64,000 nucleotides of DNA. Source: Leptobrachium leishanense (lineage: Eukaryota > Chordata > Amphibia > Anura > Megophryidae). The stretch is taken from positions 1-64,000 of the forward strand of contig RXON01001589.1 of NCBI GenBank assembly GCA_009667805.1. Reading direction: 5' to 3'. The notes under the pieces were generated by a model. The model saw nothing but the letters and a program-made list of their open reading frames with translations. It was not told where the DNA came from and did not search any database. The translations under genes and the position numbers were made by a program. Shown here in pieces: positions 1 to 64,000 of this stretch (its first letter is position 1; each line of letters starts with the position of its first letter).

Positions 1-64
1 CGCGGTGGCTGAGACCGGGGTCAAGCCAGCGGCTGTATCTCCCCTGCTTGTCTGGTCTCAGCCG

Positions 65-82
65 ATCCCACCGCTGCCACCA
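65..82 (-). other. Primer-binding site, tRNA-Leu type
   Basis: The minus strand reads TGGTGGCAGCGGTGGGAT one base inside the LTR. Its complement matches the 3' acceptor end, including CCA, of the common vertebrate leucine tRNA as I know it. This fixes the orientation of the LTR element (minus) and shows that the LTR at 84-730 is the 5' one. Bases 1-64 are the start of the internal region. Confidence 0.7.
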
Positions 83-83
83 A

Positions 84-730
84 TGTAACAGATCTCTGTA
101 CCCGGACAGGGTCACATCTGCAAATGCTGCTTCCTCGCTGGACACCCAGTTTCTCCTCGTGACTCTCATACCGTTCTCTTGTACCTTAGCCTCAGCTCAA
201 GGCCCGGTGCCTATAGAGAGCCTGACTAGCACCCCAGAAATAAGCCAAAGCTGTAGACCTGGAGGCCTTTCCTTGGCCACAGCGGGCAGAAGATTCCTGG
301 TACTCCAAAACATGAGTCGTGACTTCAAGCATGGTCAGAATAGAACTGACCGTTTATTACACATCACAGAGATACACTCAACCACCAACCTCATTTACAT
401 ACAATCAAGCAGATAACTGCACAAATCAGATTAGCTACCCAGGACAGTTAAACAATGGAGAATGGGGGAAGAGAAAGCACGTAAACAAAAGGAATCTCTT
501 ACTGAGAGAATTTACACAATAGCAGGTACTAATACAGAGATCTACACCTATACAGGGAAAACACACAGACATCAGAAATCTTTAGTTAACTGGCATATAT
601 ATAAAAACGGGGAAAAATCACATTGGTACTTAGAAACAATAAAGGGCTAACGAACTTTTAATACACACAAATAAATAAACACTTGAACGGTTGTACTGCG
701 CTACAGCATAGTGGCGGCCGTCCCGTCACA
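84..730 (-). mobile_element. 5' LTR of an LTR retrotransposon that runs off the left edge
   Basis: On the minus strand this 647-bp block starts TGTGACGGGACGG and ends GATCTGTTACA, the TG...CA ends expected of an LTR. A polyadenylation signal (AATAAA) reads on the minus strand near 345-350. The block is followed on the minus strand, one base later, by a primer-binding site matching the tRNA-Leu acceptor end. The rest of the element lies beyond base 1, so the partner LTR and target duplication cannot be checked. It is inserted directly into an exon-like coiled-coil segment ending at 731. The family is likely Ty3/gypsy, but no gag or pol is visible. Confidence 0.7.
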
Positions 731-866
731 CAAGGTATTTCTGGACGCAGACGCCAGCCGGTTCACAGACTGGGTCTGCTTCCTGATCTCCTGCCCAAGC
801 TGTTGTGTCTGAAAAAACAGCCTCTCCAAGGTATCCTGGTGGATTGGACATGGCTGTTCAACTGTA
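731..866 (-). pseudogene. Coiled-coil exon of an uncharacterised gene, broken by an LTR insertion
   Basis: The minus strand shows a good splice acceptor (pyrimidine-rich, ending TCCTAG) just above 866. It is followed by 44 open codons with heptad-like content, including DTLERLFFQTQQLGQEIRK and QSVNRLASASRN. The frame runs straight into the LTR start at 730, so the insertion cut the exon. The peptide resembles the short C-terminal helix seen in many amphibian Myb/SANT-domain proteins, as does the exon at 17319-17452. Function is unknown. Confidence 0.5.
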
Positions 867-1476
867 CTAGGAGACAAGAAACAAGCAAAGTTTATAATTC
901 TGTAACATCTGTGCGATTGATTTAGGACTGTGTTCTTTCTTCCTGCAGTGTGACTGTGCAGCGCACATACTTATGTGCACTCTTGCAGGACTGCCAGCGG
1001 GTGATGGCACTCTTCCCACAGGATGCATCATGCCACGTTACGGACTACCGTTGTTAAAGACAAAAGTACAATACTTATTTAGCAGATGGATAAAGGTTCA
1101 TTCTCTCCCCCTCCCTCCCTCTACCCCCTCTCCCTCCTCTCCCTCATTCTTTATCCCTTGTGTGTTTGTTTTGTAGGTACTCACTGGAAAGGGCCCCAGA
1201 CGTGCTGCCTTGGAGCTGATCCCTCTGGTGATGCATCCGTAAAATAGGAATGTGAAGAAAAAGGTAAGTCTCAAGTGTTGTGAAAAAGACCAAATTTTTT
1301 TTTACATACATTATAGGTTATTCTGAGTCAAACTGACCCTGAAATTGCATGCAGATCAGTTAATTTTGCTATACGGTGCAATTGTGGCCTGGCCAATCAG
1401 TGGGATTTCTGTACTCTTTGAATTGACCAACAGTGATTGCTTTATGTAACAATCTATTTCTTTTCATTTAACTCAC

Positions 1477-1653
1477 CAGCTCTCTGCTGTCTGTCGTGCT
1501 CAGAGTCCATACGTATCCTGATTCCTGACCCATCGTGACATCCAAGAGGTGATCCACCAGACGCCTCTCCCACCGGCTCAGTTCCCCATGGTGCATCTTC
1601 TGTTCTCCAACTTGTGCTGTTACAGTCGCCTTGCGTTTGCAGATCATAAATAG
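1477..1653 (-). pseudogene. Exon-like segment with splice sites on both sides
   Basis: On the minus strand this 177-bp segment lies between TTCTTTAG (acceptor) and GTGAGTTAAATG (donor). At least two frames are open, one containing LSRWERRLVDHLLDV, so the coding frame is not settled. It lies upstream of the coiled-coil exon at 731-866. The putative intron above it (about 1655-1765) shares the stretch CGACAATGAATA and its surroundings with 15295-15345, next to a Myb/SANT exon. That suggests two paralogous copies of one gene or Harbinger-type transposon. A weaker exon candidate lies at about 1185-1230 with a GTGAGT donor but no clear acceptor. Confidence 0.35.
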
Positions 1654-2078
1654 CTAAAGAACAAAACAATGTATATTAGTTAAAAAATGTTTTTCTAAAA
1701 AAAATTGCATCTATTCATTGTCGGGTCCATGAACAATTTTCTCAGTTACAAGAAGTTTGAACTGATGCAAAGTTGTGACGTAGTTAGGAGACAATTTTAT
1801 GTGATTGTATACAACAAATTTTTCTATGTTTCTATGTTTCATATGAAAAAATGTCGGCAGATAAGAACCTTTCGGCCCATCTAGTCTGCCCAATTACATG
1901 GATACTTTACCTGGATTTATCTTTTGTTTAGGATAGCCTTATGCCTATCCCATGCTTGCTTAAATTCAATTACTGTTTTGGCCTCTACACTTCTACTGGA
2001 AGACTGTTCCATGTATCCACCACCCGCTCAGTAAAATAATGCTTCCTGATGTTACTTTTAAACCTTTGCCCCTCTAAT

Positions 2079-3370
2079 CTAAACACTATGTCCTCTTGTT
2101 TTGCTATTTTGTTTCCTTTTAAATATACTCCCTTCCTCTACCTTGTGGATTCCCTTTACGTATTTAAATGTTTCTATCATATCTCCTCTGTCTCGTCTTT
2201 TTTCCAAGCTGTACATGTTAAGATCATTAAGCCTTTCTTGGTAACTTTTCTCCTTCAAGCCGTACACCATTTTAGTAGCCCTTCTCTGAACTCTCTCTAA
2301 GATGTCTATATCCTTCTGGAGATACGGTCTCCCAGTACTGCACACAGTACTCCAAGTGAGGTCTCACCAGTGCTCTGTACAGTGGCATGAGCACTTCCCT
2401 TTCCTACTGCTAATACCTCTCCCTACACAACCAAGCATTCTGCTAGCATTTCCTGCTGCTCTATTACATTGACTACTTACCCTTAGATCCTCTGAAATAA
2501 TAACCCCTAAATCCCTTTCCTCAGATGTTGAGGTTAGGACTGTATCAAATATTCTATATTCAGCCCTTGGGTTTTTACGTCCCAGGTGCATTATCTTGCA
2601 CTTATCCACATTAAAACTCAATTGCCACAACTCCGACCATTTTTTTAGTTTACCTAAATCATTTGTCATTTGGCTGATCCCTCCAGGAACGTCAACCCTG
2701 TTGCAAATCTTTGTGTCATCAGCAAAAAGACATACTTTTCCATTAATACCTTCTGCAATATCACTAATAAAAATATTAAAAGAGAATGGGTCCAAGTACT
2801 GACCCTGAGGTACCCCACTGGTAACAAGACCTTGCGCCGAATAAACTCCATTTACCACAACCCTCTGTTGTCTGTCACTCAGCCACTGCCTAATCCATTC
2901 AACAATATGGAATCCAAGCTCAAAGATTGCAATTTATTGATAAGCCTTCTATGCGGAACAGTATCAAAAGCCTTACTGAAATCTAAATAAGCAATGTCTA
3001 CTGCACCACCTGTGTCTATTATTTTTGTTACCCAATCAAAAAAAATCAATAAGATTAGTTTGGCATGATCTCCCTGAGGTAAACCCATGTTGTTTCTGAT
3101 CCTGTAATCTATGTGTTTTAGATGTTCAACAATCCTTTCCTTTAACATGGTTTCCATTAATTTCCCTACTACTGACGTAAGACTAACTGGCCTATAGTTC
3201 CCCGATTCCTCCCTACTACCCTTCTTGTAAATGGCACAACATTTGCTAATTTCCAGTCTTCTGGGACGACTCCCTGTTAACAAGGATTGGTTAAATAAAT
3301 CTGTTAACGGTTTTGCTATTACATCACTGAGCTCTTTTAATAATTTAGGGTGGATCCCATCAGGCCCCAT
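2079..3370 (-). pseudogene. CR1 reverse transcriptase region (frameshifted)
   Basis: Minus-strand RT and C-terminal region read in three open pieces: 3370-2879, 2858-2364 and 2345-2079. Recognisable blocks are GPDGIHPKLLKELSD, GNYRPVSLTSVVGKLMET, AYLDFSKAFDTVPHRRL (first catalytic Asp), SGVPQG and LFADDTKI (catalytic DD pair). They are followed by the CR1 C-terminal SSQCNRAAGNASRML and [10 protein letters not shown] blocks. The order is that of the CR1 clade. At least two frameshifts and an internal deletion near 3080-3110 make it non-functional. The paralogue at 44956-46328 is longer in frame and shows the undamaged order. Confidence 0.85.
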
Positions 3371-3980
3371 TGACTTATTTGTCTTTACTTTAGACAGCTG
3401 CTTTAGAACCTCCTCCTCTGTAAACTCATATGTAAATGTCTCTTTAGTGTTCTCTCCTAACTGAGGTCCCTTTCCTTCCTTTTCTTCTGCAAAGACTGAA
3501 CAAAAATATTCATTGAGGCAGTCAGCGAGACTTTTATCCTCTTCTACATACCTTCCTTCCTTTGTTTTTAATCTAACTAATCCTTGTTTTACTTTTCTTT
3601 TCTCGTTTATGTATCTAAAAAATGTTTTGTCCCCTTTTTTACTGACTGAGCTATTTTCTCTTCTGCGTGTGCTTTGGAAGCTCTTATAAATTGCTTTGCC
3701 TCTTTCTGCCTAATCTTATAGGTTTGCCTATCTTCTTCACTCTGAGTTTTTTATAATTATTGAATGCTATCTTTTTGTTCTTCACTATTTGGCCACTTCT
3801 GCAGAGTACCACAGTGGTTTCTTCCCTTTTTTGTTTTTGCTAACAAGCCGAATGCAATTTCCTGTGGCCTTCAATAATGCTTCCTTTAAATAATCCCATT
3901 TCTCCTGGACTCCCTTTAAACTCCTCCAGTCTGATAATGACTCCTTCACACAAAATCTCATTTTAGAAAAATCTGTTTTT

Positions 3981-4698
3981 TTAAAGTCTAAAACTTTTGT
4001 TTTTGTGTGTGTGCGGCTCCATCCCTGTTCTTATATTAAACCATACTGACTGGTGATCACTAGATCCCAAATTTTCACCTACAACAACGTCCGATACCAA
4101 ACCTCCATTTGTGAGTATTAAATCCAATATGGCCTCTTTACGGGTCGGCTCCTCAACTACTTGTGTTAGAGATAATCCCAGTAGGAGTTTAGAATATTTG
4201 TACTCCTGGTGCACCCAGCTGTTTTGGTTTTCCAGTTCACATCAGGAAGATTAAAGTCCCCCATGATAATAACTTCCCCCTTCATTGCCATTTTGGCTAT
4301 TTCCTCAACCAGCAGATTATCTAGCTCTTCTACTTGTCCAGGGGTCTATAGATCACACCTACACGAGCTACTGTATGATTGCCAAATGTTAGCGTAACCC
4401 AAACTGACTCTATGTTCACCTCGCTCACTTTTATTTGGTTCGTTTTTATGTTGTTTTTCACATACAGGGCCACTCCTCCTCCTTTCCTACCTTCTCTGTC
4501 TTTTCTATATAAAGAGTACCCCGGTATTGTTATGTCCCAGTTATTTTTCTCACTGAACCATGTCTCAGTAACCGCCACTAAATCTACTTTTTCAGCTGCC
4601 ATCATTGCCTCCAGTTCATTGATTTTATTGACTAAACTGCGAGCATTTATAGACACGACTCTGAGCTTGTCATTTTTTACCTCGCATGTTGCTTGCAC
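3981..4698 (-). pseudogene. CR1 endonuclease domain (frameshifted)
   Basis: Minus-strand AP-endonuclease-like domain that would nick target DNA for target-primed reverse transcription. Blocks include LRVVSINARSLVNKINELEA, DLVAVTETWFSE (catalytic Glu in ETW), GYSLYRKDREGRKGGGVALYV and VARVGVIYRP in 4698-4330. The second half, 4214-3981, has the LLLGLSLTQVVEEPTR and LDLILTN blocks and the SDHQSV terminal His region. A frame break lies between the halves. The stretch 3380-3980 between EN and RT is the usual linker and has many stops. Confidence 0.8.
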
Positions 4699-4793
4699 CC
4701 TCCGATTTAGTTTTGGGGGACAATCGGGCAGATTGTTTACCCTTTTGTCCCCCCTCCTAGTTTAAATATTTCTTTGTGAAACCTTTGAACTTC

Positions 4794-5309
4794 TCACTGA
4801 GAACATATGTTCCCTATGAGTAAGATGCAAACCATCTTTTTATACAGTTCCTTTCTGCTCCAATTAGAGCTATCATGGGACACAAAGCCAAATCCTTGCT
4901 CCCGACACCATTCCCGAAGCCACAAATTGAATTCCCTATTGCGCATCTGCCTATCTTGAATGTTATGCACAGGCAAAACTTCAGAGAATGACACAGTGGA
5001 CGCAATCTGCTGTATTTCACCTCCAAGAACACAAAAATCTTCCTTAATCTCAGAAACCTCATTGCTAGCCAAGTCATTTGTCCCTAGATGGACTAGAACA
5101 TCTACTTCCCCTTGCTGCTTTGCTTCTTTGACAATATTGAGAATACGTCTCCTGTCTCTACGAGCAGTAGCCCCAGGAAGACATCTCACCAAACCACTAC
5201 TCTCCAGCTCAACACCTCTTATGATAGAATCACCCAGCAACAATTGCCTTCTATCAAGTCCCACCTTTTCATTTTTGTCCTTGGTTGCAGTGCTGCATAC
5301 CTTAGGCAT
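4794..5309 (-). pseudogene. CR1 ORF1 with SGNH/GDSL-like hydrolase domain
   Basis: The minus-strand protein holds the SGNH esterase blocks known from ORF1 of some CR1 elements: LLLGDSIIRGVE (block I with the nucleophile Ser), the block III motif in VLVHLGTNDLAS, and a C-terminal block. The catalytic block V (DGLHL) is present near 4825-4835 but only in the neighbouring frame, so one small indel separates it from the rest. In functional relatives this domain has esterase or lipid-contact activity of unclear role. Upstream sequence to about 5560 reads as a weak ORF1 N-terminus in other frames. Confidence 0.75.
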
Positions 5310-6090
5310 AGTGATGGTGGTTCCTCAACTATGGTGTCTGAGCCTACATCCGTCTTACCACTACACTCTGAAAGTGCCTCAAAAGAATTAAGAAGAGCCA
5401 CAGATTGTGGGACATGCTTTCTATCCACAACTCTAAGTCTACCAGATCCTACAGTAGTCCATCTGCCGCTCCTAGGAGGCCTCTGTGGCAGTGGCTTGTA
5501 ACAGTCATAGCCTGAGTTGTCTAACAGATAATTTACAAATCTCAGACTTCAAACAGGCAATTTCCTGCTGCAATAAAGAGAACTGCCTACATATCAGGCA
5601 CACTCCAAACCTCCAAAAATGGATCTAAAAACAAATGCATGACAGCTCTTACACTGGACCAAGCCTGCCATTATAAAAGAATGGATTTAAAACCAGCAAA
5701 TCTTACCTTTTTGTAGGTTTTCTACCTCCTGTCAAACCTCAGACTACCTCCAGAGTATCTCCAGAAGATCTCCTGTAAGTTCACTTTGAAGACTTCACTT
5801 AGAAGGCTTGCCAAGCTCAATTAGAACAAGCTAATATTCCACAAGCTTTATATAGCCCCCTAAGAACACCTCCCCCAGCAAGGCGTGGACAAGTTTAACC
5901 ACTTAGCAAATACACGCCCAATTGATTCCAATTGTATGCTATCAGTAGAGGAATGAGTCACCAGCCTAACCTAATTTACACACCAGACCTAATTTAAACC
6001 TTAAGATGAATAGAAAAGATCTGTTTTAAACAAAATCTAAACACCTCACTTAACAATTTGAAAGTTATTTACAGTTCTGATTGTATTTAA

Positions 6091-6545
6091 TTTGACGTTT
6101 TGGGGCCCACCAGGCACGTGCACAATTTTTCACAAACAAAACAGTTTTATTCACCCTTTCAGAGCAGTCAAAAAGCAACATAATAGTACAATTGCTTTGG
6201 TTCAGCAAAATTAAAGCAAAAGTCCTGATCTTCAGCACAAATAAACAGAGAAATGAATAAGTGCTCACCACGCTTTTTAAACATCCCCAAACCTAGGAAT
6301 CATTTCCCCAGTATGTAGAAGCCTCTCCAGCAAGCACAAGCACGTCTCCTGCTTTTGGAACACAAACACACAGCTTCCCACTGATTACTTCCTTTTCCTG
6401 AACTCCCACAATCCTATCTGGGAGTTGCTGGCTTTAAAACTCTTCCTGGACAGGAAGATTAACCCTGGTTGCCCTTAAAGGGTCCACAACCCAAATAGGG
6501 GTGAAACATATGTCCATCCAGGACCCAGCCCTGCCGACCTCTACA
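6091..6545 (-). repeat. 3' LTR of the Gmr1-like element
   Basis: This 455-bp LTR matches 14301-14761 throughout with scattered differences. Its minus-strand ends are TGTAGAGGTCGG and CGTCAAA, the latter mutated from CGTCACA. AATAAA reads on the minus strand near 6147. A polypurine run (GAGGGGGGGGTA) abuts it at 6546-6560, as expected for the second-strand primer. Confidence 0.85.
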
Positions 6546-6559
6546 TACCCCCCCCTCTG

Positions 6560-7360
6560 TCTCAACGCGGAGGTGTTTGAGGCAACAGTAGACAGCCCAC
6601 AATGCATCTGGGACAGGGCATCAGCATTTTGGTGCTGTTTCCCAGGCCTGTGTTCCACCACAAAGTTAAACTCCTGGAGAGACAGGAACCACCTGGTTAC
6701 CCTGGCATTAGCGTGGTGGTGCTGCCTCATCCAGGTCAATGGGGCATGGTCAGACACTAAACGGAACTTCCTGCCCAACAGGAAGTATCTCAAAGAATCC
6801 AAGGCCCACTTTATGGCCAAGCCCTCTCTTTCCACCACAGCATAGTTTTTCTCCGCTGCCGTCAGTTTCCTACTAAGAAAAACCACGGGGTGCTCTTCCC
6901 CATTGACTTCTTGGGATAGCACAGCCCCCAAACCCTCACTTGAGGCATCCGTCTGTACAAGGAACTCCCTCATGAAATCAGGGACTACCAGCACTGGGTG
7001 CTGACACAACGCATTTTTAAGCTTCTCGAAGGCATCTTCAGCATTGGCATTCCATTGAATCATCACTGACTTCCTACCTTTCGTCAGGTCAGTCAGTGGT
7101 GCAGCAATAGAGGCAAAATTGGGGACAAACCGCCGGTAATACCCCACTATACCCAGAAAAGCACGAACCTGCTTTTTCGTGAGGGGGCGTGGCCAGTTTT
7201 GGATAGCCTCTACTTTGTTAAATTGTGGCTTTACCAGACCCCTGCCTACGACATATCCCAGGTACTTAGCTTCCTCCATCCCTACCGCACTTTTCTCAGG
7301 GTTAACAGTAAAGCCCGCTTTCCTCAAACCGTCCAAACCCGGGGAAGATGGGACTCCCAA
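6560..7360 (-). pseudogene. Gypsy RT C-terminal half and RNase H
   Basis: The minus-strand frame begins in the RT thumb/connection: GFTVNPEKSAVGMEEAKYLG and VRAFLGIVGYYRRFVPNFA. It continues into RNase H with FLVQTDASSEGLGAVLSQ (catalytic Asp), KNYAVVEREGLAIKWALDSL (Glu), LVSDHAPLTWM (Asp) and HRPGKQHQNADALSQ. The frame ends in the 3' LTR with no integrase after it. This is direct evidence of the unusual pol order. The RT YxDD region (about 7380, DDIVI in another frame) is cut off by a frameshift at 7360-7407. Confidence 0.85.
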
Positions 7361-7406
7361 TCTGGACTGAAGATGACAATGTCATCCAGGTAGACCGAGG
7401 TATATC

Positions 7407-7763
7407 TCAGGTAGGGGCGGAGCACCCTATCCATCGCTCGTTGGAAGGTGGCCGGGGCTGAGTGTAACCCAAAAGGCATCCGCTTATAATGAAAATGACC
7501 CTCTGGAGTGGAAAAAGCAGTCTTTCCCTGGCTTCCTTAGTCAGGGGTATCTGCCAGTATCCCTTAGTAAGGTCCAGGGTGGTGATATAACGGGCCGGAC
7601 CCAATTTCTCTATTAATTCATCCACCCTTGGCATGGGATACGTGTCAAATTTTGACACCTCGTTAAGTTTCCTGAAGTCATTGCAGAATCGCAGAGTGCC
7701 GTTGGGCTTCGGTACCAACACGATGGGGCTCGACCATTCACTCTGACTCCTCAATGACATCAA
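7407..7763 (-). pseudogene. Gypsy RT N-terminal half
   Basis: The minus-strand peptide begins SEWSSPIVLVPKPNGTLRFC and continues NDFRKLNEVSKFDTYPMP and ITTLDLTKGYWQIPLT, which carries the first catalytic Asp in LDLTKGYW. These are standard Ty3/gypsy RT blocks. The frame breaks near 7500 in the stretch leading to the YxDD box. It overlaps the end of the integrase-RT frame at 7738-7763 in another frame, so a frameshift lies there. Confidence 0.85.
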
Positions 7764-8807
7764 GCTGAAGCATTTTTTTAACCTCTTCAGAAACAGCCTT
7801 TCTATGGGCTTCTGGGATGCAGTACGGCTTTACCCGAACCTTTACATGGGGTTCCGTCACAATATCATGTTTAATCCCGGACGCGTGTCCCGGTAGTCCT
7901 GAAAACATGCCTTTGTTTCTTTGCAGAAACTCCTTAACTTCTTGGGTTTGGGGATTGGACAGGGTGGCAGCAATGTGTACTGCGTCAACACCATCAGACT
8001 CTATACCCACCCCAACCATGGCGGACACCTCTCGGTCTCTCCAGGGTTTTAACAAATTTATGTGGTAGATCTGGTATGGTTTTCTTTTCCCAGGCTGATG
8101 CACTCGGTAGTTTACTTCCCCTACTTTTTCAACCACCTCATATGGTCCCTGCCACTTGGCTAGGAACCGACTTTCCACCGTGGGTATAAGTACTGCTACC
8201 CGGTCCCCAACCTGAAATTGCCGCAGCTTGGCTGACTGGTTGTACACCCTTTTCTGGGCCTCCTGAGCTTTCTGCAAATGTTCCTGTACCAAAGGCATCA
8301 CTTTAGAAATTCTCTCTCTCATCTGAGAGATATGTTCAATGAGCGATTTGTGTGGAGAGGACTCACTTTCCCATGTCTCCTTCACCAAATCTAGCAATCC
8401 CCGGGGTCTGCGACCATACACCAGCTCAAAAGGTGAAAAACCCCGTGGAGGCCTGAGGAACCTCTCGAATAGCAAACAGCAGTGCGGGAAGCAAATGATC
8501 CCAGTCTCTTCCATCTCTCTGCACACCCTTTTAAGCATCATTTCAGAGTTTTGTTGTATCTTTCTACCAGACCATCTGTCTGAGGGTGATAAACAGATGT
8601 TCGCAACTGTTTGATTTGGAACAACTTGCACACATCTGCCATCACCCGGGACATAAATGGGGTCCCCTGGTCTGTCAAAATTTCCTTGGCAGGCCAGTTC
8701 TCAAAAACATAAAAAACAACTCCCGCGCAATGGCCTTTGATGTAGGGTTTCTTAAAGGAACCGCCTCTGGATACCTTGTGGCATAATCAAGAACCACCAG
8801 GATTATA
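7738..8807 (-). pseudogene. Gypsy integrase core and C-terminus joined to the start of RT
   Basis: On the minus strand the catalytic core begins at the nested-CR1 junction with LVVLDYATRYPEAVPLRN (first Asp). It goes on to ILTDQGTPFMSRVM (second Asp, about 8665-8690) and YHPQTDGLVER (Glu, about 8560-8590), the D,D-35-E signature spread over shifted frames. The open piece 8631-7738 then carries FSPFELVYGRRPRG and a GPY/F module (LAKWQGPYEVVEKVGEVNYR). About 90 residues later the RT leader (VRVKPYCIPEAHRKAVSEEV) follows. The physical order integrase then RT is therefore directly visible in one frame. Confidence 0.85.
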
Positions 8808-9019
8808 GTTGTGATAGATTGCACCTGAATGGAAGAGGGTCTGCTGTGCTAGGGGAGAGGATGGTTAAAAGGTTGGAGGAGACTTTAAACTAGTGGAAGG
8901 GGGGGAGGGATACAGTATCTTACAAAATGGAGACAGAGCAGATAGTGGAAGGGTTCAGTTCAGACTAAGGGGGGTGGAGCCGGGGGATGGGTAATGTAGA
9001 ACAGTGGAGGCATGTAATG

Positions 9020-9654
9020 TAAAGTCGCATTCAGCATGTGTGGGTAGAGACAACATTAAATGTATGCTTGCTAATGCAAGGAGCCTTAATAACAAGATGG
9101 GGGAACTAGAGGTAATAGCATACACTAAGCAATACGACATTATAGAATAACAGAAACATGGTGGGACGAAACGCATGACTGGGCTGTAAACTTAAATGGT
9201 TATACATTGTTTAGAAGGATAGGAAACATAAGAAAGGGGGTGGAGTGTGTTTATATGTAAATCAGGATTTAAAGCCTAATATTACACAACTGGAAAGTGA
9301 TGAGGGAAATGTGGAATCTTATGGGTAAATATTTCGTTGGGGAATAAACAGGGAAGTCAATTATTGGTTGGCATATGCTATAAACCACCTAATATAGATA
9401 ATGATGAGGAAGAACAACTGTTAGAGCAAATTAGGAAGGCTGCACATCATGGTAGCACTTTAATTATTGGAGATTTTAATTACCCGGACATTAATTGGGA
9501 TAGTGGGACTAGTAATTCAGCAAAGGGAATCCGGTTCCTGAACATTTTAAATGATACCTTCATGTCACAACTGGTAGAAACACCAACTAGAGAGGATAAC
9601 TGTCTGGACCTGGTTATAACAAATAATGTGGATTTTTCTCAAATATTAATGTAA
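9020..9654 (+). pseudogene. CR1 family 2 endonuclease domain
   Basis: Broken frames show the AP-endonuclease blocks: CMLANARSLNNKMGELE, an ITETWWDETHDW-like catalytic Glu block near 9145-9175 (one base missing), and GYTLFRR and KGGGVCLYV blocks. The open piece 9337-9654 carries LLVGICYKPPN, STLIIGDFNYPDINW (Asp and Asn) and LVETPTREDNCLDLVITN. It would nick target DNA. Frameshifts near 9150 and 9235 inactivate it. The interval 9655-10187 is the EN-RT linker with stops. Confidence 0.8.
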
Positions 9655-10187
9655 AAGAACAATTGGGAAACAGCGACCATAACATGGTGACTTTTGAAAT
9701 AAACTCAAAAAAACACATTCATAGGGGCATGCTAAAATATATAATTTTAAAAAGGCCAACTTTATTAAAATAAAGGAAGCTCTCAATGTCATTGACTGGC
9801 AGAAACTCTTTCACGGAAAAACACTGAGGATAAGTGGAATATTTAAACTAACACTAGAAAAGTACACGTCACAATATATTCCACTGGTTAATAAATATAA
9901 AAGAAACAGACTGAAACCAATGTGGCTTAGTAGGAAGGTAACTAAGGAAATGAAAAATAAAAAGAAGGCATTTAAAGCTTTTAAATTCTGATAAATCTGA
10001 GGCATCCTATAAAGCATATAGGGCAGCCAATAAAGCATGTAAAAATGCGATTAGATGGGCTAAACTAGAAAATGAAAAAGAAATAGCCAAAGAGAGCAAG
10101 ACCAACCCTAAAAGATTCTTTAGGTACATAAATTCTAAAAAACCCAAGAGTGAAAATGTAGGTTCACTAAAATCTGAGTCAGGGTTA

Positions 10188-11837
10188 TTGTTAACTGAAG
10201 ATCAGGATAAGGCAGAAATTTTAAATGATTATTTTTCTTCAGTATTTATCAAAGAGAAACCTATAACAGGAGACATGAAATTCATTAATAAAAACTTACT
10301 AATACAAAGTGACTGGTTGACTCAGGACAAGGTTTTACACAAATTAAACAATGTGAATGTTAATAAAGCCCCAGGGCCAGATGGAATTCACCCGCGAGTA
10401 CTAAGAGAGCTATGTGTTGAAATATGTAAACCTCTGTTCTTAATCTTTCAAGATTCTTTTCTTTCAGGAATAGTACCAGAGGATTGGAGAAAAGCTGACG
10501 TGGTCCCTATATTTAAGAAAGGTTTAAAATTTGTGCCTGGGAATTATAGACCTGTGAGCTTAACATCTGTGGCTGGGAAAGTATTTGAGGGGTTACTAAG
10601 GGATAATATTCAGGAATTTATTGGGAGGTATAATGTAATTGGCAAAAATCAGCATGGTTTCATGAAACACAGATCATGTCAGACTAACCTAATTACGTTC
10701 TATGAGGAAGTAAGTAGAAGTATAGATCAGGGGGTCGCAGTGGATGTGATTTACTTAGATTTTGCCAAAGCTTTCGACACAGTTCCACACAAAAGGTTAC
10801 TATTTAAATTAAGAAAAAATGGTCTAGATGAAAATACTTGTTCTTGGATAGAAAACTGGCTAAAAGATAGGGTACAGAGAGTGGTCATAAATGGTACATT
10901 TTCAAGATGGACACCAGTGGTAAGTGGTGTCCCTCAGGGGTCTGTTATAGGACCAATACTATTCAATTTATTTATAAATGACCTTGAGATAGGCATTGAA
11001 AGTCATGTATCAGTGTTTGCAGATGACACAAAGCTAGGAAAAGTAATACAATGTGAGCAGGATGTTACTTCGCTGCAGAGGGATTTAGATAGATTGGGGG
11101 ACTGGGCACTTAAATGGCAGATGAAATTTAATCTAGATAAATGTAAAGTTATGCACTTTGGAGTGAAGAACACACAAGCAATTTATACCCTAAATGGTAC
11201 GGAGTTAGGGAAATCCAAGCAGGAGAAGGATTTGGGAATAATCATAGACTTCAAACTAAGTAACAATGTGCAATGTCAAACAGCAGCCGCCAAGGCCAGC
11301 AAAGTACTGGCATGCATTAAAAGGGGAGTTCACTCACGGGATGAAAACATAATTTTGCCTCTGTATAAATCAATGGTCAGGCCGCACCTTGAATATGCCG
11401 TGCAATTTTGGGCACCTGTCTTAAAAAAAGATATTATATCGTTAGAAAAAGTGCAGAGACGGGCAACTAAATTAATAAGGGGGATGGAAGGGTTAAGTTA
11501 TGAGGAAAGACTAACAAGCTTAAACCTGTTTAGTTTAGAGAAAAGGCGCCTTAGAGGGGATCTGATAACCTTATATAAATATATACGGGGCCATTATCAA
11601 CCATTGTCTGATAACCTATTCATTAACAGGACTATACATAGGACAAGGGGTCATCCATTTAGACTGGAAGAAAGAAAATTTAGCTTAAAGCATAGGAAGG
11701 GTTATTTTACGGTGAGAACAATAAAGCTGTGGAATTCTCTGCCTGTTGAGGTGGTTGGGTCAGAGTCTGTACAGACTTTTAAAAAACGACTGGATGACTT
11801 CCTGCAGACACAGAATATTAAGGGTTATAATATTTAA
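10188..11837 (+). CDS. CR1 family 2 reverse transcriptase, long intact frame
   Basis: A single open frame of 549 residues containing the RT and C-terminal domain. In order: NKAPGPDGIHPRVLREL near residue 60, GNYRPVSLTSVAGKVFEGLL near 120, the first catalytic Asp in YLDFAKAFDTVPHKRLL near 190, SGVPQGSVIGPILFNLFIND near 245, and SVFADDTKLG with the catalytic Asp pair near 277-280. The CR1 C-terminal blocks follow: MVRPHLEYAVQFWAP, VQRRATKLIRG, KRRLRGDLITLYKYI and TIKLWNSLPVEVV. The stop is followed by the family 3' UTR. The first Met is probably not the true start, because the RT is normally fused to the upstream endonuclease. Although the element is not intact, this domain is undamaged, which points to fairly recent insertion. 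Confidence 0.9.
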   Translation: MLTEDQDKAEILNDYFSSVFIKEKPITGDMKFINKNLLIQSDWLTQDKVLHKLNNVNVNKAPGPDGIHPRVLRELCVEICKPLFLIFQDSFLSGIVPEDWRKADVVPIFKKGLKFVPGNYRPVSLTSVAGKVFEGLLRDNIQEFIGRYNVIGKNQHGFMKHRSCQTNLITFYEEVSRSIDQGVAVDVIYLDFAKAFDTVPHKRLLFKLRKNGLDENTCSWIENWLKDRVQRVVINGTFSRWTPVVSGVPQGSVIGPILFNLFINDLEIGIESHVSVFADDTKLGKVIQCEQDVTSLQRDLDRLGDWALKWQMKFNLDKCKVMHFGVKNTQAIYTLNGTELGKSKQEKDLGIIIDFKLSNNVQCQTAAAKASKVLACIKRGVHSRDENIILPLYKSMVRPHLEYAVQFWAPVLKKDIISLEKVQRRATKLIRGMEGLSYEERLTSLNLFSLEKRRLRGDLITLYKYIRGHYQPLSDNLFINRTIHRTRGHPFRLEERKFSLKHRKGYFTVRTIKLWNSLPVEVVGSESVQTFKKRLDDFLQTQNIKGYNI

Positions 11838-12038
11838 TATGTGGGTAAAAGCTTCTTGATCCAAGGAGAAATCTGACTGCCATTCTGGGGTCAAGAAGGA
11901 ATTTTTTCCCAGTATGTTGCATATTGGCAAGCATTCAGACTGGGTTTTTTGCCTTCTTTTGGATCAACAGCAGTAGGTTATGTGGGAGAGGCTGAACCCG
12001 ATGGACGCATGTCTTTTTTCAGCCTATATAACTATGTA

Positions 12039-12748
12039 TTCGGTGTCCCGGAGCAAGACTCTCTAAGGGACCCACTATGATCCATAGCGATCGCTCAAAG
12101 GGCACCTCAATTATTGTCAGAGGCACCAAGGGGTTCTATAATGGGGTGCTGGGGCAGTTAACTGGCAAAACAGGTAACAGGAGGAACAGTACCTCTTAAC
12201 TGCGGCACCTATCCCTGGCCAGTAAAACTGGTCTGTTATCCAGGCCTCGTTTTCTCAGCTCCCAGGTGACCACCTAGAGCATCAGTGAGCCAGATCCAGC
12301 ACCATTCTCTGGTAGCCTGGGGTACTAGTAATTGTTCCACAATTTCTCCCCGAATTTCTGATACCCGGTAGAACAGATCATTATTGACCGCAAAGTGAGG
12401 AAATCTTTTCTCTGCATCTGGTGCTTGAGGTACCCCACTGACAACAGTTACCTGTTCGCGAGCATTCATCAACATCGGGTCACCCATTTGAGCCCTGCCA
12501 AATGCACCTCTGGACACATCTAAGTCAGGGTGTACTGGATAAGAAGAACCCTCCCCCTCATCCACCCCAAGTGTAATATCTACAGGGGATAATTCCTCTT
12601 CATCCTCTCTTACCATAACCGGCACGGGAGAGGATTCCCCCTCCTTGGATGTCAACTCAGGTTGAGGAGCTAGGACACTCACATCAGTTACAACATTCTT
12701 ATTTTGAACACATTTGAGCAACTCCTCATCAACAGTGTCCACAGTCAT
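12039..12748 (-). pseudogene. Gypsy integrase N-terminal part and acidic linker
   Basis: The minus-strand open piece (12748-12236) starts with an acidic Ser/Glu-rich linker. It then shows the integrase entry region FAVNNDLFYRVSEIRG, a LLVPQATRE block, and the zinc-finger start with GGHLGAEKT. A frameshift splits the first His of the HHCC finger. Between 12235 and 12039 another frame gives FYWPGIGAAVKRYCSSC, the CxxC half of the finger, and a VGPLRESCSGTPN stretch that continues across the CR1 insertion into the catalytic core. Confidence 0.8.
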
Positions 12749-13593
12749 GTTTGGTGGGGTGACCCTGAATTGTTCCCCAGTTCGATGGGCAGTTCAGTTT
12801 GTGCCAAGCACCACAGTTCAGCAAACAAGGGGCAGTCCCATCCCACAATCACATCATGTATCAGAGTACTCACCACCCTGACCTCTTGGGTGACCGAAGT
12901 GTTCCTGGCGGAAATGGTGACAGGGATCAGCGGATACTCCCGAATATCCCCATGGATACAGACAACCCGGAGGGTTCTTTGTACTGGACCGAGCCTTCCG
13001 ACTACCCGGGCATGCACCAGGGTGACCATACTCCCAGAGTCCAGGAGAGCTTTGGCTGGGCGGTGATTCACCCACACAGTACATTCAAACTGACCCCCCT
13101 CTAGGTCAAGGTGGGTAGTGCACGTTGTGAGGGTGTAGAAAGACACTCTCCGAGCGGATCCACACTCCATGGGCTCCTCCTGTAGCGGACACTGCGCCCG
13201 GGTATGGCCCCAGGCGCGACACCTCCAACACTGTATATCGCCAGCAGTTCGGGTAGCAACAGGCCTCTGCAGAACCGAGGAAGATGATTTTGGGGTGCTG
13301 GTTCCCGGGTCCAGTGACGCTTCCCTCCGAGGAACTGAAGCAGGCCTCACAGGCGGTGGCAAGACTGGTCCGCGACGACTGGTTGGTCTGAGCAGGTCCT
13401 CCACCATGGTGTATCTCTCCACCATCTTGACTACCAGTGCTGCAGTCTTGGGGTCCCCATGGCTGACCCAGCGCTGTAGATCCTTTGGTAGAGACCTCAG
13501 GTAGTGGTCCATCACAACCCTTTCGACCATTTGCGCTCTAGTCAGGGTCTTTGGCTGCAACCACTTTTTAACCAGCTGTCCTAAGTCATGCAT
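12745..13593 (-). pseudogene. Gypsy Gag C-terminal half (SCAN-like, zinc knuckle) and protease
   Basis: The minus-strand frame of 282 residues starts in a capsid C-terminal segment: LVKKWLQPKTLTRAQMVERV followed by VMDHYLRSLPKDLQRWVSHG, close in pattern to vertebrate SCAN domains. Next are a Pro/Ser-rich linker, a nucleocapsid zinc knuckle CWRCRAWGHTRAQC (CX2CX4HX4C), and a retropepsin. The protease shows AKALLDSGSMVTLVHARVV (catalytic DSG), IHGDIREYPLIPVTI and HDVIVGWDCPLF. Cleavage of the polyprotein is its expected role. The frame is offset from the upstream Gag by a frameshift at about 13600. Confidence 0.85.
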
Positions 13594-13611
13594 CTGGGAC
13601 GGGGTGGCTGG

Positions 13612-14181
13612 TCAGGGCAGTTTACAGCAGTGAACACGTTGAGCCCGGACAGCAACAGTTACCCCAAGGCGGGCCAGAACCTCAGCTTTCAGCCGGTCAT
13701 AATTCTTTGCATCTTCTAGGGGCAGGTCAAAATATGCCTTTTGAGGGTCTCCTGTCAGAAACGGGGCAATGAGACCGGCCCATTGGTCTTGGGGCCACCC
13801 CTCTCTCTCAGCAGTCCTTTCAAATGTGGTAAGAAATGCTTCCACATCATCACTGGCAGACAGTTTTTGGAGGAAATGACTGGCCCTTATGGAGACATGG
13901 TTACCAGTAGTGACCACTGCTTGATCACGTCCAGGTGCAAGTTGCTGCATGGCCTCCCGCAGGGCATTGATCTGCGTCTGTGTGGCTACCTGCTGTGCTG
14001 CAAGTTGTGCAGCCAGCAAATGGGTGCTTTCTTGTTGGGCAGCAACAGCCTGTGCCAGGGCTTGTTGCCGTGTAGCCATCGCCTCTTCATGGCGAGTCTG
14101 GGCCTGCACATTGACAAAGACCATCTGCTTAACGAGCTCCTCCATAGCTGTGGACTTCAGTGCAGCCTTAGCCCAGGACAT
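13612..14181 (-). pseudogene. Gypsy Gag N-terminal half
   Basis: This 189-residue minus-strand frame starts at the Met of MSWAKAALKSTAMEELVKQM. A long Ala/Gln-rich coiled coil (about residues 25-90) is followed by the capsid N-terminal block ASDDVEAFLTTFERTAEREG, then WPQDQWAGLIAPFLTGDPQK and AYFDLPLEDAKNYDRLKAEV. The frame ends by frameshift before the SCAN-like segment. The start lies about 120 bp inside the 5' LTR, which is a normal leader length. Confidence 0.8.
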
Positions 14182-14300
14182 GCAATCAGAACACTGTCCT
14201 TTAAAAATGTCAGTTTATTTTTTATTTATTTTTTTTTCACAAAAATTCCTCTTGCTTGACGTGTGAGGGGTAGCAAATTGCCCGCATTCGAAACACCAGT

Positions 14301-14761
14301 TGTGACGTTTGGGGGCCCACAGAGCACGTGCACAATGTCTTTCACAAACAAAACAGTTTTATTCACCCTTTCAGGGCAGTCAAAAAGGCAACATAATAAG
14401 TACAGTACACTTTGGTTCAGTGAAATTAAAGCAAAGTCCTGATCTTCAGCACAAATAAACAGAGAAATAATAGTGGCTCACCAATGCTTTAAACAGTCCC
14501 AAACCTGGGGAATCCTTTCCCCAGTATGTAGAAGCCTCTCCAGCAAGGCACAGCACGTCTCCTGCTTTTGGAACACAAACACACAGCTTCCACTGATTAC
14601 TTTCCTTTTCCTGAACTCCCACAATCCTATCTGGGAGTTGCTGGCTTTAAAACTCTTCCTGGACAGGAAGATTAACCCTGTGGTTGCCCTTAAAGGGTCC
14701 ACAACCCAAATTGGGGTGAAACATATTGTCCATCCAGGACCCAGCCCTGCCGACCTCTACA
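14301..14761 (-). repeat. 5' LTR of the Gmr1-like element (middle of three LTRs)
   Basis: This 461-bp block has plus-strand ends TGTGACGTTTGG and CTCTACA. It is the partner of 6091-6545 and also matches 14834-15174. The leader beyond it (14290-14300) reads ACTGGTGTTTC on the minus strand. On its other side (14762-14823) lies a polypurine tract and about 60 bp that match the internal 3' end of the element at 6546-6606. Confidence 0.85.
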
Positions 14762-15174
14762 TATCCCCCCCCCTCTGTCTCAACGCGGAGGTGTTTGAGG
14801 CAACAGTAGACAGCCCACAATGCAAACACCAGTTGTGACGTTTGGGGGCCCACAGAGCACGTGCACAATGTCTTTCACAAACAAAACAGTTTTATTCACC
14901 CTTTCAGGGCAGTCAAAAAGGCAACATAATAAGTACACGCTTTGGTTCAGCGAAATTAAAGCAAAGTCCTGATCTTCAGCACAAATAAACAGAGAAATAA
15001 TAGTGGCTCACCAACGCTTTAAACAGTCCCAAACCTAGGGAATCCTTTCCCCAGTATGTAGAAGCCTCTTCCTGGACAGGAAGATTAACCCTGTGGTTGC
15101 CCTTAAAGGGTCCACAACCCAAATAGGGGTGAAACATATTGTCCATCCAGGACCCAGCCCTGCCGACCTCTACA
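14762..15174 (-). mobile_element. Second gypsy copy reduced to an LTR plus 72 bp of internal sequence
   Basis: An extra LTR (14834-15174, 341 bp) shares both ends with the other two LTRs but lacks about 120 bp in the middle (junction near 15069). Between it and the next LTR are only 72 bp: ten leader bases (ACTGGTGTTT on the minus strand) fused to the last 60 bp of the internal region with the polypurine tract. The unit is therefore LTR, collapsed interior, LTR, whose second LTR doubles as the 5' LTR of the larger element. I see no clear target duplication between the 6091 and 15174 flanks. Confidence 0.75.
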
Positions 15175-15397
15175 TTATATATTTTTTTATTTTACTATAT
15201 TTTGTGCTACAAGAAATAAATAGTTTTGTTAACAAGTTATATCATGTGTCTCCTCTCCACTCATTAGCATTTATTGACAAAACAATTATTAGTTAAAAAA
15301 AAATTCTAAAAAATTGGATTTATTCATTGTCGGGTCAGTGAACAATGTTCGGTCCTATACTGTGTTTGTTTAGTCAGGTGTGCAACCTATTCATGAT

Positions 15398-16004
15398 TAG
15401 GGATGGACTGCCGGTTTAAATCAGTTCGAACAGTTGATTTGAACATCGGCAGTTGGAAAGTTAAAACTGCAAACTTTTTGGGCCATTGGAAAAAAGTTCG
15501 ACCAATTTTTTTTTAAAAAAAGGTAGTATAAATAAAGACACCCTTACCTGCAGAATATTATAAGCAAAGGTTTGGTATTTGCATTTAAAACGTGAATATT
15601 TTTAACAATGAACCCTATGAGGCTAAAACATTTTCCACACCTTGTTGATAAAACCTTTCCCACACCTTTTTTAACATTTCAAATGAACTATCAAATGGAT
15701 ATCCATTTGATAGTTCATTTCAAATTCGGTAGTTAGTCATTATACAAATAGGTGCACATTTTTTTAAAAATCTTTAGTTTTTTTTCATTTCCTGTTCCCC
15801 AGGGCAGTAGCCACTAACCGTCGTAGCCGGACCCCCATACACCTTATTTTTTATAGCCAATATCTCGCACACATATGCCCTCTCGAAGGGCACTTTAATT
15901 TTCAAACTTTTTGAGAACCATAGACTTGCATTGTGTTCTATGTTCAAATTCTAAAGTTCGAATGCGACTGCGAGGCAAATACGGGGGTGTTCAGTCCATT
16001 ACTA
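15398..16004. mobile_element. Short hAT-like MITE with TAGGGATG ends
   Basis: This 607-bp non-autonomous element starts TAGGGATGGACTG and ends CAGTCCATTACTA, an inverted repeat with a few changes in the last bases. The 8-bp flanks are identical: TTCATGAT at 15390-15397 and 16005-16012. An 8-bp duplication and YARNG-type ends fit the hAT superfamily. Inside are a palindrome around 15690-15715 (TCAAATGGATATCCATTTGA) and the AATATTTTTAACA-type module shared with the larger family members at 29803, 36563 and 58136. There is no coding capacity. Confidence 0.8.
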
Positions 16005-16042
16005 TTCATGATGTATAAAAAATTTGTAATTTACTTACTTAC

Positions 16043-16259
16043 CGGTGACGAATGCATTCAATGGTTCGATGGGTTTGCTGGACCGTGTAAAAAACTGTAA
16101 ATAAACAGCATCCCTCACCCGTCCCCATGCAGCCCTCTTCATGGCCTTGTGACTCTTAGATGAGAAGTTTTTTCTTTTCGGACACCACCGCCGCCACCAG
16201 AGCATTGTTCTCATCGGTGGTAAACCTTGGCCCCCTTTTCTGCACAGGCTGGAGTACAT
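16043..16259 (-). pseudogene. Myb/SANT-like DNA-binding domain exon (frameshifted)
   Basis: The minus-strand sequence contains KRGPRFTTDENNALVAAVV, the start of a Myb/SANT-like domain of the kind paired with Harbinger transposons and found in many amphibian proteins. The next helix (SHKAMKRAAWGRVRDAV) lies in another frame after one indel, and the recognition-helix region reads QTHRTIECIRHR. The segment ends at a strong donor (GTAAGTAAG, 16041 downwards). An acceptor-like TGTGCAG lies at 16240. It would bind DNA. The rest of this copy, downstream on the minus strand, is not found intact next to it. Confidence 0.6.
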
Positions 16260-16286
16260 GTAAGGACAGGGTGGAGGGAGGAGGAA

Positions 16287-16530
16287 CTGCCCTCCCTTAT
16301 CCTCCCACCCCTCTCCCTCACATCATCCACATCACGCCACCTCTCGCTTCCCGCCTCCCTCCCCCCTCACAACACTCACATGCCCCAAACCCCACACCCC
16401 TCACACCCCCCTCACCACACGCTCCGGCCCAAACCCCTCACCCCTCACACCCCCCTCACCACTCACATGCCCCAAACCCCTCACACCCCCCTCAACAATC
16501 ACACGCCCTCACACACTCCTCACACAATGA
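16287..16530. repeat. C-rich low-complexity tract
   Basis: The plus strand is dominated by CCCTCACACCCCC-like units with CATGCCCCAAAC variants. It looks like an imperfect short-period minisatellite. Its position upstream (minus strand) of the Myb/SANT exon could make it promoter-proximal, but nothing specific supports that. Confidence 0.6.
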
Positions 16531-17318
16531 GGTCTTGGCTGGACTGTCGGCAGCTGCCGTTCCCCCACGCTGTTGTCTTCCTGCAAACTAAGACGTGACC
16601 ATATTGGCGGGCAGCGTCTTAGTGGACAGCGATGGGAGAGAGAGAGCTCATAGCTGGGAGGAGGTGTTGCGGGAAGCCGCGAACAGGGGCAAATAAACTA
16701 GACCTGAGCCGCACTGAGAATCTTTGGGTTGTGTCGGAGAAGACTTCACGCAGTGCTGCCATCAATATTTTTTGATAAATTCGTCATTATACAAATACAT
16801 ACAATGAATGTGACTATGGACAAAAATCCATGTTGTGACATCGCCTAAGCTTACCAAATCAAAACCATGCCACGGTAATGAAATCTCAAGGCAGTACAAC
16901 AAGGTTGTGTTAAAGTGTGTGACATTTTTTGGACAAGCAGGCCAGGCAGTGTAGAATGTTCACTGTCCAGTCACATTCATGGCCAGTTTGGCCACAAATA
17001 TGTTGAGAAATTTATGACAAAGGGTCCATTAGAAATGTCAATAAATTAATTTATGTATGTAGTACTAGTAGTGTACATACATATAATGTACAGTTAGGAA
17101 AAGAAATCAAGCAATACATTAAGGAAGGAAAAGCAACGCACACAAACAGGAAAATAGTGTAAAAATATAAAATTTATTAACAAATCAATTAAATAATGCC
17201 AAATGGTAAACAAACTACTGCCCGATTGGGAAAGAAACTATTAAACTATAAACTTACTAAAGTAACTAAATAAAAACAATAAACAACATTAATTGGAGGT
17301 GAGGACGGAGGTGGCTGC
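16531..17318. other. No gene recognised; 3' UTR and polyadenylation site of the exons above
   Basis: The minus-strand stop at 17319-17321 is followed by an AT-rich stretch with an AATAAA signal on the minus strand near 17170-17175, a plausible 3' end. From 16531 to about 17150 I see no coding region or repeat structure. One phrase (GTCATTATACAAATA) recurs at 15738 and 16783. Confidence 0.4.
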
Positions 17319-17452
17319 CTAGCAGAGGCGTTCCAGGACATCAACCGCATCATCGATAGATTTGGCTAGGTGTTTGAGGTTCCTGGACACCTGCTGCATT
17401 TTCTCTATTGCCGTCCTTATGGTGTTAGAATGCTGACGCTCCGGTCTGGCTT
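17319..17452 (-). CDS. Last coding exon: coiled-coil C-terminus
   Basis: Minus-strand exon with an AG acceptor above 17452. It is open in the frame set by the upstream exons and ends at TAG (17319-17321). It encodes ARPERQHSNTIRTAIEKMQQ and NLKHLAKSIDDAVDVLERLC, a short amphipathic helix. The intron above is about 111 bp. The helix resembles the C-terminal dimerisation segment common in amphibian Myb/SANT proteins; that link is inference. No function can be assigned from sequence alone. Confidence 0.6.
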
Positions 17453-17563
17453 CTCGTAGTATATAATATATCCAATTAATATGAAAGAAGGAAAATACAG
17501 TAAGTAAAACAGGTTTCTATTTTTGACTGAAAGAAAGTCATTAAAAAATATAACCGTATATAC

Positions 17564-17653
17564 CCGAGCTGACGGGCTCCTGAGGCTCCTCCTCCGACTC
17601 CCCTTCCTCCTCCTCCGACTCCCCTACAATCAGCGTCCGCACCTCTTTCGGTG
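17564..17653 (-). CDS. Acidic exon, copy 2
   Basis: This 90-bp minus-strand exon lies between an acceptor (GATATAG) and a donor (GTATATAC). It encodes PKEVRTLIVGESEEEEGE then SEEEPQEPVSS, a strongly acidic stretch. It leaves one base at its 3' end and needs two at its 5' end, which matches both neighbours. It is similar in start (KEV/QEV), acidity and flanking introns to 17758-17832, suggesting tandem duplication of an exon plus intron. Confidence 0.6.
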
Positions 17654-17757
17654 CTATATCTAAGAAATTAAAGAAATAAAAAAATACAGTAAACAAACAC
17701 CAAAACTGTTTTTTTTTTACCAAAAGTTGTTGCAAAATACAACAGTAAAAAAAAAAC

Positions 17758-17832
17758 CTGGACTGGCGGCCTCCTGCGGCTGCGGTTCCCTCTCTCCCTC
17801 ATCGTCCTCCTCCTGCTGCACCTCTTGTGATG
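17758..17832 (-). CDS. Acidic exon, copy 1
   Basis: This 75-bp minus-strand exon lies between TATATAG and GTTTTTTTTT. It encodes SQEVQQEEDDEGEREPQPQE followed by AASP. Its phase (1) joins cleanly to the exon at 17564-17653. The introns on either side (96 and 104 bp) share AAATACAGTAAAC and GTTGCAAAATA phrases. A further exon candidate at 17929-18011 (acceptor TTTGGCAG side, GTGATATA donor) is open and phase-compatible, but its peptide is less convincing. Confidence 0.55.
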
Positions 17833-18011
17833 CTATATATAAAAAAATTAAATGAAAATACAGTAAACAAAAAAGGTTTCTGTTTTTGAGCAAAAGTCGT
17901 TGCAAAATAAAACAGTAGTATATATCACAGAGCTGGTGGTCGCCCGTGGCTCTGTGGTGCTGCGTGCTGCCGCCGCCTGCGCCGTGGCATGAGATGCCTT
18001 CTTCCTGTTTT

Positions 18012-19208
18012 CTGCCAAATCCCAACAATATTATAACACGTAAATAATGCAGACTGGAAAAAAATGGTATATCTATACACTATATAATATATTGCCGAAC
18101 GTATTGCGACACCCCTCCTCCACCACTACCCACTACCAGCTTGACCCACCACTACTACTCCCATGATCTCATAGTTCTAAAGTCAGTGAGGTCACAAAAT
18201 ATTTATTTATTATTTACCCCTGCACATATAGACATATATTACGATTCAATAATAAAAAAAAATCAGAAGTAAACATTACGTTTATTTAAAACTATTATTT
18301 GTGTCGTGTGCATACAAAATGGAATTGTGCTGCTGACTGCTTTTAGTTATTTCAAAGATGGCCTCAGTCTTAGTTTCTGCGAATAAAACTGTGGATATTG
18401 CAGAAACAACAATAATCAGTCATTTTTTTTAAAATTCGCATCCAAAGCGTTCAATGACACTGCTGCAGCAAACTGAATTGCTGCGCTGCATCAATTCAGC
18501 AGCTGCTGAGGTATTAATTGAAGCCACTCTGAAGTCAAACTCTGTTTGGATGCACTTTCAGAAGAACTACATGTCCCATCCTACCACTTAGCAGAGGCTC
18601 AGAGATTTTTGTTGATGCGCAGGTGGGAGCCAATATTGGGCAAGCTGCGGGTCATCTCGTATGCATCACTCAGTCACAACAACCCTCCAACACACTACAG
18701 TACACACAGCACTGGCAGAACTAACGCCATAGCGATTAGCGACCAACGCGGGCCCTATGAGGCCTGCAGCCGAGTGGGGCCCGGTGAGAATAAGTCACAA
18801 CAACCAGGGGGCAGCCGGTGCCTTTGGGATAAATTGCTATGGGGGATGAATTGATATTGGGGGGATAAATTGATTTGATATTGGGGGCATAAATTGATTT
18901 GATATTGGGGATGGGGGTATTAATTGATAATATATTGGTGAGAAATAAATTAATATTTCTCTGTTTTCCCAGGAAGGATACATTGAGATTTCTCTGGTTT
19001 GTTCAGTTCAAAGAAGGATAATATCATCATGGAACTGACGTAGCGCTCCACGCTTCAAGCTTTAGTTTAGTTTTAAATATATATACGTTACGTTATTTCT
19101 TTTTTTAGGTAAAATGTGATTTTTTTTAAAGATACAAGCAACCTGGCTGCCTGCGAGTGCGACTCTATTGTCAAATGCTTTCTTTAATTCCTATAGGATG
19201 ATATAAAA
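18012..19208. other. No gene recognised; short GATAAATTGATTTGATATTGG repeats at 18841-18950
   Basis: About 1.2 kb of AT-rich DNA with no convincing coding frame on either strand. At 18841-18950 there are four or five imperfect copies of a roughly 23-bp unit built on ATTGATTTGATATTGGGG. The rest looks like ordinary intergenic sequence. Confidence 0.4.
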
Positions 19209-19316
19209 TACAGTCAAACCTGCATTTTAGAAAAGGGGCGGGAGAAACGTGAAAGTGGGCGGAGCTAGTTAGCAAGGTTACCATTGTGTCCCCCACAACT
19301 AAGCATTTCAGTCGTC

Positions 19317-20983
19317 ATGGAGCAGTGGTCTAAACAACAACGTTTATTCGCTGTGAAAGCGTTTTACCAAAGTGGTAGTTATGCAGCCGCTCAGTGTCGT
19401 TTCCGGAAGAATTTTCAAATTAATGGAAATAAGCCAGTGCCGTCTGTTAATTCAATCAAATTGTGACAAACTTTGAAGCAATTGGTGAAACGAGAAGCAG
19501 AAGGGGTGGCAGTGCAAGATCAGTGCGAACTCCGCGAATATTGACCGCGTGAGAGTTGCTGTGGAAAGAAGCCCTCGGAGATCGGCGCGTCGACAGAGTG
19601 CTGCGCTTGGCAAACACGAGCGTCCGAAGAATCTTGAGGTTAGATTTACACCATCACCCATACAAAATTCAGCTTGTTCAGGCTATGAATGAAAACCATT
19701 TTGCAGCTCGACGGCGTTTTTGTCAAACGTTGTTGGACATGTTTGATGAAAACGAGGACCTTGTTCACAACCTGTGGATGAGCGATGAGGCACATTTCCA
19801 TCTCTCCGGTTTTGTGAATAAACAAAATTTCCGATATTGGAGTGATGAAAACCCTCAACAACTCCATCAAACACCCCTCCAATCAAGCAAGGTAACAGTT
19901 TGGTGCGCAATGTCCTCATTGGGAATCATAGGCCACGATTTTTTTGAAAATGACAGGGAGCAGTTACTGTGAATGCACAACGCTATTGGGAAATGTTGCA
20001 TTCGTTCTTCATTCCTCAGCTTCGTCAACATGGAATGAACAATGAAACCTTATTCCAGCAAGACGGTGCCACAAGTCATACAGCCCGTGTCACAAGTCAT
20101 ACAGCCCGTGTCACAAGTCATACAGCCCGTGTCACAAGTCATACAGCCCGTGTCACAAGTCATACAGCCCGTGTCACAAGTCATACAGCCCATGTCACAA
20201 GTCATACAGCCCATGTCACAAGTCATACAGCCCGTGTCACAAGTCATACAGCCCATGTCACAAGTCATACAGCCCGTGTCACAAGTCATACAGCCCGTGT
20301 CACAAGTCATACAGCCCATGTCACAAGTCATACAGCCCGTGTCACAAGTCATACAGCCCGTGTCACAAGTCATACAGCCCATGTCACAAGTCATACAGCC
20401 CGTGTCACAAGTCATACAGCCCGTGTCACAAGTCATACAGCCCGTGTCACAAGTCATACAGCCCATGTCACAAGTCATACAGCCCGTGTCACAAGTCATA
20501 CAGCCCGTGTCACAAGTCATACAGCCCGTGTCACAAGTCATACAGCCCATGTCACAAGTCATACAGCCCGTGTCACAAGTCATACAGCCCATGTCACAAG
20601 TCATACAGCCCGTGTCACAAGTCATACAGCCCGTGTCACAAGTCATACAGCCCGTGTCACAAGTCATACAGCCCGTGTGAGCATAAATGTTCTCAACAAT
20701 GTTTTTCCAAATCGGGTGATATCCCGAAATGGAGCAATTTCTTGGCCTCCCTGATCGCCCGACCTCACAGTATGCGATTTTTTTCTTGTGGGGGTACCTG
20801 AAGAGTAAAGTCTTTGAACAACGACCTCCAACGCTTGGGGAACTCAAGAGGAGAATCCGGTTGGAAATCGAGAGAATTCCTCAGCGTATGCTCCGTGATG
20901 CGATGGGCTGTTTCAGAAATCGCCTACAAGAATGTCTCAATCGGGAAGGACACCATCTTACTGGAGTTATTTTTAAACAGTGA
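19317..20983 (+). pseudogene. Mariner-type transposase (degraded, with repeat expansion)
   Basis: The start Met gives MEQWSKQQRLFAVKAFYQSG, a helix-turn-helix of the type found with DDE-3 transposases in arthropods. Catalytic blocks follow: NLWMSDEAHFHLSGFV (first Asp), LFQQDGATSHTA (second Asp, about 20060-20085) and SPDLTVCDFFLWG (third Asp, about 20740-20790). The frame is lost at least at 19464, 19972, a TGA at 20752 in the WPP-SPD block, and the T-run near 20781. Leaving out the extra repeat copies, I count 41 residues between the second and third Asp. It is inactive. Confidence 0.85.
20071..20679 (+). repeat. 21-bp in-frame minisatellite, 29 copies, inside the transposase gene
   Basis: The unit ACAAGTCATACAGCCCGTGT plus one C encodes TSHTARV, the residues just after the second catalytic Asp. 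All 29 units are exactly 21 bp, so the frame is kept through 203 codons. Units differ almost only at CGT (Arg) versus CAT (His), a CpG-to-CpA change. The order of the 29 units is RRRRRHHRHRRHRRHRRR then HRRRHRHRRRR. Confidence 0.95.
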
Positions 20984-21126
20984 ATGTTGTTTCTTAAATG
21001 CTTTTTAATGTACATTAAGATAGTAACAATAAAATTTTGAAATATCCATCCGTTTATTTTTTACAGTCATTTCAAAAATGCAGGTTTGACTGGCTCACCC
21101 TGTACATATAACACAGACGTATACAT

Positions 21127-22882
21127 ATAAATTATACTGCAGAGAGGCGCTTCCCAGCAGTGTGTGGATTCATATGCTGCATTAATTATACTGCAGAGAG
21201 GCGCTTCCCAACAGTGTGTGGATTCATATGCTGCATTAATTATACTGCAGAGAGACGCTTCCCAGCAGTGTGTGGATTCATATGCTGCATTAATTATACT
21301 GCAGAGAGGCGCTTCCCAACAGTGTGTGGATTCATATGCTGCATTAATTATACTGCAGAGAGGCGCTTCCCAGCAGTGTGTGGATTCATATGCTGCATTA
21401 ATTATACTGCAGAGAGGCGCTTCCCAACAGTGTGTGGATTCATATGCTGCATTAATTATACCGCAGAGAGGCGCTTCCCAGCAGTGTGTGGATTCATATG
21501 CTGCATTAATTATACTGCAGAGAGGTGCTTCCCAGCAGTGTGTGGATTCATATGCTGCATTAATTATACTGCAGAGAGGCGCTTCCCAGCAGTGTGTGGA
21601 TTCATATGCTGCATTAATTATACTGCAGAGAGGTGCTTCCCAGCAGTGTGTGGATTCATATGCTGCATTAATTATACCGCAGAGAGGTGCTGCCCCACAG
21701 TGTGAGGATTCATATGCTGCATTAATTATACTGCAGAGAGGTGCTTCCCAGCAGTGTGTGGATTCATATGCTGCATTAATTATACCGCAGAGAGGTGCTG
21801 CCCCGCAGTGTGTGGATTCATATGCTGCATTAATTATACTGCAGAGAGGTGCTTCCCAGCAGTGTGTGGATTCATATGCTGCATTAATTATACCGCAGAG
21901 AGGTGCTGCCCCGCAGTGTGTGGATTCATATGCTGCATTAATTATACCGCAGAGAGGTGCTGCCCCGCAGTGTGTGGATTCATATGCTGCATTAATTATA
22001 CCGCAGAGAGGTGCTGCCCCGCAGTGTGAGGATTCATATGCTGCATTAATTATACTGCAGAGAGGCGCTTCCCGGCAGTGTGTGGATTCATATGCTGCAT
22101 TAATTATACCGCAGAGAGGCGCTTCCCAGCAGTGTGTGGATTCATATGCTGCATTAATTATACTGCAGAGGTGCTTCCCAGCAGTGTGTGGATTCATATG
22201 CTGCATTAATTATACTGCAGAGAGGTGCTTCCCAGCAGTGTGTGGATTCATATGCTGCATTAATTATACCGCAGAGAGGTGCTTCCCCGCAGTGTGTGGA
22301 TTCATATGCTGCATTAATTACACTGCAGAGAGGCGCTTCCCAGCAGTGTGTGGATTCATATGCTGCATTAATTATACTGCAGAGAGGCGCTTCCCAGCAG
22401 TGTGTGGATTCATATGCTGCATTAATTATACCGCAGAGAGGCGCTTCCCAGCAGTGTGTGGATTCATATGCTGCATTAATTATACTGCAGAGAGGCGCTT
22501 CCCAGCAGTGTGTGGATTCATATGCTGCATTAATTATACTGCAGAGAGGCGCTTCCCAGCAGTGTGTGGATTCATATGCTGCATTAATTATACCGCAGAG
22601 AGGTGCTTCCCAGCAGTGTGTGGATTCATATGCTGCATTAATAATACCGCAGAGAGGCGCTTCCCAGCAGTGTGTGGATTCATATGATGCATTAATTATA
22701 CTGCAGAGAGGCGCTTCCCAGCAGTGTGTGGATTCATATGCTGCATTAATTATACTGCAGAGAGGTGCTTCCCAGCAGTGTGTGGATTCATATGCTGCAT
22801 TAATTATACCGCAGAGAGGTGCTTCCCAGCAGTGTGTGGATTCATATGATGCATTAATTATACTGCAGAGAGGCGCTTCCCC
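21127..22882. repeat. 54-bp minisatellite, array 1 (about 32 copies)
   Basis: The unit contains GCAGAGAGGCGCTTCCCAGC, AGTGTGTGGATTCATATGCT and GCATTAATTATACT. Copies differ at a few positions (GGCGCTTCCC/GGTGCTGCCC, ACTGCAG/ACCGCAG). Because 54 is a multiple of three and the unit has no stop in several frames, long open frames appear on both strands. They are artefacts of the repeat. The same unit, reversed, forms arrays at 31934-34672. Confidence 0.95.
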
Positions 22883-22885
22883 GCC

Positions 22886-22985
22886 AATCTGGCTCAGCCA
22901 GTATACCCAGACGCATTTTCGCCACCGACTGAGGAAGCCGTGTCACATGGCGAAACGCATCTGGGTATACTGGCCGAGCCAGATT
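22886..22985. repeat. Inverted repeat (hairpin) next to array 1
   Basis: AATCTGGCTCAGCCAGTATA at 22886 pairs with TATACTGGCCGAGCCAGATT ending at 22985. The pairing extends through ACCCAGACGCATTTTCGCCA versus TGGCGAAACGCATCTGGGT, giving arms near 40 bp with a 20-bp loop. It abuts the last 54-bp unit. It could be the end of a foldback element or SINE-like repeat: the CTGAGGAAG and GCGAAACGC phrases and the AATAAATTTTTAT that follows echo 63390-63470. Confidence 0.8.
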
Positions 22986-24130
22986 GATCCATTTTATTTG
23001 TTTTTATGTTCAAATAAATTTTTATATCTGCACCAGTCCCGGTGTGTTGCTGAGTACAGAGGTTTTTCATGGGCTTTACCTTAAATAAGTCCACAGGCGT
23101 CTGATCCCAGAGCTTGGCTATAAGCTCCAACACTTGTGAGTGCAATCCCTATATATGTACTTCCATTATATTTCCAACAGACCTACACAGGGAAGTCTTT
23201 CTTTTGTTGCATGTCCCTTTATGCATTGACATCGGAAGAGGACCGTCATCTTTGAAGGTTGTGGGTTGCCTCCTTCAAAACAGAAATAAATGACTGAATG
23301 TGTTGACCCGCTCAGAGCCAGTGTTGGGGCTCTTTTTTTGTGAGTGGGAGCAGTATCACATGCACTCCAATTTATAATTTTATTCGCTCTGCACTATTGT
23401 ATTTCCTTATTGTTTTTCATGTCACATGTGGACAGTACTACAAAAGAGAACCATCATACGATCCAAAAGCGACTGCCATCGCGCCGCCAGATACGTATTT
23501 TTCAATCTTTGCACACTGGTTTGGGGGAAACCACTGATTGCTGGCTGGCTTTGGATATTTGGTGGCGGTACAGGCAAGGGCGCCCACCACTTTGTTTGTA
23601 TTACATCCTTACTCTGCCTGAGGTTTGGGGAGATCGCATATTGCATTGCACTACATTTCCTGGTGGAGTGCCGTCTCCATTGCATTGCATATTCTGGTGG
23701 AGTACCGTCTCTATTTCCATCTGCATGAGGCGAAGAGTTCCTGCAATATGTATGAGCTGCCAATGTATGAGCCAACTGTAAAATGGCTCTCCACCATGTG
23801 AGTTGATCAGCCTGATGCAAATTGTAGTGATACATTACAATTGATATACTACGCAATGTATGTCCCATTTGCTTTCTCTTAGGCTCCACTCTATAGGAGG
23901 ATTTCCATACGCTTCATCTGAGCCACTTCTGCGCGACGCCCCATCTATATATTTTTTCGCCTACAGTGATTTATTTACTTGCTCATGATTTAATACACAA
24001 AAGTGTTATTGTGTCTTTCAAAATGAGTCACGTATAATCTACACCATTTCTTTTGGATGCGTCGAGGAGACCCCCCCCTTCTTACATTTATTTCATACAA
24101 GGTGGAAAGCCTGCCCAGAGGGCAGTCTAT
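22986..24130. other. No gene recognised
   Basis: I see no convincing coding frame. An AATAAA at about 23012 follows the hairpin. Around 23640-23720 there is a short duplicated phrase (GTGGAGTGCCGTCTC / GTGGAGTACCGTCTC). Nothing else stands out. Confidence 0.3.
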
Positions 24131-25046
24131 TGTGGATATACTGCCCCTGCTCATGGATATATGCCCCAGCTCATGGATATTGCCCCAGCACGTGGATACT
24201 GCCCCAGCTCGTGGATACTGGCCCAGCTCGTGGATATTGCCCCAGCTCATGGATATTGCCCCAGCTCATGGATACTGCCCCAGCACATGGATACTGCCCC
24301 AGCTCGTGGATACTGCCCCAGCTCGTGGATATTGCCCCAGCTCGTGGATATTGCCGCAGCACGTGGATACTGCCCCAGCTCGTGGATATTGCCCCAGCTC
24401 GTGGATATTGCCCCAGCACGTGGATACTGCCCCAGCACGTGGACATTGCCCCAGCACGTGGATATTGCCCCAGCACGTGGATACTGGCCCAGCACGTGGA
24501 TATTGCCCCAGCACGTGGATACTGGCCCAGCACGTGGATATTGCCCCAGCACGTGGATATTGCCCCAGCACGTGGATATACTGCCCCAGCTCGTGGATAT
24601 TGCCCCCAGCTCTTGGATACTGCCAGCTCGTGGATACTGCCCCAGCACGTGGATACTGCCCCAGCTCCTGGATATTGGCCCAGCTCATGGATATTGCCCC
24701 CAGCTCCTGGATATTGCCCCAAGCTCCTGGATATTGCCCCCCAGCTCATGGATACTGCCCCCCCCAGCTTATGGATATTGGCCCCCAGCTCATGGATACT
24801 GCCCCCCAGCTCATGGATATTGCCCCCAGCTCATGGATATTGCCCCCCAGCTCATGGATACTGCCCCCAGCTTATGGATATTGGCCCCTAGCTCGTGGAT
24901 ATTGACCCCCAGCTCATGGAGATTGCCCCCCTACTTATGGATATTGGCCCCCAGCTCGTGGATATTGACCCCCAGCTCATGGATACTGCCCCCCCGGCTC
25001 GTGGATAATGACCCCCCCCCAAGCTCTCATGGATATATACCCCAGA
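24131..25046. repeat. 19-bp minisatellite, about 47 copies, with CACGTG variants
   Basis: The unit is GATATTGCCCCAGCTCGTG with variants at one or two positions (CTCGTG, CTCATG, CACGTG; ATACTG or ATATTG). In the left two thirds the unit is 19 bp. After about 24700 extra C residues lengthen it to 20-21 bp. About a dozen units carry the palindrome CACGTG, a canonical E-box, mostly between 24415 and 24660. Confidence 0.9.
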
Positions 25047-25059
25047 TCAGACCCCAGAC

Positions 25060-25590
25060 CAGACATGGGGCGGCTGTTCGAATGCTCTATCGGCATTCGG
25101 ACAGCCGCCCCATGAGCTCCGCCGTCCGCGCCATACTTACCTTTCCGAGCGGCGCTGGGGAAGTGAAAGTTTCCCCGCTTCCAGTCTTTGAAGGACCCAA
25201 GCCGCGGTCACGTGACCGGGGCTTGGGTCCTTCAAAGAGCGGAAGCGAGGGAACTTCCCTTCGCCGCTCGGGGACGGGTTGGATGCACACAGCAGCCGGG
25301 TAGAGGCTGCGCTCGCAGCCTCTACCCGGCTGCCGCGCGCATCCAACCCCCGAGCGGCGGAGGGAACTTTCCCTTCGCCGCTCGGGGGTTGGATGCGCGC
25401 TGCAGCCGGGTAGAGGCTGCGAGCGCAGCCTCTACTCGGCTGCTGTGTGCATCTTGTAACCGCCGCGGCGAGCCGGCAGCCAGCTCGTGCCACGGCGGTT
25501 GTATGCGCGCGCAACCAACCGCCGCTGGTTGCGCGCGCATGCGCAGAGTAAGCCTTGGCGACGGACACGCCAAGCCTTACTCAATTATAG
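25060..25590. repeat. GC-rich cluster of palindromes
   Basis: At least six near-perfect inverted repeats lie end to end. They include CATGGGGCGGCTGTTCG with its complement (25064-25114), a 25-bp-arm palindrome centred on GGTCACGTGACC (25186-25239), two paralogous hairpins with GGATGC...GGGTAGAGGCTGCG arms (25278-25348 and 25388-25452), GCGCGCAACCA with its complement (25503-25540), and GAGTAAGCCTTGGCG with its complement (25545-25583). The GC content is far above that of the surroundings. No coding frame is credible. Confidence 0.85.
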
Positions 25591-25652
25591 TATAGATGGG
25601 TACCTGCAGAAAACTACTTTTCACTTCTCCTTGATCAGCAGCATCACACATA

Positions 25653-26530
25653 CAGGGTTATTCAAAGAGATCCGAATGGCTGGCGAAAGGGAACTGAATG
25701 TTGAAAATCAGCGTTCGGTTACCTTTCTTGGCCAGTCGACTATCCAGAGAGCAGGCAATACGCCAAATCCTGGCGAATTGCCTGCACATACGGGCCTGGT
25801 CGGTGCCTGTTCGAGGGCAGTGAATCCCCATAGAGAAGCAATGCTTCATCTATTCAGAGAACACAAACCAGCAGTGAAAGGTTCCCCTAATGCCCTGCCA
25901 TTCAGTGGTTTAATTCGGCAGGTTTATTCAGGCGAATCCCATAGGCTTCAATGTTAAAAATATTCCCGTTTTAATTCAATATCTAATAAACCGTTCATTA
26001 TAAAATTCTGCAGCAAAAAGTCTCTTTATTTATAGATTTTTTAGGATATTTTAAGCATTTTTCTTTTTTTTAAGTTTACTTCTTTTTCTGTAACAGCCCT
26101 TTTTATTATCATTCCCTGGACCTCCTATGTAAATTTCAGACATTTTCGCTCAGTAGTTTCTTTGCAAACAGCGTTTCACTTTTCAAACATTCATGCAAAC
26201 TGTTTTCCTAATTTATTCACTGCCTTCGTCTGCGGTGTCGCCTTTTTCCAGCGGCTTCGCTGCGTGTGATCGGCTCCTGCTCGGGTTTTTCCAGCGTTTT
26301 CAGCCGGTTAATCCAGATGTTTTTGCGGGTTTCGGCGTGCATTCGCCCTTGTTTTCCGGTGAGCTTTCGGTGGGTTTGCGGCTACCTTTCCCTGCAATTC
26401 GGGGACCCTGTGGTGCTTGCTGAATACACCGCAGGGTCGCCGAAATGGGATCGCCAAATCAAACCGAATTGAAGAGAACGAAAAGTCACCGAACGTGCGG
26501 TGACTTTTCGATTCTCTTTGAATAACCCTG
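25653..26530. mobile_element. Foldback MITE with CAGGGTTATTCAAAGAGA ends, copy A
   Basis: An 878-bp element whose first 18 bp are repeated in reverse at its end (TCTCTTTGAATAACCCTG). The flanking trinucleotide ATA is present on both sides. The interior holds a GCGTTCGGTTACCTTTC palindrome partner, the AATATTCCCGTTTTAATTCA module, and an ACATTTTCGCTCAGTAGTTT block. Most of it recurs, reversed, in copy B (26771-28853). No coding region. The superfamily is unresolved; a 3-bp duplication would suit PIF/Harbinger. Confidence 0.7.
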
Positions 26531-26770
26531 ATAATAAAAGTATCCTCGAGAGATTTAGAGCTCTCACTAGGGATCCCCCTATACACGTTATTCACAGAGA
26601 GCTAAACTTGCCACCAAACAGTGGGGTTTTCCCGGACAGTGACATTTCGTGGCCAATCGGCTATTCAGAAAGCCGGCATTTTGTTAAATATTGTCAATCT
26701 GCCAGTGAAATACGGTGCCTGTTCAAAAGCAATGAAATACAGTGCCTGTTCGAAAACAGACAAAAACTAT

Positions 26771-27712
26771 CAGGGTTATCCAAAGAGATTCGAAAAGTCA
26801 CCGCACGTTCGGTGACTTTTCGTTCTCTTCAATTCGGTTCCTTTTGCCGATTGCATTTCGGTGACCCTGCGGTGTATTCAGCAAACAGCACAGGGTCCCC
26901 GAATTGCAGGGAAAAGCTGCCGCAAACCTGACGAAAACTAACCGAATGCACGCTGAAAACAAGCAAAAACATCTGGATTAACCTTCGAAGGAGCCGAACA
27001 GGAGCCGAACAGGAGCCGAATCACACAGAGCCGAAGCAGCTGTGACGTAGAGGAGACAGTGAATAAATTAGCAAAACCATTTGTATGAATCTGGGAAAAT
27101 GAAACGCTGTTTGCAAAGAAACTACTGAGCGAAAATGTCTGAAATTTACACAGGAGGTCCAGGGAATGATAATAAAGAGGGCTGTTACAAAAAAAATAAG
27201 TAAACTGAAAAAAAAAAAAAAAAAATCAGACTTTTAACCCTTTCGCTGCTGAGGCTTTTCCCGCCTCTGTGCTGAGGTCATTTTTACCGGTTTTGCTCAT
27301 CATGTTTAAACGTGTTTTGAAGGCTTATTTTAGTATATGACCCAGACATATTATAGATCGTTCTTTCCGTCAGACTCGGTAGATTCATAATATGTCATTA
27401 TTATATGTATACGTTATGTCATGTCTGTATATTATAACAAAAAATGCAATAAAATATGTATTTTCAATAATTTACAACGTGTAAAGTGTTTTTTTCACCA
27501 TTTTAACATGCGAGCAATTGCGGTTATATTTTGTATGGGGTGCGCTTGTTAAAAAAATTAGAGATGGGGTCTCGTTACATTTTTTTTGGGGAAAATTACA
27601 CTATTTTTAACAAACGCACCGCATACAAAAATCGTTAGTGCAGCATCATTGTTCACATTATAATTGAAATGGGAACAATATTGCTGCATTAACAAAACCA
27701 AAAAAAAAAAAA

Positions 27713-27743
<31 letters not shown>

Positions 27744-28853
27744 TTTTTTTTCTTTTTTTTTTTTTTTTTACAAAATTTTACACTTTCATGTTTGGTATCG
27801 TTGGAACGGCCATGCTCTGGCCGATCCAACCATACCAAAATTTAACCCCTAACTGCCACGGATCGGGAGATAGGGAGTTCATTGGAACTCCCTATCTCCA
27901 CAGTTGGTGGCAGTTAGGGGTTAAGTCTAGGACTGGCGTCATCGTGCTACGCACGATGACGCCAGTCCTCTGGGGGAGTTCCCGGAGGCTTGGCCGACAT
28001 CCAAGATGTCGGCCAGCTCCGGGAAAGGATCGCGAACCGGCGCTTTTCAGCGCCGATTCGCGATCCAGCTCCCCAGGTGTTAATGCCAGGCATCATTTGG
28101 AAGGGCAGGCTGTGCCCTTCCAAATGATGCCTGGGTTAAGCCCCTGTGCGCCGCCGATCGGGAGGGAGAGAGGTCCAAAGGACCTCCCCCCCCTCCCTTT
28201 CAGGCGCCTCCTCCGCACATGCGGAGACACCTAATAATGGAGGCTGGTGGTCCGGATGCCGGGCTGACATCCAGGATGTCAGCCCGCACCGGAGGGGCCA
28301 GCGATCGGCCGGAACCCGGCCGAACGCTGACCCCAATGTGAGGACGCGCTGAGCGCGTCCTCAGCACACCAGCGGGAATGCTGAGGACGCGCTGAGCGCG
28401 TCCTTAGCATTCAAGTGGTTAAAAAAAAAAAAAAAAATCTGAAAAATGCTTAAAGTATCCTAAAAAATCTATAAATAAAGAGACTTTTTGCTGCAGAATT
28501 TTATAATGAACTGTTTATTAGATATTGAATTAAAACGGGAATATTTTTAACATTGAAGCCTATGGGATTCGCCTGAATAAATTTGCCGAATTAAACCACC
28601 GAATGACAGGGCATGTCGGGAACCTTTCACTGCTGGTTTGTGTTCTCTGAATAGACGAAGCAGTGCTTTTTCATGGGGATTTCACTGCCCTCGAACAGGC
28701 ACCGAACAGGCACTGTATGTGCAGGCAATTCGCCAGGATTTGGGGAATTGCCTGCTCTCTGGATAGCCGAATGGCCAGGAAAGGTAACCGAACGCTGATT
28801 TTCAGCGTTCGGTTACCTTTCTCAAGCAATTCGGATCTCTTTGGATAACCCTG
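26771..28853. mobile_element. Foldback MITE copy B, inverted, carrying a nested TTAA element
   Basis: It starts CAGGGTTATCCAAAGAGATT and ends TCTCTTTGGATAACCCTG, flanked by TAT on both sides. It is the reverse-orientation counterpart of copy A: blocks such as AGCGAAAATGTCTGAAATTT and AAACGGGAATATTTTTAACA appear in mirrored order. Subtracting the 1189-bp insert at 27234-28422 leaves about 894 bp, close to the 878 bp of copy A. Together A and B form a large imperfect palindrome centred near 26650. Confidence 0.7.
27234..28422. mobile_element. TTAA-flanked multi-hairpin element
   Basis: Flanked by TTAA on both sides, with imperfect terminal repeats (CCCTTTCGCTGCTGAGG and, reversed, CCACTTGAATGCTAAGG). 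The right half is a chain of hairpins: GGAGATAGGGAGTTC, AGGACTGGCGTCATCGTG, GGCCGACATC, GGATCGCGAA...TTCGCGATCC, CCAGGCATCATTTGGAAGGG, GGCTGACATCC, and GAGGACGCGC twice, each with its complement nearby. A long A/T homopolymer run (27700-27770) lies in the middle. TTAA targets point to the piggyBac or Kolobok superfamilies. It is non-coding. Confidence 0.7.
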
Positions 28854-28857
28854 TATG

Positions 28858-29325
28858 TCTGTTCAACAGCAGTGAAATACGGTGCCTGTTCGACAGCAGT
28901 GAAATACGGTGCCTGTTCGACGGCAGTGAAATACGGTGCCTGTTTGACGGCAGTGAAATGTGGTGCTTGTTCGACGGCAATGAAATGTGGTGCCTGTTCG
29001 ACGACAGTAAAATACGGTGCTGTTCGGCAGCAGTGAAATACGGTGCTGTTCGGCGGCAGTGAAATACGTTGCCTGTTCGGCAGTGAAATGCGGTGCTTGT
29101 TCGGCAGTGAAATGTGGTGCCTGTTCAACGGCAGTAAAATATGGTGCTGTTCGGCAGCAGTGAAATACGGTGCTGTTCGGTGGCAGTGAAATGCGGTGTT
29201 GTTTGGAGGCAGTGAAATATGGTGCTGTTCGACGGCAGTGAAATGTGGTGCTGTTCGGCGGCCGTGAAATATGATGCTGTTCGGAGGCAGTGAAATACGG
29301 TGCCTGTTCGGCGGCAGTGAAATCC
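28858..29325. repeat. 27-bp minisatellite, about 17 copies
   Basis: The unit is approximately CAGTGAAATACGGTGCCTGT plus TCGACGG, with 26- and 24-bp variants that lose a C or the CGG. The same phrase occurs singly or twice at 26697-26760, on the other side of element B, so B was inserted into or beside the growing repeat. The variable period shifts frame, so it is not coding. Confidence 0.9.
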
Positions 29326-29339
29326 CCCATTGGGAAGTA

Positions 29340-29794
29340 ATGGTTAATCTATTCACATTGAACAGCAGAAAAATGGCAGTGAAATGCCCTGATGTTGAGA
29401 CAGGTTTAATCAGGAGAATCCCATAGGTTTCAATGTCAAAAATATTCCCGTTTTATTTAATATCTAATAAACCGTTTAATATTTTAATCTGCAGCAAAAA
29501 GTCTCTTTATAATTTTTTTTTAAAAAAAATGAGGCATTTTTTGGAATGTTTTTTTAAATATTTTTCCATAAATTTTTTTAAATAGCGTTTTTTTTTAAGA
29601 GACCTTTTTAATACTATTATATACAATAAAAGCGGTGTCGCGCCCAGCAGGGCAGCTGCAACAACCGGGAGTAACCAACCCAGTTCATGTGTACAACACA
29701 ACATAACAAAAGGTGTCATCTGCACTTATTTCTATACAACTTCATGTGAAACAAAACACAATCAGAGGTTTTGGTTTACTTTAATAGCCATTGA
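29340..29794. other. Remnant repeat module, no gene
   Basis: It contains the module CCCATAGGTTTCAATGTCAA / AATATTCCCGTTTTATTTAA shared with 25940, 28540 and 35045, then T-rich runs. From 29590 to 29794 nothing is recognisable. Confidence 0.4.
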
Positions 29795-29880
29795 AGTGTA
29801 AATAGGGATGAGCCGAACGCCCCCATGTTTGGTTCGCATTCGAACACGAACAATTTCAAAAGTTCGAGTTCGAACTCTAA

Positions 29881-30307
29881 GGCTAGGGTCAGACGAACGC
29901 ATTTTTCGCGTCGACCGTGGAAAAGTGCGGTCGAACGAACGGACATATTTTTTCACGGAATACGCGGTAGCGGTCATACGATGCGCCTTTTCGTCCGTGA
30001 TTTTGTACGGATCATCAATAAAACACTTTTTGTGTCTGGACGTTATGTTGGCCGGACATTAGCAGCGTCTGATGTCTCCCAATCACACACACACGCCGCT
30101 ATGCGGCCGCAGCGCACTCTGTACGTCAGTACTAGCGGTTTGACGTTCTCGAAAAAATGCGTTCGTTTGCCACTTGCGTTGCGCGGACGAACTTTCGTGC
30201 GGCCGTACTTCGTGTGTTCCCCGGCATTGGACGTCATTTGCTGCTAGCACGGCCGTGATTTTGTGCGGCTAAACGCACGTTAAAGCTGCGTTCGTCTGAC
30301 CCTAGCC
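29881..30307. mobile_element. GGCTAGGGTCAGAC MITE, copy 1
   Basis: A 427-bp element with about 21-bp terminal inverted repeats starting GGCTAGGGTCAGACG and a TAA duplication on each side (29878-29880, 30308-30310), as for PIF/Harbinger. It contains an open stretch of about 140 codons shared with copy 3, but the frame is lost in other copies. It is therefore not coding. Confidence 0.85.
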
Positions 30308-30310
30308 TAA

Positions 30311-30818
30311 GGCTGGGGTCAGACGAGCGTGATTTCTACGGACTGTACGTCCGTGCAGTACGGACATCGTCAGTACGGATGACGCAGTAGTGGTCACACA
30401 GTCCGTTTTTTCACTGAAGTTATTTTTGACGGATGTAGGAGGGAAAAATAAATTACAATGAAAAAACATTCTGTCCGTCAAAAATGCTGGACGTATAAAT
30501 GCAGGACGTATAAATGCAGGACGTATAAATGCTGGACGTATAAATGCTGGACGTATAAATGCAGTCCATCTGACCTCGCTCCATCACTCACACACAAAGC
30601 TATGCGGACATTGTGGACGTGGCGCACTCCGCACGTCCGTTCTAGCAGTATTACGTTCTTGCCTAACCTGCGTCCGTTTGCCGCGGCCGTTGTGCGTCCG
30701 CAGTTCAGTGCGGACGTACTTCATGTGTCAGGCTCCAATGGACTTTCTTTCATGCTATCACGGACATACTTTTAGGCGCAATCACGGACGTGAACACTAC
30801 GCTCGTCTGACAGCAGCC
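30311..30818. mobile_element. GGCTGGGGTCAGAC MITE, copy 2 (diverged, tandem to copy 1)
   Basis: It starts GGCTGGGGTCAGACGAGCG and ends CGCTCGTCTGACAGCAGCC, with TAA on both sides and the left TAA shared with copy 1. Inside, 30484-30560 is a 15-bp repeat (GCTGGACGTATAAAT type, five copies). It is the most diverged family member in the window. Confidence 0.75.
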
Positions 30819-31307
30819 TAACACGATCCGAACTCAATGCAAATCAATGGGACTCAAAGTTCGATTTTTAGAGTTCCCTCCAAGAGGGCATATATGCTAA
30901 ATATTTGCCATAAAAGGTGTATGGGGGTCCGGGTAGTTCCCTGGGGGACAGGAAACAAGGACAAAAAGTTTAAAAAAAAAGTTTTTAAAGGAACAGTGAG
31001 TTTTCCATGAAATAAGGGTTAAAAATGAAAAATTCCTTCAAATATCGTGCCTAGGAGGTCCCCATAACCTGCCCGTGAAGTGGTGGATTTGTAGGATGTA
31101 TAGAAACATTTAAAAACAAAAAAATGACATTTCAAATGACGGTAAATGGATTGCCTTTAATATATTCATAAACAACTGCTTGGGGCGGCAGCCTGTATGA
31201 AAAGACATTTTAGGACGCGCAGAAAAAGTTTTGTGATTTTTTTGGGCTAAATTATGGTGCAGGGTTTGGATGAAAGTAACAATAGGTGCTTTAAAATTGG
31301 ACCTTTA

Positions 31308-31515
31308 GTGTCGGCAACAGAGCCGTCACACCGTAACCCCTCTGTGGTATTGTTGAAGAGTGCAGGGTTGGACCCTGCGGTCCAATATTAAAATTATATG
31401 AATCTGGTAAAGGCGTCAGTGCAGCCAAATATTCTGCCTTTGGTGGCAGCAAGTGCCTTCACACCGTAAGCCCTCTGTGGTATTGTGGAAGAGTGCAGTG
31501 GTGGACCCTGCCATC
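31308..31515. repeat. Two tandem copies of a roughly 132-bp unit
   Basis: CACACCGTAACCCCTCTGTG (31327) and CACACCGTAAGCCCTCTGTG (31459) start matching blocks, each followed by a GAAGAGTGCAG phrase and then TATGAATCTGGTA. The flanking region 31516-31930 shows no gene. Confidence 0.6.
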
Positions 31516-31976
31516 AAATATTACAATCATATGAATCTGGTACACACGTGAGTTGCATTGCATCCAAATATTACTTCGTTATAGTGTATAGCAGGATGGA
31601 AGCGCAGTAGCAGTAACAAGCAGCGGAATATACCAGACAAGGGCACAGAGCAAGAGTAGTTGTTATAACAAAACCATTTTAACAACGTTTAGGCACTAGT
31701 ACTGCGCTACTGTATATGGGGAGTATTGACGCACACCAGTCCCGGCGGCTCTGCGTCATCACACCGCGCCCTGATCACTCACAGCTGCTCCGGGTGCCGC
31801 CGGAGCTCCTGGCATTTCGGCCAGCTGGCGGCACCATGCATCTGGGGCCCCCACGATCGCCATCCGGGGCCCTGGATGTCACAATATTACAATCCAAACG
31901 CAAACGGGTTAAGTAACCAAATTTGTAAGAAGAATAATTAATGCAGGATATGAATCCTCACACTGCCGGGCAGCAC

Positions 31977-32300
31977 CTTAATGCCCAGTTAACACCTAAG
32001 CATTTTACAGCACGTTCCTGCACGCTGTAAAAGGCATAAACAGGGAAATCCCATTATTTGCTATTGGACCCGTTCATACCTGGGCGTTTTACAGGAACGC
32101 GCAGGAACGCGCTGTAAAACGTCCTACACCCAAAGAAGTACAGGAGCTTCTTTGGGGTGTATTGCAGCGCGTTCACTCTGCAGTCTATGGTCGTGAACGC
32201 ACTGCAATGCGCGTTCGCATGTTTTTTATGTTTGCACGATACACGCGTTAAAAACACGTGTATTGCGCGTGTAAAAAAAACGCAGGTGTGAACCCAGCCT
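31977..32300. mobile_element. MITE with hairpin interior inside the 54-bp array
   Basis: The left end reads ATGCCCAGTTAACACCTAAG and the right end CAGGTGTGAACCCAGCC, roughly complementary, with TTA on each side. The interior has complementary blocks such as GCATTTTACAG...CTGTAAAA and ACACGCGTTAAAAACACGTGT. It interrupts a 54-bp unit between GCAGCACCT and CAGTATAATT. Confidence 0.6.
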
Positions 32301-32696
32301 TACAGTATAATTAATGCTGCATATGATTCCGCACACTGCCGGGCAGCACCTCTACAGTATAAATAATGCAGCATATGATTCCACACACTGCCGGGCAGCA
32401 CCTCTACAGTATAATAATGCAGCATATGAATCCACACACTGCTGGGCAGCACCTCTACAGTATAATAATGCAGCATATGAATCCACACACTGCTGGGAAG
32501 CACCTCTCTGCAGTATAATTAATGCAGCATATGAATCCACACACTGCTGGGAAGCACCTCTCTGCAGTATAATTAATGCAGCATATGAATCCACACACTG
32601 CTGGGAAGCGCCTCTCTGCAGTATAATTAATGCAGCATATGAATCCACACACTGCTGGGAAGCCCCTCTCTGCAGTATAATTAATGCAGCATATAA

Positions 32697-33123
32697 GGCT
32701 AGGGTCAGACGAACGCAGCTTTAACGTGCGTTTAGCCGCACAAAATCACGGCCGTGCTAGCAGCAAATGACGTCCAATGCCGGGGAACACACGAAGTACG
32801 GCCGCACGAAAGTTCGTCCGCGCAACGCAAGTGGCAAACGAACGCATTTTTTCGAGAACGTCAAACCGCTACTACTGACGTACAGAGTGCGCTGCGGCCG
32901 CATAGCGGCGTGTGTGTGTGATTGGGAGACATCAGACGCTGCTAATGTCCGGCCAACATAACGTCCAGACACAAAAAGTGTTTTATTGATGATCCGTACA
33001 AAATCACGGACGAAAAGGCGCATCGTATGACCGCTACCGCGTATTCCGTGAAAAAATATGTCCGTTCGTTCGACCGCACTTTTCCACGGTCGACGCGAAA
33101 AATGCGTTCGTCTGACCCTAGCC
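32697..33123. mobile_element. GGCTAGGGTCAGAC MITE, copy 3
   Basis: A 427-bp element, reverse-oriented to copy 1 and almost identical to it (I noticed one base change in the compared stretch). It is inserted in a 54-bp unit: flanks TAA and TGA replace the TGA of the intact unit (CATATGAATCC), so the empty site is visible in neighbouring units. Confidence 0.9.
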
Positions 33124-34672
33124 TGAATCCACACACTGCTGGGAAGCGCCTCTCTGCAGTATAATTAATGCAGCATATGAATCCACACACTGCTGGGAAG
33201 CGCCTCTCTGCAGTATAATTAATGCAGCATATGAATCCACACACTGCTGGGAAGCGCCTCTCTTCAGTATAATTAATGCAGCATATGAATCCACACACTG
33301 CCTGGAAGCACCTCTCTGCAGTATAATTAATGCAGCATATGAATCCTCACACTGCTGGGAAGCGCCTCTCTGCGGTATAATTAATGCAGTATATGAATCC
33401 ACACACTGCTGGGAAGCACCTCTCTGCGGTATAATTAATGCAGCATATGAATCCACACACTGCTGGGAAGCACCTCTCTGCAGTATAATTAATGCAGCAT
33501 ATGAATCCACACACTGCTGGGAAGCACCTCTCTGCGGTATAATTAATGCAGCATATGATTCCACACACTGCTGGGAACAAGCGCCTCCCTGCGGTATAAT
33601 TAATGCAGCATATGAATCCACACACTGCTGGGAAGCACCTCTCTGCAGTATAATTAATGCAGCATATGAATCCACACACTGCTGGGAAGCGTCTCTCTGC
33701 GGTATAATTAATGCAGCATATGAATCCACACACTGCGAGGAAGCTCCTCTCTGCGGTATAATTAATGCAGCATATGAATCCACACACTGCTGGGAAGCAC
33801 CTCTCTGCAGTATAATTAATGTAGCATATGAATCCACACACTGCGGGGAAGCGCCTCTCTGCGGTATAATTAATGCAGCATATGAATCCACACACTGCTG
33901 GGAAGCGCCTCTCTGCAGTATAATTAATGCAGCATATGAATCCACACACTGCTGGGAAGCTCCTCTCTGCAATATAATTAATGCAGCATATGAATCCACA
34001 CACTGCTGGGAAGCACCTCTCTGCAGTATAATTAATGCAGCATATGAATCCACACACTGCTGGGAAGCACCTCTCTGCAGTATAATTAATGCAGCATATG
34101 AATCCACACACTGCTGGGAAGCGCCTCTCTGCAGTATAATTAATGCAGCATATGAATCCACACACTGCTGGGAAGCGACTCTCTGCAGTATAATAATGCA
34201 GCATATGAATCCACACACTGCTGGGAAACACCTCTCTGCGGTATAATTAATGCAGCATATGAATCCACACACTGCTGGGAAGCGCCTCTCTGCGGTATAA
34301 TTAATGCAGCATATGAATCCACACACTGCTGGGAAGCTCCTCTCTGCAGTATAATTAATGCAGCATATGAATCCACACACTGCTGGGAAGCGCCTCTCTG
34401 CAGTATAATTAAAGCAGAATATGAATCCACACACTGCTGGGAAGCACCTCTCTGCAGTATAATTAATGCAGCATATGAATCCACACACTGCTGGGAAGCT
34501 CCTCTCTGCAGTATAATTAATGCAGCATATGAATCCACACACTGCTGGGAAGCGCCTCTCTGCAGTATAATTAATGCAGCATATGAATCCACACACTGCT
34601 GGGAAGCACCTCTCTGCAGTATAATTAATGCAGCATATGATTCCACACACTGCCGGGCAGCACCTCTACAGT

Positions 34673-35030
34673 TTGTGGATCCAAGAATCAGGAGAGTATT
34701 AGAAAGAAAAAAAAGGTTTTATTTTATGTTGCTGCGGACATTTAAAAACGTCCTCGCATTTTATTTTTTTTAAAAATGTCTCGCCTTACCTTAGCCTGGT
34801 GGTCAGTGGAGGCTCCCTGGATTCTGGATGTGGGGAAGGGGGTGGTCTGCCGTGGCTCCCTCCCTGGAGTCCCTGCGCCACCTCTCTGCCACATGCACCC
34901 GGCTGGCCAGCTCGCACAGTCGCAGCTCTGTCATCCTGCGGCCGCATGCTCCTCAAGGGGTCCTTGGGAGGGAGGCTCCGGCGGGCTGCCCTCTACAGTG
35001 CCTGATTAGAGGGCCTCGTCTGCCTGATGT
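34673..35030. other. No gene recognised
   Basis: A G/C-rich patch (34790-35000) with open frames in several phases but no domain, codon pattern or splice context I can identify. It lies inside the compound hAT-like region. Confidence 0.3.
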
Positions 35031-35304
35031 TTTAGCAACAATGTTTTATCCCATAGGCTTCAATGTTAAAAATATTCCGGTTTTAATTCAATATCTAATA
35101 AACCGTTGCTTATAATATTCTGCAGTAAAGAGACTCTTTATTTTTAGATTTTTTTAGGATTTTTTTAAAGCATTTCTTAAAAAAAAAAAAAAAATTTATT
35201 CGAACTTTTGACGAACATCAGAAAAAAGTTCAAAATTTGCGAACTTTCGAACGGCCAATGTTCAAATCAAACTCCGAACCGAACAGCTCATCCCTAAGTG
35301 TAAA

Positions 35305-35892
35305 CCACCTGCCCCGTCACGGCACCTCTAGTAAGGTGAGTCCTACTCAATGAAACCAGAAGTTGCTCCTCTGAGCAAATGTACACTCTCATGCTGCTTC
35401 TCAGCTAAGAGGAAAAATGGTGGGTTTTATCTATACCCTCAGCAAATACTCCCACTTTAGGATTAAAAACAAAACCATGAAAAAGGAACAGCAGCAAAAG
35501 TGACCTGAGTGGTGTTACTGCAAAATAATATACACACATACAGAAAAAGTGGTGAAAGAGGTTGTTTGTTTTTTTTGTTTTTTTTAAAATTATATAATTT
35601 ATTTGACGCACATGACACAAATTCAATTAACAGAAAAAAATAGGAATTTTTCCCAGAGCTTGAAAAGCATGAAATAACATGCGGCAAACTCCCATTGGAC
35701 GTCCTAAACACAGAATACAGAGTGGCTCATAATATAAGCACATTCATAAAGTAAATGAGGCATCTGGGACTAATGAAATGAACATAAACAGAAAATAATC
35801 CCAAATAATATGACGATCCAGATCAACACAGAAAAACATGAAATAAAAATGTATATAAAAACCATTAAAATAAAGATAGATTATTCACAATG
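35305..35892. other. No gene recognised
   Basis: AT-rich sequence between the compound element and the 24-bp array. I see no coding or repeat structure. Confidence 0.3.
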
Positions 35893-36562
35893 TGCTAATA
35901 TCTATACATTACCATATAATAACATCTATACATTACCATATAGCAACAACATCTATACATTACACATAACGACATCTATACATTACCATATAATAACATC
36001 TACACATTACCATATAACAATTAACAACAACATCTATACATTACCATATAATAACAACATCTACACATTACACATAGTAACATCTACACATTACCATATA
36101 ACAATATCTACACATTACCATATAATAACTACACATTACCATATAATAATAATATCTACACATTGTCATATAACAATTAACAACATCTATACATTACCAT
36201 ATAATAACAATATCTACACATTACACATAACGACATCTATACATTACCATATAATTACATCTATACATTACCATATAATAACATCTACACATAATAACAT
36301 CTACACATTACCATATAACAATTAACAACAACATCTATACATTACCATATAATAACAACATCTACACATTACACATAGTAACATCTACACATTACCATAT
36401 AACAATATCTACACATTACCATATAATAACTACACATTACCATATAATAATAATATCTACACATTATCATATAACAATTAACAACAACATCTATACATTA
36501 CCATATAATAACAACATCTACACATTACACATAGTAACATCTACACATTACCATATAACAAT
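35893..36562. repeat. AT-rich 24-bp minisatellite, segment 1
   Basis: The unit is approximately ACATCTACACATTACCATAT plus AATA, with shorter 17-19-bp variants (ACATAGTAACATCTAC) and ACAATTAACAAC insertions. Higher-order blocks of about 250 bp repeat (35935 onward and 36293 onward). It continues at 38832 and 40197 after two transposon insertions. Confidence 0.9.
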
Positions 36563-36965
36563 TAGGGATGGGCTGTTCGGGTTCGGACGGTTCGGAGTTC
36601 GACCCGAACTTTGGCAGTTCGAAAGTTCGCGAATTTCGAACTTTTTGGGCATGTTCGGTTCGGTTTCGAAAAAAAAAAGAAATTTTGAAAAAAGTATAGA
36701 AAATGCTTAAAAAAATACTAAAAAATCTAGAAATAAAGAGACTCTTTACTGCAGAATATTATAAGCAACGGTTTATTAGATATTGAATTAAAAACTAATG
36801 TGTACGTGGAAAGATTATCAACTCTAAATGACCTCTGTTCACAAACGGGCATAACACCAGGTGTTTTTAGTCTGACAATCAATTTGATACATTGTACAAT
36901 ATACTGAGGGTGGAGTGGTGTCTGGTGTCTGCTTCTGATTGAGATTTGAGAATTAATTTCCCTAA

Positions 36966-37390
36966 GGCTAGGGTCAGACTGAGGCAGTGCGAACGCGCGT
37001 TCTGGCGCACTTAATCACGGCCGTGCTAGCAGCAGATGCCGGGCAATGACGGCCAATATACGAAGTACGGTCGCACAAAAGTCCGGCTGCGCAACGCAAG
37101 TGGAAAATGAACGCATTTTTTCGAGAACGTGAAACCGCTGCTACAGACGTACAGAGTGCGCTGCGTCGGCTAGAGGCGTGTGTGCGTGATTAGGAGACGT
37201 CAGACGCTGCTAATGTCCGGCCAACATAACGTCCAGACACAAAAAGAGTTTTATTGATGATCCGTACAAAATCACGGACGAAAATGCGCATAGTATGACC
37301 ACTATCACGTATTCCGGGAAAAAATGCGTCCATTCGTTCGAACGCACTTTTTCACAGACAACATAAAAATGCGTTCATCTGACCCTAGCC
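36966..37390. mobile_element. GGCTAGGGTCAGAC MITE, copy 4
   Basis: A 425-bp element with terminal inverted repeats starting GGCTAGGGTCAGACTG and TAA on the left, TTA on the right. It is absent from the related compound element at 58136-61532, so it was inserted after the two separated, or lost from the other. Confidence 0.85.
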
Positions 37391-37475
37391 TTAAACATCC
37401 TAATATGCTACATTTAACTGGTGTTTGAAAAAAATCTAAAGCAATGTTATTTTTCACCTCGGGATTAAACATTCA

Positions 37476-38256
37476 CAGGGTTATTCAGAGAAAGGTGAAA
37501 CTCAGGAGAATGACTGGAGAATGAAAAATTCTAGGTCAAAATAGCCAAACCAGAAAAATTCTCCCCCTTTTTCTCACTTTCCAAATCGGCTATTTGGTCT
37601 AGATTGTTCTCTTCTCTTGCCAGTTCTCCTGGCTTTCACCTCTCTCTCAGGGTTGTTTAGAGAAGGTGAAAACCAGAGAATGGCAGGAAAAGAGAACAAT
37701 CTGGACCAAATAGCCGATTTGGAAAGTGAGATAAGGCTAGGGTCAGACTAACGCATTTTTCGCAGCGACCGTCAAAAAGTGCGTCCGAACGCATTGCTGT
37801 ATTTTTTCACGGATTGCGCGAAAACGGTCATACGATGCACATTTTTGTGCGTGATTTTTTTACGGATCCAAACCAGGAAACTTTGGGTGTCTGGACGTTA
37901 TGTTGGCCAGACATGAGCAGGGTCTGACATCTCCAAATCACGCACACACGCCGCTAGTGGACGCAGCGCACTCTGTACGTCCATAGTAGCGGTTCTGCGT
38001 TCTCGAAAAAATGCGTTCATTTTCCATTTGCGTTGTGCAGCCGGACTTTCGTGCGACCGTACTTCGTATATTGGCCGTTATTGCCCGTCATTTGCTGCTA
38101 GTGTGGCCGTGATTAAGTGCGCCTAAACGCACGTTACAAATTCACTAGTCTGACCCTAGCCTAAATGGGAGAATTTTTCTGGTTTGGCTATTTTGACCTA
38201 GAATTTTCCATTCTCCAGTCATTCTCCTGCTCTTCACCGCTCTCTGAATAACCCTG
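37476..38256. mobile_element. Foldback element with CAGGGTTATTCAGAG ends
   Basis: Outer arms CAGGGTTATTCAGAGAAAGG and, reversed, TCTCTGAATAACCCTG continue through AATTCTAGGTCAAAATAGCC. Inner arms pair CCAAATCGGCTATTTGGTC with its complement around a centre near 37655. A GGCTAGGG MITE sits in the right arm (37735-38161, 427 bp, TAA on both sides). A second partial copy starts at 38258. The same structure recurs at 59130-59888. Confidence 0.75.
37735..38161. mobile_element. GGCTAGGGTCAGAC MITE, copy 5
   Basis: 427 bp, TAA at 37732-37734 and 38162-38164, terminal repeats GGCTAGGGTCAGACTA. It occupies the same position as copy 8 (59390-59793) in the related compound element, so this insertion predates their separation. 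Confidence 0.85.
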
Positions 38257-38831
38257 ACAGGATTATTCAGAGAAAGGTGAAACTCAGGAGAATGACTGGA
38301 GAATGGAAAATTCTAGGTCAAAATAGCCAAACCAGAAAAATTATCCCATTTATCTCACTTTCCAAATCGGCTTTTTGGTCTAGAAGTTTCCATTCTCCTG
38401 CTTTTCACCGCCAAAAAATCAGTAAACTTTTTCTGCATGTCCGAAAATGTCTCCTCTTTTCATACAGACTGCCGCCCCAAGCAGTTGTTTATGGATAGAT
38501 TAAAGGAAAAGCATTTACCGTCATTTGAAATGGCATTTTTTTGTTTTTACATATTTCTATACATCCTAGAAATCCGCCACTTCACGGGCAGGTTATGGGG
38601 ACCTCCTAGGCATGATATTTGAAGGAATTTCTCATTTTTATTTTTAACCCTTATTTCATGGAAAACTCACTGTCCCTTTAAAAACGTTTTTTTTTTAACT
38701 TTTTGTCCTTGTTTCCGAATTTTCAGCCCCATTGACTTGCATGGGGGTTCGGGTTCGGGTTCAGACCCGAACAAATGGGAAGTTCGGGTTCGTGCTCGAA
38801 CCGAACTCGGGGTATATTCGGCTCATCCCTA

Positions 38832-39137
38832 ATAACAATATCTACACATTACCATATAATAACAATATCTACACATTACCATATATAACAATATCTATGC
38901 ATTGCCATATAATAATGATGTCTATACGTTACCATATAATACCAACATCTACACATTACCATATAATAACAATATCTATTCATTACCATATGATAACAAA
39001 ATCTACACATTATTACATATAGTAACAACATCTACACATTGCCATATAATACCAACATCTATACATTACCATATAATAACAATATCTATATATTACCATA
39101 TGATAACAAAATCTACACATTGCCATATGATATCAAC
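38832..39137. repeat. AT-rich 24-bp minisatellite, segment 2
   Basis: It continues the array of 35893-36562 (TATCTACACATTACCATATA type units, about 13 copies). It is cut off from segment 3 (40197-40275) by the hAT-like MITE at 39146-40196. Confidence 0.85.
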
Positions 39138-39145
39138 ATCTATAC

Positions 39146-40196
39146 CAGTGTTTCTCAAAGCTTTCCTCGGAACCCCCAACCAGGCCAGATTTTGCACATC
39201 ACCTTGGGGAAATGCAGACTGAATCCTGCCATCACTGAGCAGCAAATCATACCACCTGTGCTATGCTTCCCATATCTGGCACACTTGGCCTGTAAGGCTG
39301 GGGTCAGACCAGCGCACTTTTAACGTGCGTTCTGGCGCACATAATTACGGCCGCACTAGCAGCAGGTGACGGGCAATGACGGCCAATATACGATGTACGG
39401 TCGCACGAAAGTCCGGCCGCGCAACGCAAGTGGAAAACGAACGCATTTTTTCGAGAACGCCGAACCGCTAGTACGGACGTACAGAGTGCGCAGCTGCGGC
39501 ATAGCGGCGTGTGTGCGTGATTAGGAGACGTCAGACACTGCTAATGTCCAGCCTACATAACGTCCAGACGCAAAAAGAGTTTTATTGACGATCTGAAAAA
39601 ATCACGCACGAAAAATGCGCATCGTATGACCGTTTTCGCGCACTCCGTGAAAAAATACGTCAATTCGTTCGGACGCACTTTTTTACGTTCGCGTGTAAAA
39701 ATGCTTTCGTTTGACCCTAGCCTAAGGCTAGGGACAGATGAGCGCATTTTCTGCGGCCACCGTCAAAATGTACGTCGATGCGTGCGCACGCATTTTTTCA
39801 CGGAATACGCTTAAGTGGTCAGACGATGCGCAATTCTGGACGTATTTCATGACGATGGGGTGAAAAGAAGTCTAGGGAAATCCGGCTGTTTGAACGTTAT
39901 GTAGGCCGCACACTAGCAGCGTCTGACATCTCCTAATCACGCACACACGCTGCTATGCGGCCGCAGCGCACTCTGTACGTCAGTAGCAGCGGTTTAACGT
40001 TCTCGAAAAAATGCGTTCATTTTCCACTTGCGTTGCGCGGCCGGACTTTTGTGCGACCGTACTTCGTATATTGGCTGTCATTGCCCGGCATCTGCTGCTA
40101 GTGCGGCCGTGATTATGTGCGCCAGAACGCGCGTTCGCACTGCCTCAGTCTGACCCTAGCCTAAGCGGGTCCTGAGGACAGGTTTGTGAAACACTG
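39146..40196. mobile_element. hAT-like MITE with CAGTGTTTC ends carrying two tandem MITEs
   Basis: It starts CAGTGTTTCTCAAAGC and ends TTTGTGAAACACTG, with octamer flanks ATCTATAC (39138-39145) and ATCTAAAC (40197-40204), one mismatch. Only about 170 bp are its own sequence. The rest is two GGCTAGGG-family MITEs in tandem, 39296-39722 (427 bp) and 39726-40161 (436 bp), sharing a single TAA between them and TAA at both outer edges. Confidence 0.8.
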
Positions 40197-40275
40197 ATCT
40201 AAACATTACCATATGATAATAAAATCTATATATTACCATATAATAACAATATATATGCATGACCATATAATAACA

Positions 40276-40611
40276 GAATGTGGTGTTAATAAAGCTTGCA
40301 GTTTATGTAAAGGAAGCCAAATCCTGAGCAGTGGAGACGCCTAGTGCTGAAAAACCTCATTACAGCGAAATGAAATGTGGGCATAATAAAGGTGCGTCCC
40401 CAGCGTATTCAGTGACCAATTAATAAACAGAATTTAATGAAAGCGTAAAATATGTTAATATTGAAATATAAAAAATTTAAATTAATCTTAAATAATAATT
40501 CAAAATGTAATAAATTAATAACAATAACAAATGAATAAAGTGCAATTAGTGTTAAAAAATGACGAAGAATAAAGTGCAAACATAATGCTGCCAGTGTATG
40601 TTACTAATATA
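40276..40611. other. No gene recognised
   Basis: AT-rich interval between the 24-bp array and the Tc1 element. No structure seen. Confidence 0.3.
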
Positions 40612-40613
40612 TA

Positions 40614-42235
40614 CAGTGGCAAGAAAAAGTTTGTGAACCCTTTGGGATTACGTGGAGTTTTGCATGAATTGATCATAAAATGTCTCTGATCTTCATCTAA
40701 GTCACAACAATTTGAAAAACACAGTCTGCTTAAAATAATACAACACAAACATTATATGTTTTCATGTTTTTATTGAACATAACATGTAAACATTCACAGT
40801 GCAGGGTGGAAAAAGTATGTGAACCTTTGGATTTAATAACTGGTTGACCCTCCTTTGGCAGCAATAACCTCAACCAAACGTTTCCTGTAGTTGCAGATCA
40901 GATCTGCACAACGATCTGGAGTAATTTTGGACCACTCCTCTTCACAAAACTGTTTCAGTGTAGCAATATTCTTGGGATGTCTGGTGTGAATCGCTCTCTT
41001 AAGGTCATGCCACAGCATTTCAATCGGGTTGAGGTCAGGACTCTGACTGGGCCACTCCAGAAGGCGTATTTTGTTTTGTTGAAGCCATTCTTTTGTTGAA
41101 TTACTTGTATGCTTTTGATCATTGTCCTGTTGCATCACCCATCCTCTGCGGAGCTTCAGTTGGCGGACAAATGGTCTTACGTTTTCCTGCAAAATGTCTT
41201 GATAAACTCTGGAATTCATTTTTCCATCAATGACAACAATCCATCCAGGCCCTGAGGCAGCAAAGCAGTCCCAAACCATGATGCTCCCTCCACCATGTTT
41301 TACAGTGGGGATGAGGTTTTGATGTTGGTGTGCTGTGCCTTTTTTTCTCCTCACATACTGTTGTGTGTTTTTTCCAAAAAACTCAATTTTGGTTTCCTCT
41401 GTCCACAGAATATTTTGCCAGTAGTGCTGTGGAACATCCAGGTGCTCTTTTTCAAACTTCAAACGTGCTGCAATATTCTTTTTAGACAGCAATGGCTTCC
41501 TCCGTGGTGTCCTCCCATGTACTCCATTCTTGTTTAATGTTTTCCTTATTGTAGATGTGTCAACAAAAATGTTAGCATGTGCCAGAGATTTCTGTAAGTC
41601 TTTAGCTGACACTCTAGGATTCTTCTTTACCTCATTAGGCTTTCTGTGCTGTGCTCTTGCAGTCATCTTTACAGCATGACCACGCCTAGGCAAAGTAGCA
41701 ACAGTGCTGAACTTTCTGCATTTGTAGACAGTCTGTCTTACCATGGACACATGGACATCAAGGCTTTTGGAGATGCTTTTGTAAACCTTTCCAGCTTCAT
41801 GCAAGCCAACAATTCTTGATCGTAGGTCTTCTGAGTGCTCTTTTCTGCGAGGCATGGTTCACATCAGGCAGTGCTTCTTGAAACCAGTAAACCCAAAACT
41901 GGTGTGTGCTTTTAAAGGGCAGGACAGCTTTCAGCAACACATCCAATAATATCACACTGATTGGACTCAAGGTTGGCTCACTCCTGGCTCCAATTAGCTC
42001 TTGGAGAAGTCATTAGGCTAGGGGTTCACATACTTTTTCCACCCTGCACTGTGAATGTTTACATGTTCTGTTCAATAAAAACATGAAAACATATAATGTT
42101 TGTGTTGTATTATTTTAAGCAGACTGTGTTTTTCAAATTGTTGTGACTTAGATGAAGATCAGAGCACATTTTATGACCAATTCATGCAAAACTCCACGTA
42201 ATCCCATAGGGTTCACATACTTTTTCTTGCCACTG
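40614..42235 (-). mobile_element. Tc1-like transposon, nearly intact
   Basis: 1622 bp, with TA at both edges and inverted repeats of roughly 215 bp. Each arm has an outer motif (CAGTGGCAAGAAAAAGT then TGTGAACC) and an inner one (CAGGGTGGAAAAAGTATGTG), the two-direct-repeat layout known from Sleeping Beauty-type elements. One transposase gene lies on the minus strand. The arms differ at only a few positions, pointing to a young copy. Confidence 0.95.
40833..41855 (-). CDS. Tc1-like transposase, full length, first catalytic residue changed
   Basis: 340 residues from [20 protein letters not shown] to a stop after GGSTSY, the usual length. The N-terminal paired-like DNA-binding domain (about 1-115) includes a GRRP-like linker (LPRRGHAVK) and a basic stretch ([14 protein letters not shown]). 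The DDE domain shows [44 protein letters not shown] (Asp 244) and [16 protein letters not shown] (Glu 279), spaced 34 residues apart. The expected Asp at 153 is Glu here (WTEE instead of the family WTDE or WSDE), which should reduce or abolish catalysis. Otherwise the frame is unbroken. It would excise and insert TA-flanked DNA in the nucleus. Confidence 0.95.
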
Positions 42236-42340
42236 TATATATAATCCATATACACTAAAGGTGTGAACAAATACTATTAACAGCAATAATTATAAACATG
42301 ATGACGGATGAAGATACAGCGGCATTAATGAATATCCACA

Positions 42341-44268
42341 GCTGCCCAGATTGATCCTAATGGCGGTGCGCTCCATACTGACATATTCTGCGCTTTCTAT
42401 GTGCTGCCCAGATTGATCCTAATGGCGGTGCGCTCCATACTGACAAATTCTGCGTTTCTATGAGCTGTCCAGATTGATCCTAATGGCGGCGCGCTCCATA
42501 CTGACATATTCTGCGCTTTCTATGTGCTGCCAGATTGATCCTAATGGTGGCGCGCTCCATACTGACATATTCTGTGTTTTCTATTGAGCTGTCCAGATTG
42601 ATCCTAATGGCGGCGCGCTCCATACTGACATATTCTGCGCTTTCTATGTGCTGCCCAGATTGATCCTAATGGTGGCGCGCTCCATACTGACATATTCTGT
42701 GTTTTCTATGAGCTGCCCAGATTGATCCTAATGGTGGCGTGCTCCATACTGACATATTCTGTGTTTTCTATGAGCTGCCCAGATTGATCCTAATGGTGGC
42801 GTGCTCCATACTGACATATTCTGTGTTTTCTATGAGCTGCCCAGATTGATCCTAATGGTGGCGTGCTCCATACTGACATATTCTGCGCTTTCTATGAGCT
42901 GCCCAGATTGATCCTAATGGTGGCACGCTCCATACTGACATATTCTGCGGGTTTCTATGAGCTGCCCAGATTGATCTTATGGCGGCGCGCTCCATACTGG
43001 CATATTCTGCGCTTTCCATGTGCTGCCCAGATTGATCCTAATGGCGGCGCGCTCCATACTGACATATTCTGCGCTTTCCATGTGCTGCCCAGATTGATCC
43101 TAATGGCGGCGCGCTCCATACTGACATATTCTGCGGGTTTCTATGAGCTGCCCAGATTGATCCTATGGCGGCGCGCTCCATACTGACATATTCTGCGGGT
43201 TTCTATGAGCTGCCCAGATTGATCCTATGGCGGCGCGCTCCATACTGGCATATTCTGCGGGTTTCTATGAGCTGCCCAGATTGATCTTATGGCGGCGCGC
43301 TCCATACTGGCATATTCTGCGGGTTTCTATGAGCTGCCCAGATTGATCTTATGGCGGCGCGCTGCATACTGGCATATTCTGCGGGTTTCTATGAGCTGCC
43401 CAGATTGATCCTATGGCGGCGCGCTCCATACTGGCATATTCTGCGGGTTTCTATGAGCTGCCCAGATTGATCCTAATGGCGGCGCGCTCCATACTGACAT
43501 ATTCTGCGGGTTTCTATGAGCTGCCCAGATTGATCCTATGGCGGCGCGCTCCATACTGGCATATTCTGCGGGTTTCTATGAGCTGCCCAGATTGATCTTA
43601 TGGCGGCGCGCTCCATACTGGCATATTCTGCGGGTTTCTATGAGCTGCCCAGATTGATCTTATGGCGGCGCGCTCCATACTGGCATATTCTGCGGGTTTT
43701 ATGAGCTGCCAGATTGATCTTATGGCGGCGCGCTCCATACTGGCATATTCTGCGGGTTTCTATGAGCTGCCCAGATTGATCCTATGGCGGCGCGCTCCAT
43801 ACTGGCATATTCTGCGGGTTTCTATGAGCTGCCCAGATTGATCCTAATGGTGGCGCGCTCCATACTGGCATATTCTGCGGGTTTCTATGAGCTGCCCAGA
43901 TTGATCCTAATGGTGGCGCGCTCCATACTGACATAATCTGCGGGTTTCTATGAGCTGCCCAGATTGATCTTATGGCGGCGCGCTCCATACTGGCATATTC
44001 TGCGGGTTTCTATGAGCTGCCCAGATTGATCCTATGGCGGCGCGCTCCATACTGGCATATTCTGCGGGTTTCTATGAGCTGCCCAGATTGATCCTAATGG
44101 TGGCGCGCTCCATACTGGCATATTCTGCGGGTTTCTATGAGCTGCCCAGATTGATCCTAATGGCGGCGCGCTCCATACTGACATATTCTGGGTTTTCTAT
44201 GAGCTGCCCAGATTGATCCTAATGCCAGCGCGGCATGCTCCATACTGACATAATCTGCGCTTTCTGTA
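42341..44268. repeat. 62-bp minisatellite, about 31 copies
   Basis: The unit contains GCTGCCCAGATTGATCCTAA, TGGCGGCGCGCTCCATACTG and ACATATTCTGCGGGTTTCTA plus TGA. Two size classes alternate: 63 bp with CCTAATGG and 62 bp with CCTATGG or CTTATGG. Units of the left third end in GCGCTTTCTATG or GTGTTTTCTATG, those of the right two thirds in GCGGGTTTCTATG. No frame is maintained. Confidence 0.95.
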
Positions 44269-44593
44269 GGTGAATGTAAAGAAAGAAACAAGTGATTGGT
44301 AGTACCCATCCAATTATCCTCAGCTGCACCAGGACTTGTACATCACCTGTCCCAAACAAATCCTATTGTGCCCTGATTGTGTTTCACTTTGCACCTTTTT
44401 AAAGTTAGTTTTTCTATGTTCTCCTTTTCTTTCATCCTGCTTGTCTAGTTTCTACTTTGACTATTGTATGTCATTCTTAGAGAGATATTGGCAAACTATG
44501 GAAGTGCCCTTTGCTGAACGTTACAAGTCTAAATCCATGTTTTTCTTTACAGCCATAACCATGTACAGTAAGTTTTAATCCCTGACAGGTTAT
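44269..44593. other. No gene recognised
   Basis: Unique-looking sequence between the minisatellite and an L2 tail. An exon-like motif (TTTCTTTACAG) at 44545-44555 is not followed by a convincing coding exon. Confidence 0.3.
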
Positions 44594-44955
44594 TATTATT
44601 ATTATTATTATACTTTATTTATATAGCGCCAACATATTCTGCAGTGCTGAACAATGGGCATGATATAGACAGGGTTACAATACATTCAGACTGAACAACA
44701 TTTGATAAACTGATACATGAGGAAACGAGTGCCCTATTCCCATGGGAGCTCACAATCTAGAAGAGTTGGGGTAGAAACAATAGGGGAGGACTGCAATGTG
44801 AGAGTGATGGACTGGTTGGGGCAGTGATGTGTATTAGTGAGTTGGGTGGCAGACTTCCCTGTATATGAATGTCTTATACAAGAGGGAGAGGTGTAGATAG
44901 TGGAGGGGTTGGTGGTACAGAGGCAGGAGTTCCATTTTAGGATGAATGCAGAGGA
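44594..44955 (-). mobile_element. L2-clade LINE 3' end (5'-truncated)
   Basis: The minus strand runs from about 44955 through GATTGTGAGCTCCCATGGGA and TGTATTGTAACCCTGTCTAT to GGCGCTATATAAATAAAG and a terminal (ATT/AAT)n repeat at 44594-44612. This is the same 3' UTR as the L2 copies ending at 49449 and 60965. Only the last few coding residues remain. Confidence 0.8.
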
Positions 44956-46328
44956 AAAGAATAGGCCAGTTAGTCTTACGTCAGTAGTGGGGAAATTAAT
45001 GGAAACCATGTTAAAGGAAAGGATTGTTGAACATCTAAAAACACATAGATTACAGGATCAGAAACAACATGGGTTTACCTCAGGGAGATCATGCCAAACT
45101 AATCTTATTGATTTTTTTTGATTGGGTAACAAAAATAATAGACACAGGTGGTGCAGTAGACATTGCTTATTTAGATTTCAGTAAGGCTTTTGATACTGTT
45201 CCGCATAGAAGCTTATCAATAAATTGCAATCTTTGAGTTTAGATTCCAATATTGTTGACTGGATTAGGCAGTGGCTGAGTGACAGACAACAGAGGGTTGT
45301 GGTAAATGGAGTTTATTCGGCACAAGGTCTTGTTACCAGTGGGGTACCTCAGGGGTCAGTACTTGGACCCATTCTCTTTAATATTTTTATTAGTGATATT
45401 GCAGAAGGTATTAATGGAAAAGTATGTCTTTTTGCTGATGACACAAAGATTTGCAACAGGGTTGACGTTCCTGGAGGGATCAGCCAAATGACAAATGATT
45501 TAGGTAAACTAAAAAAATGGTCGGAGTTGTGGCAATTGAGTTTTAATGTGGATAAGTGCAAGATAATGCACCTGGGGCGTAAAAACCCAAGGGCTGAATA
45601 TAGAATATTTGATACAGTCCTAACCTCAACATCTGAGGAAAGGGATTTAGGGGTCATTATTTCAGAGGATCTAAGGGTAAGTAGTCAATGTAATAGAGCA
45701 GCAGGAAATGCTGGCAGAATGCTTGGTTGTGTAGGGAGAGGTATTAGCAGTAGGAAAAGGGAAGTGCTCATGCCACTGTACAGAGCACTGGTGAGACCTC
45801 ACTTGGAGTACTGTGTGCAGTACTGGAGACCGTATCTCCAGAAGGATATAGACCTCTTAGAGAGAGTTCAGAGAAGGGCTACTAAAATGGTGTACGGCTT
45901 GAAGGAGAAAAGTTACCAGGAAAGGCTTAATGATCTTAACATGTACAGCTTGGAAAAAAGACGAGACAGAGGAGATATGATAGAAACATTTAAATACGTA
46001 AAGGGAATCCACAAGGTAGAGGAAGGGAGTATATTTAAAAGGAAACAAAATAGCAAAACAAGAGGACATAGTCTTAGATTAGAGGGGCAAAGGTTTAAAA
46101 GTAACATCAGGAAGCATTATTTTACTGAGCAGGTGGTGGATACATGGAGCAGTCTTCCAGTAGAAGTGGTAGAGGCCAAAACAGTAACTGAATTTAAGCA
46201 AGCATGGGATAGGCATAAGGCTATCCTAAACAAAAGATAAATCCAGGTAAAGTATCCATGTAATTGGGCGACTAGATGGGCCGAAAGGTTCTTATCTGCC
46301 CACATTTTTCTATGTTTCTATGTTTCTA
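44956..46328 (+). mobile_element. CR1 family 1, 5'-truncated copy
   Basis: Begins inside the RT (ATAGGCCAGTTAGTCTTACG) directly against the L2 tail and ends with the TTTCTATG tandem tail at about 46305-46328. It is the same family as 1819-5990, in opposite orientation. Confidence 0.9.
45224..46240 (+). CDS. CR1 family 1 RT C-terminal two thirds, open frame
   Basis: 338 residues: the RT palm from NIVDWIRQWLSDRQQRVV through [20 protein letters not shown] and CLFADDTKI (catalytic Asp pair near residue 70), then the CR1 C-terminal region ([74 protein letters not shown]). The start is artificial. The upstream part (44956-45223, with YLDFSKAFDTVPHR) is in a different frame because of two small indels near 45115 and 45211. 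Confidence 0.85.
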   Translation: MQSLSLDSNIVDWIRQWLSDRQQRVVVNGVYSAQGLVTSGVPQGSVLGPILFNIFISDIAEGINGKVCLFADDTKICNRVDVPGGISQMTNDLGKLKKWSELWQLSFNVDKCKIMHLGRKNPRAEYRIFDTVLTSTSEERDLGVIISEDLRVSSQCNRAAGNAGRMLGCVGRGISSRKREVLMPLYRALVRPHLEYCVQYWRPYLQKDIDLLERVQRRATKMVYGLKEKSYQERLNDLNMYSLEKRRDRGDMIETFKYVKGIHKVEEGSIFKRKQNSKTRGHSLRLEGQRFKSNIRKHYFTEQVVDTWSSLPVEVVEAKTVTEFKQAWDRHKAILNKR

Positions 46329-46680
46329 AGAGTCAGGGAGCGCATTGTGCAACAGTATGTGGACCTTGCACTTCTCTAATTAAATTTTTTTATAAAAAAA
46401 ATTTTAACACATGCCAACGCACGTTGTAGCTGATGCTAAGATCAATCTAGATGGAAGACATTAATATATTAATATAATTAGCAATATCGATATAGCTTTT
46501 GAAGGAAATTAACTCAAACACACACACCATCATTCTACATTGCAATTTTACATTTCCTTTACCAGATACCAAGATCAAGAACAGAGTTGTCAGACGCCTG
46601 ACAATAAGACATTTTAACAAAAGGAGTTGTATTTCATCTTAAAATAATATGAAAGAAGAAAACCACAGAACCACAGAAAC

Positions 46681-47128
46681 CTGATAACCTATTCATTAAC
46701 AGGACTATACACAGGACACGGGGTCATCCATTTAGACTGGAAGAAAGAAAATTTAGCTTAAAGCATAGGAAGAGTTATTTTACGGTGAGAACAATAAAGC
46801 TGTGGAATTCTCTGCCTGTTGAGGTGGTTGGGTCAGAGTCTGTCCAGACTTTTAAAAAACGACTGGATGACTTCCTGCAGACACAGAATATTAAGGGTTA
46901 TAATATTTAATATGTGGGTAAAAAGCTTCTGATCCAAGGAGAAATCTGACTGCCATTCTGGGGTCAAGAAGGAATTTTTTCCAGTATGTTGCATATTGGC
47001 GAGCATTCAGACTGGGTTTTTTTGCCTTCTTTTGGATCAACAGCAGTAGGTTATGTGGGAGAGGCTGAACCCGATGGACGCATGTCTTTTATCAGCCTAT
47101 ATAACAATGTAACTATGTAACTATGTAT
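46681..47128 (+). mobile_element. CR1 family 2, short 3' fragment
   Basis: Matches 11608-12038 of the nested CR1: the last coding blocks (TRGHPFRLEERKFSLKHR, TIKLWNSLPVEVV), the UTR phrase GGGGTCAAGAAGGAATTTTT and the AACTATGTA tail. Strong 5' truncation is normal for LINEs. 46329-46680 just before it shows nothing recognisable. Confidence 0.9.
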
Positions 47129-47464
47129 ATTCGGAAGAATCATCACTGTGCTGTACTCGTAAGGATATTCTAAGTGATGATTACTTTTTATTGTATATTC
47201 TATTATTTTGTTTTGTATATTCTTGTTATGTGGTCACAATTCTTATTTTTCTGGAGTAAGTAAAATGCCCCGATATATTTATGATACTGTAGGTCACATT
47301 CAATTAAAGCTGGAGTCAAAGTATTTTTAATAACGTGCTCAGGAAATCATAACTGTCTTTTAATTTAGCTGTCCAAAATAGTCTTATGACAATACATCCG
47401 TATTAAATAGAATATAATTTTTAACGAGTTGGTTAAGCTAGTCCCAATTACTGTGAATAAAATA

Positions 47465-49449
47465 TATCCTCTTATATCTACGCTGTCCTCCAACCCTAAA
47501 ACGGCTCTGGTCCACCTTCAACACCCTCCTCTACCCCTGCACCTCCCCCTCAGCTGCCTTCAGCGCTCAAGAGCTGGCAGACTACTTCCTCAGTAAAACT
47601 TTAACTATCAGAAGCAACATCCCACACAAATAGTTATCTGCCACCTCCACTCCCACAGGTCCCATCTGCCACCCTCTGCCGCTTCCTCCCAGCCACTGAG
47701 GAGGAAGTCAATTCCTTATTGTCCTCCTCACATCTCACCACGTGCCCGCTCGACCCCATTCCCTCACATCTAATTCCTCCCCTCTCCTCCTCCCTCACCC
47801 CTGCTCTCACACACATCTTCAACCTATCTCTCTCCACTGGCTCCTTTCCATCCGCCTTCAAACCGCGCGCTAGTTACCCCTTTACTAAAGAAACCATCCC
47901 TAGATCCCAACTCTCCATCCAACTACCGCCCTGTATCCCTGCTTCCCTTACCTCTAAGCTCTTAGAAAAACTAGTCTTCAACCGCCTCTCCCTCTTCCTG
48001 TCCTCCAATTCCCTACTTGACCCCCTGCAATCTGGCTTCCGTCCCCTACACTCAACTGAAACTGCCCTCACCAAAGTCACCAACGACCTCCTAACTGCTA
48101 AAAAACACGGCCACTATTCTATTCTCATCCTGCTTGACCTCTCGGCTGCTTTTGACACTGTTGACCACCCCCTCCTTCTACAGACCCTCAACTCTCTGGG
48201 TCTCGGTGACACTGCACTTGCTTGGGTTGACTCCTATTTATCCAACAGGTCCTTCTGTGTGTCCTTTGCTGGTAACTCCTCCTCCTCATTGCCTCTATCT
48301 GTTGGTGTACCTCAAGGCTCTGTCCTTGGTCCTCTGCTCTTTTCCATCTACACCTCCTCCCTGGGCAAAATCATCAACAGCTTTGGCTTTAATAACCACC
48401 TCTACGCTGATGACACTCAGATCTACCTCTCTACCCTGATCTCTCTCCCCCTGTCCTTCCAAAGTCAGTGACTGTTTATCTGGCATCTCCTCCTGGATGG
48501 CCTCCACCACCTAAAGATCAACATGTCAAAGACTGAGCTCCTACTTATTCCTCCCTCTAATGCCTCCCCACCTCCTGACTTCTCTATCACGGTGGAGGGT
48601 ATCACCATCTCCCCATCAAACCAAGTTCGCTGTCTTGGAGTTACACTTGACTCTGCTCTTTCCTTCATCCCCACATCAAGTCTCTTTCCTCCTCCTGCCG
48701 ATACCAACTGCGTAATATTTCCAGAATTCGGCCATTTCTTACCGCTGTCACCACAAACAACTCATACACGCCCTGGTAATCTCCCGACTCGACTATTGCA
48801 ATAATCTCTTATCTGGCCTCCCTCTGTCCCTTCTCCCCCTACAATCCATCCTGAACGCCTCCGCCAGGCTAATTCACCTCACCCGCCGCTCTGTCTCTGC
48901 CGCTCCCTCTGCGAGTCCCTTCACTGGCTCCCCATCCACTGCAGAATTAAGTTCAAAATCCTTATCCTTACCTACAAAACCCTCACTAACTCAGCTCCCC
49001 ACTACCTGTCCTCACTAATCACCAAATACACCCCAGCCCGCTCCCTAAAAACACCTGAGCTTCTGCCCCGCATCACCTCTTCCCATGATAGACTGCAGGA
49101 TTTCTCACGCGCAGCCCCCACTCTCTGGAACGCTCTCCCTCGTACTGTCAGACTTTCCCCTAACTTCTCTTCCTTCAAACGCTCCCTGAAAACATTCCTA
49201 TTTAGGGAGGCCTACCACCCAACTCACTGACGCCATCAAATCACTCTCACCTTACAGTCCTCTCCTCCTGTTTCCAACCCCAACCCCCCAGATTGTGAGT
49301 TCCTACGGGAATAGGGCCCTCATCTCCTCCTGTACTGTTTGTCAAATGTTGTTCAATGTATTGTAACCCTGTCTATACTGTGCTTATTGTACAGCGCTGC
49401 GGAATATGCTGGCGCTTTATAAATAAAGAATAATAATAATAATAATAAA
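47465..49449 (+). mobile_element. L2-clade LINE, 5'-truncated
   Basis: A plus-strand element covering most of the RT and C-terminal domain, the UTR (GATTGTGAGTTCCTACGGGA) and a 3' end GGCGCTTTATAAATAAAG plus (AAT)n. Coding sequence is C-rich and contrasts with the AT-rich surroundings. Several frameshifts. Confidence 0.9.
47719..48471 (+). pseudogene. L2 reverse transcriptase fragment
   Basis: The open piece shows [18 protein letters not shown], the [20 protein letters not shown] block, [20 protein letters not shown] (first catalytic Asp), [20 protein letters not shown] and [13 protein letters not shown] (Asp pair). The C-terminal half continues in other frames from 48480 to 49230 (NMSKTELLLIPPS, RCLGVTLDSALSF), with indels near 48475, 48510 and 48690. 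Confidence 0.85.
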
Positions 49450-49717
49450 ATAATGTTTTAATATGTCTAATGGTAATCTTAGCGATAATGAATAAGGTTT
49501 AACTTAATGTTACACTTAAAAAGACTAAATTATTTATATATACCAGGTGTAAAGGAAGGAATTGTGGGAAGATTTAACTTGATTTTATTGAATTATTTGA
49601 TTGCTGTTTATATTTAACAAATATTTTTACTGGAAATGTTTTGCTTAATTGACCACTAAACAAGAACAGGAGTGCAAAGAAATATTTTGTTACTAAATGG
49701 GTGTAGAGCACACAGTG

Positions 49718-50138
49718 TGTCATGCTCCATGGCTGCCACCATCCTGAAACCCCCCCTGGTGGTACAATCCATGTACTGTCCCTGTAACCTGAATCCAGCA
49801 ATCAGCATCCAGCAATGTAAGAGTTAAACACCAATACACCTGTGACTCACAAAATAAAAGGCTCTGCCCCACACTCACACATTGCTGGTTCATTACAGCT
49901 TATACGCCCTAAGAGTGAACACGCTACCTGATATTGCTGCTCAGTATTCCTGTTCCTGATTCCCCATTTCTGGCTCCTGCTACTACAACCATCATTCCCA
50001 TCATCCTTCTGCAATCAACCTGGTTAGTCACCATCTCCATCCACATTCCTCTACCCATATCCATCTGTTTCTCTGTGCAGACCACTGCATACTCCCCTCA
50101 CCCCCGGTGCCACCCTGGTACCATCCCTAACCCTGACA
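49718..50138 (+). repeat. Probable solo LTR
   Basis: Starts TGTCATGCTCC and ends AACCCTGACA. It is flanked by CAGTG (49713-49717) and CGGTG (50139-50143), a 5-bp duplication with one mismatch. AATAAAAGG at 49855 could be a promoter or polyadenylation element. The layout resembles the LTRs at 52573 and 55044, but the sequence is different. Length 421 bp. Confidence 0.55.
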
Positions 50139-50143
50139 CGGTG

Positions 50144-51282
50144 GCTGATCTTCTGGCCAGAGTTATGCATATATGTTTTCTATAATGAACTGAGTCAGAT
50201 GTAGTATGACCCTGTGGGTTATATACAAAAGAGGCTGGATGAGGTCCATGTCCCAGAAGGGAGGGTTTGGGTTTTTATTTTTAAATGGACCATTGGCCTC
50301 CTTGGGAAATCACTAGTGTATAGTATCTGTTATTCTTTTTGCTACACTAACATGTTTGTCTCTTTTGCAGTTTTGTTTTTCTGTGCAAGATGAATGAATA
50401 TGTTTATTTGTCCCCTCTCAGCCTGTCCCAACATTCTTTTTGGTGGTGGTGGTCCTGACGGTGGTGGTGGTGGTCCTGACGGTGGTGGTGGTGGTCCTGA
50501 CGGTGGTGGTGGTGGTCCTGACAGTCATTAAGTACCTGCTGACTGAGTCCAGAGTGGATCAGGGACAGATCCCAGGTATGCACGGCCAGCATACAAAGAC
50601 CGCTACTCAGGGAGATCCAATGGGAGCTCAGGGCCTCTCGTTTCTATGACACACAATGTCACTGTGATGATTATGAACTCACAATGTGATGTCACTGAGA
50701 GACAATTGTCCACATGGTACAGATAAGGACATACTGCTGGTCTGATGCCACCTTATCCTGACTGCTGAGTATCCACCCTGAAATAAAGACCCCATTCTGA
50801 AGCTTAAAATCGCCTATACATGGGAAACAGCAATGTTTTTCCTCTTTTCGTCAATAAGACTGTCCTCATTTTAGCTACGCTAACTCCCTTAGATAAGACT
50901 GAGAGGGTGAATAAGGAGAATGAGAATGCACCTTCTGGGAGCAGGTGTGTACGAAGGTTGTGGAGTGAATCTTAGTACAGGGAAACACAGATAACAATCT
51001 AACTCATGCCAATTAGTATCAATGCTTATTTTTTTACTAAAATTAGGTTACTTAGATCATTATTTTCTTGTTTACTGGAGTTTATTTGGGAATTAGAATT
51101 TAACCACAGCCCAATGGCTAAGGGTCTGTTTGATGGATTTGACTGGACTTTTTGGCCTGGGTTCATGGTTCGGTTCCTTGGGGATGAAAATCCTTCACGT
51201 AGTACCATATGTAAAAATGCTTCTGCTTTCCTAATAATTATGAAAAGGTAATATTGTTATAGTGCAAAGAAAAAAACACTTT
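50144..51282. other. No gene recognised; GGT-rich 21-bp repeat at 50440-50522
   Basis: Four copies of GGTGGTGGTGGTGGTCCTGA plus C are in frame (VVVVVLT units), preceded by a TTTTGCAG acceptor-like site at 50364-50371. I do not trust this as an exon, because the downstream frame has no recognisable domain. The rest is featureless. Confidence 0.35.
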
Positions 51283-51548
51283 TTTTACCATATTGTGCTT
51301 TATTGAAGCGAAAAGAACATACATAGTCAATATCATCAGTGCAGAATGTAGTTTGAAAGAAGAACATAAAACATAAGATATTGCATAAAATGTGGTATCA
51401 GCTTTAAATATACTGCCGAGGGGCATGAACGTCAGGCGAATGGCTATGATTGGGTGGTATGAACTTCGTATGGTGTGGGTAGAGTGTCGGGAAGGGTCAG
51501 TGTGGAGGGGGAACTGTTCACATTGAGTACACAGTAAAGAGAGCAAGC

Positions 51549-52567
51549 CTAACAAGGACAGGGGGTGGGCCTCTCCACACGGGGCAAGCATGTGGTCAAC
51601 CAGTAATGCCAGGAGCGGTAGTGCTCAGCGACCTTACCCTGGGACAGAGCGACCTGTTCTTTGGCTGATCGGATTGTTTCCACTTCATGCAACCATACAG
51701 TAAGGGGTGGGGCAGTTGGTTTACGCCAGAACATCGGTATAACCAGACGTGCCGCGTGCAGAAGTCTGATGGTGATTGATTTCCGGAATATTTCGGGTGG
51801 GTCTTCAGTGTGATTAAGTAGGCAGTATTCTGGGGTAAATGGGGGTGTCAGTTCCGCGACGTCGCAGAGGCAAATATGGACGTAGTGCCAAAACTCAGCA
51901 ATGACAGGGCAGTCCCACCATATATGGAGTGTTGAAGCATTAGGTGCGTTACATCTCCAGCATTTGCTGGCTTTCCCATCAGCATAGTGGCTCAGGATTT
52001 GGGGTGTTTTATGCCACCTCGTGAGCACTCTATAGTTGGCCTCCTGAACCCTCACTGCTGTGGAACTGGAGTGTGCTAATTGACAAATAGCGCGCCATTG
52101 GTGGTCCTCAAAGGTAAAATTTAATTTGCGTTCCCAGCTAGCATGGGCGGAGCTGGTCTGAGAGGACGTGGTTTGGAGTATGTCGTACAGTAAAGAGAGG
52201 CAATGTGATGGGTATCTGCCTCCCTCTATCAGTGTCTCGTATTGCGTGAGTGGTCTGATATATTCAGGTAGTGGGGCGAGAGATTGTAGTGACTGACTGA
52301 GTCGTGGTGGTGGAACCTCATTAGGAATGAGCCTGCATGTGGAATGGGCAGGTGATCACAAGGGATTGGGCTCAACTCATTTAGAAAGTGCTTAGGTCGT
52401 GGGGGGATAGGTAGGCCCTCTGTGGTCATTGGGGATAGGGACCTAGAAAAGGTGGGCAACCACTGCAGGGGCAGGAGGGGCGAAGGAAAGGGAGCAATGC
52501 CGGCAGAGCGCGTCAAAGAGCGCCAGGTTTTGAAAGTGGCGTGTATTAGGGGGTATGGGTCAGCCAT
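51549..52567 (-). pseudogene. L1 ORF2: C-terminal domain
   Basis: The minus-strand piece 52567-52229 is a divergent linker. 52055-51549 holds EANYRVLTRWHKTPQILSHY and a Cys-rich motif: SKCWRCNAPNASTLHIWWDC, then PVIAEFWHYV. This CX2C...H...C arrangement is typical of the L1 ORF2 C-terminus. The stop is followed by the 3' UTR. Confidence 0.85.
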
Positions 52568-52572
52568 GGTCC

Positions 52573-53120
52573 TGTAACGTTGGGGGCTTCCAGCCCTACC
52601 TGTGTGCTTGAGGACAGCAAGTCTGATGCTGCTCGCTGACCACTGCCCGGTTTAAATGGAGACAGGCAGGGAGGTGATTGCATGAGGTGTGGCTTGAGTG
52701 GGGGGCATGGCCTGGTGAAGGTCTTTATAAACCCTCAGTTAGTTTCAGAAGTTGCCAGATCGTGGTTATCCATCCTGAGCTCCTTGTACCTGACTGCTAT
52801 ATTGATTTGCCCTGTTACTGACCTCTGCTTGTGTTCTGACCATTCTGCCTTCTGTTGCCCTAGACTATTTGCTTGTACTACGCTACTGCTCTGATACCGA
52901 CCCGGCTATTCCATTTGACCATTCTGAACTCTGTATTCCTGATTCTGGCTCGGCTGGCTCCTCTCCGTATTGTTAACCCTTTTCTGTCTAGCTAGTTTAC
53001 CTGGCCAATTCTAAGGACCAGACAGATAGGGATCATTCACAGCTACACTGTTGGTAGCTTCTGGGTTTTGTGGAGTGTTGGGGGTTAAGTACTGCGTGGT
53101 GGGATCCGGGAACCGTGACA
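52573..53120 (+). repeat. 5' LTR of the gag-only element
   Basis: 548 bp. It has a TATA-like CTTTATAAACC at about 52721-52731, which reads CTTTAAAAACC in the 3' LTR. The two LTRs also differ at GGACAGCAAG/GGACGCAAG and TTTGCCCTG/TTTAACCTG, among a few others. Confidence 0.9.
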
Positions 53121-53833
53121 TTACGATCTGGCCAATATGGATCCTGAATCGTACTGCACACCTGGAACCAGTTGGGGTTGCACCCCCGCTTGATATACCT
53201 GTGTCCCCTGTCGTTCAGACATCCCAGGTACACATAATGAGGCAGCCAGTACATAGTGAGCGAGCAGTAATTCTAGAGGTGCTGGAGATCCTGAGAGGAG
53301 CTAACAAGCTCATTACTCAGCACCTGGATATCCTGTATGCAAGTTTGCTGCAACCTCCTAGGGACGTCTTCCCAAAGGAGCCTGTTCCAGTTCCAGTTAA
53401 AGGTTCCAGAGGACCCCTGACCCTGGAGGAAAGGGTATGGAGGAAGACTCAGGGCTTATGCTTTTATTGCGGTTCTTTCCTGCATAAAAGAATGGACTGT
53501 CAATTGCGCCCCCAGAAGTTACCCTCCATGTTCCAGCCTTACCAGGCCCCAGAGTCCACTGCCCTGCACGTCGCAGGATGTCCAAAATCCACTGCCCAAC
53601 AGGGAGAGACCAGGTGTAATGCCCAGCAGTGGGAAGTCAAGAGTGCTGCCCTGCAGCATGAACAATCTAAGGTGGCTGCTCAGCAGCACAAAGAATCTGA
53701 GTCTGCTGTTTGTCAGCTTCAAGTACTGTCCATGTCTACTGTGCCTAAGCTAGCAGTTCCAGTCAAGAGTGCTGCCCTGCAGCACGAACAAATCAAGTCC
53801 ACTGCCTCGCAGTGCGAGATCTGGTCCACCTAA
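53121..53833 (+). pseudogene. Gag-like protein with zinc knuckle
   Basis: The likely start is the ATG at 53138 (MDPESYCTPGTSWG), a typical gypsy Gag beginning, which is one frame away from the main open frame. That frame carries LDIPVSPVVQTSQ, LEVLEILRGANKLITQHLDI, and GPLTLEERVWRKTQGLCFYC continuing into a CX2CX4HX4C knuckle (CFYCGSFLHKRMDC, about 53459-53500). After that come Gln/Ala/Ser-rich imperfect repeats (SAALQHEQ, STAQQ). The capsid major homology region is not recognisable, so the gene looks internally deleted as well as frameshifted. Confidence 0.7.
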
Positions 53834-53925
53834 CCAGTTTGAGAGCCAGTCCACTGCACAGCAGTTCAAGAGACAGTGCCAAGCCAAGGTGGTTGCAAAG
53901 CACTGTGAGATCAAGATTGTTGCAG

Positions 53926-54355
53926 AGCCGGTAGCTGCCCAGCCACGCTCACCCGAGCCGGTAGCTGCCAAGCCACGCTCACCCGAGCCGGTAGCTGCCA
54001 GCCACGCTCACCCGAGCCGGTAGCTGCCAAGCCACGCTCACCCGAGCCGGTAGCTGCCAACCACGCTCACCCGAGCCGGTAGCTGCCAAGCCACGCTCAC
54101 CCGAGCCGGTAGCTGCCAAGCCACGCTCACCCGAGCTGGCTGTTGCCAAGCCACGCTCACCCGAGCTGGCTGTTGCCAAGCCACGCTCACCCGAGCTGGC
54201 TGTTGCCAAGCCACGCTCACCCGAGCTGGCTGTTGCCAAGCCACGCTCACCCGAGCTGGCTGTTGCCAAGCCACGCTCACCCGAGCTGGCTGTTGCAAGC
54301 CGCTCACCCGAGCTGGCTGTTGCCAAGCCACGCTCACCCGAGCTGGCTGCTGCAC
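53926..54355. repeat. 30-bp minisatellite in the gag region, about 14 copies
   Basis: Two unit types: GAGCCGGTAGCTGCCAAGCC plus ACGCTCACCC on the left, and GAGCTGGCTGTTGCCAAGCC plus ACGCTCACCC on the right. Some units are 29 or 27 bp, which changes frame. In-frame units read EPVAAKPRSP. The downstream 54356-55040 continues with less regular GAGTCGCCGCAGAGCCGTG-type units. It appears to be an expanded proline/alanine-rich part of gag. Confidence 0.9.
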
Positions 54356-55043
54356 CATGACAGAGTCGCCGCAGAGCCGTGATGAGGTCGCTGACCCACA
54401 GAGCCGTGCTGCTGCCGCCATGTCCGAGTCGCCGCAGAGCCATGCTGTTTCTGCCGTGTCCAAGTCACCACAGAGTCGTGCTAAAGGCGCTGCCCCTCCT
54501 GTCCTTGCCAAGGGTGCTACCCAACCGGTCCACACCAAGGGCGCTGCCCCACCGAGCCCAGCTGTCCCGGCGTCTTCGAGCCCAGCTGTCCCGGTGTCTT
54601 CAAGCCCAGTGGTTCCAGTCCAGTCACCGCAGAGCCGTGCCAAGGTCCCTGACCCACAGATCCGTGCTGTTGCCGCCATGACTAAGTCGCAGCAGAGCCG
54701 TGCTGGGGTCACTGACCCGCAGATCCGTACCACTGGTGCCGGGTTCATGTTGCCGCAGTGCAGAGTGGACACTGTTGCTGTCCATTCCGCGTCCTGTACC
54801 AGGGGTAGGAGATGCAAAAGGACTGGTGCCAGTGTCTTCAAACCTGGACCCAGTTTTGGCTCCCACCCTCATAGACGGGGGCGTCTTGAGGAGGATGACG
54901 ACTCTGATTGGGACCTCAGGGGACTTTGGTGACTGGTGTACGCGAGGGCTCTACGTGCCTACAAGACCCATTGACTATTTTCTTGTCATTTTTCTTGTTG
55001 TCCTCTTTTGAGCATCCGGCGTCTGCTCGTGGAGAGGGGGTAC

Positions 55044-55589
55044 TGTAACGTTGGGGGCTTCCAGCCCTACCTGTGTGCTTGAGGACGCAAGTCTGATGCT
55101 GCTCGCTGACCACTGCCCGGTTTAAATGGAGACAGGCAGGGAGGTGATTGCATGAGGTGTGGCTTGAGTGGGGGGCATGGCCTGGTGAAGGTCTTTAAAA
55201 ACCCTCAGTTAGTTTCAGAAGTTGCCAGATCGTGGTTATCCATCCTGAGCTCCTTGTACCTGACTGCTATATTGATTTAACCTGTTACTGACCTCTGCTT
55301 GTGTTCTGACCATTCTGCCTTCTGTTGCCCTAGACTATTTGCTTGTACTACGCTACTGCTCTGATACCGACCCGGCTATTCCATTTGACCATTCTGAACT
55401 CTGTATTCCTGATTCTGGCTCGGCTGACTCCTCTCCGTATTGTTAACCTTTTCTGTCTAGCTAGTTTACCTGACCAATTCTAAGGACCAGACAGATAGGG
55501 ATCATTCACAGCTACACTGTTGGTAGCTTCTGGGTTTTGTGGAGTGTTGGGGGTTAAGTACTGCGTGGTGGGATCCGGGAACCGTGACA
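55044..55589 (+). repeat. 3' LTR of the gag-only element
   Basis: 546 bp, partner of 52573-53120, followed directly by the target duplication GGTCC and the resuming L1 sequence. Confidence 0.9.
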
Positions 55590-55594
55590 GGTCC

Positions 55595-56579
55595 TTTGTG
55601 TGGAAATTGGCAGCCAGGGGAGGCAGGACAGAGGACACCGCACCGACCCTTGTTCTATTGCAACCCATGGTGTGATTAGTGAGCTAGCAGACCATTCCAC
55701 TATGCATTGTAGGTGTGAGGTCACATAATAGTGCCAAAAGTGAGGGAGTGCCATGCCTCCCAACTGTTTAGGGGCCATCAACAGGGCCAGACTGATGCAT
55801 GTTTTTTTAGAATTCCAGACATAGTTGGAAATCATTGTGTGGAGCTGTGCGAAGAAGGTGGGGGGTACGATGATAGGAGCGCCTGAAAGAGGTAAAGGAC
55901 GCGGGGCAGTATGTTCATTTTCACCACATTAACTCCTCCGAACCACGAGATATGCGGAAAGGACCACTGTTGTAGGTCAACCGCTAGGGCTGCAAGCAAA
56001 GGTTTGTAGTTCGCATGGAATAGGTCTTTACAGGTCGCTGTGAGGGTGATCCCTAAGTACTTAAGGCCACTATTGCACCACCGATACGGGAACAGGTGCC
56101 AAAGATTTGCCTGTAGGTCAGAAGGGACATTTAGGGGTAGGATTTCAGATTTTTGCATATTAATACGGAGGTTGCTAATGGTGCCATAATCCGTGAAAAG
56201 TCTAGTTAAGTGCTGCAATGACTCCGCTGGTCTACGGATGAAAAATAACATGTCGTCTGCATATGCCGCCACACGGTGTTCCTTCCCTGCCACTGACACT
56301 CCGTGTAATTGGGGGTGTGAGCGGATCACCTGCAGGAAAGGCTCAAAGGTGAGGGCAAACAAAAATGGGGAGAGGGGGCATCCCTACCTCGTGCCATTGT
56401 TGATATGAAAGGGGGGGCGAGAGGACCCCATTTACATTAAGTCTGGCCGAGGGGTTAGTATACAGCACCCTTATCCATGCCAACATGTTACTACCTAAGC
56501 CTATATGGCGCAATGTGCTGAAAAGTAATTGCCAACTGACACGGTCGAAGGCCTTTTCTGCGTCAGTGGATAAAAGCAG
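55595..56579 (-). pseudogene. L1 ORF2: RT palm and thumb
   Basis: Minus strand: LLSTDAEKAFDRVSW (first catalytic Asp), GLGSNMLAWIRVLYTNPSAR, a region with the G-C-P-L-S-P type block in broken frames, MFALTFEPFLQVIR, HRVAAYADDMLFFIRRPAES (YADD), and ILPRVLYLFQALLSSYPP. After a frameshift near 55835 it ends with NYVWNSKKTCISLALLMAPK and LGGMALPHFWHYYVTS. The piece stops at the LTR-element target site GGTCC. Confidence 0.85.
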
Positions 56580-58062
56580 TAGACATGTGCACAGCACAAA
56601 ATTTCGTTTTGAACTAATGGATTAGTCCTACAATGCAATTTATTTAGTTGCTAAAGAAATTCGTTTTCAGTTCTTTAGTATGAAAACTAATTTCATTCAT
56701 CTGAAAACCAGTGGATACAATTACTATTGTAGTGGCTCCTCAGAGGGCTGAGATCGCTGCTTGTTACAGTATCTCTCACTCTCAGCACAATGTGTCAGGC
56801 AAAGCTGTTACAGTAACTGACTGCTGCTCATCCCAGCGCTCAGAGTTTCAGTAAAACTAGTAAATAATATTTTTATATATAAGAGGTTATAACAATATTA
56901 TTTCCTAGTTTTACTGAAACTGAGCGCTGTTACAGTCAGTTACTGTAACAGCTGAGCCGGATACATTGTACTGAGAGATAATATAACAAGCAGCCGATCT
57001 CAGCGCTCACAGCCACTGGATTTAAAGGGCTAAAAAAAAGGCTCCTCTCTGTATAATGTAGATAACATCCTCCTGCATTAATACCCCTCTCTGTATAATG
57101 TATGCAACATCCACCTGCATTAATTAATACCCCTCTCTGTATAATGTATAGAACATCCTCCTGAATTAATGTCCCTCTATAAATAGAACAATCCTCCTCA
57201 ATTTATACATTTCTCTGTATAATGTATATAACCTCCTCCTGCATTAATACCCCTCTCTGTATAATGTATAGAACATCCTCCTGCATTCATTAATGCCCCT
57301 CTCTGTATAGAACATCCTACTCAGTAGGACCTACTGCATTGGCATGTGGAGGGTGCAGAATTTCGGAATGCAATGCTTATCCATCACAGGAGAGGGAACT
57401 TTTACTTAAAGTTTGCATCTCTGTGGGGGGAGAGAGACAGGAATATAAAAGCAGGGGAGAGGGAAAATATTAACATAAATCGGTCTGAAAGCTCAGAGAA
57501 GAGATGACTGGTGCAAATTTATTTTTATAATAAAATTAAGCACTTTAAATCCAGGGAAAACATTCAAATAAATCACACTGACAGCTCCTAATAACAGAGT
57601 AACTGTGAGTTGGATACTAAATGTATCAGACGTAAAAAAAAAACTTTATAACAAACCGCACTGGGAGAGGAGAGGGACTTTATATAAAATGTGTAGTATA
57701 GATGAGAAAAGTGGATAGTGCTCCTGGATAATATAAAATGTATCAGATCTAAGCCCCTATTATGCAGAGCGGGAGGGGAGATAACACACATTTATAAAGT
57801 CCCTCTCTTCATTACTGGTCTTCATTACTGGTCTTCATTACTGGTCTTCATTACTGGTCTTCATTACTGGTCTCCTTCACTGGTCTCCTTCACTCATCAA
57901 TGTAATATCACAAAAAGGACAAACTAAAATGTAGTGCATTTTATTTTAGTTTCTTTCGTTTTTTGTACTGAGCAGTTTCGTATCTCTTGAGTCATACTAA
58001 AACTAAATTATCCCAAAATTTGGACTAAATCGTTTTAGTACTAAACCGAATGCACATGTCTA
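56580..58062. mobile_element. hAT-like element with TAGACATGTGCA ends
   Basis: It starts TAGACATGTGCACAGC and ends GAATGCACATGTCTA, with the octamer AAAAGCAG on both sides (56572-56579, 58063-58070). Inside are a foldback (about 56745-57010) around GTTTTACTGAAAC / GTTTCAGTAAAAC, a roughly 45-60-bp tandem repeat with CCCCTCTCTGTATAATGTAT (57040-57310, about six copies), and a 13-bp repeat CTTCATTACTGGT (57807-57898, five copies plus variants). No transposase frame. It interrupts the L1 RT. Confidence 0.9.
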
Positions 58063-58070
58063 AAAAGCAG

Positions 58071-58135
58071 CATAGGGTCATTTTTATTTTTAGAAGCAAA
58101 ATGGATCAGGTTAATTGCCCGCAAATGGTGTTTGC
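58071..58135 (-). pseudogene. L1 ORF2: 65-bp RT island between two insertions
   Basis: The minus strand encodes RAINLIHFASKNKNDPM, the residues that link the FFPGRE block (61541 side) to LLLSTDAEKAFDRV (56571 side). It is bounded by the 8-bp duplications AAAAGCAG and GTGTTTGC of its two neighbours, so two transposons landed 65 bp apart. Confidence 0.85.
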
Positions 58136-58470
58136 TAGGGATGAGCTGTTCGGGTTCGGACGGTTCGGAGTTCGACCCGAACTTTGGCAGTTCGAAAGTT
58201 CACGAATTTCGAACTTTTTGGGCCTGTTCGGTTCGGGTTCGAAAAAAAAAAGACATTTTGAAAAAAGTATAGAAAATGCTTAAAAAAATACAAAAAAATC
58301 TAGAAATAAAGAGACTCTTTACTGCAGAATATTATAAGCAACGGTTTATTAGATATTGAATTAAAAACTAATGTGTACGTGGAAAGATTATCAACTCTAA
58401 ATGACCTGTGTTCACAAACAGGCATAACACCAGGTGTTTTTAGTCTGGTAATCAATTTGATACAATGTAC

Positions 58471-58972
58471 TGTCACTGGGGGCGCTATAGCGCGGTCCTC
58501 TAGGGCGAATTATGACACACAAAGTCCTTTAAATGGTGAAATCTTGCACCCTTTATTGCAGCAAGAGCAGAAAATAAAACATAACACAAACAAAATCCTG
58601 GTTCACCTGAACACTCCCTAACTCACTTGAAAGTCCCTCTCTCACTAGCAGGGATCCTACCCAAAAGTGACACCAACCTTTGGTATCTCGTACTGCAGAC
58701 TCTCTCTGCTGCTTCTCATTACTCTCTGGAGCAGCAGCACTCTGTGCTGATCAGTCTCACCCGGTGCCCATTCTAATCTTTCCCCTGCGTGGGAATCCTT
58801 CTCAACTCCTGCACAGTCTCATCTACCCCTCCCTCAAGCAGGAGCCATTTAAGCCCTTAATTGCAGGGACACCTGCAGCAACACAAAACACATTCCCTCC
58901 TGGGGGTTATTATCTAAAACCTAAAAACAAAATACAGGGGAATACACAGTGCAATCCATGCACTACATCACA
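58471..58972 (-). repeat. Solo LTR
   Basis: Plus-strand ends are TGTCACTGGGGGCGC and CTACATCACA, flanked by GTAC on both sides (58467-58470, 58973-58976). AATAAAGGGTGC reads on the minus strand near 58550, suggesting minus orientation. It is missing from the paralogous position in 36563-38831 (about 36897-36903), which shows the empty site. Confidence 0.7.
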
Positions 58973-59129
58973 GTACACTAAACGGAGGTACTGAGGTGGT
59001 GGCGTGGTGTCTGTTTCTGATTGAGATTTGAGAATTAATTATCCTAAAACATCCTAATATGCTGCATTTAACTGGTGTTTGAAAAAAATCTAAAGCAATG
59101 TTATTTTTCACCTCGGGATTAAACATTCA

Positions 59130-59888
59130 CAGGGTTATTCAGAGAGCGGTGAAAAGCAGGAGAATAACTGGAGAAGTGAAAATTCTAGGTCAAAATAGCC
59201 AAACCAGAAAAATTCTCCCATTTATCTCACTTTCCAAATCGGCTATTTGGTCTAGATTGTTCTCTTCTCTTGCCAGTTCTCCTGGCTTTCACCTCTCTCT
59301 CAGGGTTGTTCAGAGAAAGGTGAAAACCAGGAGAATGGCAGGAAAAGAGAACAATCAGGACCTAATAGCCGATTTGGAAAGTGAGATAAGGCTAGGGTCA
59401 GACTAACGCATTTTTCGTCCGAACGCATTGCCGTATTTTTTCACGGATTGCGCGAAAACGGTCATACGATGCGCATTTTTGTGCGTGATTTTTACGGATG
59501 CAAACCAGGAAACTTTGGGTGTCTGGACGTTCTGTTGGCCGGACATGAGCAGGGTCTGACATCTCCAAATCACGCACACACGCCGCTAGTGGACGCAGCG
59601 CACCATGTACGTCCGTACTAGCGGTTCTGCGTTCTCGAAAAAATGCGTTCATTTTCCACTTGCATTGCGCAGCCGGACTTTCGTGCGACCGTACTTCGTA
59701 TATTGGCCGTCATTGCCCGTCATTTGCTGCTAGTGCGTCCGTGATTAAGTGCGCCTAAAAGCACGTTAAAAATTTGCTAGTCTGACCCTAGCCTAAATGG
59801 GAGAATTTTTCTGGTTTGGCTATTTTGACCTAGAATTTTCCATTCTCCAGTCATTCTCCTGCTCTTCACCGCTCTCTGAATAACCCTG
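59130..59888. mobile_element. Foldback element with CAGGGTTATTCAGAG ends, second copy
   Basis: Same layout as 37476-38256, including a GGCTAGGG MITE in the same place (59390-59793, 404 bp, TAA on both sides). Then a second partial copy starts at 59890 and is interrupted by an L2 fragment. Confidence 0.75.
59390..59793. mobile_element. GGCTAGGGTCAGAC MITE, copy 8
   Basis: 404 bp with a short internal deletion relative to the 427-bp copies (after GCATTTTTCG). TAA on both sides. Orthologous in position to copy 5. Confidence 0.85.
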
Positions 59889-59916
59889 ACAGGGTTATTC
59901 AGAGAAAGGTGAAACT

Positions 59917-60739
59917 CTCTACCCCTGATCTCTCTCCCCCTGTCCTTTCAAAAGTCAGTGACTGTTTATCTGGCATCTCCTCCTGGATGGCCTCCCACCA
60001 CCTAAAGATCAACATGTCAAAGACTGAACTCCTACTTATTCCTCCCTCCAATGACTCCCCACCTCCTGACTTCTCGATCACGGTGGAGGGTATCACCATC
60101 TCCCCATCAAACCAAGTTCGTTGTCTTGGAGTTACACTTGACTCTGCTCTTTCCTTCATCCCCCACATCCAATCTCTTTCCTCCTCCTGCCGATACCAAC
60201 TGCGTAATATTTCCAGAATTCAGCCATTTCTTACCGCTGTCACCACAAAACAACTCATACACGCCCTGGTAATCTCCCGACTCGACTATTGCAATAATCT
60301 CTTATCTGGCCTCCCTCTGTCCCACCTCTCCCCCCTACAATCCATCCTGAATACCTCCGCCAGGCTAATTCACCTCACCCGCCGCTCTGTCTCTGCCGCT
60401 CCCCTCTGCGAGTCCCTTCACTGGCTCCCCATCCACTGCAGAATTACGTTCAAAATCCTTATCTTTACCTACAAAACCTTCACTAACTCAGCTCCCCACT
60501 ACCTGTCCTCACTAATCAGCAAATACACCCCAGTCCGCTCCCTAAGGTCAAACAGCGACCTGCGCCTAGCTTCTCCCCGCATCACCTCTTCCCATGATAG
60601 ACTGCAGGATTTCTCACGCGCAGCCCCCACTCTCTGGAACGCTCTCCCTCGTACTGTCAGACTTTCCCCTAACTTCTCTTCCTTCAAACGCTCCCTTAAA
60701 ATGTTCCTATTTAGGGAAGCCTACCACCCAACTCACTGA
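59917..60739 (+). pseudogene. L2 RT C-terminal region, long open piece
   Basis: About 274 open residues starting within the RT thumb: LKINMSKTELLLIPPSND, VRCLGVTLDSALSFIPHI, TAVTTKQLIHALVISRLD, the YCNNLLSGLPLSHLSPLQSI block, LHWLPIHCRITFKILIFTYK and PRTVRLSPNFSSFKRSLKMF. It lacks the catalytic Asp residues because of 5' truncation, so it is inert, but the open frame over 0.8 kb suggests recent insertion. Confidence 0.85.
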
Positions 60740-60965
60740 CGCAACCATCAATCACTCTCACCTTACAGTCCTTTCCTCCTGTTTCCAACCCCAACCCTCC
60801 CAGATTGTGAGTTCCTATGGGAATAGGGCCCTCATCTCCTCCTGTACTGTTTGTCAAATGTTGTTCAATGTATTGTAACCCTGTCTATACTGTGCCTATT
60901 GTACAGCACTGCGGAATATGCTGGCGCTTTATAAATAAAGAATAATAATAATAATAATAATAATA
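59917..60965 (+). mobile_element. L2-clade LINE, 5'-truncated
   Basis: Contains the RT C-terminal part, the UTR and the (AAT)n tail ending near 60965. It is inserted between GGTGAAACTC and ATCTCACTTTC of a foldback element whose uninterrupted version is at 38258-38430. The intervening bases of that element (about 85) are missing, so insertion came with a target deletion. Confidence 0.9.
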
Positions 60966-61540
60966 AATCTCACTTTCTAAATTGGCTTTTTGGTCTAGAA
61001 GTTTCCATTCTCCTGCTTTTCACCGCCAAAAAATCAGTAAACGTTTTCTGCGTGTCCGAAAATGTCTCCTCTTTTCATACAGGCTGCCGCCCCAAGCAGT
61101 TGTTTATGGATAGATTAAAGGAAAAGCATTTACCGTCATTTGAAATGTCATTTTTTGGTTTTTACATATTTCTATACATCCTAGAAATCCGCCACTTCAC
61201 GGGCAGGTTATGGGGACCTCCTAGGCACGATATTTGAAGGAATTTTTCATTTTTATTTTTAACCCTTATTTCATGGAAAACTCACTGTCTCTTTAAAAAC
61301 ATTTTTTTTTTTTACTTTTTGTCCTTGTTTCCTGTCCCCCAGGGCACTACCCGGACCCCCATACACTTTTTATGGCAAATATCTAGCATATATGCCCTCT
61401 TGGAGGGCACTCTAAAAACCGAATTTTCAGCCCCATTGACTTGTATGGGGTTAGAGTTCGGGTTCGGATCAGAACATTTGGAAAGTTCGGTTTCGGCTTC
61501 GAACCGAACTCGGAGTGTTCGGCTCATCCCTAGTGTTTGC

Positions 61541-63275
61541 CCTGCCCTCCCTCCCCGGGAAAAAGCCCGATTGATCATTATGTATAAGTTGCGGGATATA
61601 TGGTTTGAGTCGCGTGGCCAGGATTTTAGCAAATATTTTCACGTCTTGATTTAACAGTGAAATGGGCCTATAGTTTCCACAGTGCTCCGCGTCCTTACCC
61701 GGCTTAGGGATAAGGGTTACCGTTGCCATCAGGGTCTGGGCGGTCAGTGGGTCCCTGCCCGTTATGGAGTTAAAGGTCGCAAGCCATTGCGGGTCGAGTA
61801 TTTCCCTAAAAGTCTTGTATTCCAAAAGGGGTAGTTCATCGGGTGTGGGGGGCCTTGCCCACCGGGGTCTGTTTAATGGCATCGGCTAGTTCTATCCCCG
61901 TAATCGGTTGTTCCAACAGTCTTTTAGTCTCAAGCGCAAGGTATTTGTCAAGGTGGGTTTGCAAGTAATCATCAATAGCCGGCTTTATCAGTGGGGCAGA
62001 AGGGGCGGGGATGTTGTACGCATCTGTGAAGTGAGTTAGTAAGAAGTCCATCAAGTCCCGCGGGTGGGTGCGTAACGTGTTGTTCGGAGTGCGTAGTTTA
62101 GGGATATACATGGCACGGTTGCGTTTGCGCAGGGCGTGGGCCAGGAGCTTTCCGCATTTGTTCCCCTGGTCATAAAAAAGTTGTTTGCATTTCATGGTGC
62201 TTAAGGCACTGATATTAAGTAGAGAGTGTAGTTCTGCTTTGTGCCCCAAAAGTTCTGCGTAGCTCTGATCGGATAGCGTAGCCTTATGTGTCATTTCGAG
62301 GTCGCGGATAAGGGTGTTTAGTTCAGTCTCGCGTTGGGTTCGTTCTCTAAGGCGCGCACCTTGTGAGATCAAATAACCCCGTGTGACCGTCTTGTGCGCT
62401 TCCCAAACCATCGGTAGTGGGGTATCGGGGGTGGTATTCTCAATGAAATAATGACTAAGTGTGTCGCGCAGTCCCGATAGTATGTCAGGCACGTTGAGGA
62501 GCATCTCCTTTAATCGCCAATGCGCAGATTTGGGGCGGAAAAGGGAGGTTGCTAAGGTCATGAGGACCGGGCAGTGATCAGCCCAGGCTGTGGCGCCTAT
62601 GCTGATCGACTGCATGAGATGCGCAAAGTTGGATGGTAGAAACAGATAGTCGATTCGTGAATATCGGTCATGTATGTTGCTGTAGTACGTGTAGTCTTTA
62701 ACTGTCGGGTGCATAGCTCGCCAGCAGTCAATCAGTCTGTTGTCGTGTAGATGAAGTCGAGCCTGTTGGTGCACAGAGGGTATCACGCTCGACGTGCCTC
62801 GGGAGGTATCTAAACGTGGGTCGAGTGCCAGATTAAGGTCGCCTCTCATTATGAGTATCCCCTCTGTGAATGACTTGATGGAGCGGAGTACGTTTTTGAG
62901 CGCACGATGTTGGCCCCTGTTGGGTAGATAGACAGACGCAAAGGTATAGATCTGAGTGCCTATGGTGCCCTTAACCAGGGTGTATCTACCTCCCTCGTCA
63001 TATTTAGCCTCCAGGAGCGTAAAGGGGACATGTCTGGAAAACAGGACAGCGGTACCTCAGACTTTGTCAACTTTATAATTACTAAAGTAACCTGTGGGGA
63101 AGTGGTGGTTACGGAAGCTTGGTGCTTTGTCAAGTGCAAAATGAGTCTCCTGTATCAGTGCCACAGAAGTACGTAATTTAGAAAATTCCCGAAGTGCGAT
63201 TTGATGTTTCACGGGGATATTCAAACCACCTGCATTTAAGGTGAGCACCTTAAGGGTGCCTGGGGTGTACGCCAT
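61541..63275 (-). pseudogene. L1 ORF2: endonuclease and N-terminal RT
   Basis: The start Met gives LKVLTLNAGGLNIPVKHQIA (endonuclease beta-strand with Asn), then VALIQETHFALD (catalytic Glu). After a stop/frameshift near 63057 the frame resumes with ILIMRGDLNLALDPRLD (Asp, Asn) and HDRYSRIDYLFLPSN, then AWADHCPVLM (His). A linker of about 230 residues follows, then RT entry ATVTLIPKPGKDAEHCGN and YRPISLLNQDVKIFAKILAT. The piece ends at DQSGFFPGRE, where a hAT-like element is inserted. Frameshifts near 61840 also break it. Confidence 0.85.
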
Positions 63276-63300
63276 CAGCTAAATGTTAGACTAAGGAGTA

Positions 63301-64000
63301 TCAGGCAGAGTAATTCCCTAAGCAATATGTAGAACAATCAAACACACTTTTATTTTTTAACCATGTACTTATGACTGCACATATTGCTCCTGATGAAGTC
63401 TTTTGACGAAACGCGTCGAGCGTGAGCAGTCTTATCTTTATTTTTATTTTTATTAATAAAATCCTTTGACTGGAGAAACTTTGGTCTTGGCTGATTGTTC
63501 CTGAAGTGCACCGGCTGTGGAGGAAATCATACCCCAGGTCCTAGACACCCATGGAACGGTGATAACGATCTTGTTTTTTGATGTGCGTGAATTGATTCAA
63601 ATACTGTTTGTTCATTTAACATGCACCTCTAAGTGATTTTAATTCCTTGTAGGATTACCCTCTACCTTCTTCTTATTGAATATTGTTATAGTGAAATGTT
63701 ACTTCATCCCCTCCTGCAAACCCTGACCCATGCTGCACCCCTGCTTGCCCTCCCCTAAATAGTGCGATGCCTGACCAGGTCCTGAGCCTGGAAGGGAAGC
63801 CGACGGTCCTTTGGATCCACAAATGATTTGTGCGGGAAGACCCCCGAGCGATTTATCCCATTGACACTATTCTCCCCGTATATGTTGTATTTATTGGTTG
63901 TCACCTATTATGATAAAAGAGGGATTATAAAGGATTTTATATCCAAAATTCTAAGTAATTAGAATATGCAATTTATATTCCTCATCACAAAAAACATTTG
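63301..64000. other. No gene; repeat-like segment with GACGAAACGCGTCG motif
   Basis: CTCCTGATGAAGTCTTTTGA followed by CGAAACGCGTCG at 63389-63420 is a short imperfect palindrome, and AATAAAATCC follows at 63455. A related phrase (GAGGAAG...GCGAAACGC...AATAAA) occurs at 22931-23012. I see no coding frame to the end of the window. Confidence 0.4.

What the first reader, a model, noticed from the sequence alone, without database searches (positions are those of the whole stretch)
36563..61532. Two compound hAT-like elements share nested insertions, implying transposition with cargo
36563-38831 and 58136-61532 have different perfect or near-perfect 8-bp duplications (ATAACAAT, GTGTTTGC). Yet they share the foldback element and the same MITE at the same internal position (37735 and 59390). 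The shared nested insertions must have been present before the two were placed. Later private events are MITE copy 4 in one, and a solo LTR plus L2 in the other.
Basis: partly seen in the sequence, partly recalled or inferred. Interest (0 to 1): 0.75.

Follow-up and report, generated by a model that had tools for sequence, protein, structure and literature searches.

The report
Amplified hAT transposon carrying nested MITE
The two elements are copies of one very numerous "jumping gene" family that picked up a smaller mobile element before it spread, so one transposon has carried another through this genome; the principle is known, but this case shows its steps unusually clearly.

Summary
Confirmed and enlarged. 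36563-38831 (E1) and 58136-61532 (E2) are hAT-type elements with TAGGGATG/CATCCCTA ends and perfect, different 8-bp target duplications; in-register homology stops at their ends. They belong to a ~1.92-kb family. Of 41 loci examined (39 fetched plus E1, E2), 35 show both ends and 33 of these have duplications matching at 7-8 of 8 positions (consensus nTnnnnAn). The H/MITE junction occurs at 7,629 genome sites (reversed control 0). The MITEs nested in 24 composites form one clade (100/100): one insertion, then a burst.

One correction. The "foldback" is not a second insertion into a finished short hAT. It is a cluster of ~180-bp near-palindromic units (H+ H- H+) also found, without the MITE, in longer hAT relatives. 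Its right edge is an internal-deletion breakpoint, undeleted in longer relatives and in a third hAT element of the window (29803-35296). A 1,127-bp single-H element with a perfect duplication has the same breakpoint and no MITE.

Most likely: long H-bearing hAT, internal deletion, MITE insertion at TAA, then amplification in trans. The autonomous partner was not identified, and how H first entered is open. Piggyback spread is known (for example MER6).

The parts
36563..38831 (+). E1: composite non-autonomous hAT-type element, 2,269 bp
   Evidence: TIR TAGGGATG/CATCCCTA, TSD ATAACAAT on both sides; 97.6% to the 1,918-bp consensus
36555..36562 (.). left TSD of E1 (ATAACAAT)
   Evidence: unfilled site in the same satellite array at 36094 and 36395
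38832..38839 (.). right TSD of E1 (ATAACAAT)
36966..37390 (-). private second MITE copy in E1 (TAA at 36963-36965; TTA at 37391-37393)
   Evidence: falls outside the clade of the nested MITEs
37475..37734 (+). H1 (+) and first half of H2 (-): near-palindromic units of the 'foldback'; 37732-37734 is the left TAA of the MITE
37735..38161 (+). nested MITE in E1, target TAA 37732-37734 / 38162-38164
   Evidence: the unfilled site GTGAGATAAATGGGAGAATTTTTCT stands (as reverse complement) twice in the same consensus, at 555 and 1337
38162..38411 (+). second half of H2 (-) and H3 (+, truncated)
38412..38831 (+). right hAT part of E1; 87 bp (consensus 1721-1807) deleted at about 38716
58136..61532 (+). 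E2: composite element, 3,397 bp with private inserts
   Evidence: TSD GTGTTTGC on both sides; 96.2% to consensus
58128..58135 (.). left TSD of E2 (GTGTTTGC)
61533..61540 (.). right TSD of E2 (GTGTTTGC)
58471..58972 (.). private 502-bp insert in E2, TG..CA, flanked by GTAC: compatible with a solo LTR
   Evidence: anatomy only
59129..59389 (+). H1 (+) and first half of H2 (-) in E2; 59387-59389 is the left TAA of the MITE
59390..59793 (+). nested MITE in E2, target TAA 59387-59389 / 59794-59796
59918..60966 (+). private insert in E2 replacing consensus 1289-1354; LINE-like reading frame, ends in an AAT run
   Evidence: no Pfam domain found
61027..61532 (+). right hAT part of E2
29803..35296 (-). 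E3: third hAT relative in the window, no match to H, with 54-bp tandem repeats and two MITE copies; keeps the undeleted right subterminal sequence
   Evidence: TSD AGTGTAAA on both sides; right part 90% to consensus, homology starting at consensus 1416

Best explanation
E1 and E2 are two of thousands of copies of one non-autonomous hAT-type family. Proposed history: (1) an older, longer hAT relative carried arrays of a ~180-bp near-palindromic unit H. (2) An internal deletion joined the H array (..CACCGC) to the right subterminal region (CAAAAAATC..), giving short elements. (3) An H+ H- H+ arrangement arose or was retained, and one Harbinger-like MITE inserted at TAA in the H- unit. (4) This 1.92-kb element was mobilised by hAT transposase supplied in trans and amplified, carrying H cluster and MITE as passive cargo. 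(5) Single copies later took private hits. Shown by sequence: copies with TSDs at scattered sites (4), private hits (5), one origin of the nested MITE in the copies examined, and existing structures that match the stages of 1-3. Inferred: the order of 2 and 3, the cut-and-paste mechanism, and the source of transposase.
For: 8-bp TSDs at 33 of 35 two-ended copies (30 perfect), T at position 2 in 29 of 33 and A at position 7 in 29 of 33. H/MITE junction at 7,629 sites and left hAT/H junction at 7,813 sites, up to 2 mismatches, reversed controls 0. Of 97 exact left-junction sites typed in from the 100 listed (those on C1 up to 52.1 Mb), 61 have an exact H/MITE junction 217-321 bp on, 47 of them at 258 bp. 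The nested MITEs of 24 composites form one clade, 100/100, against 9 other MITE copies. The 22 consensus copies are 97.0-98.8% to the consensus, with mean pairwise divergence 3.3%, about twice the distance to the consensus, as in a burst from few masters. Long relatives L070-L073 carry H units with no MITE in the H- unit. The single-H element L075+L057 is 1,127 bp with TSD GTTGGGAT on both sides and the composite's own H/right-end breakpoint. The undeleted form of that region is at 5,968 sites and, with one base more, in E3. hAT dimerisation domain (PF05699): 150 matches from 150 scored of 23,420 candidates, the listed rows over the cut-off, open frames up to 687 aa.
Against: No hAT element lacking H at this left site was found, so how H entered the hAT is unknown: 0 sites for an exact gapped pattern, which an older mutated site would escape, and in the joined-flank search none of 41 matches reaches more than about 8 bases across the join (40 scored of 78 candidates). 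The 39 loci were the best matches to E1, so consensus and age lean to E1's subfamily; a second right-junction variant has 4,297 sites. I did not find a short H+ H- H+ element without the MITE, but did not search for one directly, so the order of deletion and MITE insertion rests on one complete and one partial single-H element. L033 and L035 show both ends without a matching TSD. Of 16 left-junction loci chosen for lacking an exact H/MITE junction nearby, 3 lack the MITE (L048, L054, L057).
Confidence: 0.86

Rival explanations
1. E1 and E2 arose by segmental duplication of one locus, and the shared interior only shows that.
For: Both lie in one window and share their internal parts.
Against: In-register homology ends at the element ends and the TSDs differ. 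The 500-bp flanks of E1 and E2 match none of the other flanks among 35 two-ended loci (low-complexity sequence masked). E1 and E2 are 5.86% apart, farther than E1 is from any of the 22 other copies in the alignment; two of the 22 are slightly farther from E2.
Confidence: 0.01
2. The MITE inserted independently many times into the same TAA of H (hotspot), or spread between elements by gene conversion.
For: This MITE family uses TAA targets (5 of 7 window copies have TAA on both sides), and H units appear to recombine (L044, L054, L058).
Against: The 24 nested MITEs form one clade with a star-like inside, 100/100, and 47 of 61 paired junctions have exactly the same spacing. Conversion between some copies is not excluded but not needed.
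Confidence: 0.04
3. The foldback is an independent transposon that inserted into a pre-existing short hAT.
For: H occurs outside this hAT (L064 has one H match alone in 3 kb). H has inverted ends CAGGGTTATTCAGAGA, like those of an ~0.9-kb sequence inside L071 that also lies at 25648-26532 of the window (91%), so H may itself descend from a mobile element that entered the hAT lineage earlier.
Against: I see no direct duplication at the edges of the H cluster (CATTCA|CAGGG and CACCGC|CAAAAA). Its left junction is shared with longer hAT relatives, its right edge is a deletion breakpoint relative to L071, L072 and E3, and no unfilled hAT was found.
Confidence: 0.1
4. The whole 1.92-kb element is an original unit and the MITE-like part is native, later escaping as a MITE.
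For: The 22 consensus copies contain it.
Against: The unfilled site is present in H1 and H3 of the same element and in the H- unit of long relatives. MITE copies with their own targets lie elsewhere in the window.
Confidence: 0.02

Closest known systems
MER6 / MER6A (mariner-type MITE carrying part of a V-SINE; PMC6887750)
   Same: A non-autonomous DNA transposon with a piece of another mobile element inside that multiplied with it (abstract and section 2.4 read).
   Different: Mariner ends and SINE cargo there; hAT ends, Harbinger-like MITE and H palindrome cluster here, with intermediates still present in one genome.
Xstir and miDNA4 of Xenopus (tandem repeats inside MITEs; described in PMC12628747)
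   Same: Repeats inside a non-autonomous element that change in number and travel with it (passages of the review read; the original papers were not seen).
   Different: miDNA4 is a Tc1/mariner MITE; here a hAT-type element, with the H units in both orientations and a second transposon nested in them.
hAT superfamily non-autonomous elements
   Same: 8-bp duplications of nTnnnnAn type, TAGGGATG/CATCCCTA ends (the hAT rule itself is recalled).
   Different: Large self-complementary interior with nested MITE; no identified autonomous partner.
PIF/Harbinger-type MITEs
   Same: 3-bp TAA duplication, GGCTAGGGTCAGAC inverted ends (the family rule is recalled).
   Different: Here one copy became a fixed passenger of a hAT element.

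Membership tests
hAT superfamily (non-autonomous member) | 8-bp target duplication | tested here: met
   33 of 35 two-ended copies with 7-8 of 8 matching, 30 of them perfect; random pairs 66 of 82,000
hAT superfamily (non-autonomous member) | target consensus nTnnnnAn (rule recalled) | tested here: met
   T at position 2 in 29 of 33, A at position 7 in 29 of 33
hAT superfamily (non-autonomous member) | short terminal inverted repeats beginning YARNG-like (rule recalled) | tested here: met
   TAGGGATGAGC at the left end and GGCTCATCCCTA at the right end of the consensus
hAT superfamily (non-autonomous member) | autonomous partner with hAT transposase and the same ends | tested here: inconclusive
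PIF/Harbinger MITE (the nested element) | 3-bp TWA target duplication (rule recalled) | tested here: met
   TAA on both sides in 5 of 7 window copies, TAA/TTA and TAA/TGA in the other two
PIF/Harbinger MITE (the nested element) | related Harbinger transposase gene in the genome | not tested
   none
Foldback element (the H cluster) | own target duplication at the outer edges of the inverted repeats | tested here: not met
   no direct repeat seen at CATTCA|CAGGG .. CACCGC|CAAAAA; right edge is a deletion breakpoint
Segmental duplication | homology continuing in register past the element ends | tested here: not met

The most novel reading that the evidence does not exclude
The H palindromes are not passive cargo. 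Because H units change number and orientation inside these hAT elements (H+ H- H+ in the composite, four H+ and one H- in L070, duplicated H/MITE blocks in L044), hAT excision and gap repair may itself build them, and the resulting foldback interior may favour the amplification burst.
Probability: 0.1. Interest if true: 0.55.

Novelty: new member of a known kind. Interest (0 to 1): 0.35.

Why it matters
Structures matching the successive stages (long element, deletion derivative, nested insertion, burst) are present as separate copies in one genome, so piggyback amplification of one transposon by another can be followed step by step. The MITE inside now has thousands of copies that its own transposase probably did not make, which would mislead estimates of MITE activity. 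The principle itself is known.

Tried and rejected
Independent foldback insertion: looked for a short hAT without H by a joined-flank query and a gapped exact pattern; none found. The uninterrupted-foldback DNA query gave no candidates; the tool skips very common words, so this shows nothing, and patterns were used instead. The pattern for an uninterrupted H- unit has 12,170 sites with up to 2 mismatches, but this count includes H1 units of composites, which differ from it at one base, so it is not a count of MITE-free elements. Segmental duplication and repeated MITE insertion: rejected by flanks and by the tree. Rfam found nothing in the window at its gathering scores. Literature: six searches gave MER6 and the satellite review as useful precedents; one search found no paper with all its terms and the 20 papers listed were unrelated. 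I did not find this family in those searches, but they cover open-access papers only, and no repeat library (Repbase, Dfam) was available.
Full report
Observation. E1 (36563-38831) and E2 (58136-61532) have TAGGGATG/CATCCCTA ends and perfect 8-bp duplications, ATAACAAT and GTGTTTGC. In-register homology between them begins and ends at those ends. E1 sits in a 27-bp satellite, and the sequence of the unfilled site is present in the same array. Both hold the MITE at the same TAA (37735 and 59390) within the same cluster of inverted repeats. E1 also has a second MITE and an 87-bp deletion; E2 has a 502-bp TG..CA insert flanked by GTAC and a LINE-like insert that replaced 66 bp. Pfam found no domain in the LINE-like frame, so L2 is unconfirmed.

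Genome copies. The window lies in an unnamed 3.54-Gb genome. A search with E1 gave 293 matches, with 40 of 12,878 first-look candidates scored. I fetched the 39 scored loci other than E1 itself. Of 41 loci including E1 and E2, 35 show both ends; 30 have perfect and 33 have 7-8 of 8 matching duplications, with T at position 2 in 29 of 33 and A at position 7 in 29 of 33. Random pairs in the same loci reach 7 of 8 in 66 of 82,000. Six loci do not show both ends in the fetched stretch (one, L044, because the stretch began inside the element), and L033 and L035 have both ends but no matching duplication. Twenty-two copies of 1,870-1,936 bp give a 1,918-bp consensus; they are 97.0-98.8% to it, E1 97.6% and E2 96.2%. 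The 500-bp flanks of the 35 loci gave 44 matches, several of them tandem repeats within or between loci; I see none in register beside the elements, and none involves E1 or E2 (low-complexity sequence masked).

Counts. The 31-bp H/MITE junction occurs at 7,629 sites and the 30-bp hAT/H junction at 7,813 sites with up to 2 mismatches; reversed controls are 0. These are sites, not full elements; L044, for example, holds two H/MITE blocks. From the listings of exact sites on C1 up to 52.1 Mb, 61 of 97 hAT/H sites have an H/MITE site 217-321 bp further on, 47 of them at 258 bp. I had fetched 16 of the 34 unpaired ones; 13 contain the MITE at least in part and 3 do not: L048, L054, L057.

What the foldback is. 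It consists of three ~180-bp units H+, H-, H+, each nearly palindromic, the third truncated; the MITE lies in H-. The unfilled MITE site stands twice in the same consensus, in H1 and H3. Six loci with an uninterrupted H- type sequence were cut out: one with a lone H match (L064), one ordinary composite (L065), and four longer relatives (L066-L069). Refetched as L070-L073, the four show left hAT sequence, two to six H matches, more interior with an inverted copy of part of hAT positions 111-231, and in three of the four right hAT sequence. None has the MITE in an H- unit; L070 has a MITE elsewhere, in its left part. L071, L072 and E3 carry ..ATAATTTAGCC(C)AAAAAAATCAC.. where the composite has ..CACCGCCAAAAAATCAG..; that undeleted form is at 5,968 sites. 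The composite is therefore best read as an internal-deletion derivative at this point. A complete 1,127-bp element with one H, no MITE and duplication GTTGGGAT shares the breakpoint; a second, partial one has it too. No hAT without H at the left site was found. The interior of L071 includes ~0.9 kb that is 91% identical to window 25648-26532 and has CAGGGTTATTC-type ends like H, so H may descend from a mobile element that entered the hAT lineage earlier; this was not resolved.

One MITE insertion. MITEs of 24 composites form one clade against 9 other copies, support 100/100, with a star-like inside; the bootstrap had not fully settled. Mean pairwise divergence of 22 copies is 3.3%; E1 and E2 differ by 5.9%, more than E1 from any of the 22.

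Mechanism. Target duplications with the hAT-type consensus at scattered sites show that the composites with TSDs were each placed as a unit. The longest stop-to-stop frame in E1 is 101 aa, so transposase must come in trans.

Limits. The 39 loci are those most similar to E1, so consensus and divergence describe E1's subfamily. A second right-junction variant has 4,297 sites.

Known relatives. MER6 is a mariner MITE that spread part of a SINE (abstract and section 2.4 read). Xstir and miDNA4 in Xenopus are MITEs with internal repeats (passages of PMC12628747 read). This case is of that kind, with hAT ends and a nested MITE.

Coordinates of duplications and targets were read again from the window. 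Changes made then: E3 has two MITE copies, not three; the joined-flank result, the loci without both ends and the flank matches are stated more exactly; the possible mobile origin of H was added.

Noticed in passing
29803-35296: A third hAT relative (minus strand, duplication AGTGTAAA on both sides) carries arrays of a 54-bp satellite and two MITE copies. The junction leading into its 54-bp array occurs at 885 genome sites with up to 3 mismatches, so this may be an amplified hAT that carries a satellite.
   Followed up: partly
21127-22884: A second, longer array of the same 54-bp satellite; my TIR and 8-bp duplication scan found no element around it.
   Followed up: no
25648-28858: A large inverted-repeat region whose arms match the interior of the long hAT relative L071 at 81-94% and include hAT positions 109-231; it has CAGGGTTAT-like ends similar to those of H.
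   Followed up: partly
L044 (whole locus): A composite with two H/MITE blocks, one MITE interrupted by a further MITE, suggesting internal duplication by recombination between H units.
   Followed up: partly
L070 3992-4501: An inverted copy of the right hAT part, beginning with TAGGGATG, lies directly beside a right-part fragment in this long relative (coordinates in the reverse complement of the locus).
   Followed up: no
40836-41858: Open frame (minus strand, 341 codons) with Tc1-type transposase domains HTH_Tnp_Tc3_2, DDE_3 and HTH_SB.
   Followed up: no
9954-11834 and 45209-46237: Two frames with a reverse transcriptase domain (RVT_1), LINE-like in my reading; 6437-7381 (minus) has RNase H domains of reverse-transcriptase type.
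   Followed up: no
39295-40163: Two MITE copies of the same family lie head to head, sharing one TAA at 39723-39725.
   Followed up: no
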